From the NCBI GenBank assembly GCA_001972305.1, contig BDDD01002679.1, positions 96,945 to 160,944 on the forward strand: DNA of 64,000 nucleotides, given 5' to 3'. This DNA comes from Cephalotus follicularis (Eukaryota; Streptophyta; Magnoliopsida; Oxalidales; Cephalotaceae). Below are positions 1-64,000 of this stretch, in pieces (positions within the stretch are counted from its first letter, which is position 1; each line of letters starts with the position of its first letter). The translations under genes were made by a program, and so were the position numbers. A model generated the notes under the pieces. That model did not search any database, had not been told where the DNA came from, and saw nothing but the letters and a program-made list of their open reading frames with translations.

Positions 1-168
1 GGAATCGTGTGGTATGGGACACATGATTCGGGTTGTTGTTCAACTTATTATTAAATGCTTCCGCAGTTGTTGATGGAATCAATGTTTTTAATTTTATCGT
101 ATTTTTATAAGCTGAATATTTGTGTTAAAATGCCATGACTTATGTTGTTAACGAAGCGGGGTGTGACA
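1..168 (+). mobile_element. 3' end of the 5' LTR of Tekay element 1 (cut by window start)
   Basis: This stretch matches 7424-7591 almost base for base and ends in the same GGGGTGTGACA. It is directly followed by a tRNA-Met-type primer binding site, so it is the end of a 5' LTR whose first ~2.15 kb lie before the window. The matching 3' LTR is 5267-7591. Because the LTR start lies outside, the TSD cannot be checked. Confidence 0.93.
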
Positions 169-171
169 ACA

Positions 172-183
172 TGGTATCAGAGC
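172..183 (+). other. Primer binding site of Tekay element 1
   Basis: TGGTATCAGAGC lies 3 bases after the LTR end. It is complementary to the 3' end of plant initiator tRNA-Met, the usual primer of Tekay chromoviruses and SIRE elements. It fixes the element on the plus strand. Confidence 0.93.
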
Positions 184-307
184 ATATATCCATTTATATG
201 CTTAGCTAGGATACTATCCTTGGCAATTAAATGAGTTGTTCCTATATGGAAAGGATTCTCGATAGATATTGTTCCTAATGATAAATGTTATTTTTATAGG
301 AACAAGA

Positions 308-1500
308 ATGGACGGTCGAAGAAGATGCGGGAGGCGTAGAGTTGTTGATGAGGATGTTCCCGAGGAGGTGAACCTTGGGGGAGATCCTGTGCATGATGTT
401 CTGGAGGCGACTCATGGTGTGAGAGATCCGATGGACCGCATCGCTGACTATATCCAGCAGCAGGTAGCTGCTAATCAGCAGCAGATGGCTGCTAACGTAG
501 CAAATATGGAGGAGATGCGGAGATTGTATGCTCAGGCTCAGCCTTAACAGATGGCTCATATTCAGGGTGTACACGATGATGGTAACCGGTTTGGAAGGAA
601 CCTTGAGAGGTTCATGAGACAAAATCCTCCCAGTTTCAAAGGGGAGCTTGATGCCACTATTGCTGAGAGGTGGCTACAGGATCTAGAGAAGATCTTCGAG
701 GTCATGGAGTGCACTAACAGACAGAAGTTGAGATTTGCTGTGTACCGGTTATGGGGTGAGGCCATTCACTGGTGGGAGATGGTCAAAGCCAAATGGGAGG
801 CCACTGGAGTTGCTGGTACTTGGGAGGGGTTTCAGGAGTTCTCTCACGATTGACTAATCGGCAAGTCTGCCCCTTATAGTATAGGGTTTTATTGGTTCGA
901 ATCCAATTCTTGAGATCATTTTTTGAGAAAAGGTCCCCCCACCCCACCGCCTATCTGGACTAGCCGCGCTGTCAAAAGCAAAACCATAGCAGGATAATTC
1001 AATTAGAGTCAAAGAAGAATGCCGCTTTAGTTTACTTGCTTTCAGTTTACTTTCTATTATATACTTTACCAGGTTGTTTACAGATCGATTTCATGAAACC
1101 CCGTAATTTTGGTAGAGGGTGCAGCTTTCTTTGGGGCGAAAGGATCTGACATCGATCAAGAAGAAGTGATTGATAGCAAGCGACATAGGATGAGCCAAGA
1201 CAAAAAGAGGAACTTAACTCAACTTATTAGAAGAACTTTATCTTGCTCCCTATGTACCCCCGTTAGAACGGGAGAGGAGAGAGACAGAGCTCTTGGAACT
1301 GCGGCAGGGTGACATGACTGTGGCCGAGTATCAGGCCCGATTTGTAGAGCTTGTCAGACATTCAGCTTATCTGGTGGCAGATGAGGGTAAGAAGATTCGG
1401 AGATTTTTGAGAGGCCTGCGACCGGATCTTCGATCTCAGATTAGAGGCATGGAGCTTGGTACTTTTGTAGAGGTCGCCCAAAAGGCGAGATTGTTGGACA
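308..1500 (+). pseudogene. gag: gag of Tekay element 1, interrupted by a foreign insertion and shifted in frame
   Basis: Retrotransposon capsid gene. The chosen ATG at 308 opens an Arg-rich N-terminus like that of the related gag at 23100-22158. An in-frame TAA at 545 ends the first part; the frame goes on at once with the retrotransposon-gag core (PPSFKGELDATIAERWLQDL, then the paired Trp of HWWEMVK). At about 840 the homology stops and returns near 1248 (PPLERERRE, then LELRQGDMTVAEYQ). The ~400 bases between are unrelated to gag (see 843-1248). A frameshift near 1495 separates the core from the zinc-knuckle tail. In life the product would form the particle in the cytoplasm. This copy cannot make it. 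Confidence 0.88.
843..1248 (+). other. Foreign insertion in gag, beginning with a tRNA-like cloverleaf
   Basis: About 400 bases break gag homology on both sides and match nothing else in the window. The first 73 bases (843-915) fold like a tRNA. Acceptor strands 843-849 and 908-914 pair at 6 of 7 positions. The D arm is GACT (852-855) with AGTC (864-867). The T arm is ATTGG, loop TTCGAAT, CCAAT (891-907). The anticodon arm is poor: four clean pairs around an 8-base loop, so the identity is unreadable. The rest (ACTAGCCGCGCTGTC, CATAGCAGGATAATTC and so on) has the look of plant organelle DNA. That origin is a guess. Edges are good to roughly 10 bases and I see no clear target duplication. Confidence 0.5.
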
Positions 1501-2650
1501 TCTACTCAGTCTAGGCCAGCATCATCGAAGTGGCAGGGCAGCGGTTCTCCAACAAAGTCACCAAGGAATATATCCAACCAGTCTGCCAGTCAGGGGAGTA
1601 ATACGAAGCCGGGTGGCTGTTTCCATTGTGGTCGTGAGGGCCACCAGCAGAAGGATTGTTGGATGAAGCACGGGTTATGCTTGAGGTGCGGGACAGCTGG
1701 CCATTTAGCCAGGGATTGCCCGAGGGGTCAGATGACAACACCTACTGGGCCAGCGGGTTGTAGCTGTTCGGCAGCTGGACCATCACAGCGGAGGGATACC
1801 GGCAAGGGTATCGTGAAAGGTAGAGTTTTCATTCTCACTCAGACAGAGGTTCTAGAGTCTACTTCTGTTGTGGGAGGTACTATATATGTTTACAGCTTTT
1901 CTGCTAGAGTGTTGATGGACTCGGGAGCATCGCATTCTTTTATTGCTTCCCGTTTTGCATCATGTTTAAATGTGTTTCCTGATGACAAGCCTTATGTTCT
2001 CGATGTGAGTACACCTACTAGAGGTTCCATGTGTACAGATTCAGTGTATAGAGATTGCGAGATCTATATGGCAGGTGTTACGGTGCATGCATATTTGATT
2101 GTGTTGCCCATACATGATTTTGATGTCATCTTAGGTATGGATTGGTTGTCAGCTTACCGTGCATGCATGGACTGTTATAACAAGACTGTGGATTTTTGCT
2201 TACCAGATGGAACTACTGTACAGTTCAAGGGGAACAAAGGGTTCTCGACGCCGATCATATCTTTCATTCGGGCATCGAGGTACCTGGAGAAAGGATGCGA
2301 AGGGTTTCTGGCGCACGTGGTTGACAAGAGAAGGGAAAAGGGTAAGAGCCTGGAGGAAGTTTCGGTTGTGAATGAATTTTCTGATGTGTTTCCTGCAGAC
2401 TTGGTGTCTTTACCCCCGAGGAGGAGCATGGAGTTTGTGATTGACCTAGTACCAGGTATGGCTCCTATATCTAAGGCGCCTTACAGGATGGCTCCTGCAG
2501 AGTTGAGAGAGTTGAAGTTGCAGTTGCAAGACCTAGTTGATAAGGGTTTTGTACGGCCCAATGTTTCTCCATGGGGCGCACCAGTGTTGTTTGTGAAAAA
2601 GAACGATGGGTCGATGAGGCTTTGCATCGACTACAGAATGTTGAATAGGC
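1501..2650 (+). pseudogene. pol: gag tail, protease and start of RT, Tekay element 1
   Basis: Two CCHC zinc knuckles occur at about 1622-1715 ([14 protein letters not shown] and [14 protein letters not shown], both CX2CX4HX4C), which bind the packaged RNA. The aspartic protease follows with its active-site motif at about 1909-1944 ([13 protein letters not shown]). RT starts near 2480 ([12 protein letters not shown], then [12 protein letters not shown] and RLCIDY). A one-base loss near 2648 breaks the frame, where the sister copy at 11030 reads straight through. Gag and pol are one continuous frame in this family, so no separate pol start is expected. Confidence 0.9.
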
Positions 2651-3281
2651 TACTATCAAGAATAAGTATCCTCTTCCACATATCGAAGATTTGTTTGACC
2701 AGCTACAAGGATCAAGGGTGTTTTCTAAACTCGATCTGAAGTCGGGTTATCACCAGCTGAGAGTGAGGGAAGGAGATATTGAGAAGACTGCCTTCCAGAC
2801 TAGATATGGTCATTATGAGTTCATGGTAATGCCTTTTGGTGTCACCAACGCACCAGCAGCGTTCATGTCCCTGATGAACGATGTGTTCAGACCGTACCTG
2901 GATCAGTTTGTAGTGGTGTTTATCGATGACATACTGGTATACTCAAGGAGTGAGGAGGAGCACGCCTATCACCTGAGATTGGTGTTGTAGATTCTCAGGG
3001 AGCATCGGTTGTATGCAAAGTTTGGCAAGTGCGAGTTTTGGCTCGATCATGTGATTTTTCTTGATCACATAGTGACTGGAGAGGGTTTGGCGGTGGATTC
3101 GTCGAAGACAGAAGTAGTACGTGATTGGCTACGTCCGAGAAATGTGACGGAGGTACGTAGTTTCCTTGGCTTGGCTGGATACTACCGGAGGTTCATCCAG
3201 AACTTCTCAAGGATAGCAGTACCCTTGACAAGGCTGACTCAGAAGAAAACCTTGTTTGTTTGGGATGATGACTGTGAAACC
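2651..3281 (+). pseudogene. pol: Reverse transcriptase core, Tekay element 1
   Basis: The RT palm region is clear: [13 protein letters not shown], then [12 protein letters not shown], then the catalytic FIDDILVYS at about 2920-2945. A stop TAG at 2988 stands where the sister element (11380) has CAG, a C-to-T change. The connection region follows ([13 protein letters not shown], then [16 protein letters not shown]). Small deletions at about 3280-3330, compared with 11670-11745, break the frame again before RNase H. The catalytic residues survive, but the enzyme cannot be made whole. Confidence 0.9.
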
Positions 3282-3329
3282 TGATCTGAAGGATCGGCTA
3301 ATCTCCTCTCCTGTTCTGGGAGAGTAATG

Positions 3330-5221
3330 AGGGCTTTACAGTGTACAGTGATGCTTCGGGCAAGGGCCTGGGTTGCGTGTTGATGCAACGAGGCAGGGTG
3401 ATTGCTTATGCTTCATGGAAGCTGAAGCCGTATGAGGAGAACTATCCGACTCATGATCTCGAGCTAGCAGCTATCGTTTTTGCTCTTCAGAAATGGAGGC
3501 ATTACCTGTATGGAGCAAAGTTTGAGATCTTTACCGATCACAAGAGCTTGAGGTATCTATTTTGTCAGGATACATTGAACATGAGGCAGCGAAGGAGGGT
3601 AGAATTCTTCAATGATTATGATTGCAGTGTCCAGTATCACCCGGGGAAAGCGAATGTGGTCGTTGATGCCTTGAGCCGCAAGGCTATGCTTGCTAGTGCG
3701 ATGGTGTCGCAATGGAAGATGTTGGAAGACTTCCAAGAGTGGTCTCCGTTTAATCAGTCACCGGGGATCTTTTTAGCTGACATGCGAGTACAGCCTGTGT
3801 TACTGGATCACATCAGGGATGCACAACCACATGATACAGAGTTGCAACGAATTCCGGAGAACCTGGACTCGGAATCCGATTTTCGAGTGCATGCTGATGG
3901 TATTCTGAGGTATCGGGGACGTGTGTGTCTTCCGAATGAACCAAGACTGAAGGATGAACTACTCCGTGGGGCTCATAAGTCTCTGTACAGTATTCATCCT
4001 GGTAGCACTAAAATGTATCAAGACATGAAGAAGTGTTATTGGTGGCCTGGCATGAAGCGGGAGATCGCTGATTATGTGGCAAGGTGTTTGGCTTGCCAGA
4101 CAGTTAAGGCCGAACACCAGAGACCAGCAGGTTTGCTACAACCTTTGCCAATTCTGGAGTGGAAATGGGAGCATGTGACAATGGATTTTGTTTCAGGCTT
4201 TCCTTTGACTCGAAATCGTCACAATGCGGTATGGGTTATTGTAGATCGGCTTACCAAATCGGCACACTTTCTGCCTACGCATGTCACAGATTCTGTGAGC
4301 AAGTTAGCTCGGTTGTACATCAAGGAGATCGTGAGGTTGCACGGTGTTCCTGTGAGTATAGTCTGTGACAGAGATTCGATCTTCACTTCCAACTTTTGGA
4401 AGAGGTTTCAGTCAGCTTTTGGGACGAAGCTGAACCTTAGCACTGCTTTCCACCCACAGACAGATGGCCAGTCAGAGCGTACTATCCAGACCCTGGAGGA
4501 TATGCTCCGAGCTTGTTTTGTTGACTTTGCTGGTACTTGGGAGGACCACATTCCTCTGATAGAGTTTTCTTACAATAACAGCTATCATGCCAGTATCGGT
4601 ATGGCTCCGTATGAGGCTTTGTACGGAAGGAAGTGTAGGTCACCCATCTGTTGGGATGAGGTTGGTGAGTGACCCTTGCTTGGGTCGGATCTGGTGGAGG
4701 AGACTTCTGAGAAGATCAGGTTCATCAGGGAGAAACTGCTTGCTGCTCAAAGTAGGCAGAAGAGCTATGTGGACAGCGTGAAGAGGAGGCCTCTAACCTT
4801 CGACGCTGGTGATCAGGTGTTTCTAAAGGTTTTGCCGTGGAAGGGCGTACAGAGATTTGGGAAGAAAGGCAAGTTAGCTCCGCGCTACATTGGTACTTTC
4901 GAGATCTTGGAGAGAGTTGGGGAGGTGGCTTATCAGCTTGCTTTGCCTCCCACTCTGTCAAACATGCACGATGTCTTCCATGTGTCTATGTTGAGGAGGT
5001 ATATTCGAGACCCATCACATGTCTTGAGTTATGATTCAGTCCTTGTGCGAGATGATCTATCTTGTGAGGAGTTACCAGTGCGGATTCTGGACTGGAAGAC
5101 GCAGGTATTGAGGAACCGAACCATTCCTATGGTAAGGGTTCAGTGGCAGTTCCATCGACCCGAGGAGGCGACTTGGGAACGCGAGGAGGACATTAGAGAG
5201 CGTTATCCCCATTTGTTTTAG
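3330..5221 (+). pseudogene. pol: RNase H, integrase and chromodomain, Tekay element 1
   Basis: RNase H begins with [13 protein letters not shown] and ends near [11 protein letters not shown] (about 3670). Integrase has the HHCC finger ([10 protein letters not shown], then [13 protein letters not shown]), the DD35E core ([17 protein letters not shown], then the Glu in a [19 protein letters not shown] context), and a C-terminal DNA-binding part. A TGA at 4670-4672 splits it just after WDEVGE. The end (TIPMVRVQWQFHRPEEATW, then EREEDIRERYPHLF) looks like the chromodomain of the Tekay/Del clade, which steers insertion to heterochromatin. The real stop is TAG at 5219, 46 bases before the 3' LTR. 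Confidence 0.9.
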
Positions 5222-5266
5222 TGTTGTTTTAATTTCGAGGACGAAATTCCTTGAAGGAGGGGTGAA
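5222..5266 (+). other. 3' untranslated tail with polypurine tract, Tekay element 1
   Basis: After the pol stop comes TTCGAGGACGAAATTCC, a sequence recurring at the end of gypsy elements here (also near 31900 and, reversed, near 37670). Then comes GAAGGAGGGGTGAA directly before the LTR. The purine run primes plus-strand DNA synthesis. Confidence 0.85.
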
Positions 5267-5410
5267 TGTAACGCCCGGGATTTTCGTTAAAGTGTAATGT
5301 TGTTTTACAATGTAAATTATGCTTTGAATTAATGAGAATTATGACTTTTCCCTATTTGTAATATTTAAACTTGGGCAAAAGTTGAAGTGTGGAAAGTGTG
5401 ATGTAGGGCG

Positions 5411-5540
5411 GGCAGCCGATTACCTTGGGGAAGCAGTCGACTGGACCCTGTGGAAGGGACCAGTTGCCTGTTGCATGAGGCAGCCGGCTGGATAGTGTCG
5501 GTGGGGACAGCCGACTGCCAGGTCTGGGCAGTCGACTGTC
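5411..5540. repeat. Palindrome cluster 1 (CAGTCGACTG type), element 1 LTR
   Basis: The exact palindrome CAGTCGACTG lies at 5434-5443 and 5529-5538, CAGCCGGCTG (also a perfect palindrome) at 5481-5490, and one-base variants at 5412 and 5508. The cluster begins about 145 bases into the LTR and ends ~110 bases before the TATA-like box, so it lies in the probable promoter (U3). Confidence 0.9.
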
Positions 5541-6087
5541 GATAGGTCTGGCAGCATAACGTGCGTGCCAGACTGTTGGTGGAAAAAGGGGGTGTATTTT
5601 GTTTTAATGCGGGCAGAGAAAGGAGAAGAGAGAGAGGTCGGTATTCTCCATAAAAATGTGTCTTCTCTCCTTCAATCTTCACCAATCATACCGAGAGGAG
5701 AAGAAAGTTCAACTGTGTGAAGGAGAAAGGAGAGGAGGTGTGTGTATTGTATTCCAAAAGCTTTGTGTTGGGCTGTGTTGGGGAGCTTGGACCAGTGACC
5801 AGAGGATCCGGATTTGTTGGAGTTGCTGGATGAATTCGGAGCCTTGGAAACTTGGATTGGAACTCAAAGAGGTGGATTGAAATTCCTAACTTGGAATTCT
5901 AAGGTAGGGGTAAATCTCATAATCGTGGTTTAAGTTTTGTTATAATGGACGTAATGGGTGAAATGCATGCTATGAACCGTGTTATGAGCATAAATGTATG
6001 TTGTTGTTGTTGAATCCTCGTATTTGAATGGATTGAAGTGTGGATGATGTGCATTTTAACTGCTGTTTTTGCCTACTGGTGTAAATC

Positions 6088-6440
6088 CAGTCGACTGCCA
6101 TGGCGGGCAGCTGACTGGAGGGCTAGAACAGCCAGTTGTCCAGTGCGAACAGCCGGCTACTCAACGGGAACCAGCCGACTGGGTGTATGAACCAGTCGAC
6201 TGTTCATACGTTAGATAGAACACATCTGCAGGAGGTTGTGTAGTCGACTTCCAAGAAAGGGCAGCCGACTGGATAAGGAAGGCAGTCGACTGCCAAGAAA
6301 AGGCAGCCGACTGGATAAGGAAGGCAGTCAACTGCCAAGAAAGGGCAGTCGACTGGATGAAGTAGTAGCCGACTACCAGGACTAGGACAGCCAACTGTCG
6401 AAGGCGAACAGCCGACTGTCAGGAGAGACAGCCGACTGGA
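6088..6440. repeat. Palindrome cluster 2 (CAGTCGACTG type), element 1 LTR
   Basis: About fifteen copies of CAG(T/C)CGACTG or close variants occur in 350 bases, exact at 6088, 6193, 6283 and 6346. Part is a tandem array with a 42-base period (units start at 6262 and 6304, each holding a CAGCCGACTG and a CAGTCGACTG or one-base variant). It lies downstream of the donor-like site at 5904. Confidence 0.9.
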
Positions 6441-6760
6441 TAGGGACTGACCCGCATACTTGAGCATATCCTTGCATTGCATTCTGATATGAATTGAATT
6501 GGTGATTGAAATGTGATTGAATTCTAAGGTGTTTTATCATTTTAGAAGTGCATACATGATTATATACAATCATTATTTGAAACGAAAACATATATTTTGA
6601 TAAACGTGTGTTTTCAAAGGATTGAAACGTGGTTTTTAAAGATGGATTACATTTTGAAAAATGTAATATTTTCAGTATTTTACAACTTATAAACTACTTG
6701 GAAACGGTTGGTTTTGGATTGACCTTGGATTGATTGATTGAAGTTTGTGATTGGATTGAG

Positions 6761-6952
6761 GCTGTGCTAGTTCCGTGACGGAGGTGTCATGTGGACTAGG
6801 GGCGGGATTGTGCGCCTAGGGGCCAGGAGTTGGCTAGGGACACCCACACTGATCGGATTGATGCTGCGCTAGTTCCGCGACGAAGGTGTCATGCGGACTA
6901 GGGGCGGGTTTTGTGCGCCTAGGAGCCAGGAGATGGCTAGGGACACCCACAA
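6761..6952. repeat. 102-base tandem duplication in the element 1 LTR
   Basis: GCTGTGCTAGTTCCGTGACG at 6761 returns as GCTGCGCTAGTTCCGCGACG at 6863, and both copies run to GGCTAGGGACACCCAC. The copies differ at several sites, so the duplication is not recent. Confidence 0.88.
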
Positions 6953-7591
6953 ACACTGTTTGCTTGACCTTGTGCAAGAAACAGCGGATTGATTGGATTG
7001 CCTGGATTGATGGATTGGTCCTTCGGAACGTGACTGTTGGATTAGTAATTGTGGCTACTTGGCATGGATGTGCCTTTGGTATTAATACATATACATACGT
7101 ATATATGTATTATAGTATATTATGTTTTGCATCATGGTTGCATTCATTTCATGACATTCATTATCACTAACCTTGAATTACTTTTATGATTTAGCCGAGT
7201 GAGGACAAAGGCTAACCCCCTACTATTGCAGATTGATGCAGTGACCTGGATATGGACCATGCGCGGCGAATCTGTGGGGAGATGGAGTTTTATTATTAAA
7301 TAAATGTTTTAACAATGTATTGGGACCCGTATTATTTTACATTGATGTATTGATGATGTTGATCGACTTTTGACCACGCCCCGTTAAAGGGCTTTTGACA
7401 ATGGTTCAATGATGTTAGTTGTTGGAATCGTGTGGTATGGGACACATGATTCGGGTTGTTGTTCAGCTTATTATTAAATGCTTCCGCAGTTGTTGATGGA
7501 ATCAATGTCTTTAATTTTATCGTATTTTTATAAGCTTAATATTTGTGTTAAAATGCCATGGCTTATGTTGTTAACGAAGCGGGGTGTGACA

Positions 7592-8904
7592 AATAGTTTT
7601 TCTAGTTTTTCACTACTATTATAAAAATTTGAAAAAGTTTTTTTTAATGCATCTACTTCTATTTTAAGACATCCATTTTCTTTTTCTAATATTTTTATTT
7701 TGTTTTCATCTTTATTATTAAGCATATTATTAGCCTTTTTTAAATCACTATTTTTAATATTTAAAATTTTAATTTTTTTTAAATCAGAAATAATACAACT
7801 ATATTTTTCTACTAATAAAATAATTTCATCATAAGTTACCTCATCATTTTCTTCTTCCTCTTCCTCGATAGCCATTAGTGCTAATTGAGCTACTTCTTCA
7901 GGGGATTCCTCATCGGAGCTCGATTCATCACTATCATCCCATGTGGCAAGCATAACTTTCTTTTTCTTAAACTGCTCCTTTTTTAGTCTCGGACAATCAT
8001 TCTTGTAATGCCCTGGTTTGTTACATTCGTAACAAATTATTTCTTTAATTTTGCTTGACTCGCCTTTTTGAGTGTTACCTTTCCTGAATGGTTTTCTTCC
8101 AAACTTCTTTTTGCTTTCAAGAAACTTTTTGAATTTTCTCGTGATCAACGCCAGCTCTTGATCACTTTCCTTGTCAGTTTCTTCATTAGATGTAGATTTT
8201 AAAGCTATCACTTTTTTCTTTTTCCTTTCTGTTTCTTCTTCATCGTCTCTTTTTAATATCGACAATTCATGTGTCATTAAGGATCCGAGAAGATCCTCCA
8301 GAGGCAGAGCATTAAGATCTCTAGCTTCCTCGATAGCTGTCACTTTAGGCATCCACATTCTTGGTAAACATCTGAGAATTTTTCTTACCATGTCACTATT
8401 AGTATAAACTTTATCTAGAGCTTGTAGAGCATTAGTGATAGTAGTAAATCTAGTAAACATAGTCTTAATATCCTCATTATCATGCATAGTAAACATTTCA
8501 TATTCATGAACAAGCATATTTATTCTTGCCTCTTTTACTTGATTAGCACCTTCATGTGTTACCTCAAGTCTATCCCACATTTCTTTGGCAGACACACAAG
8601 AAGATACCCTATTAAACTCATTAGAATTAATAGCACATATTATGATATGTTTGGCTTTTGCATTCATTTGAACCTTTTCCCTATCTTCATCATTGTACCT
8701 TGTTCTTGGTTTAGGTACTTTTTCACCATTTTCATTAATGGTGGTAGGCAAGTCAGGACCATCAACAATTAAATCCCATAAATTATAATCTAAAGACTGA
8801 ATAAAAATAGTCATTTTTGCTTTCCAATGACTGTAATTGTTACCATCAAAGAAAGGAGGTTTTGAAATATTTTGGCTTTCACTAACATTCAAGTTCATGG
8901 CCAT
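7592..8904 (-). pseudogene. gag: gag of SIRE-like copia element 1, cut off by Tekay element 1
   Basis: Nucleocapsid gene of a Ty1/copia SIRE-clade element. ATG at 8904 is preferred because the longer frame to 8928 opens with GTG. A UBN2-type gag domain comes first (KPPFFDGNNYSHWKAKM, then AKEMWDRLEVTHEG, then MLVHEYEMF). Next is a Lys-rich stretch, one CCHC zinc knuckle at about residue 290 (CYECNKPGHYKNDC), an acidic stretch and a probable coiled coil. The frame is open over the ~437 visible codons. It ends where the Tekay LTR begins (7591/7592), so the C-terminus and pol should lie on the far side of Tekay element 1, before base 1. Confidence 0.92.
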
Positions 8905-8950
8905 TTTTGATCTTTTAATCTCTAACACTTAAGAATAATGAGATTACCTT

Positions 8951-8962
8951 CTCTGATACCAA
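8951..8962 (-). other. Primer binding site of SIRE element 1
   Basis: The minus strand reads TTGGTATCAGAG directly after the LTR end GTAGTTTTTCA. It matches the initiator tRNA-Met 3' end and lies ~47 bases before the gag ATG. Confidence 0.9.
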
Positions 8963-9476
8963 TTGAAAAACTACAAGAGGGGGGTGAATTGTAGACTTTA
9001 TATAAATTATGAACTTTTTCGAAAAATTAGCCAAAATAAAAATTAAACAAACAATTCAAAATAACAATTATATTAAAACAATTATACCAACAATATAAAG
9101 AGACAGGGAAGAAGAATACAAACCCAGTTTTATAGTGATTCTGCTTAATCTCTTGCCTACGTCCACTTTTCTCAAGGACCTCCTTGAGTTTCCACTAGTA
9201 CTCGACCTCGAATACAAAACTTCGAATAACTTCCAGGAACTATTCGGTGCACCTTTACAATAGTTGTGATTGCTCTCAATCACATACACAATAGTTGAAC
9301 AAATACAAAGGTGGGTGATTTTTGTGCAACCTCTCAAAGGTTAGATGTTGACTAAATATGCTCACAATAATAGCTTAACAAGACAAAAAGAACTCAAGAA
9401 TGATGTTAACAAATGTAAGGATAATTGATTTGTAACTTGATACTCCATTTGTTGTTCTTGAGCCCCTTTTTATAGT

Positions 9477-9484
9477 GTTTTTGG
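9477..9484 (-). promoter_or_regulatory. TATA box in the SIRE element 1 LTR
   Basis: The minus strand reads CACTATAAAAAGGGGCTC. This is a canonical plant TATA box about 545 bases into the LTR, with the palindrome cluster 110-430 bases upstream of it. Confidence 0.75.
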
Positions 9485-9589
9485 TGATATGGCCGTTGTG
9501 ACATGTCTTGTAGCCGTTAGACCTGTTTTGGAAAATTTGTCCTTAATTTGTGCGTTGATAAGGTATCGTCTGACTGTAATTCCCGATCA

Positions 9590-9910
9590 AAGCGTCGCCA
9601 GTTTCAATATAAGCGTCGACGCTTAATAGTCATTGTTAGGCTTAATTTTCCATCTCTTTGTGCAACTGCTGCCGCTGGAATATAAATGTTACCGCTTTGA
9701 AATTAAAACGCTGACATTGTAAATTTGAGTGCTGATAACGCTTTGTACATAAAACTGCTGGCGCTTTGTGTTGAAACTGTCGCCACTTTCAATTTGAGAG
9801 CTGACGCTTTGTGCAATTAGTGTCTTCGACATTTTCATAGCAATTTTTTGACGCTTTCAACCTCACAAGCCCAGAAGCGCTGACGCTTTTAAATTAATTA
9901 TCGACGCTTT
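9590..9910. repeat. Palindrome cluster (AAGCGTCGACGCTT type), SIRE element 1 LTR
   Basis: A perfect 14-base palindrome lies at 9611-9624. About ten half or degenerate sites follow (GCGTCGCC, CTGACGCTTT, TCGACGCTTTG, GCGCTGACGCTTTT). The cluster lies 116-436 bases from the LTR start, upstream of the TATA box. Confidence 0.88.
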
Positions 9911-10026
9911 GTCTAGTTAATCTGATGTTTATCTGATATGTCTTCTTGATCATCTTGCAAAAATCAAACTCATTAGTTGCAAATGTATTATCATCAAAAT
10001 TAGGAATTGAGACATAAATGTCAACA

Positions 10027-10063
10027 GGTTTCATAAACATATCACACTGACTTTTTTCCAAAC
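10027..10063. other. 37-base remnant between two elements
   Basis: An A+T-rich spacer between the SIRE LTR start and the next Tekay LTR start. It is likely a piece of the site the SIRE element entered. It is too short to identify. Confidence 0.5.
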
Positions 10064-10165
10064 TGTAACGCCCGGGATTTTCATTTATGTGTAATATTGC
10101 TTTTCCAATGAAATTTTACACCTTGTGTTAATGAGAATCGTGTTTTCCCTCTTTCCCGTGTTGAA

Positions 10166-12475
10166 ATGTTGCAAGAAAGTGAGTTATTGTGTGTTTTTCG
10201 TGCAGGGGCAGCCGGCTGCCGTGAGGAGGCAGCCGACTGGTGGGAGTGTCGGCAGAAACAGCCGACTGCCAAGCCAAGGCACGGCTTTTCTGCTAGAGTG
10301 TTGATGGACTCGGGAGCCTCTCATTCATTTATTGCTTCCCACTTTGCATTATGTTTAGATATGTTTCCTGATTGCATGCCCTATGTTCTTGATGTGAGTA
10401 CACCCACTGGGGGTTCCATGTGTACAGATTCGGTGTATAGAAGTTGCAAGATTTCTATAGCAGGTGTTACGGTGTATGCAGATTTGATTGTATTGCCCAT
10501 ACATGATTTCGATGTCATTTTGGGTATGGACTGGTTGTCAGCTTATCGTGCATGCATGGATTGTTATAACAAGACGATGGATTTTTGCTTACCTGATGGA
10601 ACTGCTGTACAGTTCAAGGGAAGCAAAGGGTTCTCGACACCGATCATATCTTTCATTCGGGCATCGAGGTACCTTGAGAAGGGATGCGAAGGATTCCTGG
10701 CGCATGTGGTGGACAAGAGAAAGGAGGGAGGCAAGAGTCTGGAGGAGGTTCCGGTCGTGAATGAGTTTTCAGATGTGTTTCCTGCAGACTTGGTGTCTTT
10801 ACCCCCGAGGAGGAGCATGGAGTTTGTGATTGACTTAGTACCAGGTACGGCTCCTATTTCTAAGGCGCCTTACCGGATGGCTCCCGCAGAACTGAGGGAG
10901 TTAAAGTTGCAGTTGCAAGACCTAATTGATAAGGGTTTTGTGCGGCCCAGTGTTTCTCCATGGGGTGCGCCTGTGTTGTTTGTGAAAAAGAAAGATGGGT
11001 CGATGAGACTTTGCATCGACTACAGGATATTGAATAAAGCCACTATCAAGAATAAGTATCCTCTTCCTCATATTGAAGATTTGTTTGACCAGTTACAGGG
11101 GTCAAGGGTGTTCTCTAAACTCGATTTGAAGTCGGGTTATCACCAGCTGAGAGTGAGGGAAGGAGATATTGAGAAGACTGCCTTCCGGACTAGGTATGGT
11201 CATTATGAGTTCTTGGTAATGCCGTTTGGTGTCACCAATGCACCGGCAGCATTTATGTCGCTGATGAATGATGTGTTCAGACCGTACCTGGATCAGTTTG
11301 TGGTGATGTTTATTGATGACATTCTGGTATACTCAAGGGATGAGGAGGAACATGCCTATCATCTGAGATTGGTGTTGCAGATTCTCAGAGAGCATCGGTT
11401 GTATGCTAAGTTTGGCAAGTGCGAGTTTTGGCTCGATCATGTGATTTTTCTTGGTCACATAGTATCGGGAGAAGGTTTGGCGGTGGATCCGTCGAAGACA
11501 GTGGTGGTGCAAGATTGGCCACGACCCGGGAATGTGACTGAGGTGCGCAGTTTTCTTGGGTTAGCAGGTTATTATCGGAGGTTTATTCAGAACTTCTCAA
11601 GGATAGCCGCACCCCTGACAAAGCTTACTCAGAAAAAGACTTTATTTATCTGGGATGATGAGTGTGAAGCCAGTTTCTGTGATCTGAAGGATCGGTTGGT
11701 TTCTGCTCCTGTTTTGGCGTTACCTGAGGGTAACGAGGGCTTCGCAATTTATAGTGATGCTTCGGGTAAGGGACTGGGTTGCGTGTTGATGCAACGAGGC
11801 CGTGTGATCGCTTATACTTCGCGGAAGCTAAAGACGTATGAGGAGAACTACCCGACGCATGATCTTGAGTTGGCCGCGATTATTTTTGCTCTTCAGAAAT
11901 GGAGACATTATTTATATGGGGCACAGTTTGAAATTTTCACTGACCACAAGAGCTTGAAATATCTTTTCTGTCAAGATACATTGAACATAAGACAGCGGCG
12001 ATGGGTTGAGTTCTTTAATGATTATGACTGTAGTATTCAGTACCATCCCGGAAAAGCGAATGTGGTCGCGGATGCTTTGAGCCGCAAGGCTATGGTTGCC
12101 AGTGCGATGGTGTCGCAATGGAAGATGTTAGAAGACTTCCAAGAATGGTCTCCATTCAATCAGTCACCAGGGATCTTTCTAGCTGATATGCGGGTGGAGC
12201 CGACGTTGTTACACCACATCAGAGACGCACAACTCAATGACCCTGAATTGCAGCGGATTCGAGAGAATCTCGATTCAGAGTCTGGTTTTAGAGTACATGA
12301 TGATGGTATTATGAGATATCGGGGACGGGTGTGTCTTCCGAATGAACCGGGGGTGAAGGATGAGCTACTCCGCGGGGCTCATAAATCCCAGTACAGCATT
12401 CATCCCGGTAGTACAAAGATGTATCAAGACATGAAGAAGACTTACTGGTGGAATACAATGTTACCTGACACATAG
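10166..12475 (+). CDS. pol: Chimeric LTR::protease-RT-RNase H reading frame
   Basis: This is the longest intact frame in the window, 769 codons. The first ~38 residues are translated from LTR sequence, including the palindrome cluster. From there it enters protease ([13 protein letters not shown], about residues 46-58). RT follows with [20 protein letters not shown] and catalytic FIDDILVYS (about residue 390). RNase H is [13 protein letters not shown] to [11 protein letters not shown]. The start of the integrase finger ([14 protein letters not shown]) ends in seven LTR-encoded residues and TAG. No stop or shift interrupts it, unlike every other pol here. Protease, RT and RNase H active residues look intact. 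Whether it is transcribed or translated cannot be seen. Confidence 0.72.
10206..10270. repeat. Palindrome cluster (CAGCCGACTG type), element 2 LTR
   Basis: GCAGCCGGCTGC (a perfect palindrome) is followed by CAGCCGACTG twice within 65 bases, 142-206 bases from the LTR start. That is the same place as cluster 1 of element 1. Confidence 0.85.
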
Positions 12476-12699
12476 TGCGGGTAGCACGGGTTACCATGTT
12501 TGCTGAACACAGCGTGCGAGCATTCATGAGTTTGATTTGTTGCCTTACTTCGTGACCCGGGAGTCGGGGGCCGGAGTAAGAGTACGACGTCGGGGCCAGG
12601 AGATGGCGGCGCTCTTCGTACCGATTCGTTTGGATTGATTTTGTCCCTTGAGACATGATTGATGATTTGTTGGTTGTAGCCACTTGGCATGGTTGCACC

Positions 12700-12765
12700 T
12701 ATTGGTATATATATATGTATATATATACATGTATATGCATGCGTAGCGATATATATACATATTGC
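12700..12765. repeat. TA-rich microsatellite in element 2 LTR
   Basis: An irregular (TA)n/(TATG)n run in the U5 part of the LTR. The same place in element 1 (about 7085-7120) has a similar but shorter run. Confidence 0.8.
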
Positions 12766-13494
12766 ATCATAAGTGCATTCATTTCATGACATTCGTTATT
12801 ACTAACCTTGAGTTACAGTTATGGTTTAGCCGAGTGAGGACAAAGGCTAACCCCCTACTGTTACAGACTGATTTTCAGGTTGACGCGGCGGACGGGCACC
12901 GTCGAGCTCCGTGGAGCGGATAGAGCTTTATGTTGCATTTATTTGTTTATGTTAAACATAAATGTTGTATCAGAACATGTTGTAATTCCGGATTACTATT
13001 TTGATAATGTTGATCGAATTTTGATCACGCACAGTTTAAGGGCTTTTGACATGATGTTGGTTGTAGGAATCGTGTGGTATGGGACCACGATTCTGTTGTT
13101 GTTCAGCTTATTTTATAAATGCTTCCGCAGTTGTTGATGGAATCAATGTTTTTAATTTTATTGTATTCTTTTATAAGCTGAATATTTGTGTTAATTTGCC
13201 ATGACTTATGTTGTTAAGGAAGCGGGGTGTGACATGAAATACTTACAATAAGTACATGGAATACTGAAAGTACTTACAAATTGGTTGTCGGAGTTTATGC
13301 CGGAATGATTACAATACTTGAATACTAGAAAACGGTTACAACTCAAGTGTTTACACTTAGGCTCTATGTATACATCTAGAGAAGGTATGATTCTAATGGG
13401 ATTTTGGTTTGGAGAATGGTCTAGAGGTTGAGAGAATTCTTCAATGGCTTGAACTTGTGAAGAAAAACCTTTTGAATGAATGAAGAAGGTCTTG

Positions 13495-13502
13495 TATTTA
13501 TA
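13495..13502 (-). promoter_or_regulatory. Pararetroviral TATA box
   Basis: The minus strand reads GGCTTATAAATACAAGACC, a strong TATAAATA box downstream of the last viral ORF. This is where Caulimoviridae keep the pregenomic-RNA promoter. Transcription would start near 13465-13470 and run leftwards into the leader (13235-13465), which is then cut off. Confidence 0.8.
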
Positions 13503-13602
13503 AGCCTTATTAAGTGGATTTACTATTCATGAATAGTAACTTGTCTGGTGGAGTTACTGTTCATGAATAGGATCTTGTCTCCTGAGTGCTTCAAATAGTG
13601 AA

Positions 13603-13622
13603 TGACGGTTATGACGCTGACG
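13603..13622. promoter_or_regulatory. as-1-like TGACG triplet upstream of the viral TATA box
   Basis: Three TGACG motifs lie at 13603, 13612 and 13618 (plus strand), ~100 bases upstream of the TATA box. Paired TGACG motifs (as-1) bind plant TGA-type bZIP factors in the Cauliflower mosaic virus 35S promoter. The role here is inferred from motif and position. Confidence 0.6.
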
Positions 13623-13685
13623 TCTTTGCCGCAAAATTTGTTGGACTGTGTAACTGAATAATGTTGACGTTTTCCCTCAAATTTC

Positions 13686-14558
13686 TCAAATATTCCTTTG
13701 CCTCTTGTAGTCTTCAGATATTTTTTTGTGTGAAATGTATTTTCCTTCATCATTAAGAATGATTGCGGCTTCAGTCAATTGTTTCTCATAATAGTCTACT
13801 AAAGAGCTAGATTCAGTTTCTATCTCAAATTGAACATGTGTCAATGATTGGCATGAATAAATTTTTTGGATATAATATTCAGTAATTACTCTGGAATTGT
13901 ATGGGAGACTTTCAAAGTCCCAATCTGCTGCAATGGTTTTGGCTTTCCAATGGCGAATTTGTTCTTTTAGAGAAGTAGGACAATCCCATAAGCAGGTTGA
14001 TCTAAGGAGTGGTTTTGTAAATAACCCGTTTACTTGGATTAAATGTTTAGCAGGTTCGATCTCATGAATGAATTCTGGTGGTGTGGATTTGAATTTGGCT
14101 TGGATGAAGCGATATCCTCGATTCATTAAGAGATCAATATCAATAAGTGCTAGTTTTATTCCTAGAAGGAAAAATTGTTCGAGTCTGGAAAATAATGCTA
14201 AGTTGAGCATACCATGATCTGAGAGAAATTGTGGAGTAATTATTTGATTTTGGAAATTGTATTCCTGTGGTCCAGAAAGGTCCCAACAGGCAGTGTAAAT
14301 AGTATATCTTAGATGGTAGGTACAAGAATAAAATTGTAATGGTACTTCTTTACAGGTGTCTAAAATTCCTGGGTATTGTTTTTGTTGATCTTTTGGAATG
14401 TAATACGAGATATGTCCTGTGGAAATAAAACGGAATTGTTCAGGATTTGAAATGATGTGTTTGAGGAAATTTTGAATTAAATAGAATTTGTTAAGTAAAT
14501 TTTGGCATCTCAATGCTTGAATTTTTTCTATTATTTCATTAAGGTTATACTCTCTCAA
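13686..14558 (-). CDS. Pararetroviral ORF downstream of RNase H, function not recognised
   Basis: About 290 codons stay open. The frame opens with TTG at 14558 and stays open further upstream, so the true start is uncertain. I do not recognise a domain. The protein is rich in aromatic residues and Cys/His without a zinc-finger spacing, and its last ~35 residues are charged. It lies between RNase H and the promoter. That is the place of the caulimovirus-type transactivator gene and of the extra second ORF of florendoviruses. I infer one of these from position only. It is the best-preserved viral frame in the window. Confidence 0.55.
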   Translation of the reverse strand: MREYNLNEIIEKIQALRCQNLLNKFYLIQNFLKHIISNPEQFRFISTGHISYYIPKDQQKQYPGILDTCKEVPLQFYSCTYHLRYTIYTACWDLSGPQEYNFQNQIITPQFLSDHGMLNLALFSRLEQFFLLGIKLALIDIDLLMNRGYRFIQAKFKSTPPEFIHEIEPAKHLIQVNGLFTKPLLRSTCLWDCPTSLKEQIRHWKAKTIAADWDFESLPYNSRVITEYYIQKIYSCQSLTHVQFEIETESSSLVDYYEKQLTEAAIILNDEGKYISHKKISEDYKRQRNI

Positions 14559-14699
14559 TGTTTTAAAAATAATGTTCTTGAATCTCTTATTTCTATCTCA
14601 GTGGGAGATAGAGTATTTTCTTTCGAATGTTTTTCTTCTTTCTTTTTAGGAGACAGGATATTCATTTGTTCATCATTTGTTTCTGAGATTTGTGGACCC

Positions 14700-15132
14700 A
14701 TCATCTTGAACCGTGCAAAAATTCTCGAGTTAAGTAGTCAAGAAGTAAATTTAAATTTCCTTTAATATGTTCAATAGTATCAAAAATAGATAAACTTCCT
14801 TGCCAACGAGCAAATATTTGTTTTGAGGCTAAATTTTTTACATCTTTAGTTAATATAGAACTAGCTGTAGCACAATCAACTCTAATTAGAAATTTTTGAT
14901 TTAAAAGGCCACCTTGAAATTTTTGAACACAATACGATTGCTAAAATTTCTTTTTTGACAGTAACATAATTTTTTTGTGCATTGTTCCAAGAACCACTAG
15001 TATATTGTACTAGTTGTTCTTTGTTATCTACTAACTGTTTTAGGATACCACCATAACCAATATCTGAGGAGTCAGTTTCGACAATCTTAAATGCTTCATG
15101 TGATGCTAGATGTAGACAGGGGATTTCTTTAG
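14700..15132 (-). pseudogene. Pararetroviral RNase H region
   Basis: The minus strand shows the RNase H start (ETDSSDIGYGG, about 15090-15060), the conserved SGSWNNAQKNYVTVKKEILA block (about 15000-14945) and, after a frameshift near 14930, the block ending NLASKQIFARWQ and a LTREF-like end near 14730. Asp and Glu catalytic positions appear kept. The order and motifs are those of Caulimoviridae RT-RNase H, not of gypsy RNase H ([10 protein letters not shown]). Confidence 0.85.
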
Positions 15133-15994
15133 TGACACGACCCGTCCCATATTCCATGACCTTAACCAACGAGTCGCGCCTTATAATAGACTAACTAAGC
15201 TAAACATAACACAGCTTCCCAGATGGTCACCCATCATGGTACTACTCTCGACCGAATACGCTTAACTTTAGAGTTTTTATAACAACTTCTCCATTTAACT
15301 ACTCATATTATTCTTAATCACTTATTGAACATTTTATCCTTATAACATAACATATCAACCAAACCTTTTATAATATAACTACGAACAATTGATTTATTCC
15401 TGACCTTCTTAGCCCTATTATTACCATTTCAATTCAATAACTACAACAATTATCTATTTATTTGTCCATTAAATATGGTGGAAATTCTGCAGAAAAACTG
15501 CAAGAGTTTCCCCTAAAAATGGTCATTTCTCAAATTTTCACCCGTATAAAATCACAGTTTATATATATATATCACACTCCCGAAGGAGGAATCATCAGTT
15601 TATTATATCTAATCCATCATCGGGATATCATAATCATATATTCAACTTTATATCATCATTTCATCTATCTATATAATCTCGTTTCTTTTCATATATCTAT
15701 ATCTCAATACCATTAGTTTAAACATAATAAAAACATCCCAAATATCCCCAATGCATGCATGTGAGGTTGGCTAGTACTGCCAATGTGAGGTGCCTGACTT
15801 TCGTGGTCTACCTTAAACTACTCAAATCTGGTGGATCAGGTGGATCATCCTCTATTGCCTCATCTGAAAACAAATCACTGTGAGGGGATTAGTCCAAGTG
15901 ACTAAGTGAGTTGGGACAAATCATTCCCTGTTGCATCCATACAAGAAATTGGATGCTATGAATAAAATGATATAAAGGAGTCCAAAAATATAAG
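15133..15994 (-). mobile_element. Family B LTR copy B1, 3' end piece
   Basis: Minus orientation: the LTR ends GGGTCGTGTCA at 15133, as does B3 at 57636. Landmarks match B3 reversed, for example the block with GGTGGATCATCC near 15845 against GGACGATCCAG near 56938. TTTAG at 15128-15132 pairs with 46470-46474. The piece stops where Tekay element 3 entered (TSD ATAAG). No internal region of this element exists, so B1 is a solo LTR. Confidence 0.85.
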
Positions 15995-17109
15995 TGTCAC
16001 ACCCCGATTTCCACATGACATGCATATATGGTGATATCGGATATAAATAATAATCCAACATTCAATCGTTAAACAACATTCATAAATAAGCGGAAGCATT
16101 CAAAAAGCCGGATTATAAGGTTATCCGCATGCAGCCCATACTACGTGCTTGTACATAATACATAACAATCATCCTTTTATAGATAGGAAAAGTAAAACGA
16201 CAACAACAAAGTGTGAGCGTTCATTTCAACACAAAACATCGTAAATAAAAACCTTAACAAAATAGAAGCTGTCCAAAAGCTTCAGTAGCACTTTCCGAAC
16301 GCCTTTGCTTAATCTGAAATTTGTAGGGGGTTAGCCGTTGTCCTCACTTGGCTAAGTAGGAAATAATGCATGATAAAGAATATATAAATGTCAACATGTA
16401 TGATAGTTTATTTGAAATGGTATATATAAATAAGAATTCCTATATATATGAGCAATCATGCCAAGTGGCCATAGACAATACAATTCAAGAATACCGCACA
16501 ATGGTACAATCAATCAATACAGTGGTTTGGGTGTCACATGTCGCTAAGGCGTAGCACCAACTGTGCACCACCTAACTATCACGCTACACTCTGAAGATGA
16601 TAGTCAAGTCAATTCTGCCGGCAATTAGCGGGCAGGTAACAGTCAGGATCTGCATTGCAGATAAGTGTGGTGGAAGCTTTAGCCAACTCCTGGTACCTAG
16701 GTCCACCCCGTAGCCAGTGATGTCTCCTATCACTCGACTAACGGCAATAATATAGACAATCAATTCAATGACAATATTACATATACCTATAAGATGCAAT
16801 ATAGCGGTAGTTTTCATTTTTAGAAGACATAACAATTCATTCAGTGGTTCTCTTGGAGAACTAAACGATAACAATACCTCTTGTAAAAGGAAATAGCAAT
16901 TTGTATAACAATAAGATTTTCTGTCTGAAATCCGTTACTAAAAATCATTATTTGTGCTTAAAGCATTAAGTTGGTATGATCCTTGAAATTTATATAAAAC
17001 AGTAGTAGTTACTTAATAAACAGTAATGACAGCAATATATAGATTGCTTAACAGTATAACAGTTCAAGGATATTCACAACCACAACCAATTCAATCAATT
17101 AATTAAGCA

Positions 17110-17285
17110 CTTCCACAATTACTATTCTAAAGCATCGACAGTTCTATTTAAGCTTCGATGGTTGTAGATTAAGCGTTGACACTGGACACACTATCAAAGC
17201 GTAAAGCGTCGAAATTCTAAGCCTTACAATGCGATATTTACACACCAAGGCGTCAACTGTTTGAACCTAAGCGTCGGCGCCTCTG
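17110..17285. repeat. Palindrome cluster 2 (GCGTCGACG type), element 3 3' LTR
   Basis: Sites include AGCATCGACAG, AAGCTTCGATGG, AAGCGTTGACAC, AAAGCGTCGAAAT, AGGCGTCAACTG and AAGCGTCGGCGCC, all variants of one TCGA-centred palindrome. The cluster is downstream of the splice-donor site at 17795 in transcription sense. Confidence 0.85.
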
Positions 17286-17789
17286 GCATTCTTACAAATT
17301 TCCAAGAGCAACAACAAAACAGAGCATGCATAACTTCATTTCAATCTCAGTCCAAATCAACATGTAGTCAAATATCATCCATCACTACACATTATACATG
17401 TTATATGTTCAAAAACATGTCAAAACCCCTACCTCAAATGCTATCCTGGAATAAAATTGAGTTGATTCCTCTCTTTGAGTTCCAAGTTATTCAACCTTCA
17501 ACTAAACTCGCAATTTTCAGCAATTACTCTATATAATTGCATGTTTATAGGTTTAGTTACCAAAACTAGTAAGTTTAACTAGTTATCAAACCATGATAAC
17601 ATCAAGAATCGAAGCAGAAGCTTATAATCAATTTTCTATGTTCCGTTTCCATTTCCTATCTAAATCCCAAAATTGAACCTCTAATCCCAGGATAATTATT
17701 CATAATTGTTTGTTAACAATGGATATGTGGTGCTAACATCAGGGTTCTATATTACTAACGACCTTAACAACATCAAGAAATTTCGGATT

Positions 17790-17798
17790 ACTTACCAA
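17790..17798 (-). promoter_or_regulatory. Splice-donor-like site in element 3 LTR
   Basis: The minus strand reads TTG|GTAAGT, the plant 5' splice consensus. It is ~140 bases downstream of the TATA-like box. The other LTR copy reads TTG|GTAACG (25017-25025). Equivalent sites occur in most Tekay-type LTRs of the window. Confidence 0.55.
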
Positions 17799-18199
17799 TT
17801 CCAGGTGATGTTCCAAGTTCAACTTGAACTTCAAGCTCCTTCAACCTCTAGCAATTCCTCCAGCAATTGTCCAGATTGTCTCTCTATTCCTTAGTGTTTT
17901 CTAACGCTCAATCAGCTCGTATATCAGCTGATATAAAGGCTCAAATTCGTGTCTTAATGTCATTAGTTAGACTAACTTTATTGTGGACATTTCTCTCTCC
18001 TTCATGCATGCCTTCACTCTTGGTTTCTTTCTTACTTTTTTGCTGTGATTGTAGGTTGCAGGTGTGCAGGATGGGGAGCACATGCAAGGCACTTAGTCAG
18101 GCTTTCCTTTGCATGGTTGCCACGTCCCTGGACACTTGGCTTATGAGGAAATGATTCTGACGCCATTGTCCTGTTCTAATAGACGTGTATCACAGTACT

Positions 18200-18345
18200 G
18201 ACACCGTGCAAAGCGTCGACAGTTTCTCTCTGGCGTCGACGGTTGGTGCGTTAAGACTCAACCTTTAACTGCACGCCCTGTCCACGTGTCTATGCTCAAA
18301 GCGTCGACGGTATGGCGTTAGGCGTCGATGGTATAGCACCAGAAC
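18200..18345. repeat. Palindrome cluster 1 (GCGTCGACG type), element 3 3' LTR
   Basis: AAAGCGTCGACAG, GGCGTCGACGG, AAAGCGTCGACGG and GGCGTCGATGG occur in 145 bases, about 135-280 bases from the LTR start and upstream of the TATA-like box. The core CGTCGACG is a perfect palindrome. Confidence 0.87.
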
Positions 18346-18478
18346 TTATTCTTTGCTTTTCATTTAAGAATTTCTTCCAATTTCATTCTATTCAAAATAT
18401 AACCCACCATAAAATCTCAAAATGCATAATTTATCCATCGTTGTACAATATACATTAATTGAAATTGCGGTTATTACA

Positions 18479-18500
18479 TTCCCCCATCCTTAAAGAAAAT
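18479..18500 (-). other. Polypurine tract of Tekay element 3
   Basis: The minus strand reads AAGGATGGGGGAA directly before the LTR start TGTAATAACC. It primes plus-strand synthesis. Confidence 0.85.
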
Positions 18501-18600
18501 TCATCCCTGAATTTAGCCTTTACATTCCGCACAAGTGAGGAATTGTCTCCATCATTTCGTTATCACGCTCCCACATAGCTTCCTCAGATCCGTGAAAACG

Positions 18601-20624
18601 TCACAGTACTTTTACCATGGGAATAGTCTTATTCCTCAACACCTTTTCCATTCGATCCACGATCGTCGTCACCCTCTCTTCATAAGACAATTTATTAATG
18701 ATGAATCCAGGGTCGTAGCTCAGTATGTGAGATGGGTCAGGTACGTATTTCCGTAACATGGAAACATGAAATACGTTATGCACTCCCGACAAACTGGGTG
18801 GTAGTGCAATCTGATACGCCACATCCCCCATTTTTCCAGTATCTCATAAGGTCCAATATACCTTGGGGCCAACTTCCCCTTGAGGCCAAAACGATGTATC
18901 CCTTTCGAAGACGATATCTTCAGGAAAACATGATCTCCCTTCTCGAACTCTAGCTTTCTCCTCTTTATGTCGGCGTAACTCTTCTGCCGGCTCTGTACAG
19001 CTAGCAGTCTCTTCTTGATTATTTCCACCTTATCAGTTGTCTCTTGTACCAAGTCCAGTCCTAGCACTTGTCTCTCACCTACCTTGTCCCAACAAATAGC
19101 CGATCTGCACTTTCTCCCATACAAGGCTTCATAGGGAGCCATTCCGATGCTGGTGTGAAAGCTGTTGTTGTAAGAGAACTCAATCAGTGCCAGATGATCC
19201 TCCCAACTCCCACCAAAATCAATCATACAAGCCTGTAGCATATCCTCCAGTATCTGAATGGTACGCTCGGACTTTCCGTCGGTCTGTGAGTGGAACGCAG
19301 TACTAAAGTTCAAGGTTGTTCCCATTGCTGCTTGGAACTTCTTCCAGAACCTTGAAGTAAATCTAGCATCTCGGTCACAAACAATACTGACCGGTACTCC
19401 ATGCAATCTCACTATCTCCCGGATATACAATCGAGTCAGCTTCTCGATAGAATACGTCATGTTTATTGGAAGAAAGTGAGCAGACTTAGTAAGTCTGTCC
19501 ACTACAACCCACACTGCTTCATGCTAATTTCGTGACCTTGGTAACCCGAACACGAAGTCCATGGTCACATGCTCCCATTTCCACTCAACCACTGGTAACG
19601 ATTGTAGCAATCCCGCAGGTTTCTGATGTTCAGCCTTCACTCTTTGATAGGTCAAACATCTTGCTACATATTCATCAATCTCTCTTTTCATACCACTCCA
19701 CCAGTAGTTCTTTTTCAGGTCATGCCACATCTTGGAACTTCCCGGGTGAACACTGTATTTTGACTTGTGAGCTTGTTTCAGTAGCTCATTCTTGATGCTC
19801 TCATCATCCGGAACGCATATCCTTCCTCGGAACTTCAATATTCCATTAGTGTGGATGGAGAATTCAGAATCAGTGTCTAGGTTCTCACGAATACTCCATA
19901 ACCCAGAATCACTATACTGAGCAGTCAGAATACGCTCCAGAAGTTCCGATTGTGCTCTAAGACTTGCCACAATAACTTCTCGGGAAACCATGAACGGATT
20001 CCATCTCTGAAATTCCTCCAATAGCTTCCACTGTGAAACCATTGCTCCAGCAATCATTGCCTTGCGACTCAGTGCATCCTCCACTACATTCGCCTTTCCT
20101 GGGTGGTATTGAATGTTACAGTTGTAATAATTAAAGAATTCCACCCATCGTCTCTGTCTCATGTTGAGTTCCTTCTGGGAAAACAAATACTTTAAACTTT
20201 TATGGTCAGTGAAGATCTCAAATTGAGCACCATAGAGGTAGTGCCTCCATTTCCGCAAAGCGAACACTATGGCAGCCAACTCAAGATCGTGCACGGGATA
20301 ATTTTCTTCGTACGACTTTAACTTCGTTGATGCGTATGCAATCACCCTACCATCTTGCATAAGAACACATCCCAATCCCTTCCCAGAAGCATCAGTATAG
20401 ACAGTAAAACCCTCATTACCTTTCGGTAATGCCAACACTGGAGGCGAAATCAACCGACTCTTCAACTCTTGAGAACTTTCCTCACAGGAATCATCCCACA
20501 CAAAACTTGACTTCTTCTGAGTCAACTGTGTCAACGGTGTAGCAAGCTACGAAAACCCTTTGATGAACCTTCCGTAATAGCCATCCAATCCCAAGAAGCA
20601 ACGAACCTCAGTAACGCTCCTCGG
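18601..20624 (-). pseudogene. pol: RT end, RNase H and integrase of Tekay element 3
   Basis: RNase H starts [13 protein letters not shown] (about 20400) and ends NVVEDALSRK. The integrase finger (HKSKYSVHPG, then CLTYQRVKAEHQK) has lost its last Cys pair member (CxxC reads CLTY). The DD35E core follows (MDFVFGLP, CDRDARFTS, then the Glu block). In-frame stops stand at 20547 (TAG) and 19524 (TAG). A frameshift near 18830 separates integrase from the chromodomain-like tail (TIPMVKV), which remains recognisable. Confidence 0.9.
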
Positions 20625-21230
20625 TTAGGGCCAATAAACAATACTCTCTATCTTCGAAGGATCCACCGACAATCCCTCCCTCGACACGATGTGACCTAGG
20701 AAAGTCACATGGTCCAGCAAAAACTCGCACTTGCTGAATTTGGTGAATAGCTGTTCCTTCCGTAATGTCTGCAATACAATCCTCAAATGCTGCATGTGAT
20801 CCTCAATGCTCCTTGAATAAAGCAGGATGTCGTATAAGAATATAACGACAAACTGGTCAAGATAGGGCTGGATCACTCTATTCATCAAACACATAAAGGT
20901 TGCAGGAGCATTTGTCAAACCAAACTGCAGTATCAGAAATTCTTAATGCCCATATCTGGTTCAAAATGCGGTCTTCTCCATATCACCTTCTCAGATTCTC
21001 AACTGATGATAACCTGTTCTCAAGTCAAGTTTGGAGAATACAGTTGAGCCTTGTAATTGGTCGAACAACTCCTCAATGTGTGGTAGAGGATACTTGTTCT
21101 TCACAGTTACATGATTTAGCAGACTGTAATCCATGCATAGCCGCATCGATCCATCCTTCTTTTTTACAAACAGAACCGGTGCTCCCCACGATGACACACT
21201 CGGTCTGATGAAGCCCTTATCAAGATAATC
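20625..21230 (-). pseudogene. pol: Reverse transcriptase core of Tekay element 3, active site lost
   Basis: RT motifs are [24 protein letters not shown] and LTNAPATF. The catalytic block reads FLYDIL where FIDDIL is expected, so the first catalytic Asp is Tyr. Four stops lie at 20991 (TGA), 20961 (TGA), 20943 (TAA) and 20625 (TAA). The enzyme is doubly dead. Confidence 0.9.
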
Positions 21231-22157
21231 CTATAATTGAGTCTTCAAATCCTTCAGTTCAGCAGGAGCCATGCGGTACAGCGCTTTGGATATAGGAGCA
21301 GTCCCAGGCAATAGTTCAATGCTGAACTCTATATCTATCTCTAGTGGCAATGAAGTGAGATCATCCGAAAATACATCAGGAAATTCACATAGAACAGGAA
21401 CTTGTTCAATACTAGGTGTACCTTTCGTATGATCAATCACATACGCCAAATAGCCTTCACATCCTTTCTCAAGATACTTCTGTGCTCTACTATACGAAAT
21501 AATCAAAGCAGAAACATTCTTCTCTCCGATAAACTTGCACTCAGTCCCATCTTGAAGATAAAAGGTCATCATCTTGTTATAGCAATCAACACAAGCGTGA
21601 TGAGCATATAGCCAGTCCATCCCAAAGATTACATCGAAATCCTGGATAGGCAACACTATCAAGTCAGTAGATAACTGAATCGTAGCTACCATGATTTCAC
21701 AATCTTTCATTATAGTGTCAGATAGAAGACAAGTATTAGCTTGAGTACTCACCTCCAATACATAAGGTAATCTAGAAGTAACACCATGCAAATTACGAGC
21801 AAATTCAGATGCAATAAATGAATGTGTCACACCAGGATCAATCAATACATGAGCTAGTATGCCAGATATAAAAATGGTACCTCCCACAACAGTAGTAGAT
21901 TCTGGCACATCATATCTAGATAAGGTGTAGACCCTACCTTTCACAATCCCTTTTCCGGTATCCCTCCGCGGTTGAGCAGCCGCAGCACTACCACTAGCAC
22001 CAGCACTTCCCTGTTGGCCGTGTGCTTGATCTTTCGTCATTGGACAACCGCTCAGCATATGTTCTTGTGAACCACACCTCAAACATTTCCCCATCTTTTT
22101 CCAGCATTCAGTCTCATCATGGTTCTGGCGACCACAAAAAGCACATCCACCCGAATT
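21231..22157 (-). pseudogene. pol: Zinc knuckle 2, protease and start of RT, Tekay element 3
   Basis: The second zinc knuckle (CLRCGSQEHMLSGC) is near the start. The protease reads VLIDPGVTHSFIA, so the active-site DSG has become DPG. The rest runs through MDWLYAHHACVDC to the RT start ([11 protein letters not shown]) and ends at a TAG (21231) in place of a probable CAG. Confidence 0.9.
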
Positions 22158-23100
22158 CTATTGACCGCTTCGGTTAGGAGTTCTTGATCGTGAATTTCTG
22201 CATCGAGAACCTCCTTGACCTTTGTTGTCAGACCTTCTCAACTTAGCAGGCTTATTGCTCCCCTGCCCCTGTGACTGTGCGCGTCTGGATTGATTGGTAC
22301 GAGATCGCTCTGCTCTCCTTTCATTCGCACCAGCTTCAAGAATGATCGCCCTTTCAGTAATATCTACAAAAGAAGTTAGCTGCAACATTAACAGTTTTGA
22401 TCTGATATCAGGTCGAAGGCCTTTTATAAACCTTAGAATCATTCGCGATTCACCCTCCATAAGATAAGGTGTATGTTTTGCCAGCTCCACATATCTAGTC
22501 TGGTACTGAGCTACCGTCATATCCCCTTGACGTAACTCCATCAGCCTGGTCTCCCTCCGATCACGTTCTATCTGTGGTACATAAGTTGCAAGGAACTCAG
22601 ACTGAAATCTGTCCGAAGTCCTGTAGAGTCCCAGAGATTCCCACTTTGCTTCAATCCTTTCCCACCAATAGGTAGCCTCGCCCAATAATCGGTATACAGC
22701 AAAGTTGAGTTTCTGGTCATCAGTACACTCCAAGGCAGCAAATATTTTCTCCAGGTCTCTAATCCACTGCTCAGTCATAGTAGCATTCAGCTCACCATTG
22801 AATTTCGGAGGATTCTATCTCATGAACCACTCCAAATCTCGGCCAAATCCACCGGAATGACAAGCTTCAGGAGCTTGCTGATAGGCCCGGTTAGCCTCGT
22901 ACATTTGCCGAATCTGTTCCATGTTCACCGCATTGGCTAGCATCTGTTGCTGGAAGAGGTCATCAATGCGGTCAAAATTACTCCTCTCTTCTCTCACTGG
23001 AGGAATATTCACTCCTTCATTTCCTGGCGGATCATTCCCATGCACTGGCGGTGCATTGATTCCTTCGTCGACTCTACGCCTTCCTCTCCTACCTCTTCAT
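22158..23100 (-). pseudogene. gag: gag of Tekay element 3
   Basis: An Arg-rich N-terminus begins near 23100. Its ATG is one base out of frame with the gag frame. The capsid core follows (TMTEQWIRDLEKIF, the paired Trp in YWWERIEAKW, then LMELRQGDMTVAQYQ). A basic Ser/Arg/Gln tail leads to the first zinc knuckle (CAFCGRQNHDETEC), just past a TAG at 22158. Another TAG stands at 22815. Both stops sit where Gln is expected. Confidence 0.9.
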
Positions 23101-23198
23101 AGGTCTATTCGGTTTCCTATATGGAATGACATAATCATTAGGAAATAATTCACTTAATTTCTGAGAAACTTATCCCAGCGATATCTTATTTAAAAATA

Positions 23199-23211
23199 AG
23201 CTCTTAACCAT
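23199..23211 (-). other. Degenerate primer binding site of Tekay element 3
   Basis: The minus strand reads GCATGGTTAAGAGC directly after the LTR end. It keeps TGGT and AGAGC of the tRNA-Met site (TGGTATCAGAGC) with changes in the middle. Confidence 0.7.
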
Positions 23212-24354
23212 GCTGTCACACCCCGATTTCCACATGACATGCATATATGGTGATATCATATATAAATAATAATCCAGCATTCAATCGTTAAACAACATTC
23301 ATAAATAAGCGAAAGCATTCCAAAAGCCGGATTATAAGGTTTTCCGCACGCAGCCCATACTACGTGCTTGAACATAATACATAAAAATCATCCTTTTACA
23401 GATAGGAAAAGCAAAATGACAACAACGGAGTGTGAGCGTTCATTTCAACACAAAACATCGTAAATAACAACCTTAACAAAATAGAAGCTCTCTAAAAGCT
23501 TCAACAGCACTTTCCGAACGCCTTTGCTTAATCTGAAAATTGTAGGGGTTAGCCGTTGTCCTCACTTGGCTAAGTAGGAAATAATGCATTATAAATAATA
23601 TATAAATGTAAACATGTATGATAGTTTATTTGAAATGGTATATATAAATAAGTATTCCAATATATGTGAGCAATCATGCCAAGTGGCCATAGACAATAGA
23701 ATTCAAGAATACCGCACAAGGGTACAATCAATCAATACAGTGGTTTGGGTGTCACATGTCGCTAACTCCTAGCACCAACTGTGCACCACCTATCTATCAC
23801 CCTACTCTCCGAAGATGATAGTCAGGTCAATTCTGCCGGAAATTAGCGGGCAGGTAACAGTCAGGATCTGCATTGCAGATAAGTGTGGTGGAAGCTCTAG
23901 CCAACTCCTAGCACCTAGGACCACTCCTTAGCCAGTGATGTCTCCTATCACTCGACTAACGAAAATAACATAGACAATCAATTCAATCAATTCAATGACA
24001 ATATTACATATACCTACAACATGCAATATAGCGGTAGTTTTCATTTTTAGAAAACATGACAATTCATTCAGTGGTTCTCTTGGAGAACTAAATGATAACA
24101 ATACCTCTTGTAAAAGGAAATAGCAATTTGTATAACAATAAGATTTTCTGTCTGAAATTCGTTATTAAAAATCATTATTTGTGCTTAAAGCATTAAGTTG
24201 ATATGATCCTTAAAATTTATATAAAACAGTAGTAGTTACTTAATAAACAGTAATGGCAGCAATACATAGATTGCTTAACAATATAACAGTTCAAGGATAT
24301 TCACAACCACAACCAATTCAATCAATCAAGCAAGCACTTCCACAATTACTATTC

Positions 24355-24500
24355 TAAAGCATCGACAGTTCTATTTAAGCGTCGACGGTTGTAGATTAAG
24401 CGTTGACACTGGACACACTATCAAAGTGTAAAGCGTCGACATTCTAAGCCTTACAATGCGATATTTACACACCAAAGCGTCGACTGTTTGAACCTAAGCG
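24355..24500. repeat. Palindrome cluster 2, element 3 5' LTR
   Basis: AGCATCGACAG, AAGCGTCGACGG, AAGCGTTGACAC, AAAGCGTCGACAT, AAAGCGTCGACTG and AAGCGTCAGCGC. Three sites keep GTCGAC that is mutated in the 3' LTR copy, so this copy is nearer the ancestral palindromes. Confidence 0.86.
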
Positions 24501-25436
24501 TCAGCGCTTCTGGCGTTCTTACAAATTTCCAGGAGCAACAACAAAACAAAGCATGCATAACTTCATTTCAATCTCAGTCGAAATCAACATGCAATCAAAT
24601 ATCATCCATCACTACACATTATACATGTTATATGTTCAAAAACATGTCAAAACCCCTACCTCAAATGCTATCCCGGAATCAAATTGAGTTGATTCCTCTC
24701 TTTCAGTTCCAAGTTCTTCAACCTCCAACTCAACTCCCAATTTGCAGCAATTACTCTATATAGTTGCATGTTTATAGGTTTAGTTACCAAAACCAGTAAG
24801 TTTAAGTAGTTATCTAACCATGATAACATCAAAAATCGAATCAGAAACTTATAATCAATTTTCTAAGTTCCGTTTCCATTTCCTATCTAAATCCCAAAAT
24901 TCAACCTCTAATCCCAGGATTATTATTCATAATTGTTTGTTAACAATGGATATGTGGTGCTAACATCAGGGCGCTATATTACTAACGACCTTAACAATAT
25001 CAAGAAATTTCTGATTCGTTACCAATTCCAGGTGATGTTCCAAGTTCAACTTGAACTTCAAGCTCCTTCAACCTCTAGCAATTCTTCCAGCAATTGTCTA
25101 GATTGTCTCTCTATTCCTCGGTGTTTTCTAACGCTCAATCAGCTCGTATATCAGTTGATATAAAGGCTCAAATTTGTGTCTTAATTTCATTAGTTAGACT
25201 AACTTTATTATGGACATTTCTCTCCCCTTCATGCATGCCTTCACTCTTTGTTTCTTTCTTACTTTTCTGCTGTGATTGTAGGTTGCAGGTGTGCAGGGAT
25301 GGGGAGCACATGCAAGGCACTTAGTCAGGCTTTCCTTTGCATGGTTGCCACGTCCCTGGACACTTGGCTTGTGAGGAAACCATTCTGACGCCACTGTCCT
25401 ATTCTAACAGACACGTATCACACTCCTAACACCGTG

Positions 25437-25565
25437 CAGAGCGTCTACAGTTTCTCTCAGGCGTTGACGGTTTATGCATCAAGACTCAGCATTCAACTGC
25501 ATGCCCTGTCCACGTGTCTATGCTCAAAGCGTCAATGGTATGGCATTAGGCGTCGACAGTTTAGC
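25437..25565. repeat. Palindrome cluster 1, element 3 5' LTR
   Basis: GAGCGTCTACAG, AGGCGTTGACGG, AAAGCGTCAATGG and AGGCGTCGACAG lie 130-260 bases from the LTR start. It is more decayed than the other LTR copy. Confidence 0.8.
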
Positions 25566-25700
25566 ACCATAACTTATTCTTTGCTTTTCATTTAAGAAAT
25601 TCTTCCAATTTCATGCTAACCCAACATAAAATCTCAAAATGCATATTTTATTCATCGTTGTGCAATATACATTAATTGAAATTGCGGTTATTACAATAAG

Positions 25701-27821
25701 CCATGAACAAATGAAATCATGAAAGCACAATAACAAGACTTCAATGAAATAATCAGTAACTTAACAATAAAGTCCACTGAATGAATATCAAGTCAAGACA
25801 GAAATCAAATATATGAGAGTCACAATAAATCAAGAATCTGATTAGCAAAATTCATGGATATAGTCATAAATCAACTAGCAAATATCAATACCAAATATGT
25901 GCCCAGAATGTCATAAAAATATAGAGGATGCTGGTACCAATCATATCACTGCCTCATATCTGCCGCAAAATCACATAGCAATACTGTCTACTCTGCCGTC
26001 AAATCCCATGACGTCGTATCATATCATAACCGCTGCAGCAATAATATACATATAGACCAATAGGCTACAAGATGTGATCATCATCCATCATACGCCGATG
26101 CAGAGTTCCTATGGCTCATTAAAGAAATAGCATATATAAATCTCGATTGAGGGGACGTCTTTATTTCATGGATCTGCCCTTGTCGGAATCACATAACAGA
26201 ACCTCGACCGAGGCGACGTCGTTATTTCACGGATCTGCCCTCATCGAAAATCATATATACATCATCAAGTAGCCAACACGGTCAGAGGGATGAGGAAAGG
26301 AGCATCTGCTGCACTCACACTCAGCTTACCATCATAGACAATAGTATGCCGCAGATCGAGGCAATGGACACCATGGGGAAGTTCCCACATAACACCCCAC
26401 CATAGACTAATGGGCATGCTAAGGAGAGTTCTGCATCATACATACCCTCACCCTAGACCGATGGTACATATCCACAATCCCGGTACCCAGCATCAGAATA
26501 AAACATGGTATAACAAATCACAATATCAGAAATGTGAGAAGGGGACCAAGTCACCGAGAGCATCGAGCACATACCCACTCAGAAATCACATCACAACAAT
26601 GAATACAACAATCGGGATACAAATCCCTGATAATAGCATAATTAACAAGAAACAGGGCACATATAGAATAATATGACTCTCAAATAATGAAAAGAGAAAG
26701 GGAATGTCCCACTCACTGTAACAATGCCAATAACCCCCGTGAATTAGTCCCTCTATACTCCGAATCGGCTACAGGATCCGCGTCTACAATGTCATTACAT
26801 AATAGACTTAGAACTCATATGTTCAATGATTATAACATGAAATGCAAAGAAATGTCTTAAATGCCATAAACTTGTCGATTCGACCAATATTGCATAGATT
26901 TCGTATATTTATGCCAAAAACTAACTTATTCTTCTATATATACTAAAAGTATTCAAATAAAACTACAATCTACTCAATCAAAGTCACGATTACGAAATAT
27001 TGGCTTCAAATCCGTTTTTTCACAAAATCTGCTAAAATCGTAAAACATTACCAAAAACAAGTCATATCGAAGTGAAACTTTTTAAATCATAATTAAAAGA
27101 TCACAGTAGTCTGTCATTCAAAAATCAAGGGAAACCGATAAGCTGAGCTATAGTCTCCTTTGCAAAGTCATTGTTGAACCGAGTTTTCCGCAAAAGCAAT
27201 AGCTAACACCTTTTTACCATTTTTAAAATTCAATTGAGTTGAAACTTTGGGAAATGTGTTAATTCCTATCCAAGAGTCTACCACTGAAAAATAAATTCAA
27301 ACGGATAAGCAGAGCTATATGCTCCATTGTAAAATCACCGTTTCAAAATGATTTTAGCGTAACTTCGTACTTTTCGGTCCAAACCAAGTCTGTTTGGCAC
27401 AAAACTTTACAGGCAACATTTAAACCTATCCTAAGGTCTACCATTAAAATTTCAAATTAATCGGACCACTTTAGGTCCTAAAGTGATTAAAACGCCATTT
27501 CGGCAACATGGAGGCAATGGATGCCGATATTAACCAATAACTCAATTACCATCTATACAATACAAGGAAACCATCCTTAAAACATTAAGAATTCATCATC
27601 ACATTACCACCCATTATCCAAAATTTCCCAAGAATTTAAAGAAGGATTAACCAATACAATTATCCTCAATTTACTATCACATTAACCTCACTGATTCCAT
27701 AGCAAATCAACTCTTCCTTCCACTCTTCAAAATCTGTAAATTTAGTGAAGATAAAAAATCAATTAATGCCATAAAGCTTCAATTCTAGTCTAGTTATTAA
27801 CAATTTCTATAAGTATAATTC
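25701..27821 (-). mobile_element. Family B LTR copy B1, middle piece
   Basis: No coding capacity. It continues B1 beyond Tekay element 3. Its blocks match B2 and B3 reversed: 27340-27490 corresponds to 34120-34270 (CGTAACTTCG, CCATTAAAATTTCAA), and 26130-26260 is the short minisatellite with a unit around TTTCACGGATCTGCCC. It ends where element 4 entered. Confidence 0.82.
26130..26255. repeat. Two-unit minisatellite in B1
   Basis: CTCGATTGAGGGGACGTC...TTTCATGGATCTGCCC recurs as CTCGACCGAGGCGACGTC...TTTCACGGATCTGCCC with a period of about 70 bases. It lies at the place where B2, B3 and element 5 carry other repeat units. Confidence 0.75.
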
Positions 27822-28430
27822 TGTAATACCCTGTTCGTTCGTAAATGTATTTTTACGGGTTCGTAAATATATATTTTACGGATTTTATATGTGTTTTCGG
27901 GCTTTTAATTTTGTTTAATTTTAAAAGTTCGGTTGCCCTATGATCGGGTTTATGTGAATTGTGCGGAATGATACCGGTCTGAAATTTGGGTATGTTATGC
28001 TATGTTGGGTTTTATAAATTCTTATTTTAATCCAAAACTTATTTTATTAAAAACAAATTATTATTCTTTTAATTTTTATAATTCAAAATTCTTTTCATTA
28101 TTAATTCATTTCATTATCAATTCTTTTTATTTCCTTTTCTTGTTTTATCCATTTCTCCCACTTTCTTCCTACTACCTTCCACCATCTCTTTCTTTCCAGC
28201 AATTCCCACTATCAAAGCCATGTTAGAATCTTCCTTTCTCATTACAAAATCCAGAAAAGTTAGCATTCCTTCCCACTTTTGTCAAATCTTGTCTCCCCCT
28301 TTCCCCATTTTTGAGTGTCATGGCCATTTTATATGATACCTCCATCATTCTTTCATGTCACATCCGAATCTGCCCCATTATTGTGCAAAAATCTACTGTG
28401 TAATTGTTTCTTCAAAGTTCAAGAGGTAAT
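27822..28430 (+). mobile_element. 5' LTR remnant of element 4
   Basis: The first ~240 bases match the 3' LTR (31928 on) up to AAAAACAAAT. Then the two diverge: this copy continues with T-rich sequence missing from the 3' LTR and lacks the last ~600 bases of it. The end of the LTR, the PBS and the start of gag are deleted, since gag begins abruptly near 28430. Confidence 0.75.
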
Positions 28431-29330
28431 CTCAATCCTTAGTTGTTCTGAGGTGTGATGATCAGCAAAAGGTAAGATTGACGACTTACAAACTTGAAGG
28501 AGACGCCCAGAAATGGTGGAATATTCTGAATTCAGCTAAGGGTGGAGGTTATGCAGATGCTCTGTCTTGGTTTGGGTTCCGGGATGTCTTCTATCAGCAG
28601 TATTTCCCCACTGCTGATAAGGAGGCCTATGCTAGAGAGTTCGTAAATACCAGGCAGAAAGATGGAGAGACAGTTTCGGAGTTCTTGGCCCGTTTCACTA
28701 GATTGGCTGGGTTTGTTGGATCCGCGACTGGGTCAGCATCTGAGCAAGCTGAAAAATTCAAGTGGAAGCTGCATTACCAGTTTCGGGGAAAGCTGATCAA
28801 CTCTAGGTTTGCGGATGTAGCTGAGGTTGCCAATGCCGCGAAAAACATTGAGTTAGAGAGATTGGATTTTCAGGCAGCTTGTCTGGAAGGAGATAAGAAG
28901 CGGTATAGGAATGAACAAAGTTCGTGATAGCAGAACAAGGGTCAAGGCAGTTCATGGAACAGGGGCAGAGGAGGCAAACAACATACGAAAGATCACAAGC
29001 AGATTAAAGATGGAAATCAACAGCGTCAGCAAGGATATGGCCAGAAAAATGCACAGGGAGCTGATGGGGGTAACCCCGAGGTTCAGATTGCTAGGTGTGA
29101 TGCTTGTGATAGGTATCATCCGGTCGGTACCTGTTATAAAGTCAGTGGAGATCGTTTTATATGTGGACAAATGGGACACTTCGCAAAGGATTGTCAGGAT
29201 CCTCCTGCTAAGGAAAGGAAGGGTAATGGTACAAATGCTGGGCAGCGCAACGTGGGAGGCCGAGTCTTTGCAATTACGGGTCATCAGGCAGCTAATGCTC
29301 AAGGTACGGTTTCGGGTTTTGTCTCTGTTG
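28430..29330 (+). pseudogene. gag: gag of Tekay element 4 (N-terminus deleted)
   Basis: The frame enters in mid-domain (LTTYKLEGDAQKWWN, then FYQQYFPTADKEAYAREF, then GETVSEFLARFTRLA), the retrotransposon-gag core. A TGA at 28925 interrupts it before a Gly/Gln-rich linker. The zinc knuckle near 29160 keeps CGQMGHFAKDC, but the first Cys of CxxC reads Arg. The upstream part and start codon are lost. Confidence 0.87.
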
Positions 29331-30010
29331 GTAACCGTAGAGCTTATGTGTTATATGATACTGGATCGACACACTCGGTTGTGGCGAGGTCTTTTGTTCA
29401 GCATCTTGGGATGCCTTCGCAATTGTTTGATCCAGCTTTGGTTCTTTCTACCCCTTTGGGAACATCTGTTGTGATATCTGAGTGTTTTTATGCTTGTCCT
29501 ATTGTTTTTGATGATCGGATTCGTGATGCGAATCTTTTTCCTATGGATATGTACGATTTTGATATGATTTTGGGGATGGATTGGTTGGAGCGCCATCGGG
29601 CTACGATTGATTGCCATGCTCGGAGGGTTCTGTTCGGAGATGTGGATCGACCTGATTTTATTTATCAGGGTTCACGGGATATGAAAGATGTTAAGGTTAT
29701 ATCTGTTATGAAATCTCAGAAGTTAGTAGCTAAGGGCGCCGAAGGGTTTCTAGCTGTGGTGAAGGATGTCTCAAGGGACGAGTCTCGCCTTGAAGATTAT
29801 CCTATGGTTAGAGAATTTTCTGATGTGTTTCCGGAGGAGTTACCGGGTTTGCCACCACAACGGGAAGTAGAGTTTACCATCGAACTTGATGAACGGGAGG
29901 CAAGTTTCGAGAAGCTGAAGAACGGTCTTGTGTCTGCACCGATTTTCCGTTTACCGTCTGGGTCGGGAGGATACCAGATTTTCAGCGATGCTTCTAAGAA
30001 GGGTTTGTGA
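29331..30010 (+). pseudogene. pol: Protease fused to RNase H start; RT removed (element 4)
   Basis: The protease motif VLYDTGSTHSVVA lies at about 29346-29385, so DTG replaces the DSG of its relatives. MDWLERHRATIDC follows. At about 29893 the sequence passes from the stretch that precedes RT (VEFTIELDE) straight into the RT/RNase H connection (SFEKLKNGLVSAP, then FSDASKKGL). The frame is kept across the joint. About 300 codons of RT, including the catalytic block, are absent. A TGA at 30008 ends this part. Confidence 0.88.
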
Positions 30011-31873
30011 TGTGTTCTGATGCAGCACGGTCATGTGATAGCTTATGCTTCGAGACAGTTGAAGCCTTATGAGGTAAATTACCCTACGCATGATCTCGAG
30101 TTGGCGGCAGTTGTGTTTGCACTGAAGATTTGGAGGCACTACTTGTATGGAGAAACTTGTGACGTCTTTACCGATCATAAGAGTCTCAAGTATATCTTCA
30201 CGCAAAAGGAGTTGAATATGCGTCAGAGACGTTGGTTGGAGCTTTTGAAAGATTACGATCTTAATATTCAGTACCACCCTGGTAAAGCAAACGTGGTAGC
30301 TGATGCTCTGAGTAGGAAGAGTTCTGGGAGTGTAGCGGCTTTGCTTACTCAGCCGCAGTTGATAGCTGATATGGAACGGATGGATTTGCATTTGTTTATT
30401 CGGGGTTCTGAAGGTTGTATTGCTGCGATGAATGTTGAACCTACTCTTATATCTCAAATTAAGGCAGCTCAGAATGATGACGGTGAGCTTTGGGCCTTGG
30501 TTCAGAATGTTGAAAAGGGTAAACAGTCAGAGTTCCGAGTGGATGAGCATGGAGTGATCTGGTTGGGTAGTCGGTTGTGTGTTCCGGCAGATGCTTCTAT
30601 TAGAGATGCTGTCTTGTCTGAGGCACACAGTTCTCCGTTCTCTATACATCCGGGTTCTACAAAAATGTATAGGGACTTGAAGGAAAATTTCTAGTGGAGC
30701 GGAATGAAAAACGATGTGGCGGAGTACGTTGGGAAGTGTTTGATCTGTCAGCAGGTAAAGATTGAACACCAGCGTGCTAGTGGTTTGTTACAGCCCTTGG
30801 AGGTTCCGGTATGGAAATGGGAAAGTATATTGATGGACTTTGTTATGGGTTTGCCGAAAACTTTCAGAAGGCATGATGCTATCTGGGTAGTAGTGGATCG
30901 ATTGACGAAATCGGCTCACTTCTTGGCTATCCGAGAAGACTTTTCGGTTGACCGTTTGGCTGAGGTGTTTCAGTAGGAGATTGTGAGACTGCATGGGACT
31001 CCGGTATCCATTGTTTCGGATAGGGATCCTCGTTTCACTTCACGGTTTTGGAAAGGGTTTCAGAAAGCTTGGGGTACTAGGCTTAGTTACAATACAGCTT
31101 TTCATCCACAAACAGATGGGCATACTGAGAGGACCATCCAGACATTAGAGGATATGTTAAGGTCTTGTGCTTTGGAGTGGACTGGGAGCTGGGATGAGTA
31201 TTTGAGCTTGGTGGAGTTTGCCTACAATAACAGTTGGCATGCTAGTATTGGCATGGCTTCGTTTGAAGCTCTGTATGGGAGGAAATGTCGTGCTCCGACA
31301 TGTTAGGACGAAGTTGGAGAGCGAGTTATCGAGGGACCTGAGCTAGTGCAGATCACTACGAAGAAAGTGGCTATAGCAAGGGAGAGATTGAAAGCGGCTC
31401 AATCTCGACAGAAGAGTTATGCAGACAGACATCGGAGGGACTTGGAGTTCAAGATTGGTGAACATGTGTTCTTGAAAGTTTCACCTTGGAAAGGAGTCCG
31501 ACGTTTTGGGCTGAAAGGAAAGTTGACTCTGCGGTTTATCGGGCCTTTCGAAGTTCTGGAAAGGATAGGCGCGGTTACCTATCGGTTGGCTTTGCCTCCG
31601 CAGTTAGCACATGTCCATAATGTGTTCCACGTGTCTTTGCTGAGAGGTTATCAGTATCATCCCTTGCATGTGGTTCACTATCCGTTGGACAGTATTCGAG
31701 AGGATCTATCTTGTGACGAGGAGGCCGAGGCTATTTTGGATCGACAGGAACGGGTGACACGTAGCAAGACCGTTTCTTTTGTGAAAGTGCTGTGGAGGAA
31801 TCATCCCGAACGTGAAGCTAGTTGGGAGCTAGAGGAGCATATTCGGGAGCGATATCCGCACTTGTTTGTTTAA
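30011..31873 (+). pseudogene. pol: RNase H, integrase and chromodomain of element 4
   Basis: RNase H continues (CVLMQHG to [11 protein letters not shown], about 30310). The integrase finger ([10 protein letters not shown], then CLICQQVKIEHQR), DD35E core ([17 protein letters not shown], then the Glu block before [12 protein letters not shown]) and C-terminal domain follow. The tail TVSFVKVLWRNHPEREASW to RYPHLFV is a Tekay-type chromodomain. Stops lie at 30692 (TAG), 30974 (TAG) and 31304 (TAG, where WDEVGE has Trp). Apart from these the reading frame is constant. Confidence 0.9.
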
Positions 31874-31915
31874 GATATGTTTGTTTTTGTGATTTCGGGA
31901 CGAAATCTTTTTTTT

Positions 31916-31927
31916 AGGGGGGGTGGA
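31916..31927 (+). other. Polypurine tract of element 4
   Basis: AGGGGGGGGTGGA lies directly before the 3' LTR, after a T run. Confidence 0.85.
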
Positions 31928-32783
31928 TGTAATACCCTGTTCGTTCGTAAATGTATTTTTAAGGGTTCGTAAATATATATTTTACGGATTTTATATGTGT
32001 TTTCGGGCTTTTAATTTTGTTTAATTTTAAAAGTCCGGTTGCCCTATGATCGGGTTTATGTGAATTGTGGGAATTATACCGGTCCGAAATTTGGGTATGT
32101 TATGCTATGTTGGGTTTTATAAATTCTTATTTTAATCCAAAACTTATTTTATTAAAAACAAATGCGAGCCCCTTGCTACTATATGATATGTTATGGTTAT
32201 TGGTGCTCAGTTTATGGAACCTATGTTTTGGAAAAGATATGCCTTACGTTTTGAAAGTTATTGATCCTATGTTTTGGAAAAAGGTACACTTTATGGTTTT
32301 CAAAGTTATGAACTTTGTTTATCCGTTTTGTCGTGGGCATTTATAAAACATGTTGAAATTATATGATTGCTTAAGATTTCAGTTTTAATGTACTTATGGA
32401 AATTTTCCTGCTTTAAAAATATTATTTACTGTTTTATATTCTATATCTGTACTGAGGTTTGCTCAGCCGCGTTTTTGTTTCCATGCGGCAGGTTATCAGG
32501 AGCAAACGGGCAATGTGTGATGAGAGTGACTCCCATATGTCTGAGGATCGTCTAGTAGCTGATCCTTTTATGTTATGTGGTCATAGTGGAACCCGATAAT
32601 TAAACAATGTGTTATTTCAGTTTATGACTTTTGGATTTTTGATAAGTTTCAGTATGATCAGTTTTTATATGTTATGATTTAAACCATCACGTTTTTAATA
32701 AAGATGAACCTTTTAACATGTTATGATCTGTTTAGTTTTGGTATTATGCACAGTGGCGACTCCCACTGATCGGGGGTGTTACA
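31928..32783 (+). mobile_element. 3' LTR of element 4
   Basis: 856 bases, TGTAATACCCTG to GGGGGTGTTACA. Compared with the 5' copy it lacks a T-rich stretch after AAAAACAAAT, so both LTRs are shortened in different places. No TCGA palindromes are present. Confidence 0.88.
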
Positions 32784-32803
32784 TATTCAATCTCCTCAAC
32801 ACT
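32784..32803 (-). other. Sliver of B1 between element 4 and B2
   Basis: Twenty bases including the element 4 target duplication. AATCTCCTC resembles the B2 sequence near 33455 reversed, so it is B1 LTR caught between two insertions. Confidence 0.6.
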
Positions 32804-33365
32804 TGTTACACCTCGTGTCATATCTTTGGAAGTGACGTCTTATGGATACATTATATATGGGTGTATGGCCTTTATAATCTTATGAGTTTTGGAGATTTAT
32901 TTTGGGCATACATTTATTTTGAACCAAGTTATCAAATTCCATTATGGATTTAAATTTATCAAGTTGAAGTTATGTGTTAACTACATGGATTTAAGGCCCA
33001 AAGCCCTTAAATTTTTATGTGGCCGAATATAACGTGTAGTTGCGGCCAATTTATATGTGTTTTCCTTGTCATAAGGCCCAAATCTCCAAATTCTTGTGAT
33101 AGCCAAATTTAAACTGAAGTAAGGCCCAATTTTCGTTAAAGTTCCTCTTGTAACTTCGGCCCGTGTTCTATATTAGTCGTCAACATTCTAGACTTCTCTA
33201 CTTACTTCTTATTATGCAAGCTTAGAACAAAAAAAAAACGGCAAGCTCTTCATTTTAGTTGTTCTGACTGAAGCTTGCTCCCTCTTTTGAGCTCTCATTC
33301 TCGTTTCAGTTTTCTTCAAGAAATCAAGCTAGTGATAAGGTCATCTTCCATTCCTCTTGTATCTT

Positions 33366-33374
33366 AAGGTAAGC
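33366..33374 (+). promoter_or_regulatory. Splice-donor-like site in B2
   Basis: AAG|GTAAGC lies ~195 bases after the TATA-like box, at the end of a pyrimidine-rich leader. B1 (TTTAG|GTAAGT, 45754-45749 minus) and B3 (TTG|GTAAGT, 55073) have the same arrangement. Confidence 0.5.
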
Positions 33375-35164
33375 TTTGCTTATTTCTTCCTAAGGCTTAG
33401 TTAATATGTTTACATTTCATTACAAATTTCGGGTTTGCATATTGGTGAAGAAGGAATTGAATTCTTATGGGTTTTATGGGTAAGCTCCCCTAAGTATTGT
33501 TGAATAAATTGCTATAGTTATATTCCTATAATTTTTCTGATTTCTTTTGGTTAAACGGTATTAGTTCATGAAATTGAAGTATATTGACATAGATAATTGC
33601 TATTTCATTCTCCAAATTTTCGGGTTCCATAAGAGGTGTGGAGTAATATTTTCTATGATTTTAAAGGATGACAAATGGATGCATTGAATTGAGTTATTGG
33701 ATAATATATATATATACTGCTGCCTATAAGGAACTAAAGTCATATGAATTCAGATTTTTTACCTGACTTTGATCCTATGTTTCTTCTTCATTTTGAATCC
33801 AAAATAGTCAATTTTTGAGTCAAATATGTATCCCTAGATGTCTAGTTTCTAATAAAAGTGGAATCACTCAAAAATATTATGAAATGAAAAAGTTATAGTG
33901 GTTCGAATACACTGAGGTCAAAACTGGACAGATTTTATTTGAGGTTAGAAATGTTACATATAACTCAGTCGTTTGAAAACAAAATGCTTTGGAGACTTTA
34001 TCATTGTTATATGTACATGTGTATAGCATGTTTATATTGGATTATAATGAGCACTTGTGGTTGGTTGGTGTTTAGACGGTTGAATTGAGTTATTGGTTGA
34101 TATTGGCAATTATAGCCGCCATGCCACCGAAATGGCGTTTTTGTCACTTTTTGGACCTAGAGTGGTTGATCGACTTGAAATTTTAATGGTATATCTTAGT
34201 ATAGGTTTAAATATTACCTGAAAATTTTCGTGCTAAACATACTTGATTTGGACTCAAAAGTGCGAAGTTACGCTAAAATCGTTTTGAAAGGGTAATTTTA
34301 TAAAGGAGCTTATAGCTCTGCTTATCCGTTTGAATTGATTTTTAATAAGAAGACTCATAGATATGTTTAAAAATATTTCTGAAAGTTTGGTTTCAAACAG
34401 ATATGATTTTGGGCAAAAATTCTCGTTTTTGCAGTTTTTACGGAAAAATAGTTCAAACCTTAGTTTTTCAAAGTAGCTCATAGCTCCGGTCATCAGTTTG
34501 ACTTTATTTTTCAGTGGTAGACTCTTGGGTAGGAATAAACATCTTTTCCAAAGTTTCAACTCTATTGGATCTTTAAATATGATAAAAGGGTGTTAACTTT
34601 TACTTTTGCAGAAAACTCGTTTAGCAATGACCTTACAAAGGAAACTAAAGCTCAGCTTGTCAGTTTTACTCGATTTTTCAAATGACAGACTATTGTGATT
34701 TTTTAATTATGATCTGGAAAGTTTCACTTTGATACGATTGTTAATGCATAAAGTAGCTCATACGTGCATTCATGCATTGGATATGTATGTATCCAAGTAA
34801 CTTGTATATGCATAGAAAGTATGCTTATTGATATTGTCATGTGATGGTATTGTAGATGCGAATCCTATTTCTGATTCAGAGCATCGTGGGGTTAGTTGGT
34901 GATAGCCGAGTTTAGTAAATCTGTGAGTGGGATATTCCCTTCCTTTATTTTTATTGTCTTTGAGACTCTTGATTCTATATGTGCCCTTTTGTTTGTCATT
35001 ATGATTTGATAGGGATTTGAATCCCACATGTCTTATGTTGAGCTTGTTATTGACTCATATGTGATAGACTCTAGGTGACTAGGTCACCTTCCTACTTTCC
35101 TTTATCTATCAGTGATATAGTACTTGTACTCTGATGCTGGTACTCTGTGACATGTCATATATGA

Positions 35165-35440
35165 TGTATAGCTTAGATCCCATTGCCTATGTGGCTAGGA
35201 TGGCGATCAGATTAGATTAGATCCCGTAGCCTGTGTGGCTAAGATGGTGATTAGATTAGATCTCGTAGCCTGTGTGGCTAGGATGGCTTAGATTACATCC
35301 CTTAGCCTGTGTGGCTGGGATGGCGATTAGATTAGATCCCGTAGCATGTGTAGCTGGGATGGCGATTAGATTAGATCTCGTAGCTTGTGTGGCTGGCGAT
35401 TAGATTAGATCCCGTAGCCTGTGTGGCTGGGATGATGTGT
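35165..35440. repeat. Minisatellite in B2 (unit about 44-50 bases)
   Basis: About six or seven imperfect units of GATTAGATCCCGTAGCCTGTGTGGCTGGGATGGC type. Unit length varies by short internal losses. It lies at the position where B3 carries a different unit (56155-56470). Confidence 0.88.
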
Positions 35441-35797
35441 AGCATGTGCAGTGTGTAGCCTGTGTGGGTGAGATGATGTATAACAGTGCCATGAGATATG
35501 ACGGTGACGTAAGATATTGCACTGGTGCATGTGGATAATGATATGTAAGGATGACGATGTGAGGATGATGATACAACAGAGTAGTATTGCCATTAGACAT
35601 GTAAGAGACATATGTGATAACAGAGTTAGGATGATATACAGTTGTATCAGCATCCCCGAATGTTATATTTTTCTTATGGGCACATACCTCGATTTATTAT
35701 TCTTGATATTTTATTCTACTATGATTTCATTGTGATCTTGTTATACCCAGATGGTATAGTCTATAGTTATGCTTTTCGTTCAGCGGATGACTGGATG

Positions 35798-37654
35798 TGT
35801 CACACCCCTCCCAACCGAGACAGATGTGACAATCACGTGGCAAGTCTCCTTTCAAAAACCTCCACGTGATATCTTAAAACCTGTTTGAAAATTTCATAAA
35901 ACCATCATAAAGTTGAACCTTTTACAAAAACTTGAAAATTTTTCTAACTCTTAAATTTTTACGAAAATCGGACATGTAGTATTCGTTTATCGGACCATGC
36001 CCCCTGTAAAGAAATAGACAGTTTATAAAACACACTCCTGAAGGAGGAATCAGCATGTATAATTGGGCTCAGCCCTCAACAAACCACGATTTAAAGCACT
36101 AAACAAGCATGGGTTGGGCTCCGCCTCAACCCCATTATCAAAGTATGAAAAGTAAATAAATAGAGCTCGACTCTTTAAAAACAAAACCATAAAAGAAAAC
36201 ATTATTTAGAAATATAAGTAAATGCGTAATTTATGTTGATGAAGTAATGTTATGCATGTGATAAAACCCTGGCCATGTGTTGAAACACTGGTAGCATGCC
36301 CCGCTCTCATAGTCCATCCCTTACTGAATTTGACTTAGCAACTGCTCGCATAATCTGATTTTAGCGTAACTTCGCACTTTTTGGTCCAAACAAAGTCTGT
36401 TTGGAACGAAACTTTACATGTAATATTTAAACCTATTATAAGGTCCACCATTAAAATTTCAAGTTAATCAGACAACTCTAGGTTTGAAAAAGTGATTAAA
36501 ACACCATAAATACCCTCAATTTCTTAATCCACAAACTTACTAGCATTTTCAGTCAACTTTAAATCATAACAAAATATCACTACTATTTACCATTACAATT
36601 TACACAATCTCGTCTTCATTCACAAGAACCCAAAAACTAGGAGAAGTACTATGCTATAACAACTTCCATTCTAGTCAGATTTCATCTCTATTCTTCAAAG
36701 AATTCACTTTCTCCATAAAATCCAAAATTTAGAGAATTAATTCAACAACTAATTCACATAACTTCAACTTTCTTAAACCATAATTATCTTCAAAATAACA
36801 ATATTAATCCTCAATATGCATATTCATACAAACCATTTCAGACAGTCCATATCAGTCATGTACGATTCAAAATGAAATTTAAAGCATATGTATATTATAT
36901 TGTACCAGTTAACAGCAGCTTGCGAATTGGAGGACTTGTTGTAGAGCCATTGTACTGCTACCAGCTCAGCAACAATTTCTTCTTGCCAAACCGTCTCCAC
37001 TCACGGCCACGCTCGCTCATTCACTGTAATCGACGATTGCCATTTCCTTCAGCTCTCATTATTGCCCGCACAGCACTCCTAGTGCCAACGGATTTATCAA
37101 AGACCGCACTGGAGAACTGTCGAGCTATTGCCGTCTCGCCAGAGCTACAGCTTCTCTGTCTTCATCTATAACGACCATGGTGGTGGAACAACGATGCTGA
37201 AAAATGATGCTTCAAGCGTCGGCGTCCATGGAGGAGGAAGGAAGAAGACGACAGAAAGGAAGAAGGAGGCTTGGGGAACTCACCTTCTCACTTGGTACAA
37301 AAACGGCAAATATGGCGTCGGGCGACAGCAAGACTGCCGCTGTCAATCTCGTTTCTCCGCTTCTCTTCTTTCTCCTTCTCTCTTCCCTACACTGCTCTCC
37401 CTTTCTCTTCACCCGGGCAACTCCTCTCCCACTCTTTGCCTCTCTTGCTTCATCAATGTCACGAGCGCTTAGCGCCCGTGCCTTGCCCTTTTTATTTGAT
37501 GTTTGAAGTGACTGGCATTTTCTAGAAAATGCCCAGCACTTCACACATCCTCTTTTTTTTAAAGATAATAATAATAATAACTATAATAATATACGCTCAC
37601 GTAATTTTTGTATGTCAATCACGTAAAAGTGACACGAGGTGTCACAATATCCCC
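35798..37654 (-). mobile_element. 3' LTR of element 5, internally deleted
   Basis: 1857 bases, minus from TGTGACACCTCGTGTCAC to GGGGTGTGACA. The partner LTR is ~3.4 kb without its nested insertion. The missing ~1.57 kb corresponds to about 39413-40986, and the joint (near 36357) falls at the short shared sequence around CTGATTTT. A donor-like AAG|GTGAGT lies at 37286-37278 (minus). The open frames around 36872-37544 are not supported as genes. Confidence 0.85.
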
Positions 37655-38850
37655 CTCCTTTAAAAATTTTGTCCTCGAAATTTACTCGCATCACATAGGG
37701 AAGAAAATTTGATAACCTTTGCTCATTTCATTCTTACTCTCCCAAGAAGAATTTCTATCACATGATTCCTCTTAAAAGAAATTGACTTTGTCTGTCATAG
37801 ATCTCAACTGAACTTGACTTTGTCTGTCATAGATCTCAACTGATACTTTCTCTCTTTTCAATTATGACAAATCTATGACTAACAAATGTACTAGAGTATC
37901 CAATGTGACTTATATTGTATCAGACCTTAGCAGTGTCCGCGTCGATCATATAATGAAGTTCATCACTACATGCTCCATGCATAAAGCTGACAGGTTGACA
38001 TGTAATGTCCTGCCCCGTCTAACACTATGGACAATTCATCCGAAGATAAGCAAGAGACGTAGAAAACTCTTTACTCAAAGCATCTGTAACCGTGTCTGCA
38101 TTGTGCTGGGGTATTTGTTAGCGTAATCAAAATCTTTAATCATTTCCACCCATCTCTGCTTGTGGTTCAAACCCCTGTCTATAAAGATCTACGTAGGGCC
38201 AACATTCATCCACAATAGATGATGTCTTCTAAACGTAACCCTTATAGGTTAAATCTTTCATTGTACTCCGCTAACATTCTACCAAGTGCTCAAATAGAAA
38301 CGTACTATAATGGTTGCCCAAACTTATTCTAACAATTCATCACAATCAACAATTTGTCGCTACGATACTGTTCTGAAACGTATGAAAGAACTCTAAAATA
38401 GTTCCTCTAATGCATTTAAGATGCTCTGTTCTATACACCGTGCTCTAAAAGCTCATAAAATCTAGAATATCTAGGCTATAGCTCGTTAGAACTCTGGTTC
38501 AAACACATTTATAATTAAAGCAATTGGGAAAGGTATCATCTCGCAGCTAACTCGGCCATTTCCCAAAACGAAAATAACATCCTATAATATCTCCAGTCTT
38601 AGAATCCTTATCCTTACATCTTACTCTAATTCTATATAAGCCGTCTATCTGGTAACCTTAAAAGATCTCACTATCTTTTCCCACATCGGGACCATCTCCT
38701 TGACCACGAGGCATGCTACCGAACACATGGCTCTGATGCAATGCATGATATGCATGAGTTTAAAAACCATTTTCCCTTTTCTTCAAAATCTTGAAAACAT
38801 TTTACTTTAAAAGTATAGAGAATCTAAAACCAATCGCTCTGATACAAAAA
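37655..38850 (-). pseudogene. Remnant interior of element 5 with a trace of RNase H
   Basis: The minus strand begins after the PBS and ends with a purine-rich TTTAAAGGAGGGGGATAT before the 3' LTR. Near 38165-38125 a short stretch reads like the RNase H region around RQRRWVELIKDYD. The rest is too worn to name. Gag, protease, RT and integrase cannot be recognised, so the element could only have moved with enzymes from elsewhere. Confidence 0.6.
38836..38848 (-). other. Primer binding site of element 5
   Basis: The minus strand reads TTTGTATCAGAGCGATTGG after the LTR end. It matches the tRNA-Met site except at its first bases (TGGTATCAGAGC). Confidence 0.75.
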
Positions 38851-41278
38851 TGTCAAACCCGTCCCAGCTGAGAAAGATGTGACAATCACGTGGAAAGCCT
38901 ACTTTCGGAAACCTCCACGTGATATTTTAAAACCTGTTTGAAAATTTCATAAAACCATCATAAAGTTGAAATTTTTACAAAAACATGAAAATTTTTCTAA
39001 CTCTTAAATTTTTACGAAAATCGGGCATGTAGTATCCGTTTATCGGACTATGACCCATGTAAAGAAAAACACAGTTTATAAAACACACTCCCGAAGGAGA
39101 AAACAACATGTATAATTGGGCTCAGCCCTCAAGAAACCACGATTTAAAGCACTAAACAAACATGGGTTGGGCTCTGCCTTAACCCCATTATCAAAGTATG
39201 AAAAGTAAATAAATAGAGTTCGACTCTTTAAAAACAAAACCGTAAAAGAAAACATTATTTAGAAGTATAAGTAAATGCGTAATTTAAATATTGATGAAGT
39301 AATGTTATACATGTGATAAAACCCTGGCCATGTGTTGAAACACTGGTAGCATGCCCTGCTCTCATAGTCCATCCCTTACTGAGTCTGATTTAGCAACTGC
39401 TCGCATAATCTGAAAGGAAAGACTGTGAGGGGGTTAGTCCAAATGACTAAGTGAGTTGGGACAAGTCATTCCTTATTACATCCATGAAGAATCGAATATG
39501 CTGATTGAAAACGATATAGCAAAGATCAAAATATATAAGGCAATAAATAAAGTGAATTGAAGAATATCAACAAGACTCAAATAAAAAGAAACTCATAACT
39601 CAAAAATGAAAGTGTACTGAACAAACCTCAAAACTTAAACCGGTACTACACGAGTATAATAGAATCACAATAAGATTAGTATACATGAATATCAAGACTC
39701 AAAGACATGATCATGAACAATAAATCAAGGTATGTTCCCATAAAGATAATCACAACATCCGAGGATGCTGGTACATCTATCGTCATATCATATCGCCATC
39801 AAATCCATATGTCCATCAATTCACATATGGCCATATCTAATGGCAATACTGAATCTGGCTGCAGCAATAATATACATATAGGCCAATAGGCTACAGGATG
39901 TGTACATAATCCATCATACAGCAGTGCAGAGTGCCTATGGTAAGCAGCACGCACCCCACAACCACCAAGGGCATGCGTGTAAGCGGCACGTGCCCCACCT
40001 TTCATGATGGGTGTACAATTAAGCATATCAATGTCATCCAGCCACACAGGCAAAATATCTTCAGACTAGTAATATGGTCTGTCAAGTGTATGACGGAGTA
40101 GCTCTGCTGCACTCACACTCAGTATACCATCATAGATAATAGTATGTCGTAGATCTAGGTATCGAACCCGGGGGTAGTTCCCACAAAACACCCCATCATA
40201 GACCAATGGGCATGCTAAGAAGAGTTGAGTGTCAAACGTACACCTCACCCTAGACCATTATTACATGTCACAAACCACATAGTACCCAGCATCATAGTAC
40301 AAAAACACGGTAACAATGATGCATACAGAAAAACAAGAAGGTGACCTAGTCACCCAGAGTCTATCACATAACAATCAATAACAAACTCAACATAAAACTT
40401 GTGGGATTCAAATCTGGATCAGATCATCAATAACAAACAAAGGGCACGTATAGAAACAAGAGTCTCAAAGGAAATAAAAACAAAGGAAGGGAATGTCCCA
40501 CTCACTGTATCAATGCTAATAACCCCGCATACTAGTCCCTATATGCTCTAAATCAGCAACAGGATCCGCGTCTCACCGGATGCTGAAAACTTGTTCGACT
40601 ATCGAATTCTCCGTCATGGACTGGTAGCTCCATTATCATTGATGATATCCTTAACTCTGCATGAATACATGCATGAGCTACTTTATGTATTAAGATGTTG
40701 TATCGAAGTGAAACTTTCCAAATCATAATTAAAATATCCCAGAAGTCTGTCATTCTAAAATCGAGTGAAACAGACAAGCTGAGTTCTATTCTCCTTTGTA
40801 AAGTCATTACTAAACGAGTTTTTCGCAAAAACAAAGTTAACACCCTTTTACAATTTTTAAAGATCCAATGGATTTGAAAATTTGTGAAATGTGTTTATTC
40901 CTACCCAAGAGTCTATCACTGAAAAATCAATTCAAACGGATAAGCAGAGCTATAAGTTCCATTGTAAAATCACCGTTTCAAAACGATTTTAGTGTAACTT
41001 CGCACTTTTTAATCCAACCCAAGTCTGTTTGGCACGAAACTTTATAGGTAATATTTAAACCTATTCTAAGGTCTACCATTAAAATTTCAAGTTAATCAGA
41101 CAACTCTAAGATTGAAAAGTGATTAAAACACCATAAATACCCTCAATTTCTTAATCCACAAACTTACTAGCATTTTCAATCAACTTTAAATCATAACAAA
41201 ATATCACTTATATTTACCATTATAATTTACACAATCTCATCTTCATTCACAGTAACCCAAAAATTAGGAGAAGTACTA
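38851..41278 (-). mobile_element. 5' LTR of element 5, part next to the interior
   Basis: It matches 35798 onward with the 1.57 kb that the other LTR lost, including a short repeat block at 39940-40000 (GTAAGCAGCACGCACCCCAC, then GTAAGCGGCACGTGCCCCAC). No coding region is seen. It continues at 43758 beyond the nested solo LTR. Confidence 0.85.
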
Positions 41279-43752
41279 TGTAATACCCCGTATCTTTTTG
41301 GAGATTTAAGAGTTCTTTTTTTTTTAAGTTATATGATATGACGATTTTGTCTTTTTGGGCTTATGTGTAATAATGGATAAGAGAAGGATATGTTAAGCCA
41401 AGGTTTAAGTGAGATTTTTAGAAGTTGGAGGATATAAGTGCAAAGCTTCTGGAGAAAGATTACAACTTCCAAGATGTATAACGGCTTAAGTTGGGATTAG
41501 TGTGGAGATATCTTGAGATTTGGCTATCCTTTCTTCTAGCTTCAGCAGGTTAGAGAGTTTTAGAGGGAGAGAGAGTTATAGTTTTCTTCTTCTTCTTCTC
41601 GTTCTTGCGCCTGGACCAGTAGCAGTTGAAGCTTTCGAAGCGCAGCAGTGGAAGAAGCAGACAAGGTAAAGGAAAGAAGCAGACAAGCCAGAGGAAGAAA
41701 GTAGCAGAAGAGAAGTGACGTTAGCATCCAAGGAAGTAGCAAGAACTTTGAGTGGGACATCCTTTCTTTTAAAGCATTTTATTGTTCATCTTATTTTCTT
41801 GAGATTCCTTCTCCTCAGATTCAGTTGTAAGTAAGTGAGTTTAGATGGGAAGTTGTTTTCCCTAACATCTTATGTTAGCCATTCCTTCATAGTGGAGTGT
41901 TTCCCAGAGAAAAGAAAGATGTTAAGCATCCTTATATCGTTTCATCTTCGGATGAGATAACGTGTACATGTTCACCCCCCTTCTCAACATACCTATTGTC
42001 TATGATGGGTTGTTGAGCGAGTCAGCCCCCGGGTTCCATACCTGGATCTCCTTACATTGTGGCTAGGACAGTGTACATGGTTTGAGCGCAGCTGAGCGCA
42101 TGTGTACAAGCTCCTCCCTCCTCGGCCTATCATCACATGATGAGAAGTTGAGTGAGTCTATCCCCGGGTTCCATACCTGGATCTCCTTGTATTGTTGCTA
42201 GGACAATGTACAGGGTTTGAGTACAGCAGAGTTAAGTTATCAAATATAGTAGTATATAGAGCCTTTTAGTAGGTTTTCTAGAGGAGGACCTTGTCCTCAG
42301 ACTTTTAGTCCCCAGCCCAGTATATCTCAAGTGCTAAGCAGCAAGCCAAGTATAATAGTTCAGATGAGAATAGCAAGTCTAGATGAGAACCATGGGATTC
42401 TCGGCAGGTGAACTGCCGAGCTCAACTCAGGCCACTATAAGTTTGCAAGTATATTATGTAACTAGCAGGCTTCGGCCTAGATCAGCTCAGCTCAAGCCAC
42501 TATAAGTTGGCAACTATACTATGTAATTAGCAAAGCAAGCACAACAGAGAAAAGCCAGTTCCCAGCTTAGTTGTTCTCCTCGGGTGTTTAGCCGAGAAGG
42601 ACCCCAGTTCTTTTTCAGATCACTTTCTTTTAATCAGTTGCATTCTTAAGTTTATTTCAACTTTCATGAACAGTCTAGAATCAGCTAAGCAGAGAAAATA
42701 GTAAGTTTTTTTCAAGTACTTTGAGCTTTTCCTTATTGTATGCCATGAGATATGCTTTGTATACAGTCTTTTCCCCAGTTGGGATAGTTAATCATGCTCA
42801 TGNACGGTAGTCGAGAGCTTTCCTTTGTATATATGAAGATATGTTGTTCTTTTGCCTACCAGGGAAGGAAGTGTATATTATGCCAGGGAACAAATATGTA
42901 ATGATTTGATACTTTTAGGGAACTTTATGGATGTTTTAAGTTTGTAGATGTGTTTATCTTGTGATTTCATGGATATTTCATGTTTTGAGTTTTGCGATCC
43001 CAGGTCAGGCCAGGGAGCTAGAGAGTCCTTGGCTAGCATAGCGGGGATGAGCTAGCGGGGGAGAATAGTTAAGGCCAGGATGGATGTTTTATGTTTATAG
43101 AATTCTACCCAGGGTGGAAGGGTGTCCCCTTGTAAGGTTGGGCCTTTGGAGTATGACCCCGAGAAGGAAGCCCAGGATGGGCATAAGTTTTATGATAGTG
43201 CTTTAAGTTATACTGTGCGTTTTGATGTTAGTATATTTTTGATGTTGAGTTGAGCAGGGGTGCCGGGGGACAAGGTGTGTCCCCAGGGGAGCTTAAGTGA
43301 GCACGTGAGACATGCGTGCATCTCTCCCCGGGTGTTAGGATCTTTACGCTTCAGCCCAGGCCCTCTCCCCGGCTTGTTTTGTTCGCTGGTGTTTAAGTGA
43401 GCAGGTGTGGTGCACGTGGCCCTCTCCCTGGGCATGTTTTGTCTACAGGTTGTTAAGTGATCATGCGAGGAGCACGTAGGTGTTCTCCTTAGGCATAAGT
43501 GATGTGGCGCATTTTGGAGCTTTGGTTATGTAGTGCTGGGGACACAAGTAAGAGAGGAGTTGGATACCCTGCCCCGGTTGCCCCGTTAGCTGCGCGCCCA
43601 GCCCAGTCTTTCTCCTCAGGCTTTTTGCACGATGGGTCCCTGAGGAGTCTTCATATGGCTTCTCGGGCAGTTTTTGTTAGAGAGGGTTGTTGGCAAGGAG
43701 TACCATCCCCGGCAGGACACGTGTCCCGTTAGAGCGGGAAGGGGTCCTGACA
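41279..43752 (+). mobile_element. Solo LTR, TSD TACTA
   Basis: 2474 bases from TGTAATACCCCGTATC to GGGGTCCTGACA, flanked by TACTA at 41274-41278 and 43753-43757. It is not related by eye to other LTRs here. It contains a tandem duplication (42000-42230) and a G+C-rich block with repeated GAGCACGTG-like units (43255-43480). The reference has one undetermined base at 42803. It is the deepest insertion of the nest. No gene is supported. Confidence 0.92.
42000..42235. repeat. Tandem duplication in the 41279-43752 LTR (about 140 bases)
   Basis: GCCCCCGGGTTCCATACCTGGATCTCCTTACATTG recurs as ATCCCCGGGTTCCATACCTG and onwards, each followed by GCTAGGACA(G/A)TGTACA and GGTTTGAG. Confidence 0.85.
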
Positions 43753-43757
43753 TACTA

Positions 43758-44732
43758 TGCTATAACAACGTCCATTCTAATCAGATTTCATCTCTATTCT
43801 TCAAAGAATTCACTTTCTCCATAAACTCCAAAATTTATAGAGTTAAATTAACAACTAATTCACATAACTTCAACTTTCTTAAACCATAATTATCTTCACA
43901 ATAACAATATTAATCCTCAATATGCATATTCATACAAACCATTTCAGACAGTCCATATCAGTCATGTACCATTCAAAACGAAATTCAAAGCATATGTATA
44001 TTATATTGTACCAGTTAACAGCAGCTTGCGAATTGGAGGACTTGTTGCAGAGCCGTTGTACTGCTACCAGCTCAGCAACAATTTCTTCTTGCCAAACCGT
44101 CTCCACTCATGGCCACGCTCGCTCGCTCGCTGTAATCGGCTATTGCCATTTCCTTCAGCTCTCATTATTGCCCGCACAACACTCCTTGTGCCAACGGATT
44201 TATCAAAGGCCGCACTGGGGAAGTGTCGAGCTATTGTCTTCTAGCCAGAGCTCCAGCTTCTCTGTCTTCATCTATAACGACCATGGAGGTGGAACGGTGA
44301 CGCTGAAAAACGAAGCTTCAAGCGTCGGCGTCCATGGAGGAAGAAGGAAGAAGAAGACAAAAAGGAAGAAGGAGGCTTGGGGAACTCACCTTCTCACTTG
44401 GTGCAAAAACGGCGAATATGGCGTCGGGCGACAGCAAGACTGCCGCTGCCAATCTGTTTTCTCCACTTCTCTTCTTTCTCCTTCTCTCTTCCCCGCACTG
44501 CTCTCCCTTTCTCTTCACCCGTGCAACTCCTCTCCCGCTCTTTGCCTCTCTTGCTTCACCCGTGCCTTGTCCTTTTTATTTGATGTTTGAAGTGCCTGGC
44601 GTTTTCTAGAAAACGCCCCGCACTTCACAATTCCTCTTTTTTTTTTAAAGATAATAATAATAATAACTATAATAATATATGCTCACATAATTTTTGTACG
44701 TCAATCACATAAAAGTGACACGGGGTGTCACA
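43758..44732 (-). mobile_element. 5' LTR of element 5, outer part
   Basis: It matches 36650-37654 closely. It contains the promoter side of the LTR: minus-strand A+T-rich CAAATAAAAAGG (TATA-like, near 44583), a purine-rich leader and AAG|GTGAGT (44392-44384). An (ATA)n run lies at 44649-44673. The 222-codon plus-strand frame here runs antisense to this leader and is not supported. Confidence 0.85.
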
Positions 44733-44737
44733 GGATG

Positions 44738-45467
44738 TTTACTTTGTGCTGATAGTCCAGTTTTTAGTTATTGTATTTTCAGTTTCAGTATTGAGCTGTT
44801 AGCTTTCATTATAAAGCCTTGTTCATGACTATGTTCTTTTCATGGATTGATTCTTCTATATTGTGGTCTATATTTCTTTCAGCGCATCCAGTTATTTGCA
44901 TGGATGCCACAGGGAATGACTTGTCTCAACTCACTTAGTATTTGGACTAACCCCCTCACAGTCTTTCTTTCAGATTATGGCGAGTAGTTCCTAAACAGAT
45001 ATATAAATTACATCACTACACCAACATTTAAATTACACATTTACTTATATTTTTAAATAAATGTTTTCTCTTATGGTTTTGTTTTAGAGAACCGAGCTCT
45101 ATATATTTGCTTTTCATGCTTTGATAAAATGGTTGAGGCAGAGCCCAACCCATACATGCTTATTAGTTTAAACTGTGGTTTGTTAAGGGCTGAGCCCAAT
45201 TATACCTGATATTTCCTCCTTCAAGAGTGTGGCCATATAAACTGTGTTTTTTTCACAGGGGGCATAGTCCGATAAACAGATACTACATGCCCGATTATCT
45301 AAAAATTTTAAGAGTTAGAAAAATTTTGAAGTTTTTGGAAAAAGTTCAACTTATACGATATGGCTTTAAGAAGTTTTCAAACGGGTTTCAAGATATCACG
45401 CGGAGGTTTCCGAAAGGAGACTTGCCACGTAATGATCACATCTGTCTCGATTGGGATGGGTGTGACA
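44738..45467 (+). mobile_element. Family B LTR copy B2, last part
   Basis: Continuation of B2 after element 5, ending GGGATGGGTGTGACA. It matches B3 from about 56690 (CTTATAGTCCAG, then GCGCATCC(A/G)GTT) and, at its end, the element 5 LTR end. Confidence 0.82.
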
Positions 45468-46469
45468 ACAACCTTCATCAAACCCGAAATTTTTAAGCAT
45501 AAAATGATAATCTCTAAGTTAATATACTTCCACTTTTCTTAGCACATGCTTACTAACATCCATTCCTCTTCACTCACTAGAAAATCAGAAATTTAAAGAT
45601 AAGAAGAGATTAAAGCATGCTCCAAATTTCTTAATTTATATATTAGAAATCTTGAAGATAACATTGCCTTCTACCATCTCATCTCTAACCCAAATTTTGG
45701 ATGAAATACAAGCATATTAACTAAAATTCTTAACAAGAAGAAGATAATACTTACCTAAATCACTTGGAGATTAGAAGTAGAGTCAATCTCTAGCTTATTC
45801 CCTGAAGATATGGAGAAGAGAGTGAAGGCTTGCTAGAGAAGAAGGCGCCGGGTAGTAAGGAATGAAGATGACGATATTGACTTCCTTTGTAAGCCTTTAA
45901 AATCGTGTAAATTGAAGAATGAAGGGTACCTAGAAGCTTGGAGAAAGAAGTGGAGCATTGGGCCGTTACATGAAGAAAAAGAGTAATTTTTGGATTTAAT
46001 TAAGTGGTAATTTCAGCCATGTTAAAGAAATTGGAGGTTTGGGCCTTATTACAAAAATAACATTACTAGTTAGGCCTTAATCCAAGCATCATTCAACCTT
46101 ATATTAAAATTAAGCTTGGGCCATCCATAAGGATAGAAATTGGGTCATAAAATGATGGTTTGGGCCTTTAACATAGTTAAATTCGGTCACGCTAATATAT
46201 TAAGGTTTTTGGGCCTTAAAATGCATGATTTATGAACTTAAACATACACATAAAAGTTGGCCATGTATAATATAAAGCTTGGGCCTTTAATTACAAGGAA
46301 ACTTACATAATTTGGGCCCTAAAGACATGAAAAATTCGGCCATATCAAATGAATTAAACTTTGGCCTTTAATCCAATGTTTTTAATACACAAACAACTTA
46401 ATAACTTAGTCCATGATAAAATGAACTCTTTGATTAACTATACTCCAAAATATAACACGGGGTGTTACA
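45468..46469 (-). mobile_element. Family B LTR copy B1, 5' start piece
   Basis: The minus strand begins TGTAACACCCCGTGTTATATTTTGG at 46469, next to TSD TTTAG (46470-46474). It runs through repeated GGCCCAA blocks as B2 does near 33000-33130, and carries TTTAG|GTAAGT (45754-45749). It stops where B2 entered. Confidence 0.85.
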
Positions 46470-46474
46470 TTTAG

Positions 46475-47490
46475 CATAAATTTTTATTTGTTTTATCAAT
46501 TGAGTTTGTTTGTTCGTCCAAGGAGGAGGAGTTTTTCTTAATCTTTGATATAAATGAGTATATAAAATTTGGAGGTTTGGAATAAAATCTCTAATGTAAT
46601 TTAAGCTTCCTAAAAATCTTTGTAATTGTTTTTTATCTAGAATAATATCTGAAAATTTTTCAGCAAACAAAATAGATTTTTCAATAGGTGTAATGGTTCT
46701 CTGATGAATATTGTGACCAAGAAATCTAATGTGTGTGATGAACAAATCTAATTTTGTTTTTGATAATACTAAACCGTTGATTTGAACAATTTTATATAAT
46801 GTATATAAATGTTTAAAATGTTGTTCTATAGAATTTGAAAATATTAAAATATCATCAATATATATAATTGAAAAAGATGATTATGGATTAAAAATATCAT
46901 TCATACTTTTTTGAAATTCACTAGGAGAATTTTTTAAACCAAATGGCATAACATTTTACTCGTAATGTCCAAAGGGAGCGGTAAAGGCAATTTTGTATCG
47001 ATCATTTTCTTGAATTTGTATTTGCCAGAATCCTGATTTTAAATCAAATTTTGAAAATATTTTTGCTTCAATTAATCTTTTTAACAAATCTTTTTTTGTT
47101 GGGGATAGGATGTCTAATCTATTGTAAAGCGGTGTTTAATGGTTTATAATTTATAACTAATCTTGGTATTCCTCCTTCAATTTCTGAATTTTTATTGACA
47201 TAAAAGGCTGCACAACTTCAAGGAGACTTGCTAGGCCTAATTAATTTTTTAGTCAATAATTCTTGAATTTCTTTTTTACAATGTTCCATTAATTCATGTG
47301 TCATTTGAATTGGTCTTGTTTTAGTGGGAATGTTTCGTTCAGAGAAATCTTTTTCATATGGTAAGGACACCACATGACGTTTCCTATGCCAAAAAGCATC
47401 GGGAAGATCTAAACAAAGATTGTTGATTATATTATTTTTTAATGAATTATTTTTTTCCTCGAATTTATGAAGTTTGTATTTTTTGTTCAA
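46475..47490 (-). pseudogene. Pararetroviral reverse transcriptase
   Basis: The domain starts with the Caulimoviridae-type block TRPIQMTHELMEHCKKEI (about 47330-47275). Then come the LIRPSKSP block, a stop where Trp is expected (TGA near 47216), a FDLKSGFWQI block (about 47060) and the catalytic YIDD at about 46855-46866. Then comes the FLGHNI and FLGSLNYIRDFIP connection. At least four in-frame stops occur, several of them TGG-to-TGA type. The part that runs into RNase H continues in piece D. Confidence 0.88.
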
Positions 47491-47669
47491 TCTTTTGATT
47501 TGATATTTCTTATTTCATAAAATACAAACGGTTTTCTTTTGATTTTATCAAATTTATTGAATGTTCTCTAAACATTGATAATGTTTTTAAAAGATTAATT
47601 TTTTTAGTAATGGGTTTTTCATTGAAAGCAAATAAAATTTTTCTTTGAAATATTTTTGTTGTAATTCTT

Positions 47670-47950
47670 TCATTTTTTTACTTTGAATGGTTTAATAACT
47701 TCTAAAATAGGTTGACCTACGATTATACCTATGTCTAGATCTTTAACTAAGATGAATGTCTGTTTGATACAAATGACATCATTACAAATGTGGACATCTA
47801 GAATTTTGAATTGAACACTAAGGTTTTCACCGTTAGCAGTGGATAATCTTTGTTTAGTTTTTTCAAAAAACTTTGTTGGGATTAATCCTTTTTTAATACA
47901 ATTCATTTGTGCACCTGAATCTATTAGGACAATTGTTTAAAGTTTAAAAG
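47670..47950 (-). pseudogene. Pararetroviral aspartic protease
   Basis: An active-site DSG motif followed by AQMNCI lies near 47925-47900, with a second conserved block (IGIIVGQPIL) ~75 residues later. Layout and order before RT fit the Caulimoviridae protease that cuts the polyprotein. The frame is otherwise open here. Confidence 0.78.
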
Positions 47951-48197
47951 AATCTTGAATTACAATGGTAATGTTGATGTACCATTTCTGATATGTTATT
48001 CTTTCTATTAGATTAATGAATTTAGTTGATGTTTCTTCTTGGACTTCTGGATCAATAGGGTCATTTGGTTCAATTTCTTTTTCAGAAGACGAAGAATATG
48101 AATGTTTTTGTAACAATATTTGTTCTAAATGTATTATCTGTTTCTTTGTTTTTTGTTTGAATTTTTGTAACTCCTATTTAGTATCTTTAATTTCTTT

Positions 48198-48809
48198 TTA
48201 CAAATCTTGTAATGTTTGGCTTTGCGAGGGTGAATTAAATTTTTGAAATATTTTTTGTAATGTGTATAGTTGATTTGTTGATGTTGAGGGTTCATTTGAT
48301 ATTAAATCTTTTTGTTTTAATAAATATTCTCTTTTTAATTCTGGATTATCAATTTTATCAACTAATTGTAATAACAAATTGGATTCCTTTTGTTTATCAG
48401 TATTAATCATACAAATTGTTTGATTATCATTATCTTGAATTTTTGGTGTATGGACTTCTTCTATTTCTTCAATGTTAGTAGTCTCCTCTATTGTTTCTTT
48501 CTCAATAATTTTTTGTTCTTCCAAACTTCTATTTTCTAAGATTTTCTCTTCTTCATAATATTTTTTATTTTCTTGTTGGTTAATGTAAATTTTTAAATAA
48601 TAAAAAAACATAACATAAGCTTTGATTTTGGTCATGTACTCATACCATGATGTTTGGATATCATTTTGTTCAGTTTCAGAATATTTTTTAAAGAATCTGT
48701 ATCTTTTTCTTAAATATTTTTCTTGAAGAAAATTTTCTCTTATTAAATCTTTATTAATTTCAAATGGTTTATTAATTCTAATCATCATAAACTGATAAGG
48801 AGGTTTCAT
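48198..48809 (-). pseudogene. Pararetroviral coat-like region
   Basis: About 203 codons are open (ATG at 48809). An N-terminal part has many Lys/Arg/Tyr, and an acidic Glu/Ile-rich middle resembles the acidic ends of Caulimoviridae coat proteins. The usual Cys-rich zinc finger is not visible in the remaining sequence up to the protease. The assignment rests on position between movement protein and protease. Confidence 0.5.
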
Positions 48810-49114
48810 CTAAGAATATGTGAGAGAAATAGGTTCATTAAAATCTTGAGTGTTTTCTTGAGAATTTTTATCTTGATTTTCAGTATCTTGGGTATAAATT
48901 CCTTTTAAGATACTTGACTGACTTGAAATTTCAGATAATTTAGTTTTAGTGTCAAAATAGTTTTATTTTCCATATCTTATGTTAGAAGTTGAAGCTCTGT
49001 GTGGTTGAAATTGATAATTTTTATCTAACTTTTCATCACAAATGTTTAAGTAATTAAATTTTTCTCTTAAATCTTATGGGGTTGAATGGATTTTGATAGT
49101 TTTATCAAACCTAA

Positions 49115-51643
49115 TGTAACACCCCTCATCCGGAGGATGGACACGTGGCATTACTCTCAATCCAATATACAATACAATGGTCGGGACTAGCAATATAAAA
49201 ATACGAAAAACTGAAAACTTTATAAAACATGTCATTGTGCGGAAGATACAATACAATTTTCCATCCCTGCGATACCATACAATACTGTTCAGTTACAATA
49301 CTATGCCAGTCATTTCTTTTCAATACAATACATTTCAATACAATACTCGTCGGTACATTTACAATCCAAGCTCAATCACATCAAACGATCATGCGGTCGC
49401 ACCGAATCTTCAATCCTTCTGTTCGCTGCTACCTGCTGCCCTACCTATGCCTCACATAAAAAGTACAACACAGCCCCACCCCGAAGGATGGGGTTAGCCA
49501 CAAGGCTAAGCAGAAACCCCATGCAACATGTATGCATGTACAACGCGCAATATTGGTGACAGTCTATGCAACATAAATGTGCGGTGTACAATATAAATGC
49601 ATGATATGGCAAATGCATGAATACAATTGGCGATCTGACTATCTGTATGACACTGGCCCATAACATAGCATATGGATAGGATCTATAATAATCTATCAAT
49701 GGCAAACACTCAATGGTGGTGTATCAAACACCCAATCAAACAATCATATCCTATAGAGCAAGCGACCTCGGGCCAGTACAATGTCAATCAATAGTAATGA
49801 TCAATCCCACGGAAGGTAGTCCTTCGAAAAGGGTGGGAGGTCTATCTACTGTTCTCAGACTGATTAGGTCTAGAACTCGTAGATCTTCCAGCCTATGGCT
49901 GGGTCAATACAATATCCATGAGCTACAACCATGGGGGAGCTACTATACCATTAGGGAGCTATGGAACTCTGAGAGCGTCAATCGTCAGTCAGTAACAATA
50001 TCGATGTGCTACAGCCATGGGGGAGCTACTTAACCGTTAGGGAGCTATGGCTCTCAGGGAGCATCAATCGTCAATCAATAACAGTACTGCTCGTCAACAG
50101 ATTAATACAATAAATGACACGATCGATGAAATAGGTGGACATGGTCAATAGCCTAACATGCCGATACGGGTCATAAGGTCGCTCTATAGGATCCATACAA
50201 TACAATCAATCAACCTGTCAGTACAATGCCAATAAGTGCTGATGTCTAATGGAGAAATGGGAATATGCGTCGAACGTTCCAAACTTAGACTCACAACACT
50301 TATGGCTCAATCAATCAACCAGTTAGTAGCCAATAGACGGTGACAATCGAATCAACGAGATAAGAAGAAGTATCTATCTGGTTGGTGAAAGTCACTGGAT
50401 CGTTGCCTATAGCTCAAGCTGTCACCCTATCAATTTATCAATTCAATCTTTGAAAACTATAGAAAACTGTGTTTCAAACGCTTGAATACCTCAAGTGAGG
50501 CTCCGGTCAAGCGGCAATGTGAAAATGAGATGAAAACTAGCTTTAAAACAGTTAAAAGTTCCATTCAGCCTGATAGGCATCGATGTCCTTGGCCAAAGAC
50601 ATCGATGCATATCAGGTTATTCCTTTAAACGGTGTAAGGACATCAACGTCTTTGAAAGACATCGATGTCTTTCTCTATTTGTATAAAACTGTGGCCAAAG
50701 ACGTCGATATCCATGGACAAAGACGTCGACGCGATTCAATAAAAACAGCTTGGGAATGCGCATCGATGTTCAGCATCGATGTCTTCTATGGGGAGAAGAC
50801 ATCTCTAGGCAAAGACGTCGATGTCTTTCAAATACATCGATGTCTTTTCTGTGGAATCAAGGATACTGCACTCTAAAGTGAAAGTCATCGATGTCCATGG
50901 GCTAGGGATCGATGTCTTTGCTTGGCATGGTCGAATTTTGTGCAGAAAACCAGCAAATCTCAAGTCAAAATCCATTTAAAACTCATTCTTTGAAAACCAA
51001 GGGTTAAAATCAGTCTTTTAAGGTTAGTAAAACTTGGTACAACCTTCCAATATCAGTTTCAAACTTCCTAGATCAGCTAGATCAAGGGAATTAATAAAAA
51101 CCCTAGTTCCACAATTCAATACAATACAATCATTCAATCAATGATGCAATTCAATCAATCATCAATTAAGAAATAGGCAATACAAGTAGAGAAGTCCTAC
51201 CTATAACGAAGCTTTGACCGTTGAGTTTCCAATCAAGTAATCCGCTGAAATCACCCAAGAATCAGTTGCTATGTTGTTCAATCCGCAAGAAAGAGACTTG
51301 CAATCATTATGTGCCGTTGGAGCAGCAAATATGGAGCTGCAAGGGGAGAGGGAGGCTACCGGCTGGGAGAGAGAGGAGGAGAAGGATAGAGAGAGGGAGA
51401 AGAATGGGAAAAGTGAGAATGAGAGCAAAATGGCAAGAGAATTGACTTATATAGTTAATTCAGCCGATTCTCCAAAACTCAGCCCAAAATCTCGACTATA
51501 CATGCATATAATCAATACAATTACAATACGTATAGGAATACCTCAATTCAATACAGTACAATACAGTTCAATACGGTACAATATGATACAGTATATGCAT
51601 GAACCGTGTTCAACAGTACGGAAAGAGAATTTGGGTCGTTACA
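49115..51643 (-). mobile_element. Solo LTR with CATCGATG palindromes, TSD CCTAA
   Basis: 2529 bases. Minus strand from TGTAACGACCCAAATTC to GGGGTGTTACA, flanked by CCTAA at 49110-49114 and 51644-51648. It holds a TATA-like CTATATAAG (near 51450), a GAGA-rich leader, a donor-like ATAG|GTAGGA (near 51200) and a palindrome cluster (50579-50925). It lies within the EPRV movement-protein region. No coding region is supported. Confidence 0.93.
50579..50925. repeat. Palindrome cluster (AAAGACATCGATGTCTTT type)
   Basis: A perfect 18-base palindrome lies at 50655-50672. More than ten related sites occur in ~350 bases: GACATCGATGC, GACGTCGATAT, AGACGTCGACGCG, GCATCGATGT (twice), GACGTCGATGTC and TCATCGATGTCC. 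All are centred on TCGA. The cluster lies downstream of the donor-like site in transcription sense. Confidence 0.9.
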
Positions 51644-52044
51644 CCTAATTTTTACTAAACCTTCTTCATTTTGAGTGATTTAATGTAAAGAAGTGTTTTC
51701 AATATTTTCTTGGTTGGGAGCAATAGTATCGGGTTGTATGGACCAATCCTTAGGAATATTAATATCATTCCATTTAATTTTTTGTGGAATTAAAATGTTT
51801 GAATCATTTGTTATACATTTATCATAGTGGTTTCTCCTTTTGTTAAATTTACTAATGATTTGGGACAAATTGAATTAGTAGTTTTATAATGAATATGATG
51901 AATTATTGCAATGATTTTGGATCCAGGTAACATATTGTAACCATGCAGTTTAATATTAATTTTTAGAGTTTCTAAAATATTTTTATCAGTTAATGAAATA
52001 GTTAAGTCTGGATACCCATTGAAATAGGCATGTCCATTGCATAA
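51644..52044 (-). pseudogene. Pararetroviral movement protein, C-terminal part (piece B)
   Basis: The minus strand from 52044 shows the conserved block around NGYPDLTISLTD and HGYNMLPGS typical of Caulimoviridae movement proteins, then an IKWNDINIP block. With piece A it forms one domain split by the B3 LTR (TSD CATAA). One stop (near 51810) interrupts it. The family's movement protein lets virus pass plasmodesmata. Confidence 0.8.
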
Positions 52045-52403
52045 TGTAACACTCCGTGTTATATTTTTGGGTATGCAATTTATGTGTGCATGTCTTGTAT
52101 AATAATTATGGACTTTTGGTGATTCATTTACGGTATGCATTAGTTTATTTGGACTTTATTGATTTGGAGTATAAAGTATACCCATTTTTTTAAAATCCAA
52201 CCCTTTAAATGTAATGACTTCGATTTTTCAATTAATGTATATTGCTCCAATTTTTAAATAAAATATACATTTTAATTGAGATTACTTGTCCAATTATCAA
52301 ATAATTGTCATTAGTGAATGCTTGGGTTGAATTGAGATACAAATTGGTAAAACAAACTTAAGGAACCTAAAATCAGCTCAAACAGCTGACTGTCACAGTG
52401 TAA

Positions 52404-52462
52404 CAGTCGACTGGTTGATGCGTGGAGTGGACAGTCGACTGCCAAGTAAATACAGTCGACTG
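52404..52462. repeat. Palindrome cluster 1 (CAGTCGACTG x3)
   Basis: Exact CAGTCGACTG at 52404, 52432 and 52453, 195-253 bases from the LTR start and ~265 bases before the TATA-like box. Confidence 0.92.
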
Positions 52463-52856
52463 GAACGGCACAGAACAGGTGTCTATGCATGCGAGTGAGA
52501 CAGAGCAGAGGCAGTGCATGATGGACAGGTGTTATGCGAGTCAGCAGCTGCCATAACATGCAAGAGGAGTGCCTTGCATGTCCTCTATTCATTCTGCAAG
52601 ACTTGCAGACTTGCAACCTACAAAAAAACAGAAGAGAAAAGAGTGAGAAGAGGTGCATGTGAGAGAGAGAAGGAAAAGAGGAAAGGTTGAGTTAATGGGA
52701 ACCTAACAAGTTCTAAGGCTCCTAAGCCTTTATATCAGGTGTTATAATAGAATGTGAATGCTAGAAAACACTGAGGATAGAGGAGATCTTGCTGGAGAAT
52801 TGTTAGAGCTTGCATGTTGGAAGATGGAGTTCAAAGGGAGTGAAGCTTGAATCTTC

Positions 52857-52865
52857 TTGGTAAGT
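52857..52865 (+). promoter_or_regulatory. Splice-donor-like site
   Basis: CTTG|GTAAGT lies ~130 bases after the TATA-like box. It is the equivalent of 17795 in element 3. Confidence 0.55.
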
Positions 52866-53365
52866 CCCCAATCCGAGCTCACTACTGATGTTGAGGTTGT
52901 TAATGATGTAACTAGGAGGATGTTAGCTATATATATATATATATCTTATGTTAACATGATTAAGGTTAATAAGTTTGGAATTGAAATAGAATTAGTAAAG
53001 GGTTCAAAGAAGAAGTTGGAACTAAGAACTAATAATGATAAGCTACTGTTGGAACTGGTAATTGACTAGGTAATTATTTAAATGTACTGGTTAAATGTCT
53101 GAACCTTCGAGCATGCATTGTTATAGATCAATTCTGCTGAGATTGGAAGGTTACGTGGTGAAAGAGCTTTGGACATTAAAGAGAGAAATCAATCCAAATT
53201 GATTTCAGGATAGCGTTTAAGGTAGGGATAATGACATGTTTTCGAAGATATAATGTGAATATCATGTGTGGATGATTTCCTGTTTGATTGCATATGTTGT
53301 TGAGTTAGTATTTTGGACATTGAATATGTATGCCCTGTTACTGCCTGCCTATTTCTGGGCAAAGT

Positions 53366-53480
53366 AGTCGACTGTTCTTCATGACAGTCGACTACTCAAT
53401 CAAACCAGTCGACTGTTAAGAGCAAACAGTCGACTACTGAATCAAAACAACCGACTGTTCTTGGGGACAGTCGACTGTCC
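53366..53480. repeat. Palindrome cluster 2 (CAGTCGACTG type)
   Basis: TAGTCGACTG, CAGTCGACTA, CAGTCGACTG (53406), CAGTCGACTA, CAACCGACTG and CAGTCGACTG (53468) occur in 115 bases, ~500 bases after the donor-like site. Confidence 0.9.
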
Positions 53481-56154
53481 TGAGATAAATTTCTGATATA
53501 GGCACTGTTTGGACCCTAAATTGAATGTAATTACCCTGACCTCCATATGGGATGATTAGAACAGTCAGTCCTGGCCTTATATAATTACATTTCAGAAATT
53601 AAACAACGTATGCACTCCTTGTGAAAGTTGTGCAAGAATGACTATGGTATGCTAATGACCTTATTGAATCCTTGAATTGCTATTGTGCCTTATTAATCTG
53701 TTGTATATGCTACTGTTACAATTAGTACATACCAGTTGAGTGCTCATAAACACTATTGTTCCATTACTTTCAAAGGATTGAACCAACTAAGTACTATATG
53801 CACAATTAATGATTTCAACTATCATTTTCAAATGAAACCTAATGATTACTGATTTCCCTTCAATGAGAGGTACTGTTACTGTACTGAATATCGTTTTCCT
53901 CCAACGAGATGTACGATTACTGAACTGTAAATGTTTCGAAGAAAACAACTTATATTGCATACTATTGATATATGTAATATTACTACTGAATTGATTGAAT
54001 TGCTTGTCTATGTTATTGCCGTTAGTCGAGTGATAGGAGACATCACTGGCTACGGGGTGGTCCTATGTGCCAGGAATTGGCTAGAGCTTCCACCACACTT
54101 ATCTGCAATGCAGATCCTGATTGTTACCTTCTCTCTAATTGCTGGCAGAATTGACTTGATCTATCATCTTCGGAGTGTAGGGTGATAGTTAAGTGGTGCA
54201 CAGTTGGTGCTAGGAGTTAGCGACATGTGACACCCAAACCACTGTATTGATTGATTGTACCCTTGTGCGGTATTCTTGAATTGTTCTGTCTATGGCCACT
54301 TGGCATGATTTCTTATATATTGGAATACTTAAAAATGTTATTTAAAATATAAAATGTCATACATGTTGCATTTATATATTCCTTATCATGCATTATTCCA
54401 CTTAGCCAAGTGCATATGACTTTTATTTTATAATCCGGCATATGGAATGCTTCCGCTTATATATTTGAATTGTTGAATGGAATGCTGGATTATTATTTAA
54501 TTCTGATATCACCATATATGCTTGTCTGTAATGGAATTGAAAGTCAGGGTGTGACAAATTTTTCTTCTTATAATTTAGGTCCAAATTCATTCATCAAGGC
54601 CTAGCCCATTATTCTCCAAGTCGTCATTATTCTAGCAATTCTCTACTTATACATAACAATATTTGTTAGTCTTTTGGGTCTTCAATTAGTCTTGTGCTGC
54701 CAAAATAATGACCCAATTAAGGCCTAAATTAATTGTTTTCTTTAGACGAATCCCATCCCCCCCCCGGCCTATACAAGCTTCTCCAACACTCTAGAGCTCT
54801 CCACCCGTTGGTTTGTATAGGAAGCCGACATAGTGCATTTCGGTTTAACACTTCTCTTCTCCCTTGAGCGCCGTGACTCTCTCTTCCTGCAAGCTCAATT
54901 ATTTCCACCCGTTGGCATATATTGGTAGGCATCATAGTGATTTTTGGTTAGCATTTCTTTTCTTCTCTTTAGCACCGTGACGCATTGCTCTCTCTTCAAA
55001 GCTTAAGTTCTTCAACAATTTTCTCCAAGTTCAAGTTTATAACTATATCCTTCCTCACCTTTCTAGAGATTGGTAAGTTCTTCTAACCTTATTGTTAGAA
55101 GTAAGTAATTTAATTGTTGTTTTTCATGAAGCATTCGGGTTGCTGAATTGAGCATGAGGTTGGAGGTTTATCTTCTCATTATTGACAGTTTGTTCATGTA
55201 ATTTGGAGTATGTTAATTTAGTTAGATTGTGTTTTCTTTCTCTTTAAATTTCAGCTGCTGTAAGGTTATAAGAAGGTTGAGTATTTCTATGTGTTAAAAG
55301 GTGTTGAGTTGGTGTTAGTGAATGGAGGTTTATTTGATAATATATATTGCTGCCTATAAGAAATTTTCGGTTATATAGGTGTTGTAGGTAAGTAATTTAT
55401 TTAATGAAATTTATTCAATGAAATTTATGGTATATTGAATGATAATGTATGGTGAAGTTTTGGCCAGGCTAAGGAATTCACAGATTTTGTTATTGTATGT
55501 ATGGACTTGGTGGTATAGAGGTAAATAAAAAGGATGGTATATCCTTTTATTGTTCATTGTGAGCAAGAACGGGATGCATGTTATGAAATATAAGGAAATT
55601 TTTATTGTGTATATCTAGTGGATAATGAAACAAAAACCTGTCTTATGAGGAGAGATTATGATAGGATTTGTTGTAAGTGTTAAGGATAGAAAAGAATCGA
55701 GTAATGAGGACATCTAAAAGCATAAAGTAAATCTCACATGCATTTTACACATTCCATATGCATAATCTTTTAAAAAAATGAGATTAATGATGAGTCTCTA
55801 ATGCGATGACATTGTAGGCGTGGATCCCGTAACTAATCCAGATTCTCGAGGGACTAGTCCGCGATAGCCGATTCAGTAAATCTGTGAGTGAGACATTCCC
55901 TTCCTTTATTTTACTTTGAGATTCCTGTTTATTACATGTGCCCTATTGTTTGCTTTATATCATGAGTTCGGTCGGGATTTGTATACCCGGTACGTCTTTG
56001 GTAATTTATATTTCTTGGCTTGATATGATTTTGAGTAAATAAGACCCTAATTCTAGGTGATTAGTTCACCTTCTTACATTGTGTTACATTGTGATTTTGC
56101 TGTGATACTTGCTTTCTACTCTGATGCGGGTACTTTGTGACTTATCATTCATGT

Positions 56155-56470
56155 ATCGGCGAGGGTGGAGTGCGTGTAGAGGACACATAGGCCCCTCGTG
56201 CGAGGTATGGATGTTATGCTTACCATAGGCACTCTGCACCGGTGTATGAAGGATATGTGCACGTCCTGTACCCTACTAGTCTGTGATTATTGTTACAGTG
56301 GTTTATAGGAGATAGTTTAGCACATATTCCCCAAGAACAAGGGTGGGGTGCGTGTGGTGACACGTAGGCCCCTCGGACAGGGTGTGTTGCGTGTAGCGTA
56401 GTAAACCCCTCGACGAGGGTGGGGTGCGAGCGGGGTCATGTAGGCCCCTTGTCGAGGGTGGGGTGCTACG
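56155..56470. repeat. Minisatellite in B3
   Basis: Imperfect units around GAGGGTGGGGTGCGTGTAG and CACGTAGGCCCCTCG, about 40-50 bases each. They stand at the place of the unrelated unit in B2 (35165-35440). Confidence 0.85.
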
Positions 56471-57636
56471 CCGTAGGCCTGTAATGGGCTGATTAGAGAT
56501 GATGAACTTCTATTTCCACCAGCATCTCCGGATGTTTATTATCTTTATGGGCATATCACTTGATGCACATTTCTTGATTCATGATTGTTGATCTTATTTG
56601 TAAGTCTTGATTTATTTTATGATTGATCCTGTTATATTCAGATGGTATTGATTATAATATTGCTGTTTCATTCAGCTGATGACCAGATGTTTGTTTTGAG
56701 CTTATAGTCCAGTTTCAGTTATTCTATTTTCAGTGTTAGTATGGAGTTGTTAGTTTTCATTATTAAAACCTTGTTCTTGAATATGTCTTTTCGAGCATTG
56801 ATTCTTCTATATCGTGGTCTATATTTCTTTCAGCGCATCCGGTTGTTTGATGGATGCACCAGGGAATGCTTTGTTCTCACTTACTAGTCACTTGGACTAA
56901 CCCCCTTATATTCCTTTTTTTCAGTTGAGGCAACAGTGGACGATCCAGTTGATCCACCAGTCCAATAGTAGCAAGTTGGAGGTAGACCACAGGCCCATGC
57001 ACCACCTACTGGCAATCGTAGCCAACCTCACATGGATACATTGGGCATTTTGGGATATTTTGCTTATGTTTATATGCATGAATGTTAATAGATAATGGAT
57101 GATAGATTATTTTGAGGAGTTTTTGATTATATTATGATTATGATGTTCCAGACATGTTTTTGATAAGCCTGTGATGAATAGATTTAAAACGAACTACTGA
57201 TTCCTCCTTCGGGAGTGTGAATAATATAAATTGTGATTTTCTTACAGGTGAAAAATTTGGAAAATATCCATTTTTAAAGGGAACTCTTGCAGTTTTTCTG
57301 CAGAAATTTCATCCTATGAAAATGGACAAATATATAAATATATCATCATGATTATGAGTTTAAAAAGAATTATTGAATTGAAATGAGGTTAATATGTTTA
57401 AGGAGGTCGATAATGGAATTAAATGATGAATCTAGGGGTAATATATTATAAGAACAAAGGTTGAATATATGGGTAAACATGATAGAAGTAGACTAATGGT
57501 TAGAATACTATTGAAATTCAACTGTTAAGCGTGCTCTGACGAGTGAAATATTAAGATGGGACTTCCTGGGAAGTTAGTCTTTTATAAGGCACGGCTTGTC
57601 GGTTAGGATTACGGATAAAAGGGATGGGTCGTGTCA

Positions 57637-58064
57637 CATAAACTTGTTTCAATGGCTCCAATTAAAGAATCATCAAAGTTTAAATGTCTGGCATCACGGA
57701 GACATGCTAAGACAGAATTGTTTAATCCTTGTCTTGTTAATTGCTTAATTGTTACTTGAACTAAAACAAAGTGAATTTATTTAAAGTTTTTAGCTAATTC
57801 TTTAATGGTTTTCTTACTTAATAATTGAATATTTTGTTGAGTTTTGGTAATTTTTATAGTTTGTTTAATTGTTTGAATTCTTTCAGTGAAATTGAATGGG
57901 TTAAAAGGATTATACTTATAAATTTCTTTGTTTGAAATCTTTGGAGGTTTCCAATTTTGCCATTGTTTTATTCTTTCATCTAATTCTTCATCTCTATTTG
58001 AATTATTACTAGTTTCTAAACCACTGTATGATCTCGAAGATATAGCCCTACAAACTTTATTCAT
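57637..58064 (-). pseudogene. Pararetroviral movement protein, N-terminal part (piece A)
   Basis: ATG at 58064 in good context, ~236 bases after the PBS. About 95 codons are open to a TAA at 57777, then the frame continues with the conserved block (KQLTRQGLNNS, then ACLRDARHLNF) up to the B3 insertion. This is the movement-protein core of Caulimoviridae and, with its place next to the leader, marks the start of the viral coding region. Confidence 0.82.
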
Positions 58065-58299
58065 TATTAATGATTTTAAAGTTTTGTTTCACTACGTCCA
58101 AAGTATACTGTCCCCCCTAGCTAGCGTAATATCTTTCGATGGTCTAAACGGGACTTACTCTCCTTCTGCCATTTCCACCCCAACAACCTACTGCTAGGAT
58201 ATGAACTATTCGGGAACTTAATCAACCGGCACCCTACCCAGACGTGTAGAAGCTAGACTTTAAATTCAGTTAATAATTCATAATTGCATCGAGTTTTTT

Positions 58300-58311
58300 G
58301 CTCTGATACCA
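58300..58311 (-). other. Pararetroviral primer binding site
   Basis: The minus strand reads TGGTATCAGAGC, the tRNA-Met site that primes minus-strand DNA synthesis in Caulimoviridae. It lies between the leader and the movement-protein start, as expected. Confidence 0.85.
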
Positions 58312-58925
58312 TTTCAAGAACGGAAGCTATTAATATTCTAATGGAGATAAAATACTAGGTGAAGTATAAAAGAACAGTAAAATTAAGAAAGGTAGAAAAA
58401 TGAAAGCAATTGAATGGCTGAGTAATTGAAATATATGTAAATAAAATACTGAATTTAAATGACTGAAATAAAAGATAATATACATTGAAAATATAATACT
58501 GAAGAAGTTAAATGGAAAAGGTTCCACGTTAAATGGATACCTTTGAATACTTGTAAATAAAACAGTTGATATGAAAAATATACCACACTATCTAGCGGTA
58601 ATTCGCCTGATAGATGGATCTTTTCAATACTGAAAATGAGTTTAAATAAATAAAAGTTTAAGGTACCACTCTATTTGGCGGATGAACCGACCATGTTGAT
58701 GGATCTTAAACAACAGTTAAATAATAAAATAAATAACTTTCTCCACTCTTAAATATTTTAAGAGTGGGAAATTATTTCTAAACCTCTTCATTAACATGGT
58801 CTGGAAATTTTATGACTTGTATTCATAATTTTATCAAGACGGAGTGGGTATCAATTGAAATAACTGGCTCAACGTTAATTGCATCGAGTTTTAGGGAACG
58901 AAAGCTATTAATATTCTAAGCATTT
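58312..58925 (-). other. Pararetroviral leader with hairpin and direct repeat
   Basis: About 600 A+T-rich bases without a usable frame, which fits the long leader of Caulimoviridae pregenomic RNA. A perfect inverted repeat lies at 58743-58767 (CCACTCTTAAA, loop TAT, TTTAAGAGTGG). TAATTGCATCGAGTTTT and a following GAACG..AAGCTATTAATATTCTAA occur at 58281-58341 and again at 58876-58919. Only the first copy contains the PBS. Confidence 0.65.
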
Positions 58926-59036
58926 TGTTGACTTTTAGTCTCAATCATAAGTTTTAATGATTACAAATTTGCATTTAACTTTACTACTTTCTGTGTAAGA
59001 AAAGAAATAAACAAAATAAAGAAGTGCAGAAACAGG

Positions 59037-59312
59037 ACAAAGCGCCGATGGTCACATTCAAAGCGTCAGCGGTTTGGTCCAAGGCGTCAACGCCTGAGAA
59101 GAGTGTATCTGCCGTTAAAACCAGTGAAGTGCAAAATCAGTTGAAGCACTCAAAGCGGCGACGCTTAGGAGTAAAGCGTCAGCGCTCTATGGCGAAGAGT
59201 CGACACTGAGAACAAAGTGCCGACAGACAAAGCGAGAAAATTCAAATTTAACTCATAACGGCAACCTAAGCGCGGACGCTTTAGGCAATACCGTCGACGC
59301 TTTGGACGACTG
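59037..59312. repeat. Palindrome cluster (AAAGCGTCGACGCTTT type), SIRE element 2 LTR
   Basis: AAAGCGCCGATGG, AAAGCGTCAGCGG, AAGGCGTCAACGCC, AAAGCGGCGACGCTT, AAAGCGTCAGCGCT, AAGCGCGGACGCTTT and ACCGTCGACGCTTT. About eight units, 111-387 bases from the LTR start, ~105 bases before the TATA box. Confidence 0.87.
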
Positions 59313-59417
59313 ATACAATATCAGAACTCATTTTAAAGAGCCGTTTTTTATGCAACAACTTTCAAGACTTCTCCAACGGCTATATTTCTTCACCAACGGC
59401 TAGAATCTAAATGAAGC

Positions 59418-59426
59418 TATATATAG
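59418..59426 (+). promoter_or_regulatory. TATA box in the SIRE element 2 LTR
   Basis: GAAGCTATATATAGAGG is a canonical plant TATA box, about 490 bases into the LTR. Confidence 0.75.
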
Positions 59427-59962
59427 AGGTCAAGAAACAAGATTTATAAGACTTGGAAAGACTTTGATCATCAACACTCAAGAAGCAAAACTTGCAAATC
59501 CACAAAGAAAAAGACATCAAGCTTTTGTTTACACTTTCCTATCCAAAGTTTGCAACTAGCTATCACTTTCATATGCAACCTTTAAGAGGTTATTGTAAAC
59601 ACAAACCAATCCTTTTTATCATTCATTGTAAAAGAGGGGAGTGAACCCTTGTAAGGTGTTTGATTGATTTGCACCCGAAACCCAAAATCAAGTGTAAGGT
59701 GGTTTTGCTTTGATTTGCACCCGTAAGCCGAAAATCAAAGGTTGCTAGTGGTATCTAGTGGAATCTCAAGGGGTTCTTGAGAAAGTGGACGTAGGCACGG
59801 ATTTTGCCGAACCACTATAAATAGTTTGCACACTCTCTATCCCTTATCTCTTTTACTTACAATTGTATTATTTGTTCTTGTGTGCTTGTTTAGTTCATAG
59901 GTTTAATTTGTCAATTCCGCAAACAAATTACTTATTAAAGGTTGCCATACATTTCCAACAAG

Positions 59963-59973
59963 TGGTATCAGAG
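59963..59973 (+). other. Primer binding site of SIRE element 2
   Basis: TGGTATCAGAG lies two bases after the LTR end and matches initiator tRNA-Met. Confidence 0.92.
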
Positions 59974-60015
59974 AGGTTATCTCATAATTCTTAATTGTTA
60001 GAGATATAAAGATCC

Positions 60016-60430
60016 ATGGCAAATCAAATGAAACTAAACATAGGATTAGAAGGTTCCTCCATTACTAGACCTCCGTTCTTTGACGGAAATAACTATTGTT
60101 TTTGAAAAACTAGGATGACAATATTTCTACAATCCCTAGACTATCAATTATGGCATATTATTGTAAATGGTCCTAGAATTCCCACAAGAACTATAGAAGG
60201 AGTAGTCTCTCCTAAATACGAAAATGAGTATAATGATAATGACTTTAGGATGCTCCAATTAAATTCTAAAGCTAAACATGTTTTATTTTGTGCCGTCGGC
60301 CCTAATGAATTTAATCGGATATCTTCTTGTGATTCGGCTAAAGAAATGTGGGACTTGCTAGAAGTCACATATGAAGGTACCAACCAAGTAAAAAAATCTA
60401 AAATTAGCATGCTTGTACATGAGTATGAAT
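60016..60430 (+). pseudogene. gag: gag of SIRE element 2, cut by a TAT-like element
   Basis: ATG at 60016. The UBN2-type start is TRPPFFDGNNY. A TGA near 60103 stands where the SIRE element 1 gag has Trp (SHWKAKM). It continues MTIFLQSLDYQLW, then SAKEMWDLLEVTYEG, to MLVHEYE at 60430. There the TAT-like LTR begins, so zinc knuckle and pol lie beyond the window or are lost. Confidence 0.9.
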
Positions 60431-61351
60431 TGTGATATGGGAAAAAATCAAGTTAAATCAAAAGCAACACGTGTCCTCGTGTTGGCACTGCCAGGTGTCC
60501 AAAGAGACAAAAATTGATGAATTAAAGGCAGAGGAAGCCTATTGGCCAACAGAAGAGTGGTATAAGGAGGATTCTTCCTCGGCATAAGTGCCGAGGACCC
60601 TTCCAGTGACTCCAGTACAAAAGTTATCCTCCTCGGATCTAGGTCCGAGGACACAATTTGAAGCAACCCAGCCGAGGATACCCTCGGCCACATAAAAGAC
60701 GATCTATCTCAAGTGCATATCCGTGGAAGAAGAAGACTTATAAGCCAAGCACTAACTATCTCGTTAGCCTCACAGCAGCTCCTTTCCTCGGACAAAAGGT
60801 TTCCTCCTCATTTACGGAATGAGGACAGGGAGTTAGCCTAAATTCCAGGGATCTTTATCTTCTAAGTATAGAAGATAAGGATGACTATCAACAAATATGG
60901 AAGATAAGATAAGGATAACAATCAATAAGGAAATGAGATAATTCAGGTGGAGATAGAATCACAATCAACTGCAAATAAAGGAAAAGTGCAACATTATAGG
61001 TGGAGATAAGGGGAATGACCGAGATCCTCAGCATTTCCCTAGGGGATAACAATCACATCCGAATTACACGCTCAATCAGTTACAAAACCTCACTATAAAT
61101 ACAAGTTCAACACACTGAACAAAGGTCAGCAATTTCTATATTCCAAAGAACCTAATTTCATCTGCACTAGTCTAACTTGAGCGTTGGAGAGTCCCCGGGA
61201 GAACAACCTCCTGGACTTCGACCATTTTTGTTACCTTGTGCAGGTGTCCGAGATCAGAAACTTCCTCAAGGCATTAGTGACAAGCATTTCTCTCTACAAA
61301 TTAAAGTCCTCCACGTAGGATACTGTTGAGAGAAGGATTTCTGTATCAACA
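60431..61351 (+). mobile_element. 5' LTR of a TAT-like gypsy element
   Basis: 921 bases, TGTGATATGGGAAAA to CTGTATCAACA, followed by a PBS that is not tRNA-Met. A TATA box (CACTATAAATAC, near 61092) lies ~260 bases before the LTR end. TCCTCGG units recur (60570-60800). No TCGA palindromes are seen. Confidence 0.85.
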
Positions 61352-61352
61352 G

Positions 61353-61371
61353 TTGACGCCGTCTGTGGGAA
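61353..61371 (+). other. Primer binding site of the TAT-like element
   Basis: TTGACGCCGTCTGTGGGAA directly follows the LTR. It is close to the TTGGCGCCGT-type sites of TAT/Athila-lineage elements and clearly different from the tRNA-Met sites of all other elements in this window. Confidence 0.75.
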
Positions 61372-61396
61372 ACGCTACAAAAAGTCATCAACAACC

Positions 61397-61988
61397 ATGC
61401 CTCCGAGGAAGAATACCCAAGTTGGAGCCACTGGAAGTCAGCGACAGGAGGTCATAGCTCCTCCACCAGAAGCCGTTGAAGAAGTTGCTCAACAACAAGC
61501 TCCCGTTACAGGGGAGCAACTCAATCAATTCCTACAGGGATTGGAACGTGTCACTGATCGGTTGGTCACAACTCTAGCCAACCAACAACAACAACTAGGG
61601 CCTGCTCAGCAAGTGGCCCGAGGAGTTTCTGGCCCCCACAGGCCAGAGGTGGAGACAAGGCACCCCCGAGGTGCCAGGAGAAACCCGCCGAGGGGAGATG
61701 AACTTCCCCTTGGGCGGTCAGGGGACAACAATCCCCTGGGAAGGAGGCCTGAGATCAATACGTCTCAGAGAGCTGAGTCCTCGACTGCAAGGGATCATCC
61801 CAACGATCCCAAGAGAGCACACCCTCAGCGCCAGGCTATGGATGTCGATCCTCGGCAGAAAGTCAGAGGAGTAGAGGGGGCGCAAGTGCGCTCCAACGCT
61901 TCATGCAGAGCTGGCACGGCCCGAGGGAGCAGGGTCAATCCCCCAGCCTCATTGGCTGGAGGGTCACATGTTTCCAGCAGAGTAAGTG
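61397..61988 (+). pseudogene. gag: gag N-terminus of the TAT-like element (truncated)
   Basis: ATG at 61397 (MPPRKNTQVGATGS), 26 bases after the PBS. About 197 codons are open: a Gln-rich segment with a short amphipathic helix (LNQFLQGLERVTDRLVTTLA), then a long Arg/Pro/Gly-rich, probably disordered part. It is cut at 61988 by the LTR of element 8. The few following residues are LTR-encoded. Lineage is inferred from PBS and N-terminal style; no conserved gag core is reached. Confidence 0.7.
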
Positions 61989-62486
61989 TCACACCCGTTC
62001 CCGATAACAACCGATAACCTACCGAGAATGGATGTGACTATCACGTGACAAGACTCCTTTCGGAAACCTACACGTGATATCTTAAAACCTGTTTGAAAAA
62101 CTAACATAAAGTTAATTTTTTTTTTTTTTTAAAACTGAAAATTTCTCTAACTCTTAAATTTTCCGAAAATCGGGCATGTAGTATCCGTTTATCGGACTAT
62201 GCCCCCTGTAAAGAAAACACAGTTTATAAACACACACTCCCGAAGGAGGAATCAACAGTTCATTCTAGTTTTATTTTGTCACAGGATCATCAAAATAATA
62301 CATATCTCATCACACCACCATATAATCACAATTTGTTTTAAAAAAAACGGGACAGTAACACAACTAGTACTAACTATCTCATATAACAAATAACCCAAAA
62401 TGCCCCAATGTATGCATGTGGAACTGGCCATGACTGCCAGTGAATGGTGCTTTGGTCAGTGGTCAACCTCCAAAACCTGCTACTAT
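61989..62486 (-). mobile_element. 3' LTR remnant of Tekay element 8
   Basis: The minus strand ends GGGTGTGACA at 61989. The sequence matches the end of the element 5 and family B LTRs (CACGTGATATCTTAAAACCTG, then CTCCCGAAGGAGGAATCA). Only the last ~0.5 kb is left. It is joined near 62486 to RNase H, with integrase and the LTR start lost. This is the same kind of joint as in element 2. Confidence 0.8.
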
Positions 62487-63421
62487 CTTACTGGATTAAA
62501 GAACTCGACCCACCTACGCTGTCTCATGTTCAGTGTGTCCTGACAGAACAGGTATCTCAGACTTTTATGATCGGTAAAGATCTCAAACTGCACCCCATAA
62601 AGATAGTGTCTCCACTTCTGAAGGGCAAAGATAATAGCTGCAAGCTCAAGGTCATGAGTCGGGTAGTTTTCTTCATACGGCTTCAGCTTCCTAGAAGCGT
62701 AAGCGATCACCTTTCCTCGTTGCATCAGCACACATCCCAAGCCCTTACCTGATGCATCACTATAGACTGCAAAGCCCTCATTACCTTCAGGTAATGCCAA
62801 GATATGAGCGGAAACCAACCGATCCTTCAGTTCACGGAAACTATCTTCGCAATCTTCATCCCAGACGAATAAAGTCTTCTTCTGGGTTAGTCTAGTCAAA
62901 GGCTCAACTATTCTTGAGAAATTCTGAATAAACCTTCTATAATATCCCGCCAATCCAAGAAAGCTATGTACCTCCGTCACGTTCCTCGGCTGTGGCCAAT
63001 CTCGTACCACCTCTGTCTTTGACGGATCCACCGCCAAACCCTCTCCAGCTACTATGTGACCAAGAAAGATCACATGGTCAAGCCAAAATTCACACTTACT
63101 GAATTTGGCATACAGTTGGTGCTCTCGGAGAATCTGTAGAGCCAACCTCAGGTGGGAAGCATGCTCTTCCTCGCTTTTCGAGTATACAAGTACGTCGTCA
63201 ATAAACACAACGACGAACTGGTCCAAGTACGGTCGGAACACATCGTTCATCAATGACATGAACGCAGCCGGTGCATTGGTAACACCAAAAGGCATCACCA
63301 GGAACTCATAGTGACCGTATCTTGTCCGGAAGGAAGTTTTCTCAATATCTCCTTCCCTCACCCTCAACTGGTGATATCCTGTTCTCAGATCAAGCTTCGA
63401 GAACACTCTCGCTCCTTACAA
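62487..63421 (-). pseudogene. pol: RT and RNase H of Tekay element 8
   Basis: RT core [25 protein letters not shown] and catalytic FIDDVLVYS, the connection [16 protein letters not shown], and RNase [14 protein letters not shown] to [10 protein letters not shown], where it is cut. The frame is open across ~307 codons, but its natural entry is blocked by TAG and TAA around 63415-63425 where two Gln are expected. Confidence 0.9.
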
Positions 63422-64000
63422 CTAATCAAATAAATCCTCAATGTGGGGTAAAGGGTATTTATTCTTGATAATTGCCTTGTTCAACATCCTGTAGTCGATG
63501 CAGAGCCTCATCGACCCATCTTTCTTCTTGACGAACAGTACCAGTGCACCCCACGGCGAAACACTGGGTCTTACAAAACCTTTATAAATCATGTCTTGTA
63601 ATTGCAGCTTCAGCTCTCGCAACTCAGCCGGAGCCATCCAATAGGGTGATTTAGAGATAGAAGCCGTTCCAGGAACAAGGTCAATGACGAACTCCATACT
63701 CCTCTTGGGTGGTAAGGATCCCAAGTCATCAGGAAACACATCCGCTAATTTGCACACAACTGGAATTTTCTCCAAGCTCAAGCCTTTCTCCTTCCTTCTA
63801 TCAATAACATAAGCCAAATATCCCTCGCATCCCTTCTCCAGGTATCTCGATGCTCGGATAAAAGATATGATCAGTGTTGAGAACCCTTTGTCTCCCTTGA
63901 ACTGGAAGGTCGTTCCGTCGGGCAGACAGAAATCCACAGTCTTGTGGTAGCAATCCATACGAGCACGGTGCGCCGATAGCCAATCCATCCCCAATATTAC
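63422..64000 (-). pseudogene. pol: Protease end and RT start of Tekay element 8 (runs off the window)
   Basis: It begins beyond the window. The post-protease block ([13 protein letters not shown]), then [45 protein letters not shown] and [10 protein letters not shown]. The protease active site lies past base 64000. Confidence 0.9.

Follow-up and report, generated by a model that had tools for sequence, protein, structure and literature searches.

Palindrome words common to SIRE-type copia and chromovirus gypsy LTRs of Cephalotus follicularis as candidate swappable regulatory arrays

Introduction

Why should unrelated LTR retrotransposons of one plant genome be filled with the same palindromes? 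The question is raised by a 64,000-nucleotide stretch of Cephalotus follicularis DNA (contig BDDD01002679.1, positions 96,945 to 160,944 of the forward strand), here called the window. An earlier note had described clusters of TCGA-centred palindromes in its copia SIRE and gypsy Tekay LTRs, and stated that no standard LTR element explains them. The latter statement is not supported: palindromic repeated motifs that precede the TATA box have already been published for Sireviruses. In the accessible part of the description (Bousios et al. 2010, PMC2829016), these motifs occur in at least eight copies per element and cluster in the LTR on the upstream side of the TATA box. Of the 13 motifs published there, two are TCGA-centred, namely CGGTCGACCG of Vitis and ACAATCGATTGT of Tnd-1. 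The same portion of PMC2829016 describes the motifs as Sirevirus-specific, with none in the classic copia elements used for comparison, and as having a CGG-CCG core except in Tnd-1. For maize, the available parts of PMC10760457 and PMC5311732 describe the Sirevirus palindromes as rapidly evolving small-RNA hot spots, clustered in the cis-region of the LTR; one of these two papers reports the palindrome in maize Helitrons as well, and a sharing with gypsy LTRs is not described in these parts.

Results and Discussion

Three word types make up the palindromes: CAG-TCGA-CTG, (A)AGCG-TCGA-CGCT(T) and AAAGACA-TCGA-TGTCTTT, named CAG, GCG and GACA in the following. The single word implied by the earlier note, CAGTCGACTG, is confirmed as one of them; reported there as occurring at least 11 times, it is found exactly 11 times in the window, always within the 12 intervals given as clusters. 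In the 1.58 Gb assembly, CAGTCGACTG, GCGTCGACGC and GACATCGATGTC occur 197,377, 73,186 and 18,133 times, some 289,000 exact copies combined, compared to 939, 121 and 39 copies of the same words read backwards, which served as genome-wide control. A sample of the assembly made up of 20 pieces, each of 10 kb (ca. 191 kb without N, contig numbers hand-picked before any sequence was viewed) contained 32 copies of CAGTCGACTG and 12 of GCGTCGACGC, with 0.17 and 0.03 expected from a third-order Markov model. Among the 1024 palindromic 10-mers only CAGTCGACTG, GCGTCGACGC, ATATATATAT and TATATATATA exceeded six copies in this sample; four others of the 40 most frequent reached 16–34 times expectation with two copies apiece.

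Arm matches around TCGA amounted to 59 in the sample and 15 in the window, compared to 12.3 (4.8-fold) and 4.0 from the marginals. CCGG ranks second among the non-AT centres of the sample (8 vs. 3.5). A general preference for TCGA could be ruled out: the remaining 62 TCGA palindromes sum to 15 in the sample, with about nine expected for all 64. The excess is a property of specific words and not of the TCGA centre in general. The half-symmetric, CCGA-centred CAGCCGACTG is as frequent as the perfect word (47 vs. 43 in sample and window together). In other collections, the pattern CAGTCGACTG-N5..30-CAGTCGACTG was found in one viral contig, of which the 150 bases viewed are another palindrome-rich stretch, and in 30 prokaryote stretches.

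Table 1. LTRs and palindrome arrays of the window.
Feature	Position	Strand	Remarks
E1, chromovirus 3' LTR	5267..7591	+	ends TGTAACGCCCGG ... CGGGGTGTGACA; follows SH3_Tf2-1 and Chromo match in ORF ending at 5218
E1, first CAG-word array	5411..5540	.	2 exact CAGTCGACTG
E1, second CAG-word array	6088..6440	.	4 exact CAGTCGACTG and CAGCCGACTG variants; with 1 mismatch allowed, 10 sites
SIRE1, copia SIRE-type 5' LTR	8968..10063 (start approximate)	-	copia gag and zinc knuckle at 7531-8928 (-); polyC-rich end
SIRE1, GCG-word array	9590..9920	.	upstream of TATA-like box; 1 strict TCGA palindrome, others degraded
Chromovirus LTR start fragment	10064..10280	+	CCGG/CCGA-centred CAG variants; 80% to 5267-5357
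Gypsy element A, 3' LTR	15995..18478	-	degraded GCG arrays 17110-17285 and 18200-18345; 0 strict sites
Gypsy element A, 5' LTR	23214..25695	-	GCG arrays 24355-24500 and 25437-25565; 1 strict site
R50, solo chromovirus LTR	49115..51643	-	CCTAA on either side
R50, GACATCGATGTC-word (GACA) array	50576..50917	.	10 sites within 2 mismatches
R52, chromovirus-type LTR	52210..54556	+	homologous to A LTR, 87% over 483 bp
R52, CAG-word array 1	52404..52462	.	3 exact; aligned position corresponds to A array 18200-18345
R52, CAG-word array 2	53366..53480	.	2 exact and TAG variants; aligned position corresponds to A array 17110-17285
S59, SIRE-type LTR	58934..59962 (start not fixed)	+	ends at PBS 59963 (1 mismatch)
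S59, GCG-word array	59037..59312	.	9 boxes; steps of 20-21 bp in 6 of 8 cases; S59 copy without strict TCGA palindrome

The elements of the window are compiled in Table 1. Copies of the E1 LTR ends are located at 1-169, 7424-7592 and 13066-13234; the Chromo match of E1 (4673-5218) is weak, with an E value of 1.9e-4 and 21.7 bits below the cut-off of 25.1. Element A possesses an LTR pair of 93% identity with gag, PR, RNaseH and INT domains, and a domain search between the LTRs found no chromodomain. R50 was assigned by means of locus L061, in which INT and chromodomain sequence lies between a pair of the same LTR. The Tekay label given earlier rests on architecture, with LTRs of 2.3–2.5 kb, and is best taken as presumptive. 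SIRE1 exhibits a PBS at 8950 (-) with one mismatch and a TATA-like box, CTATAAAAA, near 9474, with the array upstream. S59, which is 86% similar to the SIRE1 LTR along 70 nt and has L068, L096 and L097 as relatives, carries its array upstream of CTATATATA near 59422. Presumptive assignment to the SIRE clade is based on copia gag, Met PBS and the gag that adjoins L068 (79% identical).

Counting as strict only palindromes with at least four of five arm positions matched around TCGA, at least one was present in seven of the 12 intervals. None was found in 10206-10270, where TCGA is entirely absent, nor in 17110-17285, 18200-18345, 25437-25565 and 59037-59312; the interval 50579-50925 contains 11 TCGA and three strict palindromes. 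The clusters at 17110 and 24355, as well as those at 18200 and 25437, belong to the two LTRs of one element and are thus not independent. Enrichment over shuffled LTRs was obtained for E1, R52 and R50, where none of 300 dinucleotide shuffles each reached the three, five and three strict sites observed. For SIRE1, with two strict sites, one of them a different word, 1/300 shuffles did so, and for the LTRs of element A, with zero and one strict sites, 300/300 and 23/300.

That copia SIRE-type and gypsy chromovirus LTRs contain identical palindrome words was borne out. All CAG arms that could be assigned belong to gypsy chromoviruses; the GCG arms occur in chromoviruses and copia SIRE-type elements, and the GACA arms in chromoviruses and one SIRE-type group. 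In SIRE-type LTRs the GCG word is present in SIRE1, S59 and L068; among chromoviruses it was identified in L060, L062 and L012, which adjoin pol, and by LTR match in L067, a superfamily assignment lacking for five of the nine GCG loci fetched. The GACA word occurs in the chromovirus LTR L061, whose adjoining INT and chromodomain region is 55% identical to the chromodomain ORF of E1, and in the SIRE-type LTRs L081/L096, L095/L097 and L017. Six further GACA loci (L070-L075), the first places listed among the assembly copies of GACATCGATGTC, all match R50; since the loci are related copies, such counts are not independent. With chromovirus pol adjoining the words in L060, L061, L062 and L012, they are not Sirevirus-specific. 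One LTR, L074, carries both GACA and GCG-like sites. A copia element near GCG sites was also observed in L024, for which no clear LTR ends could be set and which was excluded from the word assignments.

Clusters, defined as at least two sites with gaps of up to 250 bp, are nearly word-pure, 37 of 40 in window and sample holding a single word class. The mixed ones are L017:9580, L027:2030 and 9876-10505 of the window, which spans separate elements. Off-word variants are common to both superfamilies as well, e.g. ACCG-TCGA-CGCTTT beside AAGCG-TCGA-CGCTT, as is expected of one binding specificity, the likeness being partly due to the selection of GCG sites within three mismatches. Starting from 12 gypsy pol ends, a de novo test detected an array behind three (E1, L016, L012), with degraded GCG arrays behind A and L027, and none behind seven; the arrays are therefore not essential to these elements.

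One common LTR fragment as the source of the words in both superfamilies could be rejected: in the comparisons made, SIRE-type and chromovirus LTRs shared no other similarity past E 1e-8, except for 35 nt of a GACA array, in line with the earlier note. The exchange of arrays also proposed there finds support within SIRE-type LTRs. Besides the window's own copy, 39 S59-type copies were scored on the promoter-U5 half and 20 of them fetched. GCG arrays are kept in 17, and in two the U3 is unrelated and seven to eight GACA sites replace the GCG array, with 91–93% likeness in the promoter-U5 half; the last one, L088, aligned over 109 of 471 columns and is devoid of any of the words. The identity of L096 to S59 changes from 0.17–0.48 at 601 to 1200 to 0.83–1.00 at 1201 to 1680, and a 45-nt block of 93% flanks the array on its other side. 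The stretch of L096 that directly precedes 1200 matches L017 at 0.85–0.98. Replacement of the array between conserved LTR blocks is supported by these data. A comparable picture is obtained from the alignment of the A (GCG) and R52 (CAG) LTRs, in which the arrays are at matching places and the words differ. For exchange between the two superfamilies there is only a hint, 0/60, 1/60 and 60/60 shuffles reaching the observed score for the targets L075, L061 and L072. Many boxes of the S59/L096 type are degraded.

The combination of replaced arrays with words common to unrelated elements suggests that the same putative host DNA-binding protein is exploited. We give even chances to an interpretation of the arrays as swappable enhancers for one or few candidate host dimeric factors. 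The arrays would then be cis-regulatory modules, runs of dyad-symmetric sites of 10–18 bp, often 19–22 bp apart, with each word a putative site of a homodimeric host protein that may drive (or repress) transcription of the element. Families could change their word by recombination during reverse transcription, giving a new U3 array joined to the old promoter-U5 half, presumably with local duplication afterwards. The superfamilies would have words in common because the same few host proteins are exploited.

A role at the RNA level, by pairing of the self-complementary sites of element RNA into strong local folds for packaging or dimerisation, or as hot spots of host small RNAs, appears unlikely. 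The array RNAs do fold better than dinucleotide shuffles, with z-scores of -5.07 (E1), -10.76 (R50), -2.19 (SIRE1) and -2.81 (R52), but palindromes fold by construction, so that these values cannot tell a cause from a by-product. An excess of small RNAs where Sirevirus palindromes cluster has been reported, as far as the available parts of PMC10760457 and PMC5311732 go. However, such a role does not call for identical letters in both superfamilies, or for sites about 21 bp apart.

Neighbouring sites are often 19–22 bp apart: counting distances up to 75 bp, this holds for 62 of 92 CAG, 32 of 64 GCG and 28 of 65 GACA spacings (18 of the latter are 19), and the boxes of S59 follow each other in steps of 21, 21, 71, 21, 21, 20, 53 and 21 bp. 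The preference for about 21 bp is evident, but it could not be taken to prove protein binding by helical phase, as 10.5 bp is not the best-fit period for two of the three words (CAG 6.9, GCG 25.4). The spacers bear on a neutral origin, in which a chance palindrome of an ancestral LTR was multiplied by slippage and gene conversion and then by copy number, common words reflecting old recombination between elements. Duplication is visible in the spacers of the same GCG array (5.5/9 alike vs. 3.1 shuffled, four pairs) and GACA array (6.3/7 vs. 2.7, nine pairs); tandem duplication thus contributes, and the spacing need not be functional. Many copies are closely related, a module swap did occur, and the GACA arrays of L075 and L061 exhibit weak similarity across the superfamilies beyond the words, all in line with this origin. 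Against it, CAG spacers of the same array are only slightly more alike than after shuffling (4.4/11 vs. 3.7, 40 pairs; 3.8/11 vs. 3.6 in a smaller set of 10 pairs) with the sites intact, L072 has no excess similarity, and homologous LTRs retain the places of their arrays though the word differs. We consider such neutral growth improbable. In 18 S59-type copies, the conservation of boxes does not significantly exceed that of spacers (0.952 vs. 0.937, permutation p 0.10).

Host silencing factors bound to the arrays, or CpG-rich decoys shaped by methylation, with word turnover in an arms race, are very doubtful. Within the window, the R52 arrays and those of the GCG and GACA words have a CpG o/e of 1.0–1.7 (exception 25437-25565 with 0.88; SIRE-type arrays 1.40 and 1.41), compared to 0.41–0.89 in five whole LTRs. 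This is in accordance with such a reading, as are words that replace one another in LTRs otherwise alike. In contrast, CpG o/e amounts to 0.49 and 0.68 in the CAG arrays of E1 and to 0.64 in the fragment 10206-10270, and a swap to a word already used elsewhere would be odd for escape. Palindromes as insertion targets, for which a weak preference only is reported in PMC6911290, would not explain the arrays.

Conclusion

Returning to the proposed enhancer arrays for host factors, the comparison with known systems shows likeness and difference. Like Sirevirus motifs, the words are dyad-symmetric and present in at least eight copies, with nine boxes within four mismatches of a 12-letter word in the S59 family and 13 GACA-like sites within three mismatches in L096, and the arrays of S59 and SIRE1 are located upstream of a TATA-like box. 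Unlike them, the words GCG-TCGA-CGC and GACA-TCGA-TGTC lack the CGG-CCG core (Tnd-1 being the exception in the accessible text of PMC2829016) and also fill gypsy chromovirus LTRs. The maize palindrome, CACCGGACNNNGTCCGGTG in the parts available of PMC10760457 and PMC5311732, differs from the words found here. Among the matches listed for CAGTCGACTG, AGTCGACT, Sirevirus, Tekay, chromovirus and U3 literature (titles and openings of abstracts, subscription papers mostly outside), no description of palindrome arrays in chromovirus LTRs was found.

Differing U3 arrays on otherwise alike LTRs also connect our observations with Tnt1/Retrolyc1. The U3 modules of these two are tandem boxes of one copia lineage and are not known to be shared across superfamilies. 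In the work of Vernhettes (1998) and Araujo (2001), the regulatory arrays of U3 reportedly differ between subfamilies, the other parts of the LTR being alike. The occurrence of the same words in chromoviruses and their replacement as modules appear to be new.

Tentatively, copia and gypsy elements may draw on a small vocabulary of putative host-factor sites with similar spacing and be rewired by whole-array swaps, with the ca. 289,000 exact copies providing a vast supply of sites for a few host proteins. Should the words prove to be binding sites, one array shared by unrelated elements and differing arrays carried by alike LTRs would constitute a clean natural experiment, and a direct test of whether U3 arrays set timing and place of retrotransposon activity, and of host-factor binding. 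Copies in such numbers could also titrate out a transcription factor, or give rise to regulatory sites in the vicinity of genes.

Results and Discussion

Three palindromic words with the arms CAG, GCG and GACA around a TCGA centre (CAGTCGACTG, GCGTCGACGC and GACATCGATGTC, respectively) were followed. For CAGTCGACTG, at least 11 exact copies in the window had been claimed in the earlier note; exactly 11 were counted, every one within the intervals cited there. In the 1.58 Gb assembly, CAGTCGACTG occurred 197,377 times compared to 939 for the same word read backwards, GCGTCGACGC 73,186 times (121 backwards) and GACATCGATGTC 18,133 times (39 backwards). A sample of 20 pieces of 10 kb (hand-picked contig numbers spread across the assembly, ca. 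191 kb without N) contained 32 copies of CAGTCGACTG in 8/20 pieces and 12 of GCGTCGACGC in 4/20. Two AT repeats aside, no other member of the 1024 palindromic 10-mers exceeded six copies; a few rarer ones reached 16–34 times expectation with two copies each. TCGA exhibits the strongest arm matching among non-AT centres (4.8 times the marginal product; next CCGG, 2.3 times), but this excess stems mostly from CAGTCGACTG and GCGTCGACGC. For the full set of 64 TCGA palindromes about 9 copies would be expected, and those other than the two words (62) total 15; the TCGA-centred class proposed in the earlier note therefore narrows to a few specific words. A strict near-palindrome was found in seven of the twelve cited intervals, and the remainder hold degraded sites, above all in element A. 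In window plus sample, CAGCCGACTG, which is only half-symmetric, matches CAGTCGACTG in frequency (47 vs. 43), so that a C in one half-site may be tolerated as well.

The window is packed with nested LTR retrotransposons.

Retroelement features in window coordinates
Feature	Position	Word	Evidence or remark
Gypsy domains with chromodomain-type ends	1471-5218 and 28931-31870		Pfam
Element A, gypsy, chromodomain not detected	between LTRs 15995-18478 and 23214-25695		Pfam
Copia gag	7531-8928		Pfam
3' LTR of chromovirus E1	5267-7591	CAG	directly behind E1 chromodomain ORF
R52, chromovirus-type LTR	52210-54556	CAG
Solo LTR	49115-51643		holds cluster 50579-50925; CCTAA at both flanks
SIRE-type LTR	8968-10063	GCG
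S59, SIRE-type LTR	end at 59962	GCG

The solo LTR appears to be inserted into another retroelement-like sequence, because it has CCTAA at both flanks and is adjoined by an RT fragment (46437-46880, minus strand) and a DUF7588 ORF (48201-48809, minus strand). Elsewhere, a chromovirus LTR start (10064-10280) continues directly into the protease-RT coding sequence of another copy, with one long open frame (10112-12472); the two were therefore joined by internal deletion or recombination.

In the fetched relative L061, the solo LTR, which carries the GACA word, is present as a pair around integrase and chromodomain sequence (58% and 55% identical to E1) with a rearranged interior; this word can thus be assigned to a chromovirus. 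All six further GACA loci (L070-L075), taken from the first places among the matches listed, match the same LTR. Nine GCG loci were fetched for superfamily assignment: L060 and L062 adjoin chromovirus pol, and L067 represents an LTR of chromovirus type. L068 was assigned to the SIRE type, its gag sharing 79% identity with the window copia gag, and L063, L064, L065, L066 and L069 were left without assignment. Two sample pieces, L012 and L027, have GCG arrays behind chromovirus pol, the latter in degraded form. CAG arrays lie inside chromovirus-LTR matches in 4/8 CAG-bearing pieces (L015, L016, L017, L019); in L026 such a match is ca. 2.5 kb away, and L018, L020 and L023 were left without assignment. 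No CAG array was found in the few copia LTRs seen. Seven of twelve gypsy pol ends examined lack an array; arrays are thus optional. A palindrome-rich stretch of a viral contig (L029:3330-3480) also holds two CAGTCGACTG words with extended arms.

LTRs that are otherwise alike carry different words. Those of A (GCG) and R52 (CAG) are alignable, with gaps, from TG start to CA end, sharing a TATA-like region and a 483-bp block of 87% identity; each has two arrays at matching alignment places. E1 (CAG) resembles L067 (GCG) in three blocks (74–79%). With the promoter-U5 half of S59 as query, 40 copies were scored, one being the window's own, and the U3 side was fetched for 20. GCG arrays are kept in 17 of these. 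For L088, the alignment covered only 109/471 columns and none of the words is present; L081 and L095 exhibit an unrelated U3 with 7–8 GACA sites. In the longer pieces L096 and L097, the array region falls to background identity to S59 between a 45-nt block (93–96%) on one side and ca. 600 nt (90–92%) on the other. The GACA-type U3 is that of L017 (96% over 125 nt). Judging from these alignments, the module adjacent to the TATA box was replaced in the SIRE-type LTRs with GACA arrays, which would most simply proceed by template switching between co-packaged RNAs. The GACA array of L081 resembles that of L075 beyond the words (0/60 shuffles reach the score; L061 1/60, L072 60/60); an exchange between copia and gypsy may have occurred.

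In L063 (1456-1543 and 2188-2257), two arrays with different words are neighbours: a GCG array precedes an R52-type LTR with CAG words by ca. 500 bp, probably due to nested insertion. In L074 (1208-1550), a GACA-type chromovirus LTR is interspersed with the GCG-like sites CGCGTCGACGTT and AGCGTCGACGTC, possibly an intermediate between both words.

The symmetrised GCG site is much the same in SIRE-type (22 sites) and chromovirus LTRs (50 sites), with common variants such as ACCGTCGACGCTTT, part of this likeness arising from selection within 3 mismatches. Single-word arrays make up 37/40 clusters. Spacings of 19–22 bp account for 62/92 (CAG), 32/64 (GCG) and 28/65 (GACA, mostly 19); those of S59 are 21,21,71,21,21,20,53,21 and those of L096 22,49,22,48,21,21,20,61,52,20,83,20. 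A possible helical period is compatible with the spacings, yet the best fit is 6.9 for CAG, 25.4 for GCG and 10.6 for GACA. SIRE-type arrays lie, from their sequences, clearly upstream of TATA. In A as in R52, the first array likely also lies upstream of the TATA-like region; the second is downstream of it.

Palindromic repeated motifs upstream of TATA are known from Sirevirus LTRs, with TCGA centres in Vitis and Tnd-1, and were described as Sirevirus-specific (PMC2829016). In contrast, words of the SIRE-type LTRs (GCG, GACA) occur here also in chromovirus LTRs. We did not see this extension or the word swaps described among the matches listed, from a search with subscription journals mostly outside its scope.

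Alternatively, the arrays could act as RNA structures that are targeted by small RNAs; for four array RNAs, folding gave z of −2.2 to −10.8. Neutral minisatellite growth is a further rival. CAG spacers within arrays barely exceed shuffled likeness (4.4 vs. 3.7 of 11), a result that speaks against a recent tandem origin. Likeness clearly surpasses that of shuffled spacers for GCG and GACA, and duplication therefore contributes. Silencing-related turnover is the third rival. The arrays are best read as enhancer (or repressor) arrays of putative dimer-type protein sites; their words would be drawn from a small common set, and the arrays would be swapped between LTRs as modules.
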